Source: Diphasiastrum complanatum (Eukaryota > Streptophyta > Lycopodiopsida > Lycopodiales > Lycopodiaceae). From it: 64,000 nucleotides of DNA. How positions within the stretch are numbered: the first letter of the stretch is position 1; every line of letters starts with the position of its first letter. The stretch is from NCBI GenBank assembly GCA_029204225.1, contig MU831921.1:1-64000 (forward strand), in the 5' to 3' direction. Positions 1 to 64,000 of the stretch are shown piece by piece. The position numbers were made by a program, and so were the translations under genes. The notes beneath the pieces were generated by a model. The model ran no database searches. It was not told the DNA's origin and saw only the letters and a program-made list of their open reading frames with translations.

Positions 1-128
1 ATTTTCTTCATTCCATCTGTTATTTTGGATTATCATTCTTAGGTTTATCTCTCATTCTCTTCATTCTCTCTGTTCTCAGCTTGCGTACACATATTTTGGA
101 CTAATGGCTACACAAATGCATAAGATCA

Positions 129-716
129 ATGGATACCAAGAATATATCGAAAATATCAATGGATCTTGATGTATCTCTCTGCAAAAGGCTCATTCCGGAA
201 AAGAAAAGATCGGATAACATATATAGAAGCTCTTAAAAAGGTAGGATAATGAATTTCAAAGTATCACCTGCCGGTCAATTTATCACAAAAGTTTTAGTTC
301 AGCATGCTTATCTTCACAAAGAGCTCAACATTCAAGATTTGAATCCAAATGATAGAAAAAAATGAAATTGGAAACTTTCAGATTTAATTATTTTAGTGTT
401 AGCATTTTCTTTAAATTAAATTTTTCTTGTGATATTTTTGTTTGTTTTGCATATTTGTATCCATCAAATTTCGTTGAATGGCAAATAGTTCAATCGATTG
501 CAGGAATAATTGATGTCATACATATGGATATCGGTATTTTACAATACAAAGGTCGTTCTCCAAAATCATTTTTAGAGTCAAGAGTTTTCTTTTATGATCA
601 GACCTATTTTTTTGATAAAAATGGTTTAGTTAGTAGATTAGAGCCATATCCTCTATCAGATTTTTCGAGTGAGGAATGGATTTCTCTTGATGCAACAATT
701 GCAGAAAGTTTTTGAT
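129..716 (+). pseudogene. Decayed coding debris, unidentified
   Basis: Several short reading frames follow one another on the plus strand: 129-236 (35 codons, ends beside a GT donor-like site at 240), 249-365 (38 codons, begins MNFKVSPAGQF) and the second half of 362-715 (from about 478, containing SPKSFLESRVFFYDQ and ending SLDATIAESF). Their amino-acid composition looks protein-like, and they are separated by AT-rich stretches that could be short introns or decay. I do not recognise a family. They lie just upstream of the H3-tail-like start at 854 on the same strand and may belong to the same broken gene or element. No promoter or start could be chosen with confidence. Confidence 0.3.
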
Positions 717-853
717 CTAGACTATATATTGATATTCAGAGTATATTAAAATGTAGCACTGTTCAAAGAATAATAGATTAAGTTCGGCGCGTCTGACCTG
801 AATTCTGAACTTGGGATCTCCCTGCTTGTGTGCTGATCCGATATTGGATCCTA

Positions 854-895
854 ATGGCATGCACTAAGCAAATAGCACGTATCCATCGTGGAGGT
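854..895 (+). pseudogene. Histone H3 N-terminal-tail-like fragment
   Basis: From the ATG at 854 the first 14 codons read MACTKQIARIHRGG. The canonical H3 tail starts MARTKQTARKSTGG, so 9 of 14 positions match, including Met1-Ala2, Thr-Lys-Gln, Ala-Arg and Gly-Gly. The frame stays open to 1093 but loses similarity to H3 after this point, becoming a Lys/Arg-rich run near 940-960. The histone fold is not seen downstream, so this is a fragment or a diverged tail rather than a working histone. The match is short and could be chance. The second H3-like piece in the window (36726-36815), in a similar neighbourhood, makes chance less likely. Confidence 0.4.
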
Positions 896-1017
896 ATCCC
901 AATCATAGGAGGCCAGGGAAATATCCTCTGCTCCAAAAAAAAAATGAAGAAAAGAAGAAGAGGAAGCAATCACAACCTCTCCGGCTTGTATTTTAGTTAC
1001 AGAACAGGAGTGTTTGA

Positions 1018-1437
1018 AAGAAGAGGAGGTCTCTTGACCCTCCTAATAAAGCGAGAGATCTTTCTAAGCCTTCTCCTCTGCATGACATTCTAATTGCTAG
1101 ACAATCTCCTCCGAAATCCCCTTCTTCTTCTCCTAAATCTCAATCTCCATCTTCTCCTCCTAAAGATTCCTCTAATAAATCTCAATCTCCTTCTTCTCCT
1201 CCTAAAAATTCCTCGCCTAATAAAACTCCTCCTCCATCTAAATCTCAGTCTCCTCCTACCCTCACACATATTAGTTTCCCCCCACCAGTTTCAAGAAAAT
1301 ATTTAGATGATTTTGTATATTTAAAGGTCAAATCGATTTTAAATGACAGTTCTTTAAGTGGTTTATCTATAATACTTCCTTCACCCCCTACACTTGCCTT
1401 TGTAAATGCTCCTCAATATGTACAGTATGACCAATAG
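1018..1437 (+). pseudogene. Pro/Ser/Lys-rich low-complexity coding segment
   Basis: The frame is open from 1018 to a TAG at 1435 without a clear start codon. It encodes repeated blocks such as SPSSPPKDSSNKSQSPSSPP, rich in Pro, Ser and Lys, and ends in a non-repetitive tail containing RKYLDDFVYLKVKSILNDSS. Such segments are usually disordered linkers. It follows the H3-tail-like sequence at 854 in another frame and precedes the coding-like exon at 1463, so a frameshift or lost intron is likely. The function is unknown. The nearby poly-Leu frame (1094-1306) is a shadow of this segment. Confidence 0.4.
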
Positions 1438-1462
1438 TTGAACACATATCTAAATGCTTTAG

Positions 1463-1789
1463 GTCCTCTACAGTTTTAAGATGCCGATTACCAATGTTGG
1501 TCTTCCCCTTTCTAAACTGAATACATGTGAACTAGAAAGTAGGGATAAAATGTTAGGGGACAATGTAGGAGAGAGGGCAATTCAATACTGGATGGAGTTT
1601 TTCTAGACCCCAGTATTTATAAATGTCGCATTGTTTCTGCTTAAATTCATGGCTATATTTGATTTCCCTGATTTCAAAAGTCTGCATGATGATATGCTCC
1701 AATACGTCAGACTGGGGACTCCAATACTCGTACTTGAAGAAAAAAAACGTTTCTTTTACCAAAGATTTGCTAGCTTTCAGCCCTCACTC
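1463..1789 (+). pseudogene. Coding-like exon, possible N-terminal half of a Ulp1-like domain
   Basis: After an AG acceptor-like site at 1461-1462 a frame runs 108 codons to 1789, with a single in-frame TAG at 1604. It contains KMLGDNVGERAIQYWMEFF and, after the stop, FDFPDFKSLHDDMLQYVRLG. The composition and hydrophobic pattern look like a folded protein. The order (basic Ser/Pro linker, then this) parallels the locus at 36816-37633, where the C-terminal half of a Ulp1-like peptidase is visible. On that basis this may be the start of the same domain, but no catalytic residue is present here to prove it. It is cut at about 1790 by a copia LTR. Confidence 0.35.
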
Positions 1790-2641
1790 TGACGAAAATG
1801 TTCGCAAATGCGAAAGTCAAAAGACACGAAGCGAAAATGTTCGTGAACACTCTGAAAAAAAGTCACGAACACGAAAAATTTGCAAAAGAGAATTTTGTTG
1901 CGGTACAGCTGGAGAAAGTCAAATGACGCAAAGCGACACGAAAATCATCGCGATGTCCTTTTCAACCCTCACGCTCCAAAAAAGAATCAGCAAGATCATG
2001 CAACTACTAAGAAGTATAGATATCTGATCTGATATCATGACATCAGCAGATGCACTCTAGGTCGTGGCTAATCTGCAACTCTTGTAATTCCTGATAGATG
2101 TTTAATCACTCTAATCTAGAAGTTACACAATGCAACTACATACCTTTTGGTTGATGCATGATATAACAAGTCTAATGCTAGTAAGCAAGATAGACACACA
2201 GAATACAGAATAGAAGTCCGCCTGCAAGCGAGACAAGTTTTGTAAGCAGGATCCACAGAGATCCAAATAGTCCGCTAGTAAGCGAGACATTACTCGTGAG
2301 AGAGCGCCACTTCTCTCACACCAACGCATTCTGTCGGTCTGTCATACAGTGCACGAAAAACGAGAAGATCAATAGATGATATTGTAGCCATTACGCACAT
2401 ATCACTCTTATCTTGTCTGATCTTGAATGAATTGTTGTCCGCCATCGTTTGTGTATCTCATTCACTCATTTTATCAATTTTGCACACTGGTTGAATTTTG
2501 TTGAATGTTGTGTTAATCAAAATGTAAATCAGCAGTGTCTATCTACATTCTGGAGGACGATAGGAATGATACAGCTGGCAGTGACCAGCAATCATATTTG
2601 AAATCCATTCGAATTGTTTTTCGCATCCGCGATTGCTTTTG
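1790..2641 (+). repeat. Copia LTR (5' LTR of a broken element)
   Basis: The segment ends immediately before a tRNA-Met primer-binding site at 2642. It contains blocks related to the LTR at 26904-27637 (an ACTCTTGTAATTC block, and AGCGAGACA motifs in the last third), so it belongs to the same but diverged family. Its left edge is set near 1790 because coding-like sequence stops there; the usual TG...CA ends are not clean. No matching 3' LTR adjoins the remaining internal sequence. Confidence 0.55.
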
Positions 2642-2654
2642 TGGTATCAGAGCC
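2642..2654 (+). other. Primer-binding site, initiator tRNA-Met type
   Basis: TGGTATCAGAGCC matches the complement of the 3' end of plant initiator tRNA-Met, the usual minus-strand primer of copia elements. It marks the end of the 5' LTR and is followed about 100 bases later by the gag start. Confidence 0.8.
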
Positions 2655-2753
2655 CACCTTGTCATAATCAGACATAGCCAAAAAGACTATCAGATTCAGG
2701 AGGCCAAGCATTCAAACAAACAACTATCAACAAGAGATCACACTTCAGAAGCA

Positions 2754-3822
2754 ATGGCTTCAATCAGTAGCATACAGAGCAAGATCTGTATAGTTCTGGA
2801 TTCTTCAGGATCTAATTTTCTAGTCTGAAAAGTTAAGACATCATTGATACTAAAGGGTGAAGGTTTATCCCCCTGGGTGGATGGCACAGAGGAGATGCCT
2901 ATGACATCAGACAAAGAGCTACGCGAGTGGAGGGAGAAAAATGACAAGGCAGTAGCCTTGCTATCTTCATCCATCAAAGATAGTCTCACACTTGACCTGG
3001 CTACACTCTCCAAAGATAAGGAGATGTGGGATACACTACTCACGAGATTTCAAACAAAATCAAGAAGTCAAATAATGATGCTGGAAGATCAACTGACAAA
3101 TCTACAGTGGGACGGGAAAGACCTCACTTCTTTTGTAAGGAAGATGAATCACTACATAACTCTAGAGCAGAGAATGCAGTGTCAGCTGAGAAGCAACTCA
3201 CTTACCTGTTGAGAGCCTTACCCAAATCTTTCCAGACAACCAGAACTCTGCTCGCGGAAGATCCTACAATGACCCTCGAAAAGGCATTTGTCGAAATTCG
3301 AGAGGAATTCGAGGCTAGAGAGCACCTTGATCACAAGGATGGTTCTGACCAAGCCTTCTACGGCAACAAAGAAAAATCCAAGAAACAATTTAAGCCTAAG
3401 ATGGAGTCAAATCAAAGGCAGGATCATGATCAGCAAGCAAAGGGGACCAGCAAAGGCAATTGGAAGAGCAAAGGAAGGTTGAAACAACAAGGAGGAAGAA
3501 AGAAGACTTGCGTAAGATGCAGACGAGATGGGCACACAATTGATACATGCTGGCTCAATTCAAAAATTGAATGTATCCACTTCCACAAGAAGGGTCATGC
3601 AACCATGCATTGTCGCCTGAACCCAAGAAACAAATCAGCATAGAATAGACAGGAGAACAGTAACAGTTCATCCTATGTCGAGGAGCTTGAGAATGGGCGA
3701 AGAGAGATCGAACAGAAATTGTTCGACCGCCTACATCTGTGCAGATCTGTGTGCAGCATCAATGCCTGACACACAAGAGGTGATCCTAGATTCGGGAGCT
3801 ACCTCACACATCGTGACATAAA
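2754..3822 (+). pseudogene. gag: Copia gag and protease start, broken
   Basis: This is the nucleocapsid precursor of a Ty1/copia element. The start is taken at ATG 2754. An in-frame TGA at 2826 stands where the family has Trp (before KVKTSLILKGEG). A frameshift near 3150-3190 then moves the reading to the 3026-3643 frame. A CCHC zinc knuckle (CVRCRRDGHTIDTC) lies at about 3510-3551. A second knuckle (CIHFHKKGHATMHC) has lost its second Cys to Phe. After a stop at 3641, the protease active-site block ILDSGATSH appears at 3783-3809. The element then switches abruptly to a different copia family at about 3826. It cannot encode a functional polyprotein. Confidence 0.75.
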
Positions 3823-3825
3823 GGC

Positions 3826-4620
3826 AAATTGAGAGGAAGGGGAAAAGAGCAACATCAACATTTCAAGAAGGAAAAATCAAAGGAGAAGAGTGATGAGGAT
3901 TCATCACAATCATCAACAAGTTGCAAATCCAACAAGAAGTGCTTCTTTTGTTGTAAGAAGGGACATTTTGCTTCTATTTGTTTCAAGAAAAAAAAAGTTC
4001 TTCAAACAAGCTAACCTTACTAAAGAGAATGAAGGTGAGGTAGAAGGGAGTTATGAGGCAGGATCTCTCATGATGTCAATGTATTCTTCTTCTAGTTTTG
4101 AAGATGGAAATGCGGGTGGATAGATAGTGGATCTACTTCTCATATGACTACTTCAAGAAAATATTTCACTCATCTTGCACCTGACAATGGAGCTAGAAAG
4201 TTCATCTTCTTTCCTATTGATGGTAAATGCAAGATAGAAGGAATTGGTAGTGTACCAATTGGTGTTGGATCCACTATGACTCTAAATGATGTACTTTTTG
4301 TGCATAATCTCACCATGAATCTCATTAGTGTTGGTGAAATGCTAGATGATGGTTTCCAAGTTGACTTTGGATAAGATGCTTGCTTGATTAAGAGGGATTG
4401 TGGAGTGGTGGCAAGAGGGACTAGATGTGGAAATCTTGTGGAAGTGTGGTCAAGAGGAGCTTGGATCATCTCAAGGAGGAGAAGGCAATTAGATTGCCTC
4501 AATCTATGTTCCATGATGGTAAGCCTTGGAGTTGCTTGCTCTTCTCTTGCACAATCTCTTTGCACTGGTTGTCTAGTCATCGATCTCCAAAACATGATGC
4601 AAAGGAATATTGTTCAATGA
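3826..4620 (+). pseudogene. Copia fragment: gag zinc knuckle, protease, pre-integrase
   Basis: A second copia piece, from the lineage of the intact element at 43198-49402. It shows a CCHC knuckle (CFFCCKKGHFASIC) near 3941-3982, the protease block (DSGSTSHM), the protease C-terminal part (NLISVGEMLDDGFQVDFG, ending at a stop at 4372) and a degraded pre-integrase segment up to about 4620. Several frames are needed. It joins the preceding gag fragment head to tail, so the junction near 3826 is either a recombination point or an old nested insertion. Confidence 0.7.
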
Positions 4621-5598
4621 TTGTGATAAGCACTTTGAGATTTACAAAACTCTTTTTACAATTAGTACTTCCTTGTTACATGTGTTTCTTTGTCCATTTC
4701 TTTAGTGTCAGCTAGATTTAAGTTTCCTCCCGGTATCATGTATTTCCATGAATTGATACTCTTGTGCAGGAGTGAAATTGACATTACATGTGGCTCTTGT
4801 CTCAACTCAACCATAAGTTGGACAAGTTCCATTTTGCATATTGTGCCTTTCCTTTCTTGACATAACCCTTGAAGCTCTTGATTAGGCTCAACATGATAAA
4901 ATGTATCAAGATCATTATGCAACTTTGAGAATGCACTCAACAACTCATCTTCACATACACCTAGTAAGAACAACAAAACCAAGAGAAAGCAAAATCACAA
5001 GGAAATACAAAGCTAGAAATCACAAAGCAAAACTTGTGAAGTGAAAATGAAACATTTGAAAAACCTTTGCATGGTCTTGGACAAAAAACTTCTACGACTT
5101 GTTTCAAATAGCTAAATTGTGAATTTGACACATATTTTTCAATCACAATTTTTCTTAATTCCTATTATTGTTACATGCCATTTAGGAATTGGATAAGTTA
5201 TTCTAGGCATTATACACTGATAATAAAATAACCAATATTATTCCATGCAAATTCTAGTAGCCATGCAATTTCACAAATAATAGATGAAAATTAAGCTTGT
5301 CATTGACTAGTATTGGAGGTTCCAATTGCCGATGACAATCCATATTAATGTGTATGTTGATTTTCTGTAGCTCTAAAAATGATGCCCCTATAGAACCACT
5401 CATGACAATGCATTACCTTTTCTCCTACCTCCATTGTATCTTTGTTAGGTGCTTTCTTGACAAGGGATTGGGTCCAAAAAGAAGATATTTACATGAAAAT
5501 ATAGCACCACAAATCTATGGTGTCATTATGAAGATGGTTGCATATTTTCAAACATTTCCAAATCTAAATAGTAGTAATGGAATCCCAAGTATGTTTTA
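4621..5598. other. No gene recognised
   Basis: AT-rich sequence between two oppositely oriented copia fragments. Only short frames are present and none resembles a known family. It may be remains of copia UTR or host spacer. Confidence 0.5.
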
Positions 5599-7600
5599 TT
5601 AGCCAAGCCATACTCCGTGATCAAGGATAATGATCTTCCCATCATGAAATCTTATGTACAATGATGGATCATAAGCACTTAAAACAAAGCTACTAGAGAT
5701 AAGGAAAGAGTTTAGCCTAGAGTACCATGCTCCAGGTGCTTGCTTGAGTCCATAGAGATTCTTCTTCAAAAAACACACCTTTCCTTCATGCTTTTCCTTC
5801 ATGAAGCCCTCAGGTTGCCTCATGTAGATCTCTTCCTCAGTAGCCATTGAGGAAGGCATTTGTAAAATCAAGTTGGAATAGCTCCCAATTCAAGGTAGTA
5901 GCAAGACTAATGATCAATCTTATTGTAACAAGCTTAGCCACAGGAGCAAAAGTTGGCATCATAATCAATTCCTTTGGTTTGCAAAAACCTTTTGATACAA
6001 GCCTAGCTTTATGCTTACTTATTGATCCATCTTGATTATACTTCAGTCTATACACCCACTTGCAATCAAGTGGTTTCTTCTCTTGAGGAAGATCAACAAG
6101 ATCCCAAGTATGATTCTCCATAAGAGCATCATACTCCACTTGCATAGCATCCATCCAAATCTTTGATTTACATGCATCTTCATAGCAAGTTGGTCCATCA
6201 AGCATTGAAGTAAGAAAAGTGTAAGAAGTAAAAGATGAAATGCCTTTCCTTTGATCACCTTTGCCATAATAAGTGAGCCTCAATGGCTCGGCCCTTGATC
6301 TTGTGGATCTTCTTGGAATCCTTGGATCTTGAGGTGGATCCTCAAGCTCTTGATCACTTTGAATCTTCTCTTCCGTCCTAGCATGGTCTTTGGCATCAAG
6401 ATGATTAGTAGCATTGTCATTTATTTCACAAGCATGTCCTTCATAAAAAATAACATCCCTACTCACTATGACTTTCTTAGTGATGGGATTGAAGACTCTA
6501 TAACTTTCGCTATTTTCACCATATCCCACAAAGATGCCTTTGATGGAGGTTGCATCATCCTTATTCCTTGTATCCAAGGATTGGTATACATAGCAAGTGG
6601 ATCCAAATATCTTAAGATCTTTGAGTTTTGGCTTCTCTCCAAATAGAGCTTCATATGGTGTGATTTCTCCAATGGCCTGGTTGAGCAATCTATTGCACAA
6701 AAAGTTAGCACAAGTGATTGCCTCACCACAAAATGGTTTTGTTAGAGAAGCATCTAGCCTTAAGGCTTTAGCACACTCACAAAGAGATCTATTTCTTCTC
6801 TCGGCCACTCCTTTTTGTTGAGGGTTGTAAGGACAAGACAACTCCCTCTTAATGCCATTAGAACTACAAACCTCTATCATTTTATTGGAGATATTTTCTC
6901 CTCCATTATCACTTCTTAATACCTTGATCTTGGTACTAAGTTGATTCTCTACTAGAGTTTTGAACTTTACAAATGAATCAAACACCAAAGATTCACAATA
7001 CAAGAGGTAAATCCAACCATATCTAGAAAGATCATCAATGAAGATGACATAGTACTTGGCACCACCATTAGATTCTTGAGAGAAACTATGAACGTCCGAA
7101 TGGATGATTTCAAGAGAAGTGTTAGATATTGACGTAGATCTAGATAAAGGTAGCTTATGAGCCTTTAAGAGGCTACAAGCCTCACAATGCTTTCCACACT
7201 TTGACAATTGCTTGGGGAGGCCGAGTGCAAGCTCCTTTGCACCCATGGATTCCATAGCTTTGAAGTTGGGGTGGCCCAAGCTTTTGTGCCATAACTCCAC
7301 ACTTGAGATCTCCACCTTTGCCAAATTCATAATCTCCATTGCAACATTAGCATCTAGTTAAAACCCTTTGCTATGCATTCATCATGCTTAAGTATGGAAC
7401 AAATTCCATTCTTAAATTGTACATCTAGGCATTATCCATTAATTGGCCAACACTTAACGAATTCTTGGTTAACTTAGGTACAAAAAGGACATTTTCAAGA
7501 TTCATCCTTTTGGATGATCCAACATACAATGGAATAGTCCAATACCACTTATTCTACAATCTTGATCACTAGCTGTAAAGATGGTGCTTAACATTTAACA
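5599..7600 (-). pseudogene. pol: Copia pol fragment: protease end, integrase, RT start
   Basis: Reading on minus, 7600-7430 encodes the protease end (LENVLFVPKLTKNSLSVGQL). A frame from 7339 to 5837 then gives the pre-integrase zinc region (LWHKSLGHPN ... CEACSLLKAH), the integrase catalytic residues (Asp in HSDVH, Asp in RSDNGGE, Glu in GVAERRNR) and the start of the RVT_2 reverse transcriptase, through QLDFTNAFLNG. A frameshift near 5850 continues the RT to about 5600 (NLYGLKQAPGAWYSRLNSF). The fragment ends before the YVDD motif, so RT is incomplete. It is the same lineage as the intact element at 44637-48680, in opposite orientation to the piece at 3826-4620. No LTR was found. Confidence 0.85.
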
Positions 7601-9601
7601 ATCCAAGTATACAATTATATAGTCTTAAGATTCTTAAAGTGTGAGTTCCAAGTTGTCACTAGTATTCGAATTAAGTGTGGTTTTGGGGAGAGTGTTGGAC
7701 ATTGTCACATTCAACACTAGGGAGAAAACTATCACTTAAAGTTCTATTTCAATTTTTTCATTTTTAGTCACCTTTTAACCACACTAGCAAGTGTTTTCAA
7801 GAGTAGTTTCAAGTTTCTAAAGTTCTCATCATGAGCATAAATGGAATAAAAAATGGAGGCTCCAAAATGTTCTCAATGATTCAAAGCCATTACATTAAAT
7901 GTGTATGTGAATTTTTTATCTAAATTGTTTGTTAACCGAGATTGTTAATCACTTACAAGAAACAATTTTGAATTGAAAAGTTTGATAGTTAAAATGATTG
8001 GATGGGTACTTGTTTCCCATATATTATTAAAAGTACATAAAACATGGTTTAGGTAACATGGATGGTTCAAATACCACAAGTTCAAATGTATAGTATAATG
8101 AACAACTTAATAGTGTTAAAGCAAATGCACTATAACTATATGAAATGGTACATGTGCATACAATAATCAATAATATCATTATTGTGACAAGTGCATTGGT
8201 ATCAAATTACACGATGAAGTTGACACAACCTTTTATTTACTTTCCATGATATGACTTTTTAGGTGTCATTTGGATTTTACATCAAAACTTTCTTTATCAC
8301 ATATTTATGTAGTTTAAGACACTAAGACAGTCACCTCCTTGTCATGAATATTGTTTGTTTAAATATATATCACCTCAAATAATTGGCACACAAAGCAAGA
8401 TAGGTAAAAACTATTTAATTCTAACGTTGATTGTAGGAGAAAATCAACACTTATTCAAAAGTTCAAAACTACTATGCTATAAGCCAAATTAAAGATTTCA
8501 AAATCTACATTTATCACATTTCAAATCATTAAAAAGTACAACTATCCATATTTCACATCACTCACTAAAATATTGATGTTAAAGTGGTTGTCTTTTTCTC
8601 TGATATCATGAACTATGCTATATTATGACTTATACTAATATTAAAACTAAAGTTGATTGGAATATCATGTATGACATTTTAGTGAATGTGAACATGGAAA
8701 GATGCCTGTAGTTTGCAAAATAATAAAGCAATTTGGAAATTTTGAGGAGATATCAAAACACACACACACACACACACACAGTTTACTTTTGAAAGACACA
8801 AAATTGAGCATATATGTATATAGATTTCTGCATATTTTACAATGAAAGATTCTATTCATATGTGAGATCCACTTGATTGAGTTTTATGGATAGATTTTTT
8901 TAGTTAAAAATAAAAATAAAAATGGAAAAATCCATAGCCATATCTTTAGCTTTGGTGAATTAAATATTTTCTAAGATACCTTGTAAATAGGGATTTCAAG
9001 TGATTGTCAATGAGCATTACAATGAGATGTGCATTCAATTTTTAAAAATCTAGCAAATCTTATGGCTTTTTTATTATTTCTATGTGAATCAACATCTAGG
9101 TAATGTAAGAGAATCCCAATTGTAGCATTCGCATGGCATGTATTTATTACATATTAAAAATGTGATTTATTCCAAAAAAAATAAGTTGAGTCATTTAGAA
9201 GAAGAAGAGATTGTAGAACGTACTTTTTTAAGCATCACATGATTAATAGTGTTCAAATAAAACGTATAGGACATATCAAGAAAACCAATACGCTAGTAGA
9301 TTTATTGTGTAACAAAATGTAACTCCGATTTGGCTTGACTTTTGTTGGCATCCTATAGGCCCAACATCATTATGCACTCACTCTATTGGAAAAGATAAGT
9401 ACTTTTTTTACCGCAATTTTATGGAATCGCTAACGAGAATGCCCCCAAATAGATGGATGACTTTGAAACGCTCATGTTCATTAGTAAGGTAGTTAACCCT
9501 ATCCACAAGGTGTTGACACTCGGAGACCAACTTCAAGTTGTGTTTTTCTTCACAACTATGGTCCTATTTCTTGGAATAGTAAACAAAACTTCTACTACTT
9601 T
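7601..9601. other. No gene recognised; AC microsatellite inside
   Basis: AT-rich spacer. The only clear feature is a perfect (AC)n run at about 8757-8782. Near 9430-9560 the minus strand has an open stretch of about 39 codons (for example LVDRVNYLTNEHERFKVIHL) that looks coding but matches no family I know. Confidence 0.5.
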
Positions 9602-10558
9602 AGAGCGTAGGCGTGTAGGAACGGAAACACAACAGTTAGCAGCAGAAATATTCAAGATGAATCATTCATACAAAATTGCGCAAATGAATAATACAGTAGT
9701 GAGACAAAAATTGCAATTTGATTAATATCAACAGCGAGTACAATGGCTTGAAGTGATAACTTTAGCTTGCTGAGCGTGATAACGCTGGCTACAGAAGAAC
9801 TCTGATTATAATGTTAAAACAACACTTACATTGCTTGATTCATCTAGTAGTATATATTTACAAGTGTCTTCAAAAATATCTTACAAGCATTGAATGCTAT
9901 TTATGTCAGTCTTTGTATATGGGCCAGCTATTTTCAGGGTTGATGATAAGTTGGCGACGTCGGTCTGCCACTGTTGGAAAAATCCAAAAACCGCGAAGGT
10001 GCCCTTGAACAGAGAAAGTATGTGAATCCCGAACGTGCCTTTAAATCGAAGACAGAGAAATACGAAAAAGATGACAGTGCCTTTAAAATGGATTTTGGTC
10101 ACAGTGTCGTAATTTTCCCGAAAGTGCAAAAAATGCAAAAAACCTGACAGTGTCTTTAAAATGAAATTTGGTCACAATGTCGCATTTTTTTAGAAGGTGC
10201 AAAAAATGCAAAAAACCCGACAGTGCCTTTAAAATGAAATTTGGTCACAGTGTCGCATTTTCCTGAAAAAATGCAAAAAACCCGCCAATGCCTTAAAAAT
10301 GAAATTTTGTCACAATGTCGCATTTTTCCAAAAGTGCGAAAAATGCAAAAAACCCGACAGTGCCTTTTTTTTTTTTGACAATGTTGCTTTTTCCCGACAG
10401 TGCAAAAAAGGCGAAGATGCCTTAAACGAAAAATATTTTAAGAAAAAAACAAAGTTTTGGAAAAATGCAAGGTCCGAAATATGTTGTCGGCCTTCGGCTG
10501 TTTTCAGGATGCTCATTACTTGAACGATTTGTTGATACTGGGCAAAAAAAATCTAACA
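9602..10558 (-). repeat. 3' LTR of the minus-strand copia element
   Basis: Direct repeat partner of 12181-13197, alignable along most of its length. It starts (minus) TGTTAGATTT at 10558, next to the polypurine tract, and is truncated at its far end near 9602. Positions 10070-10400 hold about five diverged copies of a 64-73-bp tandem repeat around the motif GACAGTGCCTTTAAAATG. Confidence 0.85.
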
Positions 10559-12180
10559 CTCCCTCTTAATGTGGATCCTGAAAAAGCTTTGAACTTCAGT
10601 TTTAACATATCATTAAATCTGAGATGATGCTCCTTTGATAGAGCTAATATGCATTTTGAATCCTTCAATAAATTCAGATTGTCACTAAATAGTAACATAT
10701 CATCTACATAAAAGGTAATGATTATGAAGGAATTTGATACAGAATGGAAATAAAAAATCGAGTCTGTCGAGTTTGGAATAAAACCAATCTCGTTAAAAGA
10801 TACATTGGTCTTCTCTTAATTAGCATCAGGTGTTGACATTGCCTCTAAAACAACGTTTGATTCCTACACAAAGTAGCAGGTCGGATCATCCGTAAATCGG
10901 GATGGAGGCTGTCTTGATCGGTTCGATCTTCTAGGTTGAACTTCGATCCTTTGATGCGATTCATTTTGTTGAGAGACTGCCTCATTGTCGGAGTCAGTGT
11001 TAGTATCAGTGTCAATGTCAATGTCGATCTTCTGATCAGTCTTGAATTGTTTGGAGTTGTTAGTGTCGACTCTAGGATCTGAATTCGAAGTAGCTTTTCC
11101 CTTGTGGTCGATGAACTGATCTTCCACAAAAATGTCATTTCTGCTCATGAAGGTCTTCTGAGAGTTCACATTGAAGAGCTTGTATTTCTGATGGTCTGAG
11201 GAATAGATGATGAAGATCTACCTTTTGCTGGTATTGTCCAGCTTTCTACTTAGATCAGCTGGGATCTGTGAGTAGACTATGCATCCAAACACTCATAAGG
11301 TGTCTTGCCATTCAGGGCCTCTGAGACTTTGAGATGGATCGATTTTGAAGGTAGGTCGTTATAGTAACAGCTTCTGCCCAAAATTTCTTTGGAAGAGAGC
11401 CATGCATTACATCACCTTTCTGGAATTCGACTTTGACTGTTCCTACACCCTCAATAGTATGAGTCGAGTTGTCTCCAAGTTGCACAACTATAGGATGGTA
11501 CATGACTTGTAGTCATGGAACCAGTGTCGATGGTGAGTCATGTGTTGTGATGCACCTGAGTCAAAATACCAGGAATCGATATCATGTTGTTCTTCGACTT
11601 TGGTCAAGAAGGCAGCTTCATCTTCCTCCTGTTGCTGGATCGAGTGACTGGTAGAAGTAGCATTTGCTTGTCCTTGGAACTGCTGCTTCCTTTTGTTGTC
11701 GTATTGCAGCATTCTACAATCCTTGATAAGTGACCATGAGTCCTCTTATAGTACTTATAGAATAGATTCTGTCTTGGCTGGAAGGATACTCTGAAGTTGA
11801 TGGTGTGTTTGATACAGGTCGTTGCATGTTGCTCTTGTTGTCAGGATAGTCTGACTGTGTAGACCTCTTGGATCTAAACTTTTGATTTTTTGAATATAGA
11901 GCTTGAGGATCCGATCTTGAGCCTGAGGAGGATGACAGTTCTTTGGCTAGTAGTATAACCTTCATCTTGAATTTCCAAATATGGTAGTTATCTCCATCGA
12001 GTTTGTCAATGAGCGATGAACTAGATGATGGATCCATTCTATTTGAACAAGATCGTTGGTAGAAACAATGATTGTCGGGATATTGTTGGTTGCACGTTTG
12101 CTAGAGAGACGTCTTGGTAGAAACAAGACTGATAATCCGTAGTAGAAATGCAGATTACTAAAATGCCTGCTCTAATACCA
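10559..12180 (-). pseudogene. Copia internal region, gag to RT fragments
   Basis: Read on minus: primer site TGGTATTAGAGCA at 12180-12168; gag N-terminus from ATG 12037 (MDPSSSSSLIDKLDGDNYHI), shifting into deleted gag; protease block DSGASQHMT near 11560; protease end joined directly to late integrase (KKFWAEAVTITTYLQNRS) near 11390; acidic integrase tail to 10864; and an RT scrap with YVDDMLLFS near 10690, which runs straight into the polypurine tract. The catalytic integrase core and most of RT are deleted, so the element would need enzymes supplied by another copy. Confidence 0.8.
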
Positions 12181-13197
12181 TGTCGTAAAAGAGATGACTG
12201 GCAACAGAAGCTTGAGCGTAGGCATGTAGGAACGGAAACACAATAGTTAGCAGCAGAAATATTCAAGATGAATCATTCATACAAAATTGCGCAAATGAAC
12301 AATACAATAGTGAGACAAAAATTGCACTCTGATTAATATCAACAGTGAATACAATGGCTTGAAGTGATAGCTTCAGCTGCGTGATAACACTGGCTACAGA
12401 TTAACTCTGATTATAATGTTAAAACAACACTTACATTGCTTGATTCAGCTAGTAGTATATATTTACAAGTGTCTTCAAAATATCTTACAAGCATTGAATG
12501 TTATTTACGCCAATCTTTGTATATGTACAAAGTGGGTAACCGCCCTTGGGATATTTAGCGGTCCAGCTGTTTTTCGAGTTGATAATAAGTTGGCGACGTC
12601 GGTCTGCCACTGTTGGAAAAACTCGAAAAACACGAAGGTGCCCTTGAACAGAGAAAGCATGTAAATCTCGAAGGTGCGAAAATCCTGAAGGTGCCTTTAA
12701 AGCGAAGGCAAAGAAATGCGAAAAAGATGACAGTGCCTTTAAAATGGATTTTGGTCATAGTGTCGCATTTTTTTCGAAGGTGCGAAAAATGCAAAAAACC
12801 TAACAGTGCCTTTCAAATGAAATTGGTCACAGTGTCGCATTTTTCTCGAAGGTGCGAAAAATGTGAAAAACCCAACAGTGCCTTTAAAATGAAATTTGGT
12901 CATAGTGTCATTTTCCTGAAGGTGCGAAAAATCCGACAATGCCTTAAAAATGAAATTTGGTCACAGTGTCGCATTTTTCCGAAGGTGCAAAAAATGCAAA
13001 AACTCGACAGTGCCTTTTTCCCGACTTTTTCGTGAGAGTGTGACAAAGGCGAAGGTGCCTTAAACGAAAAATGTTTTAAGGAAAAAACAAAGTTTTGGAA
13101 AAATGCGAAGGTCCAAAATATGTTGTCGGCCTTCAGCTGTTTTCAGGATGCTCATTACTTGAATGATTTGTTAAGGCTGAGCATAAGAAATCTAACA
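12181..13197 (-). repeat. 5' LTR of the minus-strand copia element
   Basis: Complete LTR of about 1017 bp with TG...CA termini, followed on minus by the primer site. Like its partner it contains a tandem array (12720-13030) of about five copies spaced roughly 60-73 bp, built on a GACAGTGCCTTTAAAATG motif followed by a GGTCACAGTGTCGCA block. The array lies in the part expected to act as promoter or leader, so it could influence transcription; this is inference. Confidence 0.85.
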
Positions 13198-14995
13198 GTT
13201 TGATCAAAAATCTGGCTTGCCAATCACATTTTCTTGACATCTAGTCATCATTTTGAGGTCATAGCCACTTTCTTTCATACAATTGGCTTGTATTTGAGTG
13301 ATTTGTGGATTCTTGGAGTGTTTCCTTTTTTACAAATTCACTATCATGCTAACGATACTATCAGATGATCGATCTAACTTGCTATTCTTATTTGAGGCAT
13401 CGTAGGCAGACATGGTAGTTCTAATAGATAGTTGGTTAATTCGATCAGTCAGTTAGCCATGTGGAATAAGGAATATACAACACTAGATAGAACAAACAAA
13501 GATCGTGAACTGAACCGTGAATATGAACTAGTATGAACCATATCAAAAATGCAAAAATAAGAGAAAACTTAGTCAAAAACAATTCATGCATTAAGACTTA
13601 TTTGAAATATAATCCTTGAAAGGTAATTTATTCATTAATGAAACTATAGTACAATGATAAACAGTATTTTAAGTGTTGCACAGATTTCTCAAATCAGTTT
13701 GAAGACTGATAATACAATACTAAGATGACCAATACTATTGCACAAGCACATGATGCTACTTCACTATGTCTCTACTTATTTGATGGATTTGATTGCATGT
13801 ATCCTTATTCCCATGCTCAGATTATCATGTATTACATTGCATCTTATCATTTTACCATTCATGTATTACATTGCATCTAATCATTTTATAAGGCTATTAT
13901 GGTAAATTTCTTGATAGAAAAATTCTCCATTTGTCTCCAAGTGTGTTCATTATGCATTTCTCATTGGAAGTAGTGTGATGATTGGTTGATGTGATGTGAT
14001 GCTTTCTTGAAAAGTGTAATGCATGCTTGTACTTGAGAGATGCAAGGCTATAAGAAGTTCAAACTTCATTTTTTTTAGTAATTTCCTTGTGTTCATAGTG
14101 TTAGTAGTGTTAATTTAGATGCTAGTGTTAATGGTAGTTTTATGTAGTGTTGGTAAAGTGGTTTTACCGTTAAAATAGTGTTCAAGAGAGTGCTATGTAG
14201 TGAGAAAATAGAGTTAGAATGTGGTGGAATGACACATTGTTGGTAGGTGTAATCTAATGCAAATTTCTACTCCTTTTGCTCTTTTGTTCGAATACTTTTG
14301 AAAAAGGAATGATGTGCAGTTGAGTTTTTCCTTAACATGATGTTCAAAAGAGTGTGAGTGAGTGTGTGAGGATGGAATGGAATGTGTAATCATAATAGTT
14401 ATGTATGTGTTGTAGCGAAAGTAGAAAGTGACTGAACAGTGTTCTAAAATGTAAATCAATGTTGGAACGATTCATATTGCGGAATGATAAGTTGTTCTCA
14501 TTATTTGTGCATGCGTAGCATGAAATTGTGAAGCATTCAGCAAAATTTAGTACCTCTGCCAAGGATCTACTAGTTTTAAAATAATTTGCTCTAGTTTGTT
14601 AAATTTATATAAGAAAATGTTCTTTGGTGTTCAAAGGCTTGTATTGCATGATTTCTTGCATGGATTGGTGTTATGGAGACATTACAAGGACAGAAACCAT
14701 TCATCAATTTGTTAAAAATAAAAAAAAATTAGAAAGCAAAAACTCCAAACCATCAAGTAACTTAAAAAATGTGAAATAAGATTTTTAGTAGTTTTAGAGT
14801 CAAAATGCTTACTATCAGTTCCTTACAAATCAATTTGGACTTTTCTATTCATAACTGAGACTCACCTTTTGGACAATCGAGCCTAGTCAACATGTTTTAA
14901 ATGTTGCCAACTCAAGTAATATAAATGGACCTTGGGAATCGCATGTGATATTGACAGAGTCCAATTAATGTGATCTTTGATCTACCCTAAGGGTG
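13198..14995. other. No gene recognised
   Basis: AT-rich spacer. The minus strand between 13413 and 13200 reads MSAYDASNKNSKLDRSSDS followed, after a stop, by an open stretch with TQIQANCMKESGYDLKMMTR that ends where the LTR begins, so the element may have inserted into older coding sequence. A 30-bp motif is repeated near 13825-13885. Confidence 0.4.
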
Positions 14996-17574
<2,579 letters not shown>

Positions 17575-20156
17575 TCAAGTTCCACTTGCCACCAAATCCT
17601 CCACGTAGTCATGCAAAACCTGGTCATACAGTTTCTTCAATCGTCCCAATGCTCGCTCCTTTTCTTTATCTGATCCATTCTCTACCTGTAAATGGCTAAC
17701 AATAAAATGCTGGAAACCCTCGACTGCTTCGAACTGTTACAAATATTCATACACTTGTCAACTAGCATTCCAATCCATGCACAAGATCACAAATAATCAC
17801 TTAAGCCTGAAAGTGAAATATTCGAGATAGGGAGGAATTTTCTACTAGTTTTTTTGTAGCACCCCAATATGTAACTTTCACTCAAATGTAATAGTACAAG
17901 AAGAGAAGAAAATGACATTTATTGATAAACCAAAACTGACATATAAGAGTAAAATTCGCATCACCTGTGCACGCCCTCCAGCATTGTATGAAGCCTTAGC
18001 AAGACTGCTGAGGTCAACTTTGTGACCAGCCACTTGTGGCTTCCCTGAAGGCACTGGCCTACCCTTGGCACGCAGATAATCATACACCGTCCTCACAGCA
18101 AAGCGAGAGTCCTCCGTAAGTGGTGCTCCTGTCACTTAACAAGAGTTATGCAAATATTTGGCAAATCATTCTGTAACAATCAGGAATCCAAAAAAAGGGT
18201 GATAATCCATTACCATTCAGCAATGGATTCAGTTATCTAGAAAACGAGTCCCTAGAGACGGAAAATGCATTGCATTCCTAGGCTACAAAATAAAAGCTCA
18301 AATTTCAACACTGGTACCATAAACTGCTGTCAAGGTCAGGGCCTTTAAAAATGGTAACTTACAAGCATGCGAATGATGTGACTGTAGGGGTGCAGACTCA
18401 GCAAGACCAAGCTCCCCGTCTTGAAAGGCAGTCCAACCAGGCTCATATGCTTCCAGAAATGCTTGCTTAGCCTTATTTGGCAGGTCATGAGGATGAACAA
18501 AGGGAACACCAGTAGGCCATCCAAGTTCTGCTCTCATCAACGCACATTGGCTATCCGGGGCAGAAAGATGATTTCCCTCACAATCCCTTAAGCTGCAAAA
18601 CCGAAGTTTGAGGCCTTTTCGATCAGCAATGTTTTGTACTCTTTCCTTCAGCACCCTCTGAGCCTCCAGCCTCAACCTCTTGGATGGAGCCAATGGCTTA
18701 CCCTTAGAAACCTGTTTCCTCCTCTTCAATGCTTTTGGTGGTCCTGCAAAAGAAAATTCAAGATACAGTAAATTAGCCTCTTAGCAGAACACAATACATA
18801 CAAGACCCTGATAATTGAAACTTGAGAAACACAAACAGTTATGAAACTCTATGAGGAATACAGGTCAGTTTCCTACAACAACTAACAAAAAATTTCCTCA
18901 AATTCCCAGCACATACATGATACATATATATCCTCAACTGCACACAGCCCAAATATTTTAAACCCTGACAAAAGCAGCTAATAAAAATAAAAAGGAGATG
19001 ATTGAAGAAAATTCAACCTAGTTGTCTGTTTTCAAATCATTTGTGTGAAGCTCAAAGATCGACTTCGCCCATGTTTTATACACTAATTCTAAAAATCAAG
19101 AGAAACGCTCATATCACTATACAAACCTTCAAGGGATGCTGAGACAGATAGATTGGAGATGCCAAGCTTGTCAAGAATCTGGTCCATGGAATGAGATCGT
19201 TGCATGAATTCATGAGCTGATACTGGCTGCTGGAAAGGACCACCCACGACATGCCCAGCCATTGTCATCCGAGAGCAGTGCAAGATCGCGGTCGCTCTTG
19301 GCATTAGCTTAAAGGCAACAGAGCACCTCCCATACATTTGCCCCTGCGAGGAACTACTCATCTCAGTTCTGTGCAAAGCTGGGCTTATATAACCAGCAGT
19401 GGCTTGATACAGAGACAGGCCTGCATAAAGAATCATATCTTCAGGGCCAAGGTCTCCATCAGCAAGGAACCATCGCCCATGACTATCCCTGATCTGCAAA
19501 CCCGGTTTGTCGGCCCGCAAAAGTGTCAACAATCCTTTATCAGCCTGTGGTTCCGGATCATTGAAGACTGGCATGTGAATTGGGTCCTGCTCAGAAAGAT
19601 GAACGGCACCATGAACCCCAGGCCTGCCATGGCAGCATATGGATAGAACAGATGTTGATATTTCTCCATTTTTTAGTGGAATGTTATCAAGCAAATCTGC
19701 AAACGAGAAACTTCGGAGCTCAAGGAAGCATCCAATGGCATCAAGCACATGCCGAGAAGCCTTACCCAGACAGGAAAACAGCTCAGGTAGACATGCAGGA
19801 GAAAGCTCCGTGTCACTGCCTGCAGCTGCACCTGGCCTGTAGTCTAAAAACTCTCTTGCATGCTGGGGTTGGGAGCAATAGCCCACTGTCTTGTTCCAAT
19901 CCTGTAAATTTTCGGCATGGAGAGACTCCGAAACAGGGTTTTGCCTTTGATGAAAGAACATCCGAGAAGAATCCAGCACGCATCTTAGTAAAATATCATC
20001 CCCAGGAGCTAGTTGGATGATCACCAAATTGTATCTAGCTAGTGACTGAGACAGAGCACTCACTGCATATTTGTAGCGTTCTGAGGGCAACCCATCTAGA
20101 GGAACCAGGTCTAGAAGCCGAACACGTGCAGGAGAGGATATTCCAGGGCCTGCCAT
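17575..20156 (-). CDS. 2-oxoglutarate/Fe(II)-dependent oxygenase-like protein, four exons
   Basis: Proposed exons on minus are 20156-19127, 18743-18363, 18134-17965 and 17685-17575. Donors are GT and acceptors AG, and phases agree throughout, giving 563 residues. Exon 1 resembles the isopenicillin-N-synthase fold: an N-terminal segment (RYNLVIIQLAPGDD, about 41-54), a jelly-roll core with DKGLLTLL (206-213), and ALHRTE carrying a candidate iron-ligand His262. At the first ligand position of the usual HxD motif there is Gln204 (CAG) before Asp206, so iron binding may be weak or lost. Exon 2 adds a basic NLS-like run (KALKRRKQ, about 347-354) and a conserved-looking C-terminal region of unknown role. 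Exon 4 ends in a charged helix (RLKKLYDQVLHDYVEDLV). It resembles a plant oxygenase-superfamily group of unknown substrate. A read-through of exon 3 to 17878 is an alternative end. Confidence 0.8.
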
Positions 20157-20289
20157 TTGATGTACAAAGCTCAGCAGTCGAACCAGACTACATTATCCAA
20201 TCATTCCCAGCTCTGCCTGGACTCTTCATCATTGCTTGATTGAGGTAGTTGATTTCTACACCAGCTTCCATGCTTGCGTGTATGTGATC

Positions 20290-21130
20290 ATTTACAGCTT
20301 CCAATGTCTGGCATCTGTCCCCTCACTGTTAGCAGAAGCCAAGACCAAGCCTCGCTTCAATTGCTCAAGCTGAAGACTTCAAGATCATTTCCAAACTCTA
20401 ATCTCTGGCATCTAACCGCCACTGTTAGTAGCAATAAGCAACGGAAAGCCAAGCCTTTGCTTCAATTGCTCTAGCTGATCATTTCCAGCCTCTAATCTCT
20501 GGCATCTATCCCCACACTGCCAATAGAAATACCCAAAGAAAAGCCAAGCCTTGGCTTCAATTGCTCAAGCTGAAAACTGTGTGTTCATTTCCAGCCCCTA
20601 ATCTCTGGCATCTGGCCCCTCACTGGCATCTGTCCCCTCACTGTTAGTAGCAATGAGCAAAGCAAAGCCAAGGCTTGAACCAAATTCTTGGCCTTGCTTC
20701 ATTTGCTCAAGCTGAAGAGAATGAAATCCTTTCCAGCCTCTCTAATCTCTGGCATCTAACCCTCACTGTTAGTACCCAAAGCCGAGGCCTTGCTTGGCCT
20801 GCTCAAGCTGAAGACTATGAGATCCTTTCCAGACTCTCTAATCTCTGGCATCTAATCCCCACTGTTGGTACCCAAAGTCAAGGCTTTGCTTTAATTGCTC
20901 AAGCTGAAGAGTATGAGATCCTTTCCACCCCCTCTAATCTCTGGAATCTAACCCTCACTGAGCTTTGCTCGAATTGCTCAAGCTGAAGACTATGAGATCC
21001 TTTCCAGAATCTCTAATCTCTGGCATCTAACCCTCACTGTTAGTACCCAAAGCCAAGGCTTTGCTTCAATTGCTCAAGCTGACGACTGTATCATCATTTT
21101 CAGCCCCTAACATCTGGCATCTGTGCCCAC
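20290..21130. repeat. Tandem minisatellite, ~95-bp unit, upstream of the oxygenase-like gene
   Basis: The phrase CTCTAATCTCTGGCATCT recurs about nine times (near 20300, 20398, 20492, 20596, 20742, 20838, 20932, 21012 and 21108), mostly 80-104 bp apart. Shared TTGCTCAAGCTGAAGA and CCAAAGCCAAGGCTTTG blocks lie between. The array begins about 130 bp upstream of the ATG at 20156 (minus), so it occupies the promoter or 5' UTR. Small frames through it are not genes. Confidence 0.9.
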
Positions 21131-21963
21131 ACTGCCAGTAGAAATACCCAAAGAAATTTCCAAGCCTTTGCTTCAGTTGCTCAAGTTCAAGAGCATCGCC
21201 ATGACCCTTTGAGGATAATTCCCATAAACAAACAACCTCTTTCTTCTGGACGTGATGACAACAGAACAAAAAAAAACTCCACCCAATGCCCATGTATTGA
21301 AGCTATTGACAAATTCTATGATTTTGGGTTCATTGAGAGAGATTCTGAGCTCAAGTCAAAGGATTGATGCTCTACTGATCTCCTTGTCTGCAATCTTTGA
21401 TCATCATAACCTACTAATCTTGTGTCAAAGGCCAAAAAAAGAAAAAAAAATCGCATCAATTTAATGAAAGCGAATCGATTTCCTATGTTCTTTCCAACTA
21501 AAATTCGACATTGGAGCTCTGACCCAGGTTCGATTCCTTGCCAATGCATATGCAGATAAAATAAAAAAAAGGGTGTAAGAAGGGAAAAAAAGGGGGGGGG
21601 GGATTAATGGCACTAAATATTTGATGTGTGCCCCCACTTAGATGTTAGCCACAAGTCATAGATGCCACTTGGAGAGTTTTCAACGGCTAGACAATGCAAC
21701 GTGGCAGAATCTGAATCCTTTTGAGAAATTCCAACGGTGGGGGGGCCTAAAGTCTTGGCATGTCATTAAGACATGAGAGAAGGGGTAGGAGAAGAGGCTT
21801 CAAAATGAAGATATACACTCAATCAATCAATATTGTGGGTCCCCATAGCTATAAATGGCACCTTACATTTTAAGACCCACTCACTTGGATGCTAGCCACA
21901 TGGAAGCTTTTGAACTATCTCAAATATATGGTGAGATCCAAATGCTTACTAAGATATCCAAGG
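21131..21963. other. No gene recognised; isolated pol III B-box-like motif
   Basis: Spacer. At about 21527-21537 GGTTCGATTCC matches the pol III B-box (T-arm of a tRNA), but no A box or cloverleaf is evident nearby. A poly-G run lies at about 21593-21602. Confidence 0.4.
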
Positions 21964-23461
21964 ATGTAGAGCTCGAACTTGAAGTGTGCCATTAAGATAC
22001 TAGGTTATGGGTCCCACAAAGAAAAGGCTAGAGATTCCAAGCCCCAATTTTTTTCTAGGGAGGGGAGGTTAGAAGGGCCCAAAAATTTTCAAGCAAAATA
22101 AATGCGTACCAAAATAAACTTAAAGATTTGCTATGAATTTTCAATCCGACTTCGTATATGATTTTCAAATTTACAAATTTATTTAGAGGTACGATACCAA
22201 ACTGAATATCTAATATTGAAATTGGACATAGAATCATTGCATTTTGAATAGTGAAAATTTTACAAACCTTGGAATCGATTTCAAGAGTTGAGATCGTATC
22301 TATTTTTTGTGAGCAATAGACTCTTCCCCTGTTGCTATTTCACCATCTACTTGAGTGAATTCCCCTACTATTTTACCTCCCCTAAAATATCCTCATTTTA
22401 TGCGATGTAAATGGAAACTCCTTATCATGCATGATATCTTCTCCTTCTTTGTATTTCTCCAAGGAATGGTAGACACGAATGTTGTGGGGTACTTCATTTT
22501 TTTTATACATTGCAATAATCCATAAGGGGCATCTAAAGCTTGCATTGCCAATTACCAAAACGATGTAGAGCTCTAACTTGAAGTGTGCCATTAAGATACT
22601 AGGTTATGGGTCCCACAAAGAAAAGGCTAGAGACTCCAAGCCCCAACTCTTTTCTAGGGAGGGGAGCGTTAGAAGGGCCCAAAAATTTTCAAGCCCAACC
22701 TTATAGATAGATTTTCAACCAAAATAAACTTAAAAATTTGATATGAATTTTCAATCTGATTTCGTATATGATTTTCAAATTTACAAATTTAATTAGAGGT
22801 ACGATACCAAAATGAATATTTAAAATTGAAATTTGGACAATGAGGGCCCAAAAAATTTCAAGCCCAACCTTATAGATAGATTTTCAACCAAAATAAACTT
22901 AAAGATTTGATATGAATTTTCAATCCGATTTCGTATATGATTTTCAATTTTACAAATTTATTTAGAGGTACGATACCAAAATGAATATTTAAAATTGAAA
23001 TTTGGACATAGAATCATTGCATTTTGCATAGTGAAAAAGTTACAGACCTTGGAATCGATAGGTGAAGTGCCAATTCCAAGAGGTTGAGATCGTATCTATT
23101 TTTTGTGAGCAATAGACTCTTCCCCTATTGCTATTTCACCATCTACTTGAGTGAATTCCCCTATTGATGTTTCGACAGTTGACATGTGAGATCGTATCTA
23201 TTTTTTGTGAGCAACAGACTCTTCCCCTCTAGCTATTTCACCATCTACTTGAGTAGATTCCCCTACTATTTTACCTCCCCTAAAATATCCTCATTTTATG
23301 CGGTGTAAATGGAAACTCCTTATCATGTATGATATCTTCCCATTCTTTGTATTTCTCCAAGGAATGGTAGACACGAATGTTGTGGGGTACTTCATTTTTT
23401 TTATACCTTGCAATAATCAATAAGGGATACCTAAAGCTTGCATTGCCAATTACCAAAACTA
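21964..23461. repeat. Tandem duplication of a ~0.6-kb non-coding unit
   Basis: Copy 1 (21964-22561) and copy 2 (22562-23461) both begin GATGTAGAGCTC(G/T)AACTTG and both end GCCAATTACCAAAAC. Copy 2 is longer because the GGGCCCAAAAA...GATACCAAAATGAATATT block (about 150 bp) and the GAGATCGTATCTATTTTTTG block are each repeated once more. No coding potential was seen. Confidence 0.9.
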
Positions 23462-26400
23462 GTACCTGCCAAGATTGATTACCAACACATATTCAAGTTT
23501 TAAATACCCACCCAAGATCGATACCCAATAGTAGTTTTTTTTAAGAGTTATTGTTGGGTGTGGCCATTATGGGGGGGGTCTAATTGTCAATCTAAATCTT
23601 ATTGATAATCGTAAAATATGTGAGGGACAAGAGTTGGAGTTTGTGCTTTTTTTAAACAAAATATCAAATTTCATTGAGATTACAAGTTCAAATCCTAGAT
23701 CTTTGCATGTGTATCGAGATTCTTCTATGGAGAAATCTCGGCTGTTGAGGTAGTACAAGCAGCAAATAGGATATGATCCTATGAGGAGCCTCAGAGATGG
23801 GGCCTTCCACTTTCCTACGACCTTCAAGATAACAAGCTCAAAACAAGAAACAAAAGCTTAAGCAGTAGCATTCACATGTACTCACAAGCAAGAGTTGAAG
23901 GCATTATGAACTAAGGTAATTGCTAAATTAACTTCTACATTCTTTCCCCCAACCACACACTTCTCCTTCCCTCGCTAAACTACCACAAATCGTTATATGT
24001 AAAAATACTCCACTTATTCCATAAACTAAACACTCGGCAATTTACACATGCAATGATTTCAAGCAGGCCATGGAAATACACATTCTATAACTAACTACTA
24101 AAAATAGATACAAAATTTTAAGCATGCAATATAAAGTAAGAAGGCTCGAACAAGTAAATGGATAGCATGTGGACTGAAAGTCACTTTCTTGTATTGTGGA
24201 AGATCACATTGAGTCCATTGTGCTTCTATCATGAGGTAAGTGGAAGTCAATTGTAGACCTTGTTTATGAGGGGAATACTTAAGGAGTGCATTGTATGTGC
24301 ACCTACACTCTTGGCCCCACTCCATCCAATGGTGCTGGATGGGGCTAAGGGAACAAGCAGATCTGTCCCCCCTTGGACTTGGTAAGGCATGGCATTTGCA
24401 AGCTGCAATGCACGTCAAAGGCGAGTTTGCCTTTCAAAGAAAGGCAAAAATTTCATAAGCATGTCATATGAATGGCAAACATAAAAATTGCCCTTTCATT
24501 TGAAAGGTAGCTTTAAAAGGTCAAATGTAATGCTGGTTTGAAATTTAAAAAATTTATTACAAAATATAACATGAATATATGTCTATGAGTGGTTGAAAGG
24601 TTCATACCTATTTTATTTGAAAGGTACCCTATGAACCTATTTTATTTGACAGGTACCCTTGCATTATACATGCCATGTGATAGGTAAGAAAAAAAAAAGC
24701 CCATCCAGGTGAATGTTAAGGGTGCACGTCAAATTCCAAGCATGGACGGGGTGGGACCTGTGCATGCAGCAGCAGAGGTTATAGTGCATTTGTGGTGCAC
24801 TCTCTAATGAGAGTAGCTTATGAGACTTGAATCTAAGTTTAGAAGTTAAAAGGTTTGACTTAAACTTCACTCAAGTTGATATTCTAAGTTTGACTTTGTA
24901 ACATACAAAAATAGTTCTAGGCTTAAGTTAACCAATAAGTCTATTAAGACTAAGTTAATTCTAGTAAGCTTGTGAGTTGGACTTATACATGCACAAGATG
25001 TTAATTGGGCTTTTTTTCTAAAATTTATCTAATAAAAAATGTGGTATTTATTAGTAGGGTCTCATGTTTATAAACACTCTTGGATTTTGTCGTGCCAGCT
25101 CAGTTGCTTCTACACTTCAATTGCCAACATTCTCTCACTGCTAAGTCCCATGGCACTTTAGTAGAAGAGCTAAGCTAATTATTGTTCCTTTTGCTCATCT
25201 TGCTCCTTGTGGAGTATTAATTTATCGTACTCCTCCATAGAGGTATTTACAGCCAGAAGACGTTGGAGGCATGGAATAGCCATTTTTCCACCACCATGAT
25301 AATAGAGTTGGGCCACCACAAGTTAGTATATACGAGATAGGCTTGCCATGGGGGGTGTTGGGGTTGAAGTACAAAAGATCAATTGTACTATCCGAATAAA
25401 ATCCCAGCGTGCTCAAGAAGGCTAGTTCCTTCTTGTTAATTGCGACTTCTTGCACCAAGGGTCCAAGCTATCTTAATGTTTATTGTGAAAGATGTCAAGT
25501 GCATACTTGAAGTCGGCTTGTTTTGTCAACCACCCTTGTGAGCTTGAGATAGATGGTGGCCAATTGGGCTCCTTCAGTTCTTCAAAAATTGGTGACCGCA
25601 ACTCTCGTCATTCAAGGGATTCAAATCTAGCATTGACTCTCATATAGTGTGGGGCTCTAAAGTGCTCAAGGAGAGCTCGTTTATTACACTCCATAAGCAA
25701 TTTGCACTATGCATGTTGAGGGCATAACTTTGCAATTGTTTCCCTTCTCTTTGCATTTAGTTGCTCGATGGTACATGGCAACTCATATCTACCTCTACTC
25801 TAGTTCAGAATATATTTTCTTTCAAATTCTACTACTTGTTCCTCCAAGCTGAGGGATTTGTCAAACGCCCTACTAATAGCACTATGCTATGAAGTTTGTC
25901 TCTATAAATGTGCAGGCTCCTAACTAGTGATTAGATGTAGGGCCCCACCACCTTTGTCTTGGGACTCCTAGTATTAGAATATTGTTAGTTCCTAAAATAT
26001 TATTGTTCCTCATGAGGTGGGCATGTCTTTTGTTATGACCATATCTAGGTCAAAGGATTTGGAATAATCTTGCTATGTTAGACCGGCTCTCTAGTGTTTG
26101 AGATTGTTGATTACGCCTCGATTTAATTCCATGTCAAAGCCAGTTTTGTAACTAATAATCTTGAGATAACCTAGACACTCCTATTGAGGCATGTGGAGTA
26201 ATGCATGGCATGTGACGGAGGTATACATGAATATTGCATGGGATATGTGACCTAAGTTTAGTTGGATTGCATGGGGGATACATGAGCACATGCACAAGGT
26301 TCATACCACTATATGTATTGGTAGGAACTCTCCCTCATGTACTTTTGGATTTGGCTCTTGGTTACCTGTTTCTCTCCCTCTCTTCAGGCCATGGCTCAGG

Positions 26401-26544
26401 GGACAGGCGTTACGATGCATTTCTGTTGGGATGGGTGGCACTAGTCTCTTTTGGTGTTCTCTCATACCTTCGTCTTAATTCTCTCCTAGTGGTCTTTACA
26501 TCTTTGATAGAAACTGCCCTTGCCTTACTACATGTTTCGGCCAT
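23462..26544. other. No gene recognised
   Basis: Long AT-rich spacer. A small tandem repeat (ACCTATTTTATTTGA(A/C)AGGTACCCT) lies near 24606-24662. The minus frame 25458-25222 looks somewhat protein-like (TIDLLYFNPNTPHGKPISY) but has no recognisable family or supporting context. Confidence 0.5.
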
Positions 26545-26903
26545 TCTTGGTAGCTCAATCCTCATGCGAAGCTGAATATGTCACAGCTTCAAAGGTGGCG
26601 AATGAGGTAGTTTGGTTGCAGATGATGTTGGAGGCAATTGGCATACCACAAGGTAAACCATGCACGATGATGATGGATTCTCAAAGTGCCATATATCTGT
26701 CCCTGGATCTTGTCTTCCATTCAAAGACAAAACATACCATCACATTCGAGATTTCATCTCGAAAGGAGAGCTCCAGGTCCAGTACATAAAGTCTAAAGAC
26801 ATGATTGCAGATTTGCTCACGAAGCCGCTCGACAAGCCACTCGTCGCAAAGCAAAGAAATACAATTGGATTAAACATACAAAGTTGCAAAGTTCAAGAGG
26901 GAG
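26545..26903 (+). pseudogene. Copia RNase H 3' end and polypurine tract
   Basis: The C-terminal part of a copia RNase H: SSCEAEYVTASKVANEVVWL (from about 26553), a DSQSAIYLS block, and after a frameshift HHIRDFISKGELQVQYIKSK followed by DMIADLLTKPLDKPL. It begins abruptly at about 26545, so RT and upstream domains are missing. The purine run CAAGAGGGAG at 26894-26903 is the polypurine tract next to the LTR. Confidence 0.85.
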
Positions 26904-27637
26904 TGTCAAAAATTGTGAACTCCTATAACTTTGTCACGAAGTGAAGCGAAGCGACACGAAGCGAACCGAAGGTCAAAGGGCGAACAATTCGCGAAAGTCA
27001 AACGTACCTCGAAAACCCTACGACACAAAACGAAGTGAAGGTCGAAGGTCAAATGATTCGCAAAAGTCAAACATACCTCCAGGACCAAAAGACACGACAC
27101 GACATGACACGAAACAAAAAGAAAACAAAGGAAAATCTTTCGCGCTACCCGCTGGCAGCTCAACGGGCTTGGTGTCTTGTACTTCACGCTCAGCTGAAAG
27201 GGTTAGCAATAACAGAGAATAACTAACTAGTTGATTAGCATTAACGACTCTTGTAATTCTCTGTTTAGCTATCTTGTAAACTCCACACAGTGGAGATATA
27301 AACACAATTTTGGATCAACATTGAGTAAGAAGAGAACAGAGAGAAAAAGAGCAAAACGAAAATGGTTGTGCATGAAAGTCTGCCAATGAGCAAAGCATAG
27401 CGATAGAGCTGAGTGTCAGGCCACCAATGAGCGAGACACTGATCATCTCGCTCTAAAACACAAAAAAAACTGATAATACAGCTGCTCTCTCTTGTCCATC
27501 TCTTTGATTTTCATTGTCTTGATTGCTAGAATGATTTATGTTCTGTGATCTGTAGTCGCATGCCTAGGATCTTAAAGGCTTCTGCATAAGAAAACCAAAC
27601 GAAAACATCTGTTCATGAAACCCATCCGTTCGCGACA
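26904..27637 (+). repeat. Copia LTR with both internal flanks
   Basis: A 734-bp LTR with TGTC...GACA ends. Its left flank is the 3' end of a copia internal region with polypurine tract, and its right flank is a primer-binding site, so one LTR serves both. The first third is rich in CGAA-type direct repeats (GAAGCGACACGAAGCGA). It is related to the LTR at 1790-2641 and to the fragment at 52370-52490. Confidence 0.85.
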
Positions 27638-27650
27638 TGGTATCAAAGCA
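27638..27650 (+). other. Primer-binding site, tRNA-Met type
   Basis: TGGTATCAAAGCA directly follows the LTR end at 27637, with one mismatch to the usual TGGTATCAGAGC core. Sequence from 27651 to about 28057 looks like untranslated leader; no gag is recognisable before the gypsy region begins. Confidence 0.65.
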
Positions 27651-28057
27651 CTCAGGTGTTAACGACAATTCTTACAAATTTTTAGCCACAAAAAAACTTG
27701 ATAAGGCCAAGGAAATCATAAAGACGTACGAACAAAAAATTGTTGTCATACTTCAAGCCACAACTCAAATCCAAATGCTAGTTATGCCAACGTTTTTGCC
27801 ACAAAATTTTGATCAAGGCTAGGATGACCAAGGTTAGGGTTTGATGGATGTTGGATCTTTAGAGCAACTAGAAGAAGTTCAAGTAGGTCAATCGCCACCT
27901 AAAGTTGGGCCATCAACATGAACGATTTAAGCCAAAGAAGTCTTTAAGCGACCGGTTTTTGTCAAGGAGAAATCCAGAGGAGATACCCACATTTGGTAGT
28001 TGATTTGCGGGCTTTCAGAGCTCCGCACAGCTTCTCCACTACCTTCTCAGCCCACTT

Positions 28058-28612
28058 CTAATTTTGAGTGGGGTCGTCCATGGTGAGGGTCAGAGAGAAG
28101 AGATTGCTCAGTGGGAAGCGATCCATATTGGTGGTATGTACTGCAACCATGGTGACGAGGATCTCTGCGGCCCGTAGATGGGGATCCGCAATGAGGCGGA
28201 TAGCGATCCTGTCGTTGGTTTGGGCAATGGTTTTGTCGTCGTCTGTCAGAAACTTGGTAAAGTACTTGGCATCATAGTTGGTGCCCATTCCATGGATTGT
28301 CTCTCCGAGATTAGGAAAGCTGACGCTCTGAAGATCCCCAGGAGAGACGTTGATAATAGTATAGCTGCCACTCTTGGATGTAATCCGGAAAGTTTGGAAC
28401 TCATCCGAATAGGTCAAGTAGGCTGCTCGAATGAGGCTCTCGCTCTGCTGGTTTCGGAAAAGTGTCAGATCAAATCCAAGGTGCGTGAGGATATCCTTGG
28501 CCATTGTGAGTTGCTCAGTGTAATTCTTAAGATAGATCATGACTATATCCCCTGAATAAGGACGAGGGGGTTTACAGTGATGCAAGCTCAACGAGGAATT
28601 GTGGGAAGCCAT
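28058..28612 (-). CDS. Extra ORF at the 3' side of the gypsy element, unknown function
   Basis: An intact 184-residue frame, start taken at ATG 28612 (MASHNSSLSLHHCKPPRPYS). That ATG follows a TATA box at 28678-28687 at a normal promoter distance; the frame is also open upstream to 28900 but across the promoter. The protein is soluble-looking, with no signal peptide or membrane segment. It contains FRITSKSGSYTIINVSPGDL and DRIAIRLIADPHLRAAEILV. The pattern is vaguely reminiscent of ORF1/plant-mobile-type proteins carried by Athila-like gypsy elements, but I cannot assign it. It lies downstream of integrase on the same strand, where some plant gypsy elements carry an additional ORF. No stops or frameshifts, unlike the neighbouring pol. 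Confidence 0.55.
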   Translation of the reverse strand: MASHNSSLSLHHCKPPRPYSGDIVMIYLKNYTEQLTMAKDILTHLGFDLTLFRNQQSESLIRAAYLTYSDEFQTFRITSKSGSYTIINVSPGDLQSVSFPNLGETIHGMGTNYDAKYFTKFLTDDDKTIAQTNDRIAIRLIADPHLRAAEILVTMVAVHTTNMDRFPLSNLFSLTLTMDDPTQN

Positions 28613-28677
28613 GATAACAGTGATTTTAGATTGCTCTGGGCAATCTAAAATGAACTCGTGGAGAGAAGCTGGAGGCC

Positions 28678-28687
28678 TATATATAGA
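28678..28687 (-). promoter_or_regulatory. TATA box ahead of the 184-aa ORF
   Basis: CTATATATAG (self-complementary) lies 66 bases before the ATG at 28612 on minus, giving room for a transcription start and a short leader. The leader contains a perfect 11-bp hairpin (28624-28650, TTTTAGATTGC paired across a 5-base loop). Confidence 0.5.
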
Positions 28688-29053
28688 CTTTTTTTTGGCA
28701 GAAATTCGCAACTTCACCCAAAAATTGTCCTCAACCTCCACGATTTGGTATTGATGGTCGCGAATTTTGAGGCAACTTTCTGAGGGCCCGCGAATTCCTG
28801 TAAGTGATTTTTTTACTGCCAAAAGAAAAAAAACATCTGATAGTGCAAAAATATATCTGATCAGAATTCGCGGAGATAGTAGGAAAATCTTGAGAATCAA
28901 TTTGAGCTCCAGCGAATTGTCTGCAAATTCTGAGAATGGATATCAAATGAACAAAACTATTTTTTTTCTATTTTTAGACAATTTTTCATCTGAGACAGAA
29001 TTCGTGGAGGTCAAAAATGAATCGTGATTTGTGAAAAAAGGGTCAAGCGAATT

Positions 29054-30118
29054 CTATCTGAGATGTTGTGAAAAATTTTGTCTGAAACTAATGACTTTTG
29101 TGCTTTTCTCAGAGAAGACTATTGGTATACCTGATCTGATAGTATCTTGATGGGTGGAACAAGAAATCACAGCAAAAATGTGGTCGAAATGGCATGCAAA
29201 CAATAAAAAGGGAGAAGAGAAAAAAAAGTAGAAAAGAAGCAACTGATACATATCAAGATAAAAGCAAGGTTCGTTATACTTTCTCAGTCGACTCCCATTG
29301 ACTACAGTGTCGAGGATATCACCTTGAAGGGTTTGGAGTTGGACATATCTAGAGGCAAAGATTTTTTCTATTACGTAAGGTCCTTGGCCCGAAAATTTTA
29401 GTTTGCCTTTGAAGGCTTTGGCCTGGTATAGCAGGACCTTATCGCCAACTTGGAAATCTCCAAGTTTCAATGATCGATCATGCCATGCTTTTTGTCGTCG
29501 TTTGTGGACTTGTTGAGCATGGATGCTGATCAGTCGTGTTTCACATAGTTGCTCCAGATGGAATAACCTATTTGCTAGATTCCGAGGAGTATCGAGCTCA
29601 AGGTTGTAGGCTACTCGAAGGGAGGGGATATGGAATTCCACAAGCATAACGGCTTCTTGACCATATGTGAGCTGGAAGGGGGTTAAGCTTGTAGCTCGCT
29701 TCGGGGTAGTGCGATAAGCCCAGAGAGTAGCATGGAGTTTGAGTTCCCAATCAGATGGGCTGGATTCAACGGTTTTGGTGAGAATTCCACATAGGATTTT
29801 ATTGGTGGATTCTGCCTGGCCATTGCAGTGTGGATAGTATGGGAAACTTTTGCGATGTACCACAAAAAATTTGGAAAGAAGATCTACTATGACAGATTTA
29901 AGGAAATGTGTACCCCTATCACTGATAAGCTCTAGAGGACATTCGAACCGAACTATAACCTGTTCATAGAGAAATTTGGCGGTAGAACGAGCGTCAGCAT
30001 TGCGAACAGCTCTTGCTTCGGCCCATTTGGTGCAGTAGTCCGTAGCTACTATGATGTAATGAGATTGTGTGTGTCGAGCAGCAGGACTAATAGGTCCGAC
30101 ATAATCAATTTTCCATTT
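29054..30118 (-). pseudogene. pol: Gypsy integrase core and C-terminus
   Basis: From 30118 down: first catalytic Asp in KIDYVGPISPAARHTQ, second in LISDRGTHF near 29930, then the frame 29863-29054 with the catalytic Glu in GQAESTNKI. The AYRTTPKRATSLTPFQLTYG block and the C-terminal VGDKVLLYQAKAFKGKLKFS and GPYVIEKIF segments, typical of gypsy integrases, follow. A stop separates it from the H2C2 domain at about 30118. The integrase proper ends near 29250; the rest of the frame is tail. Confidence 0.85.
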
Positions 30119-31096
30119 CTAGAAAGCTTGATCAGTGGGTACGAGGTGTAAAGGCATGTAGTTTGTTTTTTGAAAGCGTTTTGTGCATTGGCAGACATCA
30201 CAAGCTTTAGTGTAATTGTGCGTATCCTTAAAGAGTGTTGGCCACCAAAAACCGGCTAAGAGGATTTTCTTAGCAGTTGTTTCAGAAGAGAAATGGCCGA
30301 CACCAATACCTTCATGAGTGAGGAAAATTAAAGAGGGTATTTCTCCTTCAGTAAGACATCGTTGGATAATTCCATCTAACCCTTGCTTGTAGAGTTGTCC
30401 TACAATTAACTTATAAGGTTTAGTTTTGAGGACCAACGCACGTTGTTCAGGTTTAGAGAAGGAAGGATCCATCTGCCGTGAAGTTAAATATTCGGTAATT
30501 TCCTTAGCCCATACAGGTGTAGAGTCAACTTGGAAAAGGATTGCATCTGGTAAATCATCGTTGAAGCCTTGATCAGGGGTAGGAAGGGTAGGGATTCGGG
30601 ATAGATGGTCTGCTAAAAAATACTGAAGTCCCTTACGAACCACGATCCTAAACTCAAATTCTCTCAATAATAGGATCCATCTAGTAATACGGCCAGTGGT
30701 GCAGGTCTTGTTGATGAGATAATGATCAGTGAAGAACGCAAAGACTTTTCCTAGAAGATAATGACGAAACTTCTGAACCGCATATACCATTGCCAAGGCT
30801 TCGCGTTCAGTAGTGGTATAATTGACTTCAGCAGGTATCAATTGTCGACTAAGAAAACGAATTGGGTAGTCCTTTTTGAATTCTCCCAGTTGAGTGAGCA
30901 CTGCTCCAATGGCATACTTGGATGCATCGGTATGCACATGGAATCCTTTAGAATAATCAGGAGCCCGGAGGATGGGTGCATTGGTAAGGGCTTCTTCGAG
31001 GTGATTAAAGGCGACGTGTTGTTCATCCGTCCATTTGGGAACTACAACTACTTTGTAATTTAAGCGTGCTTTGTTAGGAAATTGAAAATAAAGCAC
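30119..31096 (-). pseudogene. pol: Gypsy RNase H and integrase zinc domain
   Basis: An open frame of 325 residues. RNase H motifs: HTDASKYAIGAVLTQ, TEREALAMVYAVQKFRHYLL and FTDHYLINK, then the tether ADHLSRIPTLPTPDQ. The H2C2 zinc module follows (His in THEGIGVGHF, Cys pair in ACDVCQCTKR). The RNase H catalytic acids appear present. It is continuous with RT upstream only across frameshifts. Confidence 0.85.
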
Positions 31097-32140
31097 CGAT
31101 AGTAGTTGGCGTGGCCAAGGAAGGAGTAAACTTCACGTATCGTACGGGGTTACGATAGATTTTGAATGATAAGGATCTTTTCAGGGTCAGTGGCAATGCC
31201 ATTTTGTGAGATAATATGTCCTAACACAATACCGTGGGTTACCCAAATCTAGCATTTTTCAGGATTAAGAGAGATACCGAAGCATTTTGGATAAAAAAAA
31301 TTTCGAACACAGACAAATGACGTATTTCTTCAGAATGTGCTCCTAAATCGTCCAAGTAAACTTCTAAGGTATCGCCCATCTACTGAGAAAAGGCCGCTTG
31401 CATAACACGTTGGAAGGTGCTAGGAGCATTGCAGAGACCAAAAGGCATGACTTTCCAGCAGAAGGTTTCCCATTCTGTGGCAAAGGCGGTTTTGTGTTGA
31501 TTTTATTATATCCGCTAAAGCCATCTAAGAAGGAGTAAGCCTCATCTCCTACTAGATTTTCTCAGATGGATTCTCTGAAAGGTAGTGGAAAATGATCACG
31601 TTCAGTGACGGCATTAAGTTTCTTAAAATCGACACAGATCCGGAGTTTTTCTTTTTTCTTGGGGACGATGACAATTGGGGAGACTCACTCAATATGCTCA
31701 ATTTTATAGATAAATTCCGCGTCTAAGAGGCGTTGTAATTCTTCTTTGATCTTGGCCTTATAGATGGGATTGCATCTGTATGGACGACTCGCAGTGGGCC
31801 TCGCACTCGGTTTAAGTGGGATATGATGCACAACTACTTGGGTGAGAGGCCTTTCATGTCTTTATAGGTCCAGACAGAGATATGTCGATATTTTCACAGG
31901 AGCTTTTCAAGCCGTCTTCGTTGTTCGCGATTGAGATGAGCTCCGACGTGGACAAGATATTTGTTGGTTTCATTTGGCTCACTCAAGGAAAGGGTTATGG
32001 TTTGTGCAGGGCCTTCGTAGGGTGAATTACTAGTGGGCTCACGTTGAGCTTGGGGTAATTTGATTGTGACATCCTCGATCGTATAGTCCTTAAAGTATGC
32101 AGGAACATCATGGGCTGGAGATTCGAGGGGGGCCTTGCCT
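31097..32140 (-). pseudogene. pol: Gypsy reverse transcriptase, frameshifted
   Basis: RT motifs can be read on minus in several frames: RPYRCNPIYKAKIKEELQ near 31780, SPIVIVPKKKEKLRICVDFK near 31680, a FSGYNKI block near 31520, and the polymerase active site as YLDD at 31358-31347. Multiple stops and shifts interrupt it, so no active enzyme could be made. Confidence 0.75.
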
Positions 32141-33616
32141 TTATCTTGCCGAGATGGTGCCTTTTCGGGGACTGGTGTAGGGTAGAGGCAATTTCAGGAA
32201 CTTCCCAAACAATTGTGAGGTCACCCGACGATTGAATTTGAAGTGGTTTTTCATTTTCTCTTTCATAGTATGACCACGTGGTTGAGGTTTCGGTGGTGGA
32301 GAGACAGTTGGTATGTCATGGAGGATCTCGTTATCAATTTGAAAGATAGTCTCCTCCTCATAGAGATCCCATGGATAGTGTGGGCATTTGGGACAGTAGA
32401 ATTTTGTCTCAGGTTTTTCAATTGCAACCTTGGCAACGGATTTCACCTTGGAAGCATGTTGCGGATAGATCTTCGGAGGAAGTGCTTCCATATAGTTGAG
32501 AATCTGAATATCAGAAATGTCCATATCTTCTGGGCAATTCTGAATTTGTAAGACGTTCTCGTCATCAATGAATAAATCGTCTGATTCATTAGTAGGTAGC
32601 CATGCAACATTTAGCAGCTCATCATGGTGCGGAACAATATCAATAAAATTGATATTGATGATGGGTGTATCCAGATCAGGTAATTGGTCGTGATCGATCG
32701 GGTGTGGAGAGGTACAATTATCTTGATGTTGAGCACAATAATCGGCATTCACACAATCAATGGTAGCTAGACTGTGACTCCAGTTTATGATATCAGTAGA
32801 TTTAACATAATGACCTTTTTCATGGCTGGACTGGTATGGCTCAGATATTGAGTTGGTGGCTGAGGATCCCTCGTCATGGATGCGCACAGGTTTGAGTTTA
32901 CCCATTGAGTCAATGGTGACAAAACTGTCACGATTACCAAAAGTGACTCGGCCTTTGCTCCAGTCATGAACGACTCGTGCATTGGTTAGCCACGGACGAC
33001 CAAGTAGTAATTCATAAGAATAGACATTATTGGGAATATCAAGTACTACAAGATCAACAGAAAACTTGAGACCTCCTAGTTTGATCAGCATGTGCGGAAG
33101 GAAACCGGTAGGTCAGACCACACTTTGATCAGCCATTCGAAGCTGACAAGTAGGTTTTGCTAGCTTGTCTCTTAGATTCCATTCCATCATGAGGGATGTG
33201 GAAATGATATTAACCTCGGAACCTCCATTGAGTACTGCTAAAACTTCATGGGATTGATGATGGGTAGCTGGGATTTTGATGTTGCCTCGTTTACTGAGTG
33301 GATTGGTTAGATGTAAGGGCATTTCAGGCAACTCGTCAATAATGGTGGTGGTATTGGATTGGATCTGTTGTTTCCACTGTCCAGCATGCTTCTAGAGTAC
33401 ATGGAAGGGAAGGATGACATTGGCTTGTAGTAAATCTCCCCAGACTTCGGTACCTTCAAGGGTTTTGCTTTCAAAGGGCTTGTGAGGTACTTTATGGGAA
33501 GAGGAAGATTGTTGGTCGACATTGCGGATTTGCTGGCGATACTCATGATACAGCCGAATTTCTTCAGATGGGTGTGGATAAACTATCGAGGTTGAATCAT
33601 CACTTGGAGGAACCGC
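32141..33616 (-). pseudogene. Gypsy protease region and linker
   Basis: The aspartic-protease segment is on minus at 33331-33113. Its active site reads VLNGGSEVNI, whereas family members have Asp (DGGSEVN), so the catalytic Asp is replaced by Asn. The C-terminal protease half follows after a stop at 33112 (from 33091: SYELLLGRPWLTNARVVHDW). A long acidic linker then runs to 32141 with four Cys/His in the FYCPKCPHYPWD block near 32390. The upstream part (33616-33332) is frameshifted. Confidence 0.7.
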
Positions 33617-35043
33617 CTACGGTTGAGTTTTGCTGGGTGCAAGTGTAGGGGTTTGGCGTTGGGTTTGTGCCCGAGTCAAGACCCAAGCAGGATTTGTTTC
33701 AATTGGTAAGGTTTCTATTTGCACTAAACAGACAGGAGTGGTTGGCTTAGATAGGTATGGGCAGTCCTTCACGTGATGTTCAATACCACAGTTTCCACAA
33801 GCTGGAGGAAAGCAGAGTTTATCTGGGCAACGAATACTAGGATGTTTATCTACACTAATAAAGCATCCTCGTATTGTGGGTAGTTGATGTGCGGCAAAGA
33901 CAACTTGGTTTGGGTTGTAAGCTTGGGCATTGGGATCCACCGGTTGAGCGTTAGAATCATAGGTATAATAAACAACCGTTGCAGTAGAGTATTGCTGTTG
34001 AGTATTATCTTCCACATAGTAGGTGGCCGGATCGATGGTATTCAGATCAAGATAATGGACAGCGTTTTGTGGGGTAGGTTGGTTAACAACAAACTATTGA
34101 CGTGGGGATGGGTATTGATTTGGTGCAGGTGGTCGTGGTTGGTAAACTCCTGGTCGTGGCAGAGGTTGTTGTGACGGGTACGGGCGGTAAGATCGATAGA
34201 TGGATGGTTTGTTGGCTGCTGGGAAATGATTTTGTAGTTAAGGGCATTCATTAGCAGTGTGATGCTATGAGCAGATTGGACACCAGACATTTTCCCTTGC
34301 TGGAAAGGATTTCTCAGCAATCTATTTCATGGCGGTTTGAAAATCGGCAGTGAGTTTATCCATATGAGATTGTTGAGCTTTTTGCCAAAAATCCATTTGA
34401 TGTAGAAGTTCAGAAGACTAAGCAATATTATCAGATTTCGGGTGATTAGGACGGTACGGATTCTTAGATTTTTTTTCACGATGGTCAAAGTCATCGTCGG
34501 AACCTTCGTCTTCTTCACGGATAGCATCAGTCATCACATCTTTAAGTTGATCATAAAGGTCAACTGGTTTGAGTTCACGGCGGATGTTTTTTGGCAATCC
34601 AACTAAAAATAGTTTTATGGCCATTCATCTAGTGATATTTTCATCAACACATTCTACTTTGAGACGTTTAAAACACTCAATGTAGTTTCGAACAGACTCT
34701 TCGCGATGCATCTTGATATGAGTAATTTGAATGAACGGGCTCTGAGTCAGTTTGGATGATTTGAAACGCTTGATGAGAGCGTCCTTGAGGGTGGTCCAAG
34801 AAGCAAGATCAGGAGCTTTGAGATTCAAGCACCACTCCTTGGCGGTGCCATAGAGTGCCATGGGAAATAGGCGAAGCTTTTCAGTTTCAGAGGTATCTCC
34901 ATAAAAACGGCATGCATTATCAAAGTCTTGGAGAAATCGGACTGGGTCAGATTCGCCATCGTACTTTGGTGCATCGATACATGGAATTCTTCGTTCCATT
35001 CGTGGAGGAGTCGGATTAGAAGATTCAGCACAGTCACGAGACA
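33617..35043 (-). pseudogene. gag: Gypsy gag
   Basis: Start taken at ATG 35043 (MSRDCAESSNPTPPRMERRI). The Retrotrans_gag core follows (YDGESDPVRFLQDFDNACRF, then AKEWCLNLKAPDLASW). An in-frame TGA at about 34625 is followed at once by the same frame (KLFLVGLPKNIRRELK). A Gln/Asn-rich region and two zinc-knuckle-like sites come next: one near 34290-34250 interrupted by a stop, and an intact-looking CGNCGIEHHVKDC at about 33800-33760. It is broken by stops and shifts. Confidence 0.8.
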
Positions 35044-35880
35044 TGATGCAGAATATAGATGAGCAGGGCAGGACTGTACTTGACAAAAAGGACAGTTTGC
35101 TTGCAGATGGATAGTGTAGGACAAAAACTGGTCTTTCTGATTGTTATAGAATTCGCAGACAGGCTGAGAGATCGTGGAGAGGCAGATAAATCTAACTGTA
35201 ATACTCGCGAATTCTGAAAAAGGCTTTTGAATGTCAGAATAGTGATTTTTTTAGATTTTTTGGAAAAATTTTGGCGTTTCAGAATTCGCAGATAGTACAT
35301 GGAAATCGTGCTCTGTGAGGACGAATTCTTAGGCTGGATGACGAATTCTAACAGAGAGGTTTGACTGGCAGATAGGGAATATAAAGAAAAATGTGATGTT
35401 TTGACAGTAAATGGGCAAAATCTGTGAGATAGAATTCACGGAGCTGCTGAAGGACTGATCTTAATGAGATCTAGCCTCAGTGAAGTCGGCGAATTCTAGG
35501 ACAAAGATTTTGATGAGAAATAAGGGATTTTGACAGTATATCAGGCCGTTTTCTCAAAATCTGAATGTGGTCAGAATTCATGGAGGTGATAAAATGAAAG
35601 ATCAGGGTCTGTTAGGGCTGCAGACAGACTAGCGAATTCTGATATACCTTTTTTGTTGTGAAAAATGTCACTTGGGTCACTTCTTTTGAAGAAAATGCCC
35701 AAGTTGACTCTTTTGTTGCTTCCCGTCGGTTTGAGAAGTTGCTCCGCAGCTCGTGTAGGACCTGGAGAGACGATGCGTGCTGTTTGTTGGTAGATAGAGA
35801 TAAGCACACAAGCAAACATACAACACAGAAGCAAAAAAACAAAAGAAAAGGGAGAAGAAGCTAGGTAGAAAAATACTTAA

Positions 35881-35899
35881 AAAGCGGCAACAGCACCAA
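35881..35899 (-). other. Gypsy primer-binding site, tRNA-Asp-like
   Basis: On minus, TTGGTGCTGTTGCCGCTTT follows the LTR end. The Athila-type site is TGGCGCCGTTGCCGG, so it matches with a few transitions. Confidence 0.6.
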
Positions 35900-36725
35900 T
35901 GTTGGAAGTATTTCTAGTGTGTGCAGTGGCTAGATCTACTTATAGGTATAGTATAGGGATGAAGAGATTCGTCCACTTTTTAAGTTTCTACCAAGGTTCA
36001 AACAGAAATCCGAAACTAAGACGTAATGACGGAAGCACTAAGGCTTACCCAACTAGTGCTCAAAACGGAAATGAAACTATCTAAAGTGACAAAATACAAA
36101 CCCTTGCTAAGACTTACCCAGCTAGCAAGGTGTTTAATCTAAATTCTACTTAACACCCAAAGGGTAATAAAATAATATTGCGACTAATATTAAGAAAATA
36201 AGCAATAAAGAACATGCCACAATAAACCGATGAAAAGGAGGCAAGAGGAGGCCCGAGCACCTTCCCTCAAGCTATGCACCTTTCCAAAGGGAACACAAAT
36301 GACATAGAATGATAATTCTCCAAAATAGAGAGCAAGATAGCTTAATCTCAAAAGTGTTGGTTACAATGCAAATACCTCTCCTTTTATGGCAAGGAGGGTC
36401 TTCCATAAGTGTCTACTAACTTATGGGACTAATCTGTTTCTAGCTTTTCAAGAACTTCTAACTTAGGATTTAGAACTTCAAATTTCTTAACTTAGGAAAA
36501 CTTAAGATAAAATATTTCTAGTCTTAAGTTTTCTAGGTCTAAGTTCTAAATCTAAGTTTAGGCTATTTTATTATTATTTAAGCTTCTACTCATGGACTTA
36601 CAAAACACATGCCATGGCTTGAAGTTTATTGACAGATACTCATATGTGGTCTTACAAAACACATGCCATAGAGTTTTATTATTATTATTATTTTTATTTT
36701 CTCTGTGTTAGCACAGTTGCTAACA
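35900..36725 (-). repeat. Gypsy 5' LTR
   Basis: Bounded by TGTTAGCAAC (minus start, at 36725) and CCAACA (minus end, at 35900), giving 826 bp with TG...CA termini, next to the primer site. The outer boundary is inferred from the terminal bases and from the point where H3-like coding begins (36726). No second copy exists in the window to confirm it. Confidence 0.6.
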
Positions 36726-36815
36726 TTTGAGGATTCCGTTCTGTTGGTTGTGCATGGTAAGTGTGTTACCATCATGCCCAAGGATTTTTATTTCTCAAAA
36801 GACTTTAGGAGATAA
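36726..36815 (+). pseudogene. Histone H3 C-terminal fragment
   Basis: The frame reads FEDSVLLVVHGKCVTIMPKD followed by FYFSKDFRR and a TAA at 36813. Canonical H3 ends [20 protein letters not shown] then IQLARRIRGERA. The match covers helix 2 end, loop L2 and helix 3, with VTIMPKD intact, and the stop falls close to the normal H3 end. The sequence begins exactly at the inferred edge of the gypsy LTR, so the upstream part of the gene may have been separated by that insertion. Substitutions such as Lys-Cys for Lys-Arg, and loss of the terminal RGERA, argue for a diverged or dead copy. A CENH3 origin is less likely because the VTIMPKD block follows canonical H3. Confidence 0.65.
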
Positions 36816-37633
36816 TTCAACCTCCATTTGGATAACGCCAGCACCTCCAAGGATCTACCTCTGGATATAACAGACCTCCCCACCACCTTTAACAAGAAGA
36901 GGAGGTAGTCTCGTCCTACAAAATCAAGATCTCACAGGCCGACTGCTTCCCTACCTCCGAAAGTCATCCCTACAAAGCGGCCTGACATCGTCCTGACCAC
37001 TAGTTCAGCGTCTTCTGAGTCTGAATTAGACTCATGATCAGCTTCTCCTCCTCTTGTTGCTCATCAACCTCCTCAAAAGGTTTCCTCATCGAGGAGCTTG
37101 ATAAGATAACATAGAAATATGTAGATATTGTTTCCAAATCCTATACATTTAATAAGTAAGTCTTTCCAGTTAAGTTATGATGCTTTTAATTTGATGTTTA
37201 TATTTTTTTTAGTAATGATTCTAATTTCATTTTTAATTTTGCAGCCGTCATTGGAGCCTGAACATTCTTTCAATCAAAATAAATGAAGGAGTATCAAATT
37301 TTCTGTGTGTAAAAATAAATTCAGCTAAGAATACACATAGAGAATTTGATTCTCTACTTCATACAACCATTAGAAAAATATCGACAACAGCCAAATCTAT
37401 TGGCGAAATAAAAACAAAAACTATCAAGGTATATAATATTGCTGATATGGATCTTTTTTTGTTTTAATCATCTTTGCATGAATAAATTATTTATCATAAT
37501 TTTAGTAGTTTTCATTTAATATCTATAGTCTGTACAACAAAACAATTCTTTTAGTTGTGCCTGGTGTGTGCTATACAATACAAAGCTATTTTTTGAGTGG
37601 TACAACCTACAAGTGGACGTTGATATTGACAAG
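36816..37633 (+). pseudogene. Ulp1-like (C48) cysteine peptidase, degraded, with introns
   Basis: Downstream of the H3 stop is a Ser/Arg/Pro-rich stretch (SRPTKSRSHRPTASLPPK near 36915-36970) with stops. Exon-like segments follow. One ends near 37154 (KYVDIVSKSYTFN) before a GTAAGT donor. Exon 37245-37428 starts after TTTTGCAG and reads RHWSLNILSIKIN then REFDSLLHTTIRK. Exon 37529-37633 reads QQNNSFSCAWCVLYNTKLFF. Intron phases join without a shift. The order His-Trp, Asp-Ser, Gln and Cys matches the Ulp1/SENP catalytic arrangement (His, Asp, oxyanion-hole Gln, Cys), though DCG has become SCA. An upstream TAG (about 37112) and the changes suggest a pseudogene. A further exon to about 37859 is possible. 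Confidence 0.55.
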
Positions 37634-37859
37634 GTAATATTTTGTTCATTTGACGTTTTTTTTTCTCATCCTGATTTCTATTTCTTTAGTATCGTTGTTA
37701 GTAAATTGCTCATCCACCATGTTGGTAATGACAGTTCAATCATGGAATTACAAGCTTTTGCGAGTCATACGACGTCATCGAAAGTGTAAAGCACATTTCG
37801 CTTACATAGTGCGGTACTTAAGTGTTGGCAAATTTGTAAATAGATCAACATAGGTATCA

Positions 37860-39269
37860 TTCTCTCTGATTGTCAACCATTATTGATTACCTGATTTGAA
37901 AATAGGTTTAATTAGTTGACAAATTCAAAATCTTTAACCAAAAGTGAAAAAATATTGGACCTTATTACCGGCTGATTACATTTCAACAAGGTTTTTAACC
38001 TTTTTATGCTAATTCTGTTCAATCAATAATTGACAGATTTAGAACAATTGCAAACTTTGACGGGTCTTTCAAGAATTTACATATATGGGATTTTCGAATT
38101 CCATTCAATGTGGACCAAAAATGTGAAAAAATCAATTACTAGCATCAACTTATGATTTCCACAGTTGCCCTCCCATTTTGAACTGATTCCGAAACATCTG
38201 GCATGCATCAGACATGACATGCAATGATCATTCCAAAATCAAAATTGCGTAACAACTGAGAAATTAGCTTTTTAACTAGCTTTTATAAAAACAATATTCA
38301 TGCATGAAATTCATTTGATCAGACTATTGTAACTCACTAAACCATGTACATAGACATGCAAATAGATTCAAAATAGTATTTTCAGTATTGGGAATGTACA
38401 ATACTACTTTACTCACTATTATGCAATCAGCAGAGCTGTGCTCTAATACCACTTTAATGATTGCCAAGTGAAGATCTGTCAAGATTCTGTTGCATGCAAC
38501 CAAATGGATGCATGTGGAGCCATACCACCCAACCAACAAAAAATGGATAATCAAATCCCTAACTGCTTCACACCCGAGCCACGGTGATTGAATGCAAGAG
38601 AGGAGAGGATCTTGGCCTTGGAAAATTGAAAACTGAATGAGGAGATGGGTGAGTTCCTACAAGAGATATAGGTCCCAAAAGCTAAGAAATATTTCCTATA
38701 GGATCCCCAAGACCAATCCAAAAGCATTTGACCTCCTACTGTTGCACCAAAAGCTGTCAATCACCATGCATTAGCTACATAGGCCCAAATAGAACATTTG
38801 GGCCCTCACAAGGTTATTACTCAAGATCACTATTTTGACCGTCAAGATCACTTTGTGTTTCTTGAGATCAAGTTGTGTTTCCCAACTTAAGAACCTTACA
38901 TTACTGGCCTAGTCCAAAATGACGTGGCATAACTAATAATCTTGTACACTGGAGTACTAGATATTCGTGCCAAGGACTATTTCGAATCCCTCATATAGGA
39001 CATGGACGTAACATACTGTGTGGATTGCTTTGCAAGAGGAGAGCTTTTCTATGTGAATTTGTATGTGTTAGTTTATCGATTTGCAAATTGTTAACTTAAG
39101 CACTATTCTTTGTCAAGAAAAAAACAACAATAGAGGAGTTGCGAATGGACAAGGAAGTCACAATGACCACCACCAAGAGCATCGCTAAAACAAAGAGGGC
39201 TTCTACTAAGGATAAAAAATTCTAGGATTGTATAAGGTTTTTGTTGTAAAGCTATCTTCATAAGCTTTA
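37860..39269. other. No gene recognised
   Basis: AT-rich spacer without recognisable coding sequence, RNA genes or repeats. Confidence 0.5.
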
Positions 39270-39395
39270 CTTCTGGCGCCACTGGCGCCAGCATTGTCCC
39301 CGGCGCCAGCAGCGCCCCTGCTACTCCTGGCGCCAACGCCTCTGGTGCCAGACCCGGCGCCACTGTGACCAGAATCCAGTCGGCGCCAAGTTCCT
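39270..39395. repeat. GGCGCC-rich cluster
   Basis: GC-rich stretch with repeated GGCGCC palindromes (CTGGCGCCA-type units), in sharp contrast to the AT-rich surroundings. On minus it reads as an Ala/Gly/Ser-rich frame. Similar GGCGCCAG units recur at 39935, 40135 and 40320, tying it to the retroelement-like leader that follows. Confidence 0.6.
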
Positions 39396-39558
39396 ATGGC
39401 TGAAAACCTTTGATCAGTTCTAGCAAAGTCCAGCGAGCTCAGATCGATGTGCAATCACCTCACACGATCTAGGCATGATTAAAGGAAGCCTGGGGATCAA
39501 TAAAATATAGAGAGAGAAAATGACTTTCTAGAAAGAGAAATCCTAGAGAGAGAAAAAC

Positions 39559-39679
39559 GTGCTTTACCAGCCTGGGTAGAGTGCTTGGTATGAGGGGGGG
39601 GTGCCGAATCCCACCAATACTATAGGGGAGTGCGGGTTGCGACTCAGGGCGAGCTCCAACCAAGTCTCAGCCTCCCTTG
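39559..39679 (+). repeat. tRNA-derived SINE-like repeat, copy 1
   Basis: A 121-bp unit repeated almost exactly at 42325-42444. Its 5' half resembles a tRNA: GGTAGAGTGCTTGGTATGAG looks like a D-arm/anticodon-arm (box A region) and GGTGCCGAATCCCACCA like a T-arm plus acceptor end (box B GGTTCGAATCC with changes). The 3' half (ATACTATAGGGGAGTG ... AGTCTCAGCCTCCCTTG) is unrelated to tRNA. Confidence 0.55.
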
Positions 39680-40487
39680 CTGGAATGTTGTCATGGCTCT
39701 CGCCTTGGCATGCTAGCGCCTCGAAGACTAGGGTCGGTCACACACTTGAAGTGTAACCTTCTCACATTTATCAATAAAGTGGGATTTTTCTCAAACTGAC
39801 TCTGATTACCTTCTGGGTTTCAGTGTTCGGTAAAAGCGCCAGTTGTAAGGCCGCTTTCAAATTTTTTAAATTGGCACATAGCTGAGGGTCGTATCCCGGG
39901 AAGCCAACGGTATGCCGTCGGGACCATTCGGTCTGTGGCGCCAGCGGTATGCTGTCGGGACCATTTGGTCCAGGAACTGGTTGTCTCTACATCTATCGCG
40001 GCTTGTGGTTCTGAGTGTTCCTTGCATGAACGTGAATGGGTTAAGCTCTTGGGGAACGGGCTCTAACCTGTCGCTGAGTTGGATGGCTTGCTTGGGTGGA
40101 AGTTACGTGTTTATGGCTGTCCAGTATGGCGTGGCGCCAGGTTGGCTTCCAGCGCTCGTGACGAAGCTTTCAGTTGGTTAAGTCTGATGTAAGTCAGACC
40201 GTTTTCTTGGAATGGATGTTACTCATTTGTAACGAAGCTTCGAGTTGGTCAAGCTTGATGTATGTCGGGCGGCTTGCTTGGAGGGAAGTCACCCACATCG
40301 GGACCCCCGATCTGGCATGGCGCCAGGTTGGATCTCAATGTTGGTTTTCGGAACTTCAAGTTGGCTAAGTCTGATTGTTGTTGGCGAGTTGGCTGCTTGT
40401 ATGTCAAGTGGGTTTGGATGGCAAGAGTTGAAGGCTGGGAAGCTAAGTCGTGGTTCCCGGGCCCCTTTGGGATGCCTATGCTACATG
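39680..40487 (+). repeat. Putative LTR/leader of an unclassified retroelement
   Basis: Holds an AATAAA signal near 39772, followed by repeats: a 37-bp unit twice (39908-39970) and GGCGCCAGGTTGG/AAGCTT(C)(C)AGTTGGT blocks between 40110 and 40370. It stops at a tRNA-Met primer site (40488). No second LTR copy was found, so this is provisional. Confidence 0.4.
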
Positions 40488-40500
40488 TGGTATCAAAGCC
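40488..40500 (+). other. Primer-binding site, tRNA-Met type
   Basis: TGGTATCAAAGCC, one mismatch from TGGTATCAGAGCC. It is the third such site in the window and marks the start of the internal region of the unclassified element. Confidence 0.6.
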
Positions 40501-42324
40501 GACTGGCCGGTCAGCTATGCGGATCTCACGGAAATGGCCACTATTTGGGGTTCATCAAGACAACTGTTGTGCAAGGTGCTGCCCACAGTGTAAGCATGGG
40601 TGCGTCCACAGTCGGGGTGGTCGGCAGAAGGGGGGACTTGATGAGTCAAAGTGTTGCCCTCAAGGTGTAAGCATGGTTAGTTCTCGCGGTTCAGGCCTAG
40701 CGCTGTCTGCACATAGGACGGATGAGGCAAAGTGCTGTCTAGTTAGGTGAAAGCACGGTCTGTACCTTGTGGGGTGCGGGGCGACATATTCGAACTGTAC
40801 GGGTTAACCATTGATACAGAGATGCTGCTCGAATTCGGATGTAAAGCACGGGTGGTTAGCTGTCGGTGCGGGATAGCTGCCGATCGTTTAGCTATAAGGG
40901 CTATCGACCAAAAAGTGGTGGGGCGTGACTGAGGCAATGTGCTGCTTAATGGTGAAAGCACGGATAGTTGGAGGGGTGTCCTATGTGGGCTAATTCTGTG
41001 ATCGATTTGTATGGGCGCGGCCAGGCAAAGGTCCGTTGGCAGGACCATCTCAAAGGGAGACCTTGTCTTTGTTACTTGTTAGTAAACCTGCCTGAGTGTC
41101 TTACTTGTATGTATTCGTGGTGAGTCTTAGTACTTGTGCTTTGCCTGGTTTGCATGATTGCTTGTGATACAAGGAGCTGATGGCTCGAGAAGGAACCTTT
41201 CTTTTGAAGGCTGATACCATCAAACAAAGAAAACTACAGAATCCGTGGGGTGGATTTGCAGTTCAAGTACTCGCACGTGAACGACAATGAAACGACTCCA
41301 TGTTTGCAAAGGATGGATGGCTAGCCTGTTTCTTGGGTTAGTTTCATTTGCGACAACGCCCACCAGACGCAAGCATGAAGTCAAAAGTTGGAAAGGGCAA
41401 TTTCAGGGGAGATCTTCTATGGAGCAGTTGGTCTTCATTTTGGGACGGCCACCTTCGGAACTGAAACTCACTGAGCATGGGTGATATCCAGTATCAGTTG
41501 GGTTTTTCCTCAAAGGGGAAAGACTAGGATCCTCTTTAGAGATTGGCAACAAGTTGGATCGAGCCATAATCCTAGCAGATGGGAAGCAAAGTGTTGGAAA
41601 GGCTTTTTGTCCGAAGAACTCTACTCTAAGTCCGATCAATTGATTTTATAAGTGGAGGGGAACTATCACACACACCTCTCTCTTGGGGCAAATTTTGAAT
41701 GAAAGTTGATCAAAACGGGGGCAAATTCAAGGTGACCTAGCCATATACTCACACGAGAAGACTGGCGAACTTTGGACCTAATAAGTTGACAAGTTTTTGT
41801 TGTGGAAAGGAAAGCTTGTTATAGGTTTTCTCTAGACCAGCAATGATGAGGAAACATATGAGTACGCTAGCTTGTGTTACGTGTAAGGCAGCTGATCAAT
41901 GAAGGAACTGTGAAAGTTGAGTCTTGCATGAGAGACTTGGTATTTCGAACGGACGCTAAGGGATAGTTCGCGTTGAGATCGGACTAGTGCAAACTTTGGG
42001 TGCATGTGTCTGATTCAAAGAGAGCTACTTGAAGCCAAGCTCAATGTATCTTTCTTGTTTTGACTGTGAGGCAACTGACCAGTGATAGAATTGTGAAAGT
42101 CAAGTTTTGCGCGACGGACATGGTGCTTCACACAAACGCGAAGAGATAGTTCGTATGCGAATCAAACTGGTGTGACCCTTTGGCTTTCCACGAGGTCAAT
42201 GGTTACATTTGGGCTGATTCAAAGAGCTACTTCAAGCTGAGTGAGAGGTGCATTGCAGAGTACTCAATCTTTGCCTACCTTAAAGAGCCAAGATGGAAAA
42301 GTATCAAGATCAGGCTGGGACAAG
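40501..42324 (+). other. Repetitive leader of the unclassified element
   Basis: No gene. Contains diverged repeats of a GCAAAGTGCTG...GGTGAAAGCACGG type (40565-40970) and a clear tandem duplication of a 183-bp unit (41885-42067 and 42068-42247). Confidence 0.6.
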
Positions 42325-42444
42325 GTGCTTTACCAACCTGGGTAGAGTGCTTGGTATGAGGGGGGGTGCCGAATCCCACCAATACTATAGGGGAGTGCGG
42401 GTTGCGACTCAGGACGAGCTCCAACCAAGTCTCAGCCTCCCTTG
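42325..42444 (+). repeat. tRNA-derived SINE-like repeat, copy 2
   Basis: Near-identical to 39559-39679, with a handful of changes and one base fewer in the G run. It directly precedes the coding part of the unclassified element. Confidence 0.55.
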
Positions 42445-42447
42445 GTC

Positions 42448-43197
42448 ACCAAGCAATTGGGGTCTAAGGAGGCTGCTGCCATCAAGGAGCTGGATGTTGT
42501 TTATCCAAGGACAAAAAAGCGAGCCACCCCCCAACCGACAGCAGAACCAATCTCACCAGCCCCACCTACTAAGAAGCAGAATGGGAAGGCGGTCAGCACA
42601 GAAGCAGATGTCCCGCATGACATTCTATCCAGCGACATCGGGGTAGAATATGCTGAATCCAGAGGGAGCCTTAAACCATCTCAGGTCACAAAGGAAGTCC
42701 TAGAGTAGCAGACGGCCTTACTTCACCAGGCCCAACAATGCCGACAAGCAGTAGCAGCAACAACAGGCAGCTCCGGAACGGCAAGCACTTCCGGCTCTGA
42801 TCCTATGGGCGTGATTCCGTCCACACAGGCAATCTCCTCGCCATCACTTGCTCTCACACTCCCACCACCAGCCCCACCGTTTACTGCCACCTCCACAACC
42901 TCACTAACTCTCAACACAGACTTCCCTTCCACACTTCCACAAAAGCCCTCTCTTGTACAAATCCCCACCCTACTTGACTCCACAGTCAACATAGATGATT
43001 TTGCATTACAATTACTAACTGCATTACCATCAACCATTGTCACCACTAACCCAATCCCACACTCTCTGCCACATAGTACCTCCCCACCCTTCAATCCACA
43101 ATCACCTCCACCTGCCTTTCATACACCATCTAGCCTTGTTCCTGATTTTCTACCATTTAACCCCATGCCGTATCCTAACTACACCCCCACCCTCCCT
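42448..43197 (+). CDS. Unclassified element, N-terminal part of ORF (split by copia)
   Basis: A Pro/Ser/Thr-rich frame (PRTKKRATPQPTAEPISPAP near 42500, one TAG at about 42706, then IPSTQAISSPSLALTLPPPA and on to FNPMPYPNYTPTLP). When the copia insertion and one copy of its TCCCT target duplication are removed, this frame continues without a shift into 49408 onward (DIGPWEQLPLTVQKAVWLVN). It must therefore have been one ORF before the insertion. No domain recognised; a gag-like structural protein of a retroelement is the simplest reading given the upstream primer site. Confidence 0.5.
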
Positions 43198-43934
43198 TGT
43201 GAAGAATTGAAAAAGATTATCTATGTTAGATATAGGGGTCTTATGTTTTTTACATCAAGCATCTAGGTGTAGGATGTTGATAGGAATAAATTTGGCATAG
43301 ATGGCAAATTATGCATTTCCACTTGTAATGCCACTATTGAGCCAAAATAGAGTAAGAGGCTAAACACTTGCTAATTAGAGTGTAGACAAGTGTAAAGTTT
43401 TTGTTTGATGAATTCCAAGAGGTCCAATAGGATATAGAGGTGGAACCTTGTGAGGTCCAATAGGATATTGAGGTGTGCTTGAATAGAGTCCAATAGAATT
43501 AAGAGGTGCATAGATCAATGATCCACTAGGATCAAGAGGTGACAAAATGTGGTCCAATCATAGTTAAGCATAGTGGTAGCTCGTGGACCTACTAGTATCA
43601 TTGTACTCCTCATTTTGAAATCAATTGATTTGGTGATTTCATGGATTTTGTGAGTTTTTGGATTTCTAGCTTTCTCTCTCTACCCGAGAGCTCTTGATGC
43701 ATTTTCTCTCTCTACCCGAGGAGAGCAGCTTGTTTTTACTTAGATTATTTTTTGAATACTTCCCACACGTGTGAGTGAGAGTTGGAAGTGATTGAATGCA
43801 TGTAGTAGTGTGTTTTTGCCATAGGATTCAAGATTGATCTTGAATCTCAATCTAGTCTTGATCTTGGTGCATCTACACACCTTAGGAGATCACAAGTACA
43901 TGTAGTGGACAGTCCACACGTGTGAAAATCAACA
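43198..43934 (+). repeat. Copia 5' LTR
   Basis: 737 bp, TGTGAAGAATTG...AAAATCAACA. It carries a 33-bp stretch near 43440-43475, absent from the 3' LTR, that arose by duplication around GAGGTCCAATAGGATAT. A CACACGTGTG palindrome is near its end. Confidence 0.97.
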
Positions 43935-43947
43935 TGGTATCAGAGCC
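43935..43947 (+). other. Copia primer-binding site, tRNA-Met
   Basis: TGGTATCAGAGCC, an exact match to the usual initiator tRNA-Met site, immediately after the LTR. Confidence 0.95.
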
Positions 43948-44636
43948 TACCTGAGGTTACCATGCATTTTGATCCATCTAAGTGAAAAAATTTCATCAAT
44001 CTTGAGCTAGAAATTGTCAAGGCCCATTTTCCTAGCTATCTTGTTCAATCTTGGATCAAAAGAGATCAAAAGGACATTGATTGGGTCTGACCTGGTACTG
44101 TACGGAATCAGGTGCTCAGACACGTGTGAGGAACATCCAATTTCAGTTTGGAAGTTCTCTCTCATGTTTGATCCATTTATCTTGCTTGATAGCTTGTTTT
44201 GAAGCTATTTTTGTCTAGTTTCTGTTGCAATCAGTTTCATTCCATTTGGTTGAGCCAATCAAAAGTTATAAGCTTTTGAAGAGGGTTAGGTAGGGCACCT
44301 AGACCTGGGTGGACACATTTGGTTTGGTCAAGAGATTGCTTGGTTGATCCAAAATCACAGTTGTATGCTTGCCAATCTCATCTATAAGTGATCTAGGCAC
44401 TGTTTTGAGATCTTAGCCATTTTGTTTCATGCAATATCATTGTATTTGAGTCAAATTTGGTTTCTTAGTGTATTTCACACGTGCTAAGAGTGTTGGGTCC
44501 TAACTTTGCCTATACTCCATCATTTGATGTGAAATAGATCTTGTTTTAGAGAGATTTGTGTAGCTAGTGAGAATCAATTCACAAATTGTTGTAAGATCTT
44601 TCATAGGAGGAGATAGTACTCAATTATTGGATCCTA

Positions 44637-47600
44637 TTGAAAGTGTGTAACAACATTTATTGTTCATCATCTGAGTTTTCTTCACTTCAAATGTCTTCAA
44701 TGGGTTCATCCTTGTTGGAACCAAGTGAAAGATTGACCACTTCAAATTATTCAATTTGGAAAATGAGGATGGAGTCCATCTTGATCCTTCAAGACGTGAT
44801 GGACATAGTTCTTGTCCTTGAAGAAGAACCACAAGTTCTTCAAGAGGTTCAAAAATACAAAAAGAGAGCTAGGATGGCTCTCCACTACATTAAGATGAAT
44901 GTCTCTAATGAGATATTGAGGGAGATAGGTACTTGTACAACAGCCAAAGAAGCTTGGGATTGTCTCAAGACTATCTATGAGGCTAAGAATACCTCTAGGC
45001 TTCTCACTCTTAGGAATCAAATCTTTCAAAGTAGCCAAAAGAGTGATGAGAGTGCATCTAGTTATGTTTTGAGAGTAAAAGATATTCATAGAGAGCTTGC
45101 TTGTATTGGTGATTCCATCAATCAAAATGAGCTAGTTCAAGTCATTCTCAATGGCTTGAGAAGTGAATTTGATAATCTTGTCCAATCCCATGCCATTAAG
45201 GAGGAGCTACCAAGTTTGGAGGCTCTCCAAAGTGTGCTAATTTTAGAAGAATCAAGACAAGAGTATAAGCTCTTGAGGATGGACAAGCTTTCTCTCACTC
45301 ATAATGATGGCAAAGCTCTTTTTGCCAAGGATAAGCACAAAGAGAGGAGCAAGAACCAACATCAACAATCCTCAAGCAAGGACAAAGTCAAATCCAAAGA
45401 CAAAGATGAGGAGGAAGATGATTCCTCTAATGCTTCATCATCCAAGCTCAAGAAGAAGAAAAAGATCAAGTGCTTTTATTGTGGCAAGAAAGGTCATTAT
45501 GCCACCAATTGCTTCAAAAAGAAGAATCAACTCAAGCAAGCCAATATTACCAATGAGAAGGAAGACACTATTGCAAGTGATGGAGAGGGATCTCTTATGG
45601 TCTCTAGTTTCTCATCTACTCCTTTCAAGAAGGACGGCCTATGGTATATTGATAGTGGAGCCTCTTCACATATGTGTAGCTCCAAGGACTCTTTCTCTTC
45701 TATTGCACCTTATGATGGAGTGAAGAAATCAATATACACTGCAAATGATTTTGAATGTCCTATTGAAGGCATAGGGAACATTCCCTTGAAGCTTGCATCC
45801 TCTAAAGTTCTTTCTCTCTCTAGAGTTCTTTATGTACCTAAGCTTACCAAGAATCTTATTAGTGTTGGCCAATTGCTTGATAATGGCCTCGATGTAAAAT
45901 TCAATGTTGATACTTGCACTATCAAGAAGAATGATGAGATACTTGCATTAGGATCTAGATTTGGTGGCATCTATAAACTAGATCCAAATGAGTATGTGAA
46001 TGCTTGTAATGTTGCTCTTGTGAACAAGCTCTCTATGGAGGAATTATGGCATAGGAGGTTGGGACATCCCAACTACAAATCCATGCTCTCTATGATCAAA
46101 GAATCCAAAGCTATTGGCTTGCCAAAGTCATTCTCCAAGAAGATCAAGCCTTGTGAGGCTTGTGCTATTGCTAAATCTCACAAAAAGCCATTTACAAGAT
46201 CTTCTATCAAAAGCAAGCATCCTTTGGAGTTAATCCACTCGGATGTGCATTTCTCATCAACTACAAGCAAGGGAGGAGCCACTTGTTTTGTTACTTTCAT
46301 TGATGATTACACAAGATTCACTTGGATATATCTTCTTGCTTCAAAATCTATGGTGTTTGATCATTTCCTTATTTTCAAAGCTTATGTAGAGAAGCAATTC
46401 TCATTCAAGATTAAAGCTCTTAGAAGTGATGGAGGTGGTGAATATATCTCCAATAAATTTCAAGACTTTTGTGAGCTTGAAGGCATTAAAAGAGAGTTTT
46501 CTTGTGCCTACTCTCCATCTCAAAATGGAGTGGCTGAGAGAAAGAATAGATCTCTATGTGAATGTGCAAAATCTATGAGAATTGAGGCATCTTTGCCCAA
46601 AGATTTTTGGAGAGAAGCCATTAATTGTGCAAATTATCTTTGCAATAGGCTCCCACATACAGCTCTTGGAGGAAAGTCACCATATGAAATCTTATTTTTT
46701 AAGAAGCCTAAGGTTGATCACCTTAGAGTTTTGGGATGCTTATGCTTTGTCCATATTCCCTTGGAAACAAGGAAGAAGGAAGATCCTAGTGCATGCAAAG
46801 GGATCATGGTTGGATACTCATCCACCAAGAAGGCCTATAGAGTCTTTATACTCTCTACTTCTCAAGTTATTGAAAGTAGAGATGTTGTCTTTCATGAAGA
46901 TCAACACTCATCATTTGAAGAGGCCGAGATCAAGAAATCTATGAATGCATCATCAATTATTGATTTTGAAGACAATCATGATGTGATGGGGTCGAGATTT
47001 GAAGAAGACTCTCCTCGGATTTTTTCACCAAGAAGATCCATGAGAGATAGATCCGAGCCTAAGAGGCTCTCATATGTTGACAAAGGCAAACAAGTGGATC
47101 TTGATTCCACTAATTATGTTTTTTATGTCTCTCATGAAGAGCCAAAGAATGTACAAGAGGCACTCAATACCAAGGAGTGGTATGATGCCATGAAGCAAGA
47201 GTATGATGCATTGATCACCAACAATACTTGGGAGCTTGTGGATCCTCCTTCCAACAAGCATGTGATTGGTTGCAAGTGGGTATTTCGGATCAAGTTCAAT
47301 CATGATGGCACCATCAACAAGCATAGAGCAAGATTATGTGCCAAAGGATTTGCTCAAATCCATGGTCTTGATTATGAGGAGACCTTTGCACCCGTTGCAA
47401 AGATGGTGACAATAAGAATTCTTATTTCTCTTGCTTGTTTTTTCAAGTGGAAGGTGTTCCAATTAGATGTATCCAATGCTTTTCTAAATGGTTATCTTGA
47501 GGAGGAGATCTATATGGAACAACCTCAAGGATTCATCAAGGATGAGTCCAAAGTGTGCTTGCTCTTCAAAAGTCTTTATGGACTCAAGCAAGCACCAAGA

Positions 47601-48680
47601 TCATGGTATTCAAGACTTAACTCTTTCCTTATCTCACTAGGATTTACTCTTAGTGACTATGATCCTTCCATGTATCTAAAGTTTGTTGATAGCAATATTG
47701 TCATTCTTCTAATTTATGTTGATGACATTATTCTTTGTGGAAGTTGTATCAAGCTAGTTGATGAAACCAAGCTAGCACTTGGATGTGAGTTTAAAATGCA
47801 AGATCTAGGAGAGATACATTACATCCTAGGCCTAGAAATTGATTTTTATGAAAATCATGTCTTTATATGCCAATCTAGATATGCTCACTCTATGTTGAAA
47901 AAATTCCATATGGAAAATTCTAAGAGCATAGATACTCCAATGGAGCAAATTGTAAAAGATCCTAATAAAGGTGATGAAAGATCCTTTGAGGACATCACAC
48001 TTTTTAGGAGTCTTGTAGGCTCCTTGATTTGGCTTACCATTACTAGGCCCGATCTTAGTTTTTGTGTGCACAAATTGAGTCAATTTATGCAAGAACCTAA
48101 GATCCATCATTGGAAGATGGCCAAGAGGATTTTAAGATATGTATCTTCATTTTGTGATTATGGTCTACTCTATAAAAGTGAAGATCTATCCATTATTGGC
48201 TACTCGGATTCGGACTTTGCAAGTGACAAAATGGATCGAAAGTCTATTAGTGCATACACTATCTTTCTTGGAGGCAATCTAATATCTTGGCTTTCCAAAA
48301 AGCAAGATACTATATCTCTCTCTTCATGTGAGGTCGAGTACAAAGCACTCACTACAACTACCAAAGAAGTGCTTTGGATCAAGAGGTTATTAATGGAACT
48401 AAAGTGCATCAAGGAGGATGATCTACCAATGATCAAGTGTGATAACATCTCGGCCCAAGCTCTTGCCAATAATCCCATATTTCATGCAAGAAGCAAGCAC
48501 ATAGAAGTGGCACACCATTTTGTGAGAGAAAAGCTTATTGGAGGAGAAATCTATTTGGAGCATGTCAACTCGTCCTCTTGTATTGCCGATCTACTCACCA
48601 AGCCTTTGAGCAAAAGTGCTTTCATCAAGCATAGATCTAATCTTGGAGATATATCAAGATCAATGCTCAAATCTTCATAG
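44637..48680 (+). CDS. gag-pol: Copia gag-pol polyprotein, complete
   Basis: 1347 residues without interruption; the likely functional start is the second Met at 44691 (MSSMGSSLLEPSERL), within the normal range for copia. Domains in order: gag (to about 270), CCHC knuckle CFYCGKKGHYATNC (279-292), aspartic protease WYIDSGASSHM (Asp339), pre-integrase LWHRRLGHPN (about 469), and integrase with Asp536 (HSDVH), Asp598 (RSDGGGE) and Glu634 (GVAERKNR), the last two spaced DX35E. RVT_2 reverse transcriptase follows with YVDD at 1027-1030, then RNase H (SSCEVEYKAL; HARSKHIEVAHHFVREKL) to the end. All catalytic residues that I can check are present. Related broken copies lie at 3826-4620 and 5599-7600. 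Confidence 0.97.
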   Translation: MKVCNNIYCSSSEFSSLQMSSMGSSLLEPSERLTTSNYSIWKMRMESILILQDVMDIVLVLEEEPQVLQEVQKYKKRARMALHYIKMNVSNEILREIGTCTTAKEAWDCLKTIYEAKNTSRLLTLRNQIFQSSQKSDESASSYVLRVKDIHRELACIGDSINQNELVQVILNGLRSEFDNLVQSHAIKEELPSLEALQSVLILEESRQEYKLLRMDKLSLTHNDGKALFAKDKHKERSKNQHQQSSSKDKVKSKDKDEEEDDSSNASSSKLKKKKKIKCFYCGKKGHYATNCFKKKNQLKQANITNEKEDTIASDGEGSLMVSSFSSTPFKKDGLWYIDSGASSHMCSSKDSFSSIAPYDGVKKSIYTANDFECPIEGIGNIPLKLASSKVLSLSRVLYVPKLTKNLISVGQLLDNGLDVKFNVDTCTIKKNDEILALGSRFGGIYKLDPNEYVNACNVALVNKLSMEELWHRRLGHPNYKSMLSMIKESKAIGLPKSFSKKIKPCEACAIAKSHKKPFTRSSIKSKHPLELIHSDVHFSSTTSKGGATCFVTFIDDYTRFTWIYLLASKSMVFDHFLIFKAYVEKQFSFKIKALRSDGGGEYISNKFQDFCELEGIKREFSCAYSPSQNGVAERKNRSLCECAKSMRIEASLPKDFWREAINCANYLCNRLPHTALGGKSPYEILFFKKPKVDHLRVLGCLCFVHIPLETRKKEDPSACKGIMVGYSSTKKAYRVFILSTSQVIESRDVVFHEDQHSSFEEAEIKKSMNASSIIDFEDNHDVMGSRFEEDSPRIFSPRRSMRDRSEPKRLSYVDKGKQVDLDSTNYVFYVSHEEPKNVQEALNTKEWYDAMKQEYDALITNNTWELVDPPSNKHVIGCKWVFRIKFNHDGTINKHRARLCAKGFAQIHGLDYEETFAPVAKMVTIRILISLACFFKWKVFQLDVSNAFLNGYLEEEIYMEQPQGFIKDESKVCLLFKSLYGLKQAPRSWYSRLNSFLISLGFTLSDYDPSMYLKFVDSNIVILLIYVDDIILCGSCIKLVDETKLALGCEFKMQDLGEIHYILGLEIDFYENHVFICQSRYAHSMLKKFHMENSKSIDTPMEQIVKDPNKGDERSFEDITLFRSLVGSLIWLTITRPDLSFCVHKLSQFMQEPKIHHWKMAKRILRYVSSFCDYGLLYKSEDLSIIGYSDSDFASDKMDRKSISAYTIFLGGNLISWLSKKQDTISLSSCEVEYKALTTTTKEVLWIKRLLMELKCIKEDDLPMIKCDNISAQALANNPIFHARSKHIEVAHHFVREKLIGGEIYLEHVNSSSCIADLLTKPLSKSAFIKHRSNLGDISRSMLKSS

Positions 48681-48690
48681 ATAATTTTTT

Positions 48691-48698
48691 AGGAGGAG
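48691..48698 (+). other. Copia polypurine tract
   Basis: AGGAGGAG immediately before the 3' LTR, the expected plus-strand primer. Confidence 0.85.
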
Positions 48699-49402
48699 TG
48701 TGAAGAATTGAAAAAGATTATCTATGTTAGATATAGGGGTCTTATGTTTTTTACATCAAGCATCTAGGTGTAGGATGTTGATAGGAATAAATTTGGCATA
48801 GATGGCAAATTATGCATTTCCACTTGTAATGCCACTATTGAGCCAAAATAGAGTAAGAGGCTAAACACTTGCTAATTAGAGTGTAGACAAGTGTAAAGTT
48901 TTTGTTTGATGAATTCCAAGAGGTCCAATAGGATATAGAGGTGTGCTTGAATATAGTCTAATAGAATTAAGAGGTGCATAGATCAATGATCCAATAGGAT
49001 CAAGAGGTGACAAAATGTGGTCCAATCATAGTTAAGCATAGTGGTAGCTCGTGGACCTACTAGTATCATTGTACTCCTCATTTTGAAATCAATTGATTTG
49101 GTGATTTCATGGATTTTGTGAGTTTTTGGATTTCTAGCTTTCTCTCTCTACCCGAGAGCTCTTGATGCATTTTCTCTCTCTACCCGAGGAGAGCAGCTTG
49201 TTTTTACTTAGATTATTTTTTGAATACTTCCCACACGTGTGAGTGAGAGTTGGAAGTGATTGAATGCATGTAGTAGTGTGTTTTTGCCATAGGATTCAAG
49301 ATTGATCTTGAATCTCAATCTAGTCTTGATCTTGGTGCATCTACACACCTTAGGAGATCACAAGTACATGTAGTGGACAGTCCACACGTGTGAAAATCAA
49401 CA
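48699..49402 (+). repeat. Copia 3' LTR
   Basis: 704 bp, same ends as the 5' LTR, followed by the TCCCT target duplication. Confidence 0.97.
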
Positions 49403-50242
49403 TCCCTGACATTGGTCCTTGGGAGCAATTACCCCTTACAGTCCAAAAAGCGGTATGGTTGGTGAATGAGCTCCAATACAATCTATTCGGCACCCTAGGG
49501 GGACAGTATACTATGCGGCAATTTGACGATGGTGCTAAGGCGGACCTTCAGAAAGAAAAAGCAAGGCTGGAGGAGGAAAACAAACAACAACAGCTGCAGA
49601 TCTAGAACCTCACGAATTACAATCAACAACAACAACAACAGGTGCTACTCCATCTCCAGAACCAACTCCAACTGAAGGTATCCAACATGCAACAAACCAT
49701 CGATACCCTCAAAGCCGAGAAGGATGAGGCTGTAGCAGATTCACAAGCAACACGTTCCGCTATGAAGGAACAGTTGGAAATGGTGGACTTCAACGACTTC
49801 GCACCACCATCTATTCATGAGGGAACTGCCATTCCAGTGGTGGCCTATCAAACGCTGACAAAAGCTAAAAGCCATGACAGAGCAACACTCAAAATTACAA
49901 CAATCATACATTGCTTCCATCGAGGCCCTAAACCAGCACATAGCCACCCTAGAAGAACGCTTAAAGACTGCTGCCCAGTCGACACCATCGGTTCATGCAG
50001 AGCATGCCCAATGCCATGATTCGGGGCACCACTTTGATGGACTAGATGGTGGAGATGGAGCAGGATTTCAACAGCCTCCTCCTGTCACTCAAGGCTCCGC
50101 ATTTCAAGGCCAACCCCTGGGGCAAGGAGCTCAAACACCAACCAATCCATCAGGCTCTGGGAGTACCAGCTCCCAACATTTTCTTTTCCCTTCCACCGCT
50201 TCTAACCCCCTCGACACCACTAACCCAACCTTCATTCCATGA
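49403..50242 (+). pseudogene. Unclassified element, middle ORF segments
   Basis: Continues the frame split at 43197. It encodes KAVWLVNELQYNLFGTLGGQ, then a Lys/Glu/Gln coiled-coil-like stretch (KEKARLEEENKQQQLQ) and a stop at about 49603. The coding sense continues in other frames as a Gln-rich coil (49642-49870), then EQHSKLQQSYIASIEALNQH (from 49874) and a Gly/Pro/Ser-rich tail to 50242. Interrupted by at least two stops or shifts. Coiled coil plus disordered tail would suit a structural (gag-like) protein. Confidence 0.45.
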
Positions 50243-50956
50243 CAATTTTCTCCTGAGTCACAAAGAATTGCAGAAGCTAATCCCTCGCCTCCTCTATCTC
50301 CTGATCCCGATCCACAAACCGAACACGAGATTGCCTCTGAAGCCCCAACCATCCAACACAGAATCATGCCCACATAACCAAGCATGGAGTTGCGCGCCTC
50401 TCAGGAGTTTGCAAAGAAGTATCCAACAACGAAAGAGCGAGGTGGCTACATACTGCCAGATTTGGACCAGTGTCAAACACATAAAGCAGTAGTCAAACTC
50501 CTGGATCCACAACCTCTCTGGCGTCATCAGCTCTTCTTGCAAAGTAAGACCTCAATGGCACGGTATCTCGAAGCTCCCTCCTACATGCACACCAATTCTT
50601 ATTACTATCCAGTAGCGAGGCGAGAACCGTTTTCTACCACCAAGGTCAAGAACAGAATCTTTTGGCCTAAGCTCACAGGCGTGGATACCGGCAACTTAGC
50701 CGAAGACATGGTCACCAACTGCCGAGTATTCTACCAGAAGCACCATGGCAATCCTGATCGCGACGTCAGATACTTTGCAGATAATTGCGGCCTGGTGGCA
50801 TTTCTGGCAGAACTCAGAGGTTTTTGGGATCGAGGGTTACCCCCCTTGACATCAATAAACCCTTGCGGACGCAAGATGATCATATCAATGTTGCAAGGCT
50901 CTATTATCGCGCTGCACTCACTTCCGCCCTGCACGTTGATATGGTGGAGCTATGGA
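50243..50956 (+). pseudogene. Unclassified element, C-terminal ORF of unknown family
   Basis: From about 50384 a frame reads QEFAKKYPTTKERGGYILPD, LWRHQLFLQSKTSMARYLEA and DVRYFADNCGLVAFLAELRG. A single frameshift near 50845 lets it continue as PLRTQDDHINVARLYYRAAL and LHVDMVELWKP to a stop at 50956. The segment looks like a folded domain but I cannot place it in any retrotransposon or host family. It has no zinc knuckle, protease or RT motif. Confidence 0.45.
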
Positions 50957-51689
50957 AACCCTAGATGCTTTTGCCACGCATTTTCATGAATTTTTTGTGA
51001 TTTCTACGCCTAAAATCGTTTTTGAATGCACTCTTTGTCTTGTATAATCTCATTGTCTGCCTCTACGCCTGAAATCGATATTGCTTGGGTATCACTTTCG
51101 AGCGTGCACAATGATTTTCTTTTTCATTTACATGGACATCTACACTCAAAACCGATACTTGATTCCCTGATATCGATTTTGAACGCGGAGTAATTTGCAA
51201 TTCACTTGGGTATCTCATTTTGCGCTTGAAATCAATATCCGGGTTAATTATTTAGTCAACCTTATTTTTTCTAGTAATTTCTTTAAATTCATAAAGGCTT
51301 TTCAGTTGATTGGTTTATGACATTTTTAGTGTAGTTTAGCAAAGAGTAAAGCAAAGTTTTGTTTTGCATGGAATTATCATTTTGATAATTTGCCTACGAG
51401 TTACAAGTTTATTGGTGTAATTTTTAAAAGCATATAATTTTTATAAAAATGGCATTTTCATGAATACTACTCTTATACATGCAGTTAAACCTGGAATAAG
51501 CTTGTAATTAATGGAAAAAAGTTTCGTTTTTCCTAGGAATAGAAAATGAAGAAGTTCTCGTTATGGGCAACAATTTTCACGCTTCCCTAGAAATTCACCT
51601 GATGGGGGTGACCCGCTTGATGCTAATTCACTGCTTCACACCTTGAGCAAAGCGATTTTGAAACTTCATCAAAAGTAATAAACAACGTG
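50957..51689. other. No gene recognised; short repeated motif
   Basis: The motif TACGCCTGAAATCGATATT recurs with changes at about 51006, 51062, 51130 and 51220. The remainder is AT-rich. The last part may be a decayed gag start. Confidence 0.45.
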
Positions 51690-52190
51690 ATAATCAAATG
51701 CAAAACTTGTTTAATCAACTACAAATTCTTAATTCTAACAACTTAGGCTACCAACCGGATGTCTTTACTGGTGAAAAGAAATTTAAGAACCCTGAAGTTG
51801 TCGAAGACTGGATAAATCGTTGGACTAGCTACTTTAGCTTACACAACGTACCAAAGGAGAAGCGAATTTCTTCTGTATTATTGTTTCTAGAGGGTAAAGC
51901 CTCTACCTAGTGGAGGGAGCTCCCTTTGAAACTGGCAACATGGGCTGGATTTCTAGAGGAATTCTGTAAGGCTTTTGTCATGATTGATGATTCAGAAATA
52001 TACATTCGCTTCATTAACTACCGAATGGGCAATCCAGAGCTAGACACGTATGTCCAAGAGTTCTTAGATTTTTTGGCCAAGGTGTTGCTCTTCGATAGGA
52101 AATTGGCCCAGTTTCAATTCATTTATGGATTGCCTGCAGATTACCAAAATGAGTGCAACCATAATGTCCTCCACACGTTGGAAGACACGG
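51690..52190 (+). pseudogene. Gypsy gag fragment
   Basis: A Retrotrans_gag-like stretch: NPEVVEDWINRWTSYFSLHN, then SSVLLFLEGKAS, a stop near 51908, and MRGNPELDTYVQEF-type sequence (in fact INYRMGNPELDTYVQEFLDF) and KLAQFQFIYGLPADYQNECN. No zinc knuckle. Cut at about 52195 by copia-derived sequence. Confidence 0.65.
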
Positions 52191-52194
52191 AGAA

Positions 52195-52490
52195 CAAAAT
52201 ACCATATGAGATGTGGATAGGCAAGAGGCCAACTAGCTAACAGTTTAGGACTAAGTGTGTCTTTTAAACTATTATTTAGTGACCTTACAGTGTCCCTAGA
52301 TAGATAACAAATAGAGTGAACAAATTTAGATAAGTGATACAGAAAAAGAAATAGTCGCATTCAAGCAATATGAGCTATGGATGAAAGTATGCCAACAAGC
52401 AGAACATAGTTGATTCGTGAGAGGAGTGGCAGGCCGCCAACGAGCGAGACACTGATCAACTCACTCATAGCGAAAATACAAATTACAATT
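52195..52490 (+). pseudogene. Copia integrase scrap and LTR fragment
   Basis: NKIPYEMWIGKRPTS (52195-52239) is a copia integrase C-terminal motif fused in frame to the gypsy gag piece. 52370-52490 aligns with the 3' part of the LTR at 26904-27637 (shared GCCAACGAGCGAGACACTGATCA block). Together they are a deleted copia remnant inserted in gypsy debris. Confidence 0.6.
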
Positions 52491-52555
52491 GTTGGAAATG
52501 GTGAACTCATGCAACATTCCTTGGTGCTCCACGAAGATGAAACGAAGGAAGAAAG

Positions 52556-52966
52556 AAAAGCAGTCTGGGAAAAAGGATAAAAGAGTGTTGATGACTTCTC
52601 AATCCGTAATGGACTGTTGTTCATAAAAGGAAAGATTTGTGTGCCCGATGTGAAAGCTATAAAAAGAAAAATTATTTATGAATGCATGACTCACCATGTG
52701 TGGGGCATCCATGCATACATTGTACTCTAGATTTGGTACGAAGGGATTTTTATTGGCCAAAACTTAAACCCTTTATCAAATCTACATGGTCAAGTGTGAC
52801 CAATGCCAACGCCTTAAGGTTGGTGGATTGTTACATCCATTGGATATCCCAGATAAGAGATGGGATAGTATTTCCATGGATTTTGTGGTTTGGTTACCAC
52901 GGACAAATAAACTGAATGACGCAATTTGGATAGTCGTCGACCGTCTTACCAAATTGGGTTGAGTAT
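52556..52966 (+). pseudogene. Gypsy integrase start (zinc domain and catalytic core)
   Basis: Reads FSIRNGLLFIKGKICVPDVK, then in another frame HDSPCVGHPCIHCTLDLVRR with DFYWPKLKPFIK, and after a further shift RWDSISMDFVVWLPRTNK with AIWIVVDRLTKL. These are the H2C2 region and the first catalytic Asp of a gypsy integrase of a lineage different from the element at 29054. At least three shifts. Confidence 0.75.
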
Positions 52967-53776
52967 GCCAAATAAACCCAATAACAAGCACCAAGAGAAA
53001 ATCTCACTATGATTCTTCACATAAACACACTTCTGACCTATGTGTTATTTACCGATCAAACTAAAAATCTCAGCTCAACTTCCTTCATCAAAGTACTATT
53101 CCTCAAATATAAATTAACATATCTGAAAAATCTCCATGATGGATAAACATATCCACTCACATGAGTCTTCCAAACATCTTACTATGCATGACCAATTTTC
53201 TTTCATTCAACCAACTTCTTTCTTATCTTAGTACTCATGATTAGATCGATTAATACATATTTTCAGTAGATTTCATCTACTTTCAACCTTATCCAAATCA
53301 TAACAAAGTTGGAATTGGTTAACTATTCAATATAACTAGAGTTGATCCTTACCAATACTATCTATACAAATGAATCATATTTCCTAATAGATCAACTTCC
53401 AATTCCTCTCTAGACCTAGATTGTTCATAACAATCCACATAGAATCTTTCTATTAAATCATCATAGTTCCACCTTTGTACATATTTCAGATTTATCGAAA
53501 ATCTATGCAATAGACGACTCACAAAGGTAGCCAATAAATTCTATCCACTTCATCTCACCTTTTGAAGAAACTAACATAGTCCCTATAGAAATGTCTTAGG
53601 AGATGCTTATAGAAACACATCTAAAGATCTAAAAAGTTGGACAATAATAGGTGTACCAATGAACAACCTCATATTACAGTTTTGCTGACTTTTCCTTAGA
53701 CCGTAAGATAATGTATACTAAGGGTTAGAATTTATTAACCTCCTAAGATCAACACTATCAATTATTAGAGAGTTAG
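52967..53776. other. No gene recognised
   Basis: AT-rich spacer with no coding or structural signal I can support. Confidence 0.5.
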
Positions 53777-54264
53777 AATGGGCCATAGTTGTAGTGATTC
53801 ACAAGGTATCGCGATTCGCAATGACTCTCAATAAAAAAAAAAAAAATTGCTCAAAAAAACTCCCATACAGTACTGGTACCCTCTATGTAATTCAATACTG
53901 CAAAAAAAAAGTTGTATAGGGACTCAAAATACAAACCCTAAACTCAAAAAGGCGTGTATTTTACGCCTTTTTGAGTTTAGGGTTTGTATTTTGAGTCCCT
54001 ATACAACTTTTTTCTGCAATATTGAATTACATAGAGGGTACCAATATTGTATGGGGATTTTTTTGAGAACCATGATTCAAGAATCGCAACTGCAACTATG
54101 GAATGGGCTAAAATATACGCCTTTTTGAGTTTAGGGTTTGTAGTTTGAGTCCCTATACAACGTTTTTCTGCAGTATTGAATTACATAGAGGGTACCAATA
54201 TTGTATGGGGAATTTTTTGAGAACCATGATTCAAGAATTGCAACTGCAACTATGGAATGGGCTA
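53777..54264. mobile_element. Hairpin MITE with an extra half copy
   Basis: 53850-53955 and 53963-54067 are inverted repeats of about 105 bp separated by a 7-base loop, matching at nearly every position. Weaker inverted similarity extends outward to GGGCCATAGTTG (53781) and CAACTATGGAATGGGCT (54094-54109). A further right-half copy follows directly (54117-54264) with the same GAATGGGCTA end. No coding capacity, so this is a foldback-type miniature element whose transcript would form a very long hairpin. The superfamily cannot be told from the ends. Confidence 0.8.
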
Positions 54265-55329
54265 TGAAAATCTAAATTCTTGAACTCATCAATTTTTATA
54301 TTTTGAAATCCTATTTGTATAAATTGACATGTAGCATTCCATATGAAATTAACAAAAAACAAGTGTTCATACGAGAGGAATAGCTACAAATTGTGAGATG
54401 CCAATTTGGGATCCAGATCATATGTCAATTTTTTTTCAAAATATCCCAAAATATTAGATGAATGGTTTTTTATATCGACATTACCATAGGTATCAAAATT
54501 TAACTTAATCAGATTTTTATAATCCTAGAATTTCAGTTTAGAATTATTGATGTCCAATACAACATATTCTCCCTCCAAGAAGATCCTTTAAGTTAACCGC
54601 CTAATCTAATTTCTCTAGAAATCCAACTGATCAATCCAATTGTCCTATATATATTCCATATAGGAAAATATTCATTACAACCAAATTTAAAGAATCCATT
54701 TTTTTAGATGCTTTACAACCATTTCTGATGGATATCAATAAACCACTCATGAGTTTGTGATTTAACAAAAAGGATTAAACATAGTTTATTATCACATTAT
54801 CAATGCTTTTTGTTTAGTAATAAGCTTCTTATTCCCTTCTGATCAGAGAGTATCCACTCTAGGAATAAGGATCTTCTAAACAGGTCAAATATGATCCATT
54901 TGTCAAGTTTTCACTTTGTGACAATTTTCATCCAAAATCCATGGTTAACTCTTGCTTGCTAAAGATATGAATTCAACCGAATGAATTCTAGTTTAAAAAT
55001 TCTGAACTGGTACTGAAAAATTGTTCTTATGGATTCTCAAAAAATCCTAATTGCATAATATAATTTTATAACACTTTAACTAAATACTATGCTTCCCTCA
55101 AAAAAAATTCGAAATCTCATACCACGATTTGCACTCAATCATGATCCTATGACTACATAATTTATTAAGTTCCTCTTAACAAAGGCAACATCTTTTCCTC
55201 GTCATACTTCCTTTGAGAGCAAACATTTGTATACTATGTCAAGAGAAGTGTGGAGTTCTTAACTGATCAGCCTATGTTCTTGTTTCCTTTTTTTCACTCA
55301 TGAACTTTGGATTGGAATAAGTTCAGCTG
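54265..55329. other. No gene recognised
   Basis: AT-rich spacer. The last few hundred bases may be further LINE remains beyond recognition. Confidence 0.5.
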
Positions 55330-55860
55330 AATGTTGAATGCACTTCCAACTTTAACCAACGGGGAGAGACCCTTATCTGTCTTGAAACAACCCACGACTT
55401 GCTTATATAGGCCATAACTTCCAATACTATGTCAATGGAGAACCCAAGCTCACTCAACCTTTGTATAAGTAGGTGTCTTGGGACTGAGTCAAACGCCTTT
55501 CAAAACTAAGCAAAATAGCAATACACCCTCTTCATGCTTGGACCTAGCCACCTCAATAATAGCCCTGACTGTGAATACATGGTCAATTGTAGAGTGAAGC
55601 CTTGAACCTTGCCTGACCCAAAACATGTAATCTTTGAATCTCTGTCTCGCTACTTATGGTTGTTTGGAGGATAGTACCATAAAGCTTCGCCACAATGTGG
55701 CCTATGATAATGGTTTGTTAGTTCTTAGGTTTCATAGGGTTGTGAATAGGGTGGATGATGTTGGTATGCCATGTTCGAGGGAATCTGGATATAACGGCTT
55801 GGTTAAGTAAAGTGGCCAAGATGGGTGCAAGGATGTCGGCACATGAGTCAAGAGTTCAGC
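55330..55860 (-). pseudogene. LINE-type reverse transcriptase fragment
   Basis: Read on minus from about 55850: DILAPILATLLNQAVISRFP, WHTNIIHPIHNPMKPKN, a stop where the family has Tyr (PxNYR), IIIGHIVAKLYGTILQTTIS, then after a frameshift GSRLHSTIDHVFTVRAIIEV. The degraded region equivalent to FVDFxKAFD follows (LLFCLVLKGV), then ELGFSIDIVLEVMAYISKSW. This matches RT motifs 0 to 3 of non-LTR retrotransposons. The catalytic YxDD part is absent. Old and non-functional. Confidence 0.75.
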
Positions 55861-57804
55861 CTCCAAGTCATCGATTTCCGAGCTCGAGGGGTTGTCAATT
55901 TCTCAATGGTCATGGAAACAGTATTTGCTATGAAGAAGGAGAAAGTAGAGGGACATAGGGATATGACGATGGGCGTATCAGTAGGGATGGTGCAGAGTGT
56001 AGTGGCATACTCTGTCCAACAATGCAAGTCACTCAATGGTGGGGGTGGGGCACAAGGGAGGAGCTCTCTAGAATGATCCAAAGGAGGAACCAAAAAGAAG
56101 ATCTATAAGTCGTTTCCCATCATTACTCTCATAGATTTGCTTTTTTCAAGTGACAAGTACGATTGCATAGACGCCTGCGATTATGTTAAAGATGTGGGAT
56201 ATGTATTCAGGTGTGTTTTACTTGGAGATAAAGATGTGTACATTCCTCAACATATTGAGGTGCTTGTGGATGATGAGAGTGCATGTGAGAAGAATATTCA
56301 CGATGTTTGGATGGAAAAGCAAAAGAGGCAGCAGTTTGGAGCACAACTATGAGAAAAGTGGCTTGAGATTGAAGTGGACTGTCATGTGGGAAGTACTGGA
56401 GTAGGGAGGAGAGAAGTTAGTGATTACATTCTACAAATAAGAGTGGGCAATTTACACGCAAGAATGTATATCAAGCTTGTTGTGAGAAGACCTATGAGCG
56501 TCACATCTACGAAGATTATCACACAAAAGGACAGCTTGTCAAGATGATCAAGGATCCGACAATGCTTTCACGCATGAGAAAAGTACAATGTTGTTGAGGT
56601 TTATTTTCTTTACATATTTTTGGCATGCAAGACATTTCTAGCATGCTTTGAGAAACAGACATGTAGGACCAAAGTCTTTGCTTTACATTTCAAAACAATG
56701 TTTTAGCCAGCAGTTTGAATAAAAGATGGATCCCAGCTGGAAGTGAAACATAATTGGTTGTGGTTAATGTATTCTTTCATAACTTGTGCTTCCTGATTTT
56801 GTGTTATCGTCCACCTACTTTACACTATTTCTCAAGAAACAAACCGCGTCTGAACCGTTCATTGCGAGATAGTGGGATATCTCATTAACTGCTATTTAAG
56901 GTTTCGTCCAGAACCTGCCATGTACAACAACCAGTTACAAGGCCAAAGGGGCTACGTTTAAAAACAAGTGAACGGGGGTAAATTTTACAGAGCAGCTTAG
57001 GAGGCATCAAAAAGATAGAGAAGCAAATACAAGCTGACTATGACTACGAATACCACAACAAAACCGTGTCCAGATGACAAATTATAAAAGAAAGCCAACG
57101 ATTTGAGAATAGTTTTTGCTGATGAGCCCAGTGCCAAAATAAGACCCAAAAACAGCATGTTCTAAATTATAAGTGTAGCATCAATTCTTCAGATATGATG
57201 GTTACAACAATGCAGCATTCATATAAATGCAAAGTTTTCTTTAAAATCACAATCACACTTGGACCTAAAGATTGCTCTCATGTGAATGTGCTCTCACACC
57301 ATAATAGGGCTTGCTGCCTGGTCGCTTTATTGATCATTGGAGAATGCCTTGCAGTCTGACAGTCTATTTACTAGTTATCTAATATTTGGAAGTTCAAAAA
57401 GGAGAGATATATGCTTACCAAACCAATTTTTCAATTTCTAATCAAAATTGTCAAAACATGCCAAAGCATATCTTTCCAGCAGTGCGCTCTTCTTCTTGCT
57501 CATTCCGTTTTGTGGATTGTTGATAAAGATACATTTTTCCCAAGTCGGCACCATCTATTTTGAATCACTCACCCAAAAACTAAACGGATCCTTTTGAATA
57601 CTTCTCAGCCTTCAAGGCTCTTAAGATGCAAATCCAATCACCATGACACAAGAAGACAGGGTTACAATGGCAATAACTAACGCACAAGACTAAAACTGCA
57701 AGTAAGGAGACATCAATTTGGATGATTTTGCATTGCAATATCTGCACCTAGAAGAAGAAGAAGCCAGGGTTTATTGCTGCCGTTAATGGAACTCAATGCC
57801 AACC
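55861..57804. other. No gene recognised
   Basis: Spacer. The plus frame 56137-56352 (YDCIDACDYVKDVGYVFRCV) has a protein-like look but no family or context. The stretch from about 57300 to 57804 probably includes the 3' UTR of the minus-strand COA3-like gene. Confidence 0.45.
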
Positions 57805-58011
57805 TCACTGCAACGGCTTCGGGGTGATCTGCGGCTTTGGTTGCTCTTTCTCAAAAGCCTCCACGGCGGCCTGCAATTCATCCGAGCCACCTACTGCCTT
57901 CATGGTATACACATACACGGATGCAACAAATGCCGTCAGACCTCCAGCCACGGCCATGTTTCTGAACCTCAGACTCCTATATGCAGCAGCGCCAGCGCCT
58001 GGAATAACCAT
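57805..58011 (-). CDS. COA3-like cytochrome c oxidase assembly protein
   Basis: An intronless frame of 68 residues from ATG 58011 (MVIPGAGAAAYRSLRFRNMA) to TGA 57805. One predicted membrane helix covers about residues 19-37 (MAVAGGLTAFVASVYVYTM), preceded by the basic YRSLRFRN and followed by a charged tail (DELQAAVEAFEKEQPKP). The RN...G...AxxxxxYxYT...DEL pattern agrees with COA3/CCDC56, a small inner-mitochondrial-membrane protein that stabilises COX1 during complex IV assembly. The plant members I would expect are about this short. The GA-rich leader and telo-box upstream fit a housekeeping gene. A related small mitochondrial protein is the main alternative. Confidence 0.75.
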   Translation of the reverse strand: MVIPGAGAAAYRSLRFRNMAVAGGLTAFVASVYVYTMKAVGGSDELQAAVEAFEKEQPKPQITPKPLQ

Positions 58012-58030
58012 CGCGATCCAAGCCCTTGCT

Positions 58031-58107
58031 TCCTGCCTCCTCTTCTCTTCTCTTCTCTTCTATCTTCTACTCTCGTTCCTTTCTTCTTTGCCTCTGCCCT
58101 AACCCTA
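58031..58107 (-). promoter_or_regulatory. Telo-box and CT/GA-rich leader of the COA3-like gene
   Basis: GCCCTAACCCTA (58097-58107) contains the plant telo-box core, common in promoters of translation and mitochondrial biogenesis genes, 86-96 bases before the ATG. Between it and the ATG lies a pyrimidine tract on plus (CTTCTCTT repeats), which on minus is a GA-rich leader. Confidence 0.5.
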
Positions 58108-61100
58108 TTTTCTCTCTCGTTGAGGGCGTGCGAGGAGTTTGGGCCCGGCCCACTCAAAATCCGTCATGCGGTGCAGCGGCCCGAGTGAAGTGGGCTCCTC
58201 GAGCACCGGCACCAGCACCCATGCTCATCATAGATAGAGGACATGAAATGAAGACGTATCTCCTCCAGAGAAAGAAAGATAATTATTCAGGTACTTGCTT
58301 TTAACGATCTACAATCTAGTTAGCTACAATGACAAGGTCGCCTATCTGTTGTATTGAAAAAATTGGGGACAAAACGTCTTTGCACCCAATGATTGGAAAC
58401 CAAGAGTGGCAATTTCCAATACATGGGCCCACTTTTTGATGTAGGAACAATCTTCCTATATATATTATTCTCATATGGTAACTATTTTCTCTTGATTAGG
58501 CATTGCTGCATTTGTTTTCCACTCCATAGTTCTTTTCTACAATTACCCAATTATTGCCTCATGTTCTTTGATCAAGGATTTTAACTAATCAATAGATTGC
58601 AAATCTGAACTGTTTTTTGGCGTCCATTTAAAAAACGTATCCCCAAGTTTCAAGTTTATGGCCCTTCGAAAATGACCAATGAAAAGGTCGATGATGATCA
58701 ACATTGTAACTCAATGCGTTTTAATTTGCAAAGGTTGGTAAAATGCGTTGTATGTCAATGCGTTTTAATTTGCAAAGGTTGGTAAAATGTAGCACTACAA
58801 TATTTCAGGTTGTTTGCTTCCCCAGTCTTCTACGACCCTCTGCTTCTTCTATTAGACTACTTTCTCAAATTCTTTCAATGAAAGAATATACAAACTACTT
58901 TTTAGCAATCTTTCATCAAATTAAATTGAGCATGTTGTCTAGTTAAAAGTAGATGGTTGGATCAACTCCTATTAGTGCCACATCAAACACACAAGGTGGT
59001 TGCCTAATGTAGAATTGCTCCAAGTCTTGGGATGTATTCCTCATGGTTGGTCACATTGAAACAATGTGATACTTTACTTCTTGGATCATTTCTGAAAATA
59101 ATTACATCAAGTTCACAATTGTGTGAAAGTGTTTTACAATTGAAATGTATTCCTCATGGTTGGCCACATTGAAACAATGTGATACTTTGCTTCTTGGATG
59201 ATTTATGAAAATAATTACATCAAGAAGTTCACAATTGTGTGAAAGTGTTTTACATTGAAAGTGATGCCAACAATTGACTTTACTCGTATTTTAATTCTTA
59301 AACTGAAAATCGATTTTGGTGAAAGATATCCTATAGTGATTGTATCATGTTTTGAGTAGAAAAAGAATTTTATCCTTTGTCCTTTACTCAGATTTCAAGT
59401 AAAATTGATTCTTTATGCAAAATTCACTTTTACTTGAATCCATCCTATGTGAGAGGAACCTTCCATTCCTCTAAAGAACTAAGGTTTGCACACATAAAAT
59501 GTGCAAGCGTCTTGAAAATACAAAGAAATTTCTTTGGCATGTCTTCAAGTATGCAGAAAACCAAAACTCGTAACAACCTCATTCTAGGAAGTTCTACTTA
59601 GGGGCCTTATGTTTCTCTAATACTCTATGACGCTTCTAGACTTCTGATATCAGTGTAACACAAATCGTTGTCACACCATAGAACAATAAAGTTCAAACAA
59701 TAAAAAGGTGATCTTTATCAGTCTCAAGAAATTGCAAACGGCCTACTTTAATGTGACTCATAAAATGTTTTGGTTTGACTATCATGGCATTTTAGGCCTC
59801 TAAATAAAGGTTTAAAGAAAGGGACTCATCCGCAGTAAATTACTAGTTATGGTGAAGCCACCTGAGACCTGCACTCAATGCTGAGAACTTTCAAATGTAG
59901 ATCAACCAACACCTAAAGATATTGAGGTTACATCAATGTGAACCATCAATTACTCTACAGTTCAGTCATGTCAGAGCCATCATTGGTACTTCTGTATAAA
60001 TGCAACAAGGACAAGGAATCAAATCTATCAGAACTTCTGGAAATCGACCTCCTGCCTACATTGAAATCACAAGCTCAAGGGGATAATCTGAGAACCACTA
60101 ATAGACCAAAAGTTGTCAACAATTAAACGTGTAAAAGCATTTGGAGTAGGACATTAGCATGAGCTAGAGCATACGGATAGCCAAGCAAATCATGGCATGT
60201 GTCTAGACAATTCTTTTCTAAAAACCAAACAGGGCATAACATAAGAGTAAATTAAGAACAAAATTGTTTTGCACAGTTAACACCAAGCCAGAGGACAATA
60301 CACAAAAATGAGAATTGAAATGAAAAGCAAGTTCACTGACTGCCCGAGGCAAACAAATCTAAAGAGATTGATTTGAGACATTTCCATTTGGCTGTGCTAC
60401 CAATTTTTTGTCAAAGATTCCAAAAAAGAATCACGTCTAATCAAGAGCCTCCTACTCAGCTTCAGTGCTATTTTTGGAAGCACCTTCAATGTACTCCACA
60501 TCAATGGATCCTGAAAACTAAGAAATATGTTTTGTAGTTCTTGAAATTAACTATACAACTTTGACCAAAACGACATTCATTGTAAAATGTCAATCACATA
60601 AGGGGTACACACAACAATGAGAAAATAGCCTCGTCAAGAGGTTAATAAAGATTGCGATGTACTAAAAGTCATGTAATCTGAACAATCTGATACAAGCAAA
60701 CATCTTGATAAAAAAATAGTATTGCTCAATGCTCATCTGCATTAGAGTACAAAGTGTTCCATATTGGTCATACAAAAAATTAGTTTAAAAACATCATCAA
60801 AGTTGGCGCCTATTGGTCCTATGGGTCCATAATGAGAAATGAGGATTAAGTTTGATGGTTTTAAGGGACTCAGAAGACGAACAATCAAGGCTCAAATGAT
60901 GGCACGAGAGATGTGTGAAACTTGTTGGCCTGATGTTGGCCGTGTCAGAAAGGTTGCTTACTTGCTCTCATGCCAACGATTCATAAAACGGGGTGCCAAT
61001 CATTATATCAATCTTAAGGCAAAAAATGCTGCCAGAACAATAATCACAACATTTTCATGCAAAAGTAACCTGGGCAGTCCATTCCTTACCATTTCTACTC

Positions 61101-61453
61101 TATTGTGAGTTCAAAGATCTGGGAAAAACTGGCAAAGGCAAGCGCGTTCATCCCAGAGTCTCAACATTTACTTTCAATTTAGCTCATGCAATATGATGAA
61201 ACTTCATACAAATTCCACTATACAGTGTCTAAGAAGCATAATCCCACCTTTGAAATTCTTCTGCTCAAAAAATTTATGCCTTAGTCTCTTTTAGGTCCAC
61301 TTCCTCAAAGAATAGCATTATAACTTCGTCACAACTAATCCTGATATTTAGTCTCAAGTGATGCCTTGCTGAACCTCAAGTAATGCCAGACAGAAGTAGT
61401 TACTCAACATATATCGAGTACCAATATGGAGTCAAACAATGGCATTCTGCAAG
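58108..61453. other. No gene recognised; two small tandem duplications
   Basis: Spacer with a 44-bp tandem duplication (58712-58755 and 58756-58789) and a 113-bp tandem duplication (59032-59144 and 59145-59256, beginning ATGTATTCCTCATGG). The plus frames at 59377, 59938 and 60839 are short and match nothing I know. Confidence 0.5.
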
Positions 61454-61930
61454 TCAGTCAGCTTTTTCCCCTTGAGGGGGCTCGTTGTCAAGACAAATCG
61501 GTGATGGCACAACTTCACAAACCTCCACAGTTGCACTTCCCCCAGCGTTGACATTGAATCCTATCTGTGTTTCTCCAGAGCCATTCCCTTGAATCAGCTG
61601 TTCAAATGACCGTTTTGGTACTTGCACTTCAGGAGCCCTGGGGTCACTACCGGTAGAAATTGCAATGGGAGCAGTACGCTTAACTCCTCTTCCAACAACA
61701 CCAAGGTGCGTGACATTACCATTGGAAGACGATGATGTATGTAGGGCCTCACCAAACCCATTGCTAATTGGCTCTGTTTGAGATGGCCCATCAACCTTGG
61801 CTTTTCCATCAATCGACTTAGCAGCAGCTGCAGCAAACAATGCCTGCTTCACAAATTCCAAAGCTGGTGAGGAATGCTGCAATGCCTCCAGCAAACGAGG
61901 AGCAGATTCCATCTCACGAAGATCATCCAC
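61454..61930 (-). CDS. Terminal exon of an unidentified host gene
   Basis: On minus, an acceptor (TTTGATGCAG) at 61931-61933 leads into an open frame of 158 residues ending at a stop at 61454. It begins VDDLREMESAPRLLEALQHS and ends CLDNEPPQGEKAD. It has an N-terminal helical part (ALEFVKQALFAAAAAKSID), a Ser/Asn/Gly-rich middle with a basic GVKRTAPIAI motif and a PKRSFEQLI block: a disordered, possibly nuclear C-terminus. Codon use and the higher GC content than the surroundings support a real exon. Upstream exons must be above 61940 on minus, but none is visible before 64000, so the last intron appears to exceed 2 kb and probably contains the gypsy gag at 63166. Family not recognised. Confidence 0.55.
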   Translation of the reverse strand: MDDLREMESAPRLLEALQHSSPALEFVKQALFAAAAAKSIDGKAKVDGPSQTEPISNGFGEALHTSSSSNGNVTHLGVVGRGVKRTAPIAISTGSDPRAPEVQVPKRSFEQLIQGNGSGETQIGFNVNAGGSATVEVCEVVPSPICLDNEPPQGEKAD

Positions 61931-63165
61931 CTGCATCAAAGTACACAGTAATTACCTTGTAATGCGGATGAACTGCTTAACATAAGCACACTATCAAACA
62001 TCTTTGATTAAATTTGCTCAAAAAATTTGCACTGGCAAGCTCAGTCTTGCTAAACCATTAACTCATATCAGGAATATAAAGCTACAATAAAGCTCAAACT
62101 GAAGTATTTGAAAAAATTCTGAGCATTCGTGGATCAATGCTAGATTTAAAACTTTGTTATAGTCTTACCAGTGGCGAGAATCAACTTATAGAAAGTTCTA
62201 AAAGTTGGGTCATTTTAAAGTTACATATTTGAATGACATAAAAGTGTGGAAGAGGTGGCATCCTGGTGCACTGTAGTAAAAAATTGTTAAAGCATCATGG
62301 TTATTATTTATTAACACAGTTTATATTATGTAAACTAATGGCTGCTCTTGGCACACTGGGCACCCAGGTTAAAAAATTGGCATTAGCCATTATGGTTCGA
62401 ACCATTGGGCCCCTTTATTTCCCATTTAACAGTTATTGACCATTGGTTCTTATTAGGCCCCCCTAACAGTATAAACAGGATTTTGTGCCCGCATTCTAAT
62501 TGATTTATTGTTTGGAGACTACTTAGAATGAAGAGTAGCCTGAGATCCGTTTTGCGTAGCATCTAATCGACCTCGATCATTCAATATACTCTTTTAAGTC
62601 TAGTTATGCAAATATTATTCTAAAGCATATTGTTCTTGATTATTTGCAGTCTCTATATCTATGTTCTGTTGTGATGTTTTGCTCATAACTTGTCTAGTTC
62701 TTCCAGATTTTGCCACATCATCTTTTTTGTACTCTTGCATACTTTTCCACAAATATGTACATCAATATGTTTCCTCTAAAAGAGTGCATTTAAAGTGATC
62801 TATACCTCATCAATTGGATCAATAAAAGCTCAGTGACTGAGTTTCCATTACTTTCTGAATTTTTGAACTTAACTTTTCTGTGATTTTCTGCACATGTCTA
62901 GGGTGACTACATTGTGTTTCTTACAATATGGCACAGCATATTCGCCAACAACAACTTAATCTGATTTAAAAAGGCTGAGATGTTGACAGCCTTGCAGGTT
63001 TTTTGGCACTCGATACATTTCACACTTTGAGATGTATATTAACGTGACATCTTGACAGTATCTTTCACTACAAAATCTATATTAACCCTATTGGTATAGC
63101 ACGACATATACCAATTTTTAGGAAAGTTATAAGAAATCTGAAGATCCATTTTCATCTCTAATGTA
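61931..63165. other. No gene recognised; possible LTR/leader of the gypsy element
   Basis: Probably intron of the minus-strand gene at 61454. From about 62330 the base composition changes and may include the LTR of the element whose gag begins at 63166, but no repeat partner, clear primer site or TG...CA boundary can be fixed. A TTGGTATAGC stretch at about 63091 is only a weak primer-site candidate. Confidence 0.4.
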
Positions 63166-64000
63166 TGTCAGATGGAGAATCGAGATTAGAAAGATACCGG
63201 AAACTTAGAGAGGAGTTTTTACGAAGACAGAGTAAAAGTACTAGTCGTAGAAATCTAGACGAAATCACTGCTCAGTTACTTGAACTCCTAATTAGCTTAG
63301 GTATGGAGGGTCCTGCTGCACGCTTCACTTCTATCTCTAAAATTAAATATGATTATTTTAAAGGGACCAGCTCCGATGATGCAGATAGCTATGTCTCACA
63401 ATTTGAGTCAATAGCCAATGCAAATAACGAGGGAACTGACGTAGACAAACTACGAATTTTCCCTGGTCTGCTAAGAAAGCAAGCACGTATCTGGTATAGC
63501 CAGGTAGAACCAGGCCGTGTAGGAACCTGGTACCTGTTGAAAGATACGTTTCTGAACCAGTTCAGAGAGATAGGTTACAAATCTAGAATTCTTGGACGAC
63601 TGAACAATGTTCAGAAGAAGAGTAAAGAATCTCTTCGCAAATATACACGTAAGGTTAAAAACCTCATAGGAAAACTAACCGATGTATATCCCGTGGATAT
63701 GCAAATCGAATGGTTTTTGGCTGGTCTACCACCAAAGATTGATCGATACTGCAGACAAGGGGACATGAACTCCTTAGCAGCAGTTATAGCTAGTGCAGAA
63801 AATTTCGAGACTTCGAAATTAGCACGAAAGCGGCGATCAACGAAGAAATCTCGAAAGTCTAAGACTGATTCCAGTGACAGCGATGATGATTCAGATTCTG
63901 ATTCCAGTAGTAGTTCTTCAAGCTCGGAATCTGAAAGTAGTGATTCATCGGAATCAGATGCTGACAAAGGAGAGAAAAAGAATAAACGACGAACTAAACG
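63166..64000 (+). CDS. gag: Gypsy gag, intact so far, runs off the window
   Basis: From ATG 63166 (MSDGESRLERYRKLREEFLR) the frame is open for 278 codons to the window end. The Retrotrans_gag core is clear: YFKGTSSDDADSYVSQFESI, LRKQARIWYSQVEPGRVGTW, LKDTFLNQFREIGYKS and IEWFLAGLPPKIDRY. It then enters a Lys/Arg-rich and Ser/Asp/Glu-rich tail (KSKTDSSDSDDDSDSDSSSS) where a zinc knuckle would be expected next. No stop or frameshift was seen, unlike every other gypsy piece here, so it may belong to a young element inside the long intron of the gene ending at 61454. Confidence 0.8.

Follow-up and report, generated by a model that had tools for sequence, protein, structure and literature searches.

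An apparently undescribed, high-copy plant DNA element family with a gene predicted to join an H3-like histone to a C48-like peptidase

INTRODUCTION

Histone H3 in fungal transposons and Ulp1 domains in plant and other transposons are already known, each separately. The H3L/H3-carrying hAT elements of Dothideomycete fungi are DNA transposons with terminal inverted repeats (TIRs) and a many-copy H3-like gene; their H3 is not joined to another gene; one species has a putatively functional copy, others have copies inactivated by RIP, and the passages on these genes in the two reports mention no fused peptidase (PMC3538342, PMC6710886). The plant H3-like sequence described here is, in contrast, strongly diverged and fused to a peptidase.

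Ulp1-type domains occur in plant transposons as the KIU/Kaonashi Ulp1 of VANDAL elements, which are non-TIR MULEs, and in CACTA-ULP (PMC13317346, PMC2528002). VANC is a sequence-specific factor by which transposons counter silencing, and VANC and KIU have both been linked to anti-silencing (for KIU, PMC13317346). The word "histone" is absent from the main text of PMC13317346 and PMC2528002, and the termini of KIU elements and CACTA-ULP differ from those of the present family, which has TIRs whereas KIU elements have none (PMC13317346). CryptonF and CryptonS are also mobile elements carrying a C48 gene (PMC3212892). Cryptons contain a tyrosine recombinase; none was recognized in the plant element, which has TIRs. 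In the open-access portion of the literature, no report of an H3-Ulp1 fusion in a mobile element was found.

The DNA analyzed here, referred to as the window, comprises positions 1 to 64,000 (forward strand) of contig MU831921.1 from Diphasiastrum complanatum (GCA_029204225.1). The window contains two decayed members of one high-copy DNA element family, apparently a large plant family not described before.

RESULTS

Two loci in the window are decayed members of one element family

An initial annotation of the window had reported two loci with the order H3-like piece, basic Ser/Pro linker, peptidase-like exons. Family copies were sought in the 1.74-Gb genome of the same plant, and the significance of the tail and peptidase pieces was derived from comparison with these copies. 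Taken singly, the tail and peptidase pieces gave no credible Pfam match, and PDB searches with them returned only noise. The features of locus 1 are as follows.

198 to 712, plus strand: two exon pieces of gene C (the right-end gene), inverted relative to full copies
854 to 922, plus strand: H3-like N-terminal tail, MACTKQIARIHRGGIPIIGGQGN (857 to 922 compared with the tail of copy L004)
937 to 1434, plus strand: basic KKRR plus Ser/Pro linker, including the DDFVYLKVKSILND segment (compared with copy L011)
1469 to 1735, plus strand: N-terminal half of a C48-like peptidase with one in-frame stop (family query, E = 9e-44)

The segment from 857 to 922 was identical to the tail of L004 at 20 of 22 positions (E = 1.6e-9). 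The stretch MACTKQIARIHRGG (854 to 895) alone was at noise level (tblastn with canonical H3, E = 6.1); compared with shuffled sequences, the score of the tail was reached in 2 of 300 and its identity in none of 300. Positions 937 to 1434 matched L011 (E = 2.3e-55, 60%), with two stops ahead of 1018, where the KKRR plus Ser/Pro segment begins; the frame from 1018 to 1434 has at least 156 matches in the genome. The peptidase N-half (1517 to 1735) and a gene C piece (446 to 676) matched the exact letters of copy L021 with E = 1.1e-37 (82%) and E = 6e-38, respectively. The gene C pieces correspond to GC2 at 198 (75%) and GC1 at 446 (83%). The histone fold, present after the tail in other copies, has been deleted from locus 1, which keeps only tail and linker ahead of the peptidase. 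Comparison with L001, which is identical, places the end of the element about 350 bp beyond the window. A Copia-type primer-binding site is located at 2642.

Locus 2 contains the following features.

35900 to 36724, minus strand: Ty3/Gypsy LTR, 825 bp, TG...CA, truncating locus 2 (sequence, primer-binding site, and domains)
36726 to 36809, plus strand: last helices of an H3-like fold, FEDSVLLVVHGKCVTIMPKDF (tblastn with canonical H3)
36891 to 37106, plus strand: KKRR plus Ser/Pro segment (translation)
37115 to 37155, plus strand: end of a peptidase exon, KYVDIVSKSYTFN followed by N before an intron (GT donor at 37156)
37245 to 37428, plus strand: catalytic-His exon with the motif RHWSL (L021 match, splice sites)
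37529 to 37633, plus strand: exon with a Q..N..C motif (L021 match)

Besides a primer-binding site at 35886, the Gypsy element has domains for gag, RNase H, and integrase, read from the minus strand, and a single base separates its LTR from the H3 piece, in agreement with the earlier statement that an LTR cuts this locus. The upstream part of locus 2 was lost to the LTR, and the peptidase N-half is also missing; a second LTR, beyond which the rest of the locus would continue, was not found in the window. Canonical H3 matched the C-terminal H3 piece with E = 1.5e-4 in a tblastn search of the window (next match, E = 1.9). In a phmmer search of the PDB, the best E value was 5.8e-4, and the best 60 of 169 matches were histones, nearly all H3; the piece scored 72, whereas none of 300 Markov shuffles scored above 43. 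The family fold matched 36714 to 36788 with E = 1.1e-4, the first 11 bases of this match being LTR; with the LTR bases excluded, 14 of 21 positions were identical (E = 2.0e-4).

The peptidase exons of locus 2 were compared with the exact letters of the L021 exons: 37249 to 37380 matched the His exon (E = 1.4e-7, 44%), and 37529 to 37612 matched the Cys exon (E = 4.8e-6, 50%). Both intron positions and phases, including the phase after 37155, are common to locus 2 and the family copies. The spliced locus 2 piece reached E = 0.024 against Pfam C48, under the cut-off. The locus 2 linker did not match that of the family significantly and resembles it in order and composition only, and tblastx between the two loci gave no significant match. 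H3-like pieces at both loci and the KKRR plus Ser/Pro segments at 1018 and 36891 were thus as annotated; the common order also held, but with a tail lacking its fold at locus 1 and a linker lacking a family match at locus 2.

The H3-like and peptidase parts co-occur in genome copies

The longer element copies span 9 to 12 kb, and gene order is conserved between copies. Stops or frame breaks occur in many of the copies retrieved. Among 25 distinct loci found by the linker, 22 contained the H3 fold, 2 the tail alone, and 1 neither; the C48 N-half was present in 22 of the 25. Seven extra loci were found via H3, six with an in-line linker and all seven with the C48 N-half. The suggested recurrence of H3 with a SUMO-type peptidase was therefore confirmed by genome copies in which the two co-occur in fixed order, and these copies exclude that the parts never co-occur or that each is a separate processed pseudogene.

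One element gene is predicted to encode a single protein in which an H3-like histone, comprising tail and fold, is joined through a basic Ser/Pro linker to a C48-like cysteine peptidase. In L011, one open frame of 427 amino acids runs from the H3 N-tail through the full H3 fold and the KKRR/Ser-Pro linker into the peptidase, of which it includes the first half; two more exons of the fusion gene bear the His and Gln/Cys motifs. The L011 frame matched Pfam PF00125 (Histone; E = 1.5e-15, 58 bits with a cut-off of 26.4) and H3 in the PDB (E = 7.9e-18), the best 60 of 173 matches being eukaryotic H3-type histones. AlphaFold models built from alignments of 6 and 8 similar rows reached mean pLDDT values of 31.1 and 30.5, respectively, and were of no use.

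Like core and centromeric H3, the family protein has the ARTKQTA tail motif and a complete histone fold. TKQ, and thus K4, is retained in all 27 rows that reach the tail. The K9 position is G, I, or V in 25 rows and deleted in 2, and the K14 position is I in 25 and L in 2; modifiable K4, K9, and K14 do not occur together in the family tail. Unlike core and centromeric H3, the family protein lacks K9 and K14, has a Pro-rich stretch in place of the K27/K36 region, and runs into the linker and peptidase. The host has ordinary H3 genes, with 97 to 99% identity to canonical H3 at 13 places, and even the listed H3-like matches of 44 to 57% do not include the best family copies (C2582 and C6:37845642), which indicates that the H3 capture was not recent. 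A different H3-like subfamily, read at one place, has neither the family linker nor the peptidase within the next 600 nt.

The peptidase part is likely of the C48 type

The catalytic set of C48 peptidases consists of a His-Asp-Cys triad and an oxyanion Gln. A six-row profile, in which the exons of each row were checked letter for letter, gave five PDB matches up to E = 10, all of them weak and all C48 proteases: Ulp2 (E = 0.021), SENP8 (two matches, 0.031), and SENP7 (1.2 and 1.3). Single proteins remained below the Pfam C48 gathering threshold (11.6 to 15.2 bits compared with 20.7; E values, 0.02 to 0.24), and matches appeared in only 1 of 4 rows in one trial and 2 of 6 in another; in a chimera of the locus 1 N-half and the locus 2 C-half the C48 match was gone. 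The HW, Gln, and Cys motifs follow the same order as in Ulp2/SENP/NEDP1; 22 of 24 rows have the His, 15 of 16 the Gln, and 15 of 17 the Cys. We regard an Ulp1/SENP-like (C48) peptidase as likely. The family sequence differs from Ulp2/SENP/NEDP1 in being very divergent, in its N-terminal H3, and in having Asn at the catalytic Asp position (22 of 23 loci; Ser in 1), and peptidase activity is uncertain because of this substitution in nearly all loci.

Median dN/dS values, obtained from stop-free copies only and therefore biased downward, were 0.31 for the H3 fold, from 36 pairs of 9 copies, and 0.26 for the C48 N-half, from 45 pairs of 10 copies. In shifted frames they rose to 0.60 and 0.75 for the fold and to 0.79 and 1.09 for the N-half. 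The 36-amino-acid Cys exon showed no contrast (0.45, compared with 0.41 in one wrong frame). Selection seems to have kept the H3 fold and the peptidase N-half.

Element ends and target sites compared with those of described superfamilies

The element ends in inverted sequences, CATTAGGGG...CCCCTAATG, which form imperfect 32-bp TIRs. With up to 3 mismatches, the left end was found at 1,266 genome places and the right end at 1,064, compared with none for the reversed-pattern control. No target-site duplication (TSD) was found at the five independent insertions examined; inverted-repeat elements without a TSD are unusual. Five genes or ORFs were recognized, four of them without any match: Pfam gave no credible match for the left gene, gene B, gene C, or the downstream ORF. 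The left-end gene shows D..D..E-like motifs and is transposase-like by eye alone; a catalytic DDE domain had no profile support in the pieces scanned.

CACTA/EnSpm elements have CACTA-type ends, a 3-bp TSD, and a Transposase_21-type transposase; the present element ends in CATTAG, no TSD of this kind was seen at the five insertions, and the transposase-like pieces scanned gave no Pfam match. The 9-bp TSD of MULEs was likewise missing at these insertions, and no MULE transposase was matched by Pfam in the pieces scanned. Cryptons make no TSD, as at the five insertions of this element; they carry a tyrosine recombinase and no TIR, while the element has TIRs and Pfam recognized no recombinase in its scanned pieces. 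Helitrons, which have Rep/helicase and no TIR, differ from it in the same way, no Rep/helicase being recognized by Pfam in those pieces. Mycosphaerellaceae H3-hAT elements have an 8-bp TSD (PMC6710886), whereas the plant element showed neither such a TSD at the five insertions nor a hAT domain in the pieces scanned.

DISCUSSION

Apparent selection on both parts suggests that the element uses them on host chromatin. We consider it probable (about 0.6) that the H3-C48 fusion of this high-copy element is an accessory protein that brings a peptidase to the element's own chromatin against silencing; anti-silencing as the function is our best guess and a hypothesis. The H3 part would dock in or on chromatin. 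Its tail has the Lys4 equivalent and, because equivalents of Lys9 and Lys14 are absent, could not bear the marks placed on those lysines. By carrying a peptidase with desumoylating (or related) activity to this chromatin, the fusion might oppose silencing of the element and so favor its expression and transposition, a logic resembling that of the VANC/KIU proteins of VANDAL elements.

The element could instead have captured an H3 and a Ulp1 fragment from its host that hitchhike without function. Captured H3 was RIP-inactivated in Mycosphaerellaceae hAT elements (PMC6710886), and Ulp1 capture is frequent in plant transposons, most captured fragments being apparently non-functional (PMC2528002). 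Many family copies are broken, as passive transduplication would have it, but the coding-frame dN/dS of the H3 fold and C48 N-half is well below 1 and below that of the wrong frames, all 27 tails keep TKQ, the capture is not recent, and gene order is fixed, so that we regard this explanation as unlikely. Somewhat less probable again is a role in transposition with no part in silencing, the H3 part acting in DNA packing, insertion-site choice, or as a transposase scaffold, and the peptidase maturing proteins in an adenovirus-like manner. C48 relatives do serve as viral maturation proteases, and the element has several further genes without assigned function; against this role, Pfam recognized no capsid, polymerase, or virus-like gene in the pieces scanned.

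The initial annotation had left open an undescribed transposon or an endogenized DNA virus using a histone. The TIRs, together with the left gene, transposase-like by eye only, favor an apparently undescribed transposon. Viral histones exist, and a large multi-gene element with inverted termini, four of whose five genes or ORFs match nothing, might recall a virus. However, the best 60 of 173 PDB matches are eukaryotic H3-type histones, ends and copy number are transposon-like, Pfam found no polymerase or capsid in the pieces scanned, and an IMG/VR scan with canonical H3, which detects close relatives only, gave five pattern matches and no relative. A viral origin is thus very improbable, and of the annotation's interpretation the recurring arrangement and the transposon are supported while the DNA virus is not. 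Chance adjacency or unrelated pseudogenes would suit the locus 1 tail and the strict HW/Q-C motif pair, which arises in 6 of 300 shuffles, both being weak alone; this idea is refuted by the matches of the parts to genome copies (E = 4.8e-6 to 2.3e-55; locus 2 H3 stub, 1.1e-4) and by the intron positions common to locus 2 and the family, and its probability is negligible.

Beyond the preferred anti-silencing function, the family might be a plant superfamily, unclassified by ends, target-site behavior, and transposase, that makes its own nucleosome component, an H3 variant with Lys4 but without the lysines that bear silencing marks, together with a tethered desumoylating enzyme, and thereby self-built silencing-resistant chromatin. 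This wider proposal is speculative and, in our estimate, doubtful. We know of no described transposon with such self-made epigenetic armor. A transposon-encoded fusion of a divergent H3 to a SUMO-type protease, if maintained by selection, would suggest that nucleosome composition is attacked directly and would provide a natural H3 without Lys9 for use in chromatin work. The TIRs without a TSD make the integration mechanism testable, and with a large plant element family now defined, its ends and copies can be annotated.

H3-like pieces, linkers and peptidase exons at the two loci

Analysis of locus 2 (36726-37633) revealed a frame at 36726-36809, FEDSVLLVVHGKCVTIMPKDFYFSKDFR, that corresponds to the C-terminus of histone H3. 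A search of the 64-kb window with canonical H3 found this frame at E=1.5e-4 and every other match at E=1.9 or worse, and phmmer against PDB returned histones (best E 5.8e-4), which bears out the H3-like call of the initial annotation here. A Gypsy LTR cuts the locus one base upstream of the H3 piece, and the N-terminal half of the peptidase is absent. At locus 1 (854-1789), positions 854-895, MACTKQIARIHRGG, are similar to the H3 N-tail. By itself this piece is near chance (E=6.1; score matched in 2 of 300 shuffled windows, 9/14 identity in none of 300). Upstream of the tail lie exons of the right-end gene of the element, inverted relative to full copies.

A KKRR-starting Ser/Pro-rich frame runs from 1018, downstream of the locus-1 tail, and NKKRR with a Ser/Pro stretch occurs at 36891 in locus 2. 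A basic Ser/Pro segment, as annotated, follows the H3 piece at both loci; the one at locus 2 gives no significant match with the linker of the family. Two peptidase exons were delimited at locus 2:

37245-37428, + strand, exon with RHWSL; GT-AG introns, compatible phases
37529-37633, + strand, exon with QQNNSFSCAW; GT-AG introns, compatible phases

When spliced, these exons gave Peptidase C48 as top Pfam match, below the cut-off (E=0.024); no C48 match was found with the unspliced pieces. Both introns share position and phase with the family copies. Because the strict HW / Q..C motif pair by itself turned up in 6 shuffles out of 300, judging the peptidase required copies from the genome.

Both loci belong to one transposon family

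Queries read letter for letter from genome copies L004, L011 and L021 were compared with the window. At locus 1, matches were obtained for the tail (L004, 20/22 identical, E=1.6e-9), the linker (L011, E=2.3e-55), the C48 N-half (L021, 82%, E=1.1e-37) and an exon of the right-end gene (L021, E=6e-38). The tail match upholds the H3-like sequence annotated at locus 1, but a histone fold is absent; as tail and linker are both retained, the fold has been deleted there. At locus 2, the H3 fold matched L011 (60%, E=1.1e-4, with 11 bases of the match inside the LTR; 14/21, E=2.0e-4 outside it), and the His and Cys exons matched L021 (E=1.4e-7 and 4.8e-6). By sequence similarity, both loci are members of one transposon family. 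The locus-1 linker (1018-1434) is identical to G000:C12:31141884-31142300 on a large contig, and the contig that carries the window, C403, may represent another haplotype of this region.

In the 1.74-Gb assembly containing the window (G000), the locus-1 linker frame had 156 or more matches, with 150 of its 3346 candidates scored; the H3 part had at least 150 (150 of 6906) and the peptidase N-half at least 150 (150 of 1345). These lower bounds include near-duplicate contigs. In copy L011 (contig C2582), one open frame of 427 aa reads ARTKQTACGHSGGIPI and continues through an entire H3 fold and the KKRR/Ser-Pro linker into a DDFVSVKVESILND segment, followed by the N-terminal half of the peptidase. 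Its H3 part matched Pfam Histone with 58 bits (cut-off 26.4; E=1.5e-15) and H3 structures at E=7.9e-18.

The annotated co-occurrence of H3-like and peptidase frames was borne out by most of the genome copies compared. Among 25 distinct linker-found loci (L001 and L003-L028, of which L027 and L028 repeat L001 and L003), a whole or partial H3 fold lay upstream of the linker in 22, the tail only in 2, and neither in one (L008). The C48 N-half was found in 22 and was absent from L004, L009 and L010. This set is not a random sample, because 18 loci were picked for long open frames; it includes the near-duplicates L009/L010 and L015/L019. Seven further loci, found via H3 and including the near-duplicates L032/L033, all had the C48 N-half within 3.4 kb, with the linker in line in six and on the opposite strand in L035.

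In the host genome, 13 places match canonical H3 at 97-99%. Other H3-like subfamilies occupy more than 100 places among the matches listed (44-57% to canonical H3, e.g., G000:C10:47288806-47289186), with open frames of up to 440 aa. At one such place, L060, the 600 nt that follow contain neither the family linker nor the peptidase, so not all H3-like repeats here are the fusion.

Peptidase assignment and signs of constraint

A six-row peptidase profile, built from exons checked letter for letter, had five matches in PDB, all C48 proteases: Ulp2 (E=0.021), SENP8 (0.031, twice) and SENP7 (1.2 and 1.3). Pfam C48 was matched by two of the six rows, both below cut-off. His was conserved in 22/24 rows, Gln in 15/16 and Cys in 15/17; Asn stands in place of the acidic residue in 22 of 23 loci, and Ser in the remaining one. 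The part is called C48-like, a putative peptidase. A (CA)n microsatellite encoding Thr-His repeats is expanded within the His exon of L022, L032 and L033.

The dN/dS analysis left out partial or near-identical copies and those containing stops. Signs of constraint were seen in the H3 fold, with a median pairwise value of 0.31 (9 copies, 36 pairs; 0.60 and 0.75 in the wrong frames), and in the C48 N-half, with 0.26 (10, 45; 0.79, 1.09). The median was 0.60 in the linker (17, 136; 0.87, 1.02) and 0.34 in the His exon (6, 15; 0.63, 2.09). The 36-aa Cys exon was not informative (0.45 versus 0.64 and 0.41; 9 copies, 35 pairs). All 27 rows that extend into the tail, among them near-duplicates and a place counted twice, have TKQ. 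At the K9 position, 25 of these rows show G, I or V and 2 show a deletion; at the K14 position, I occurs in 25 rows and L in 2.

Structure and insertion of the element

The common order is left gene, gene B (opposite strand), H3-peptidase gene, another ORF, then gene C (the right-end gene, opposite strand), the complete set being present in few copies only. The terminal inverted repeats sought in fuller copies were found: similarity between two copies begins exactly at CATTAGGGGAAATATGGGCTCAAAATGGGCCC, with two mismatches in one copy, and the right end has the inverted form, CATTAGGGGATATTAGAACTCAAAATGGGCCC. At up to 3 mismatches, the left end occurs at 1266 and the right end at 1064 genome places (reversed control, 0). 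Elements delimited by pairing ends by position and orientation measure 11.3 kb, 11.9 kb (two cases with identical flanks), 9.0 kb and 2.6 kb; they are known from their ends alone, with an H3-part match inside one. The 6.2-kb copy L022 was read whole.

The five independent insertions examined lack flanking repeats of 2 bp or longer. L022 is inserted within a Gypsy pol gene. Of 4128 candidate matches to its joined flanks, 40 were scored and listed; all of these cross the junction, the best with 228 query against 228 target bases, and the pol reading frame continues without a gap. Insertion thus occurred without a target-site duplication, and CATTAG...CTAATG is part of the element.

Inspection by eye shows motifs resembling D, D and E in the left gene. 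A query assembled from several copies had at least 278 genome matches, long frames among them, and Pfam gave no match that would assign the gene to a transposase class. The ends and the missing duplication go against plain CACTA, MULE or hAT membership on the features examined; the left gene, which matches no profile, may still encode a transposase of one of these classes. The nearest relatives are H3-carrying hAT elements of fungi and Ulp1-carrying MULE, CACTA and Crypton elements, for which the accessible text of the sources describes no H3-peptidase fusion; no report of such a fusion in a mobile element was found in searches of the open-access literature. To this extent, the annotated reading of an undescribed transposon gains support.

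The H3-peptidase product would be an accessory protein of the transposon, directed to chromatin. It would most likely act in anti-silencing, by analogy with the VANDAL elements of plants, which already employ anti-silencing proteins (PMC10398659) and include Ulp1-carrying KIU versions (PMC13317346). The missing Lys9 fits anti-silencing and is no proof of it.

Other features of the window

Overall, the window resembles plant DNA and contains Copia and Gypsy elements. A 367-aa open frame at 19089-20192 (minus strand), with no Pfam match, is possibly a host gene. The Copia element at 43198-49403 has a 1357-aa gag-pol frame and is probably a young insertion, since its LTRs are near-identical (245 bp at 100%, 484 bp at 99.2%). 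A block at 9603-13197 is duplicated about 2.6 kb apart, each copy carrying a repeat array with a spacing of about 73 bp.
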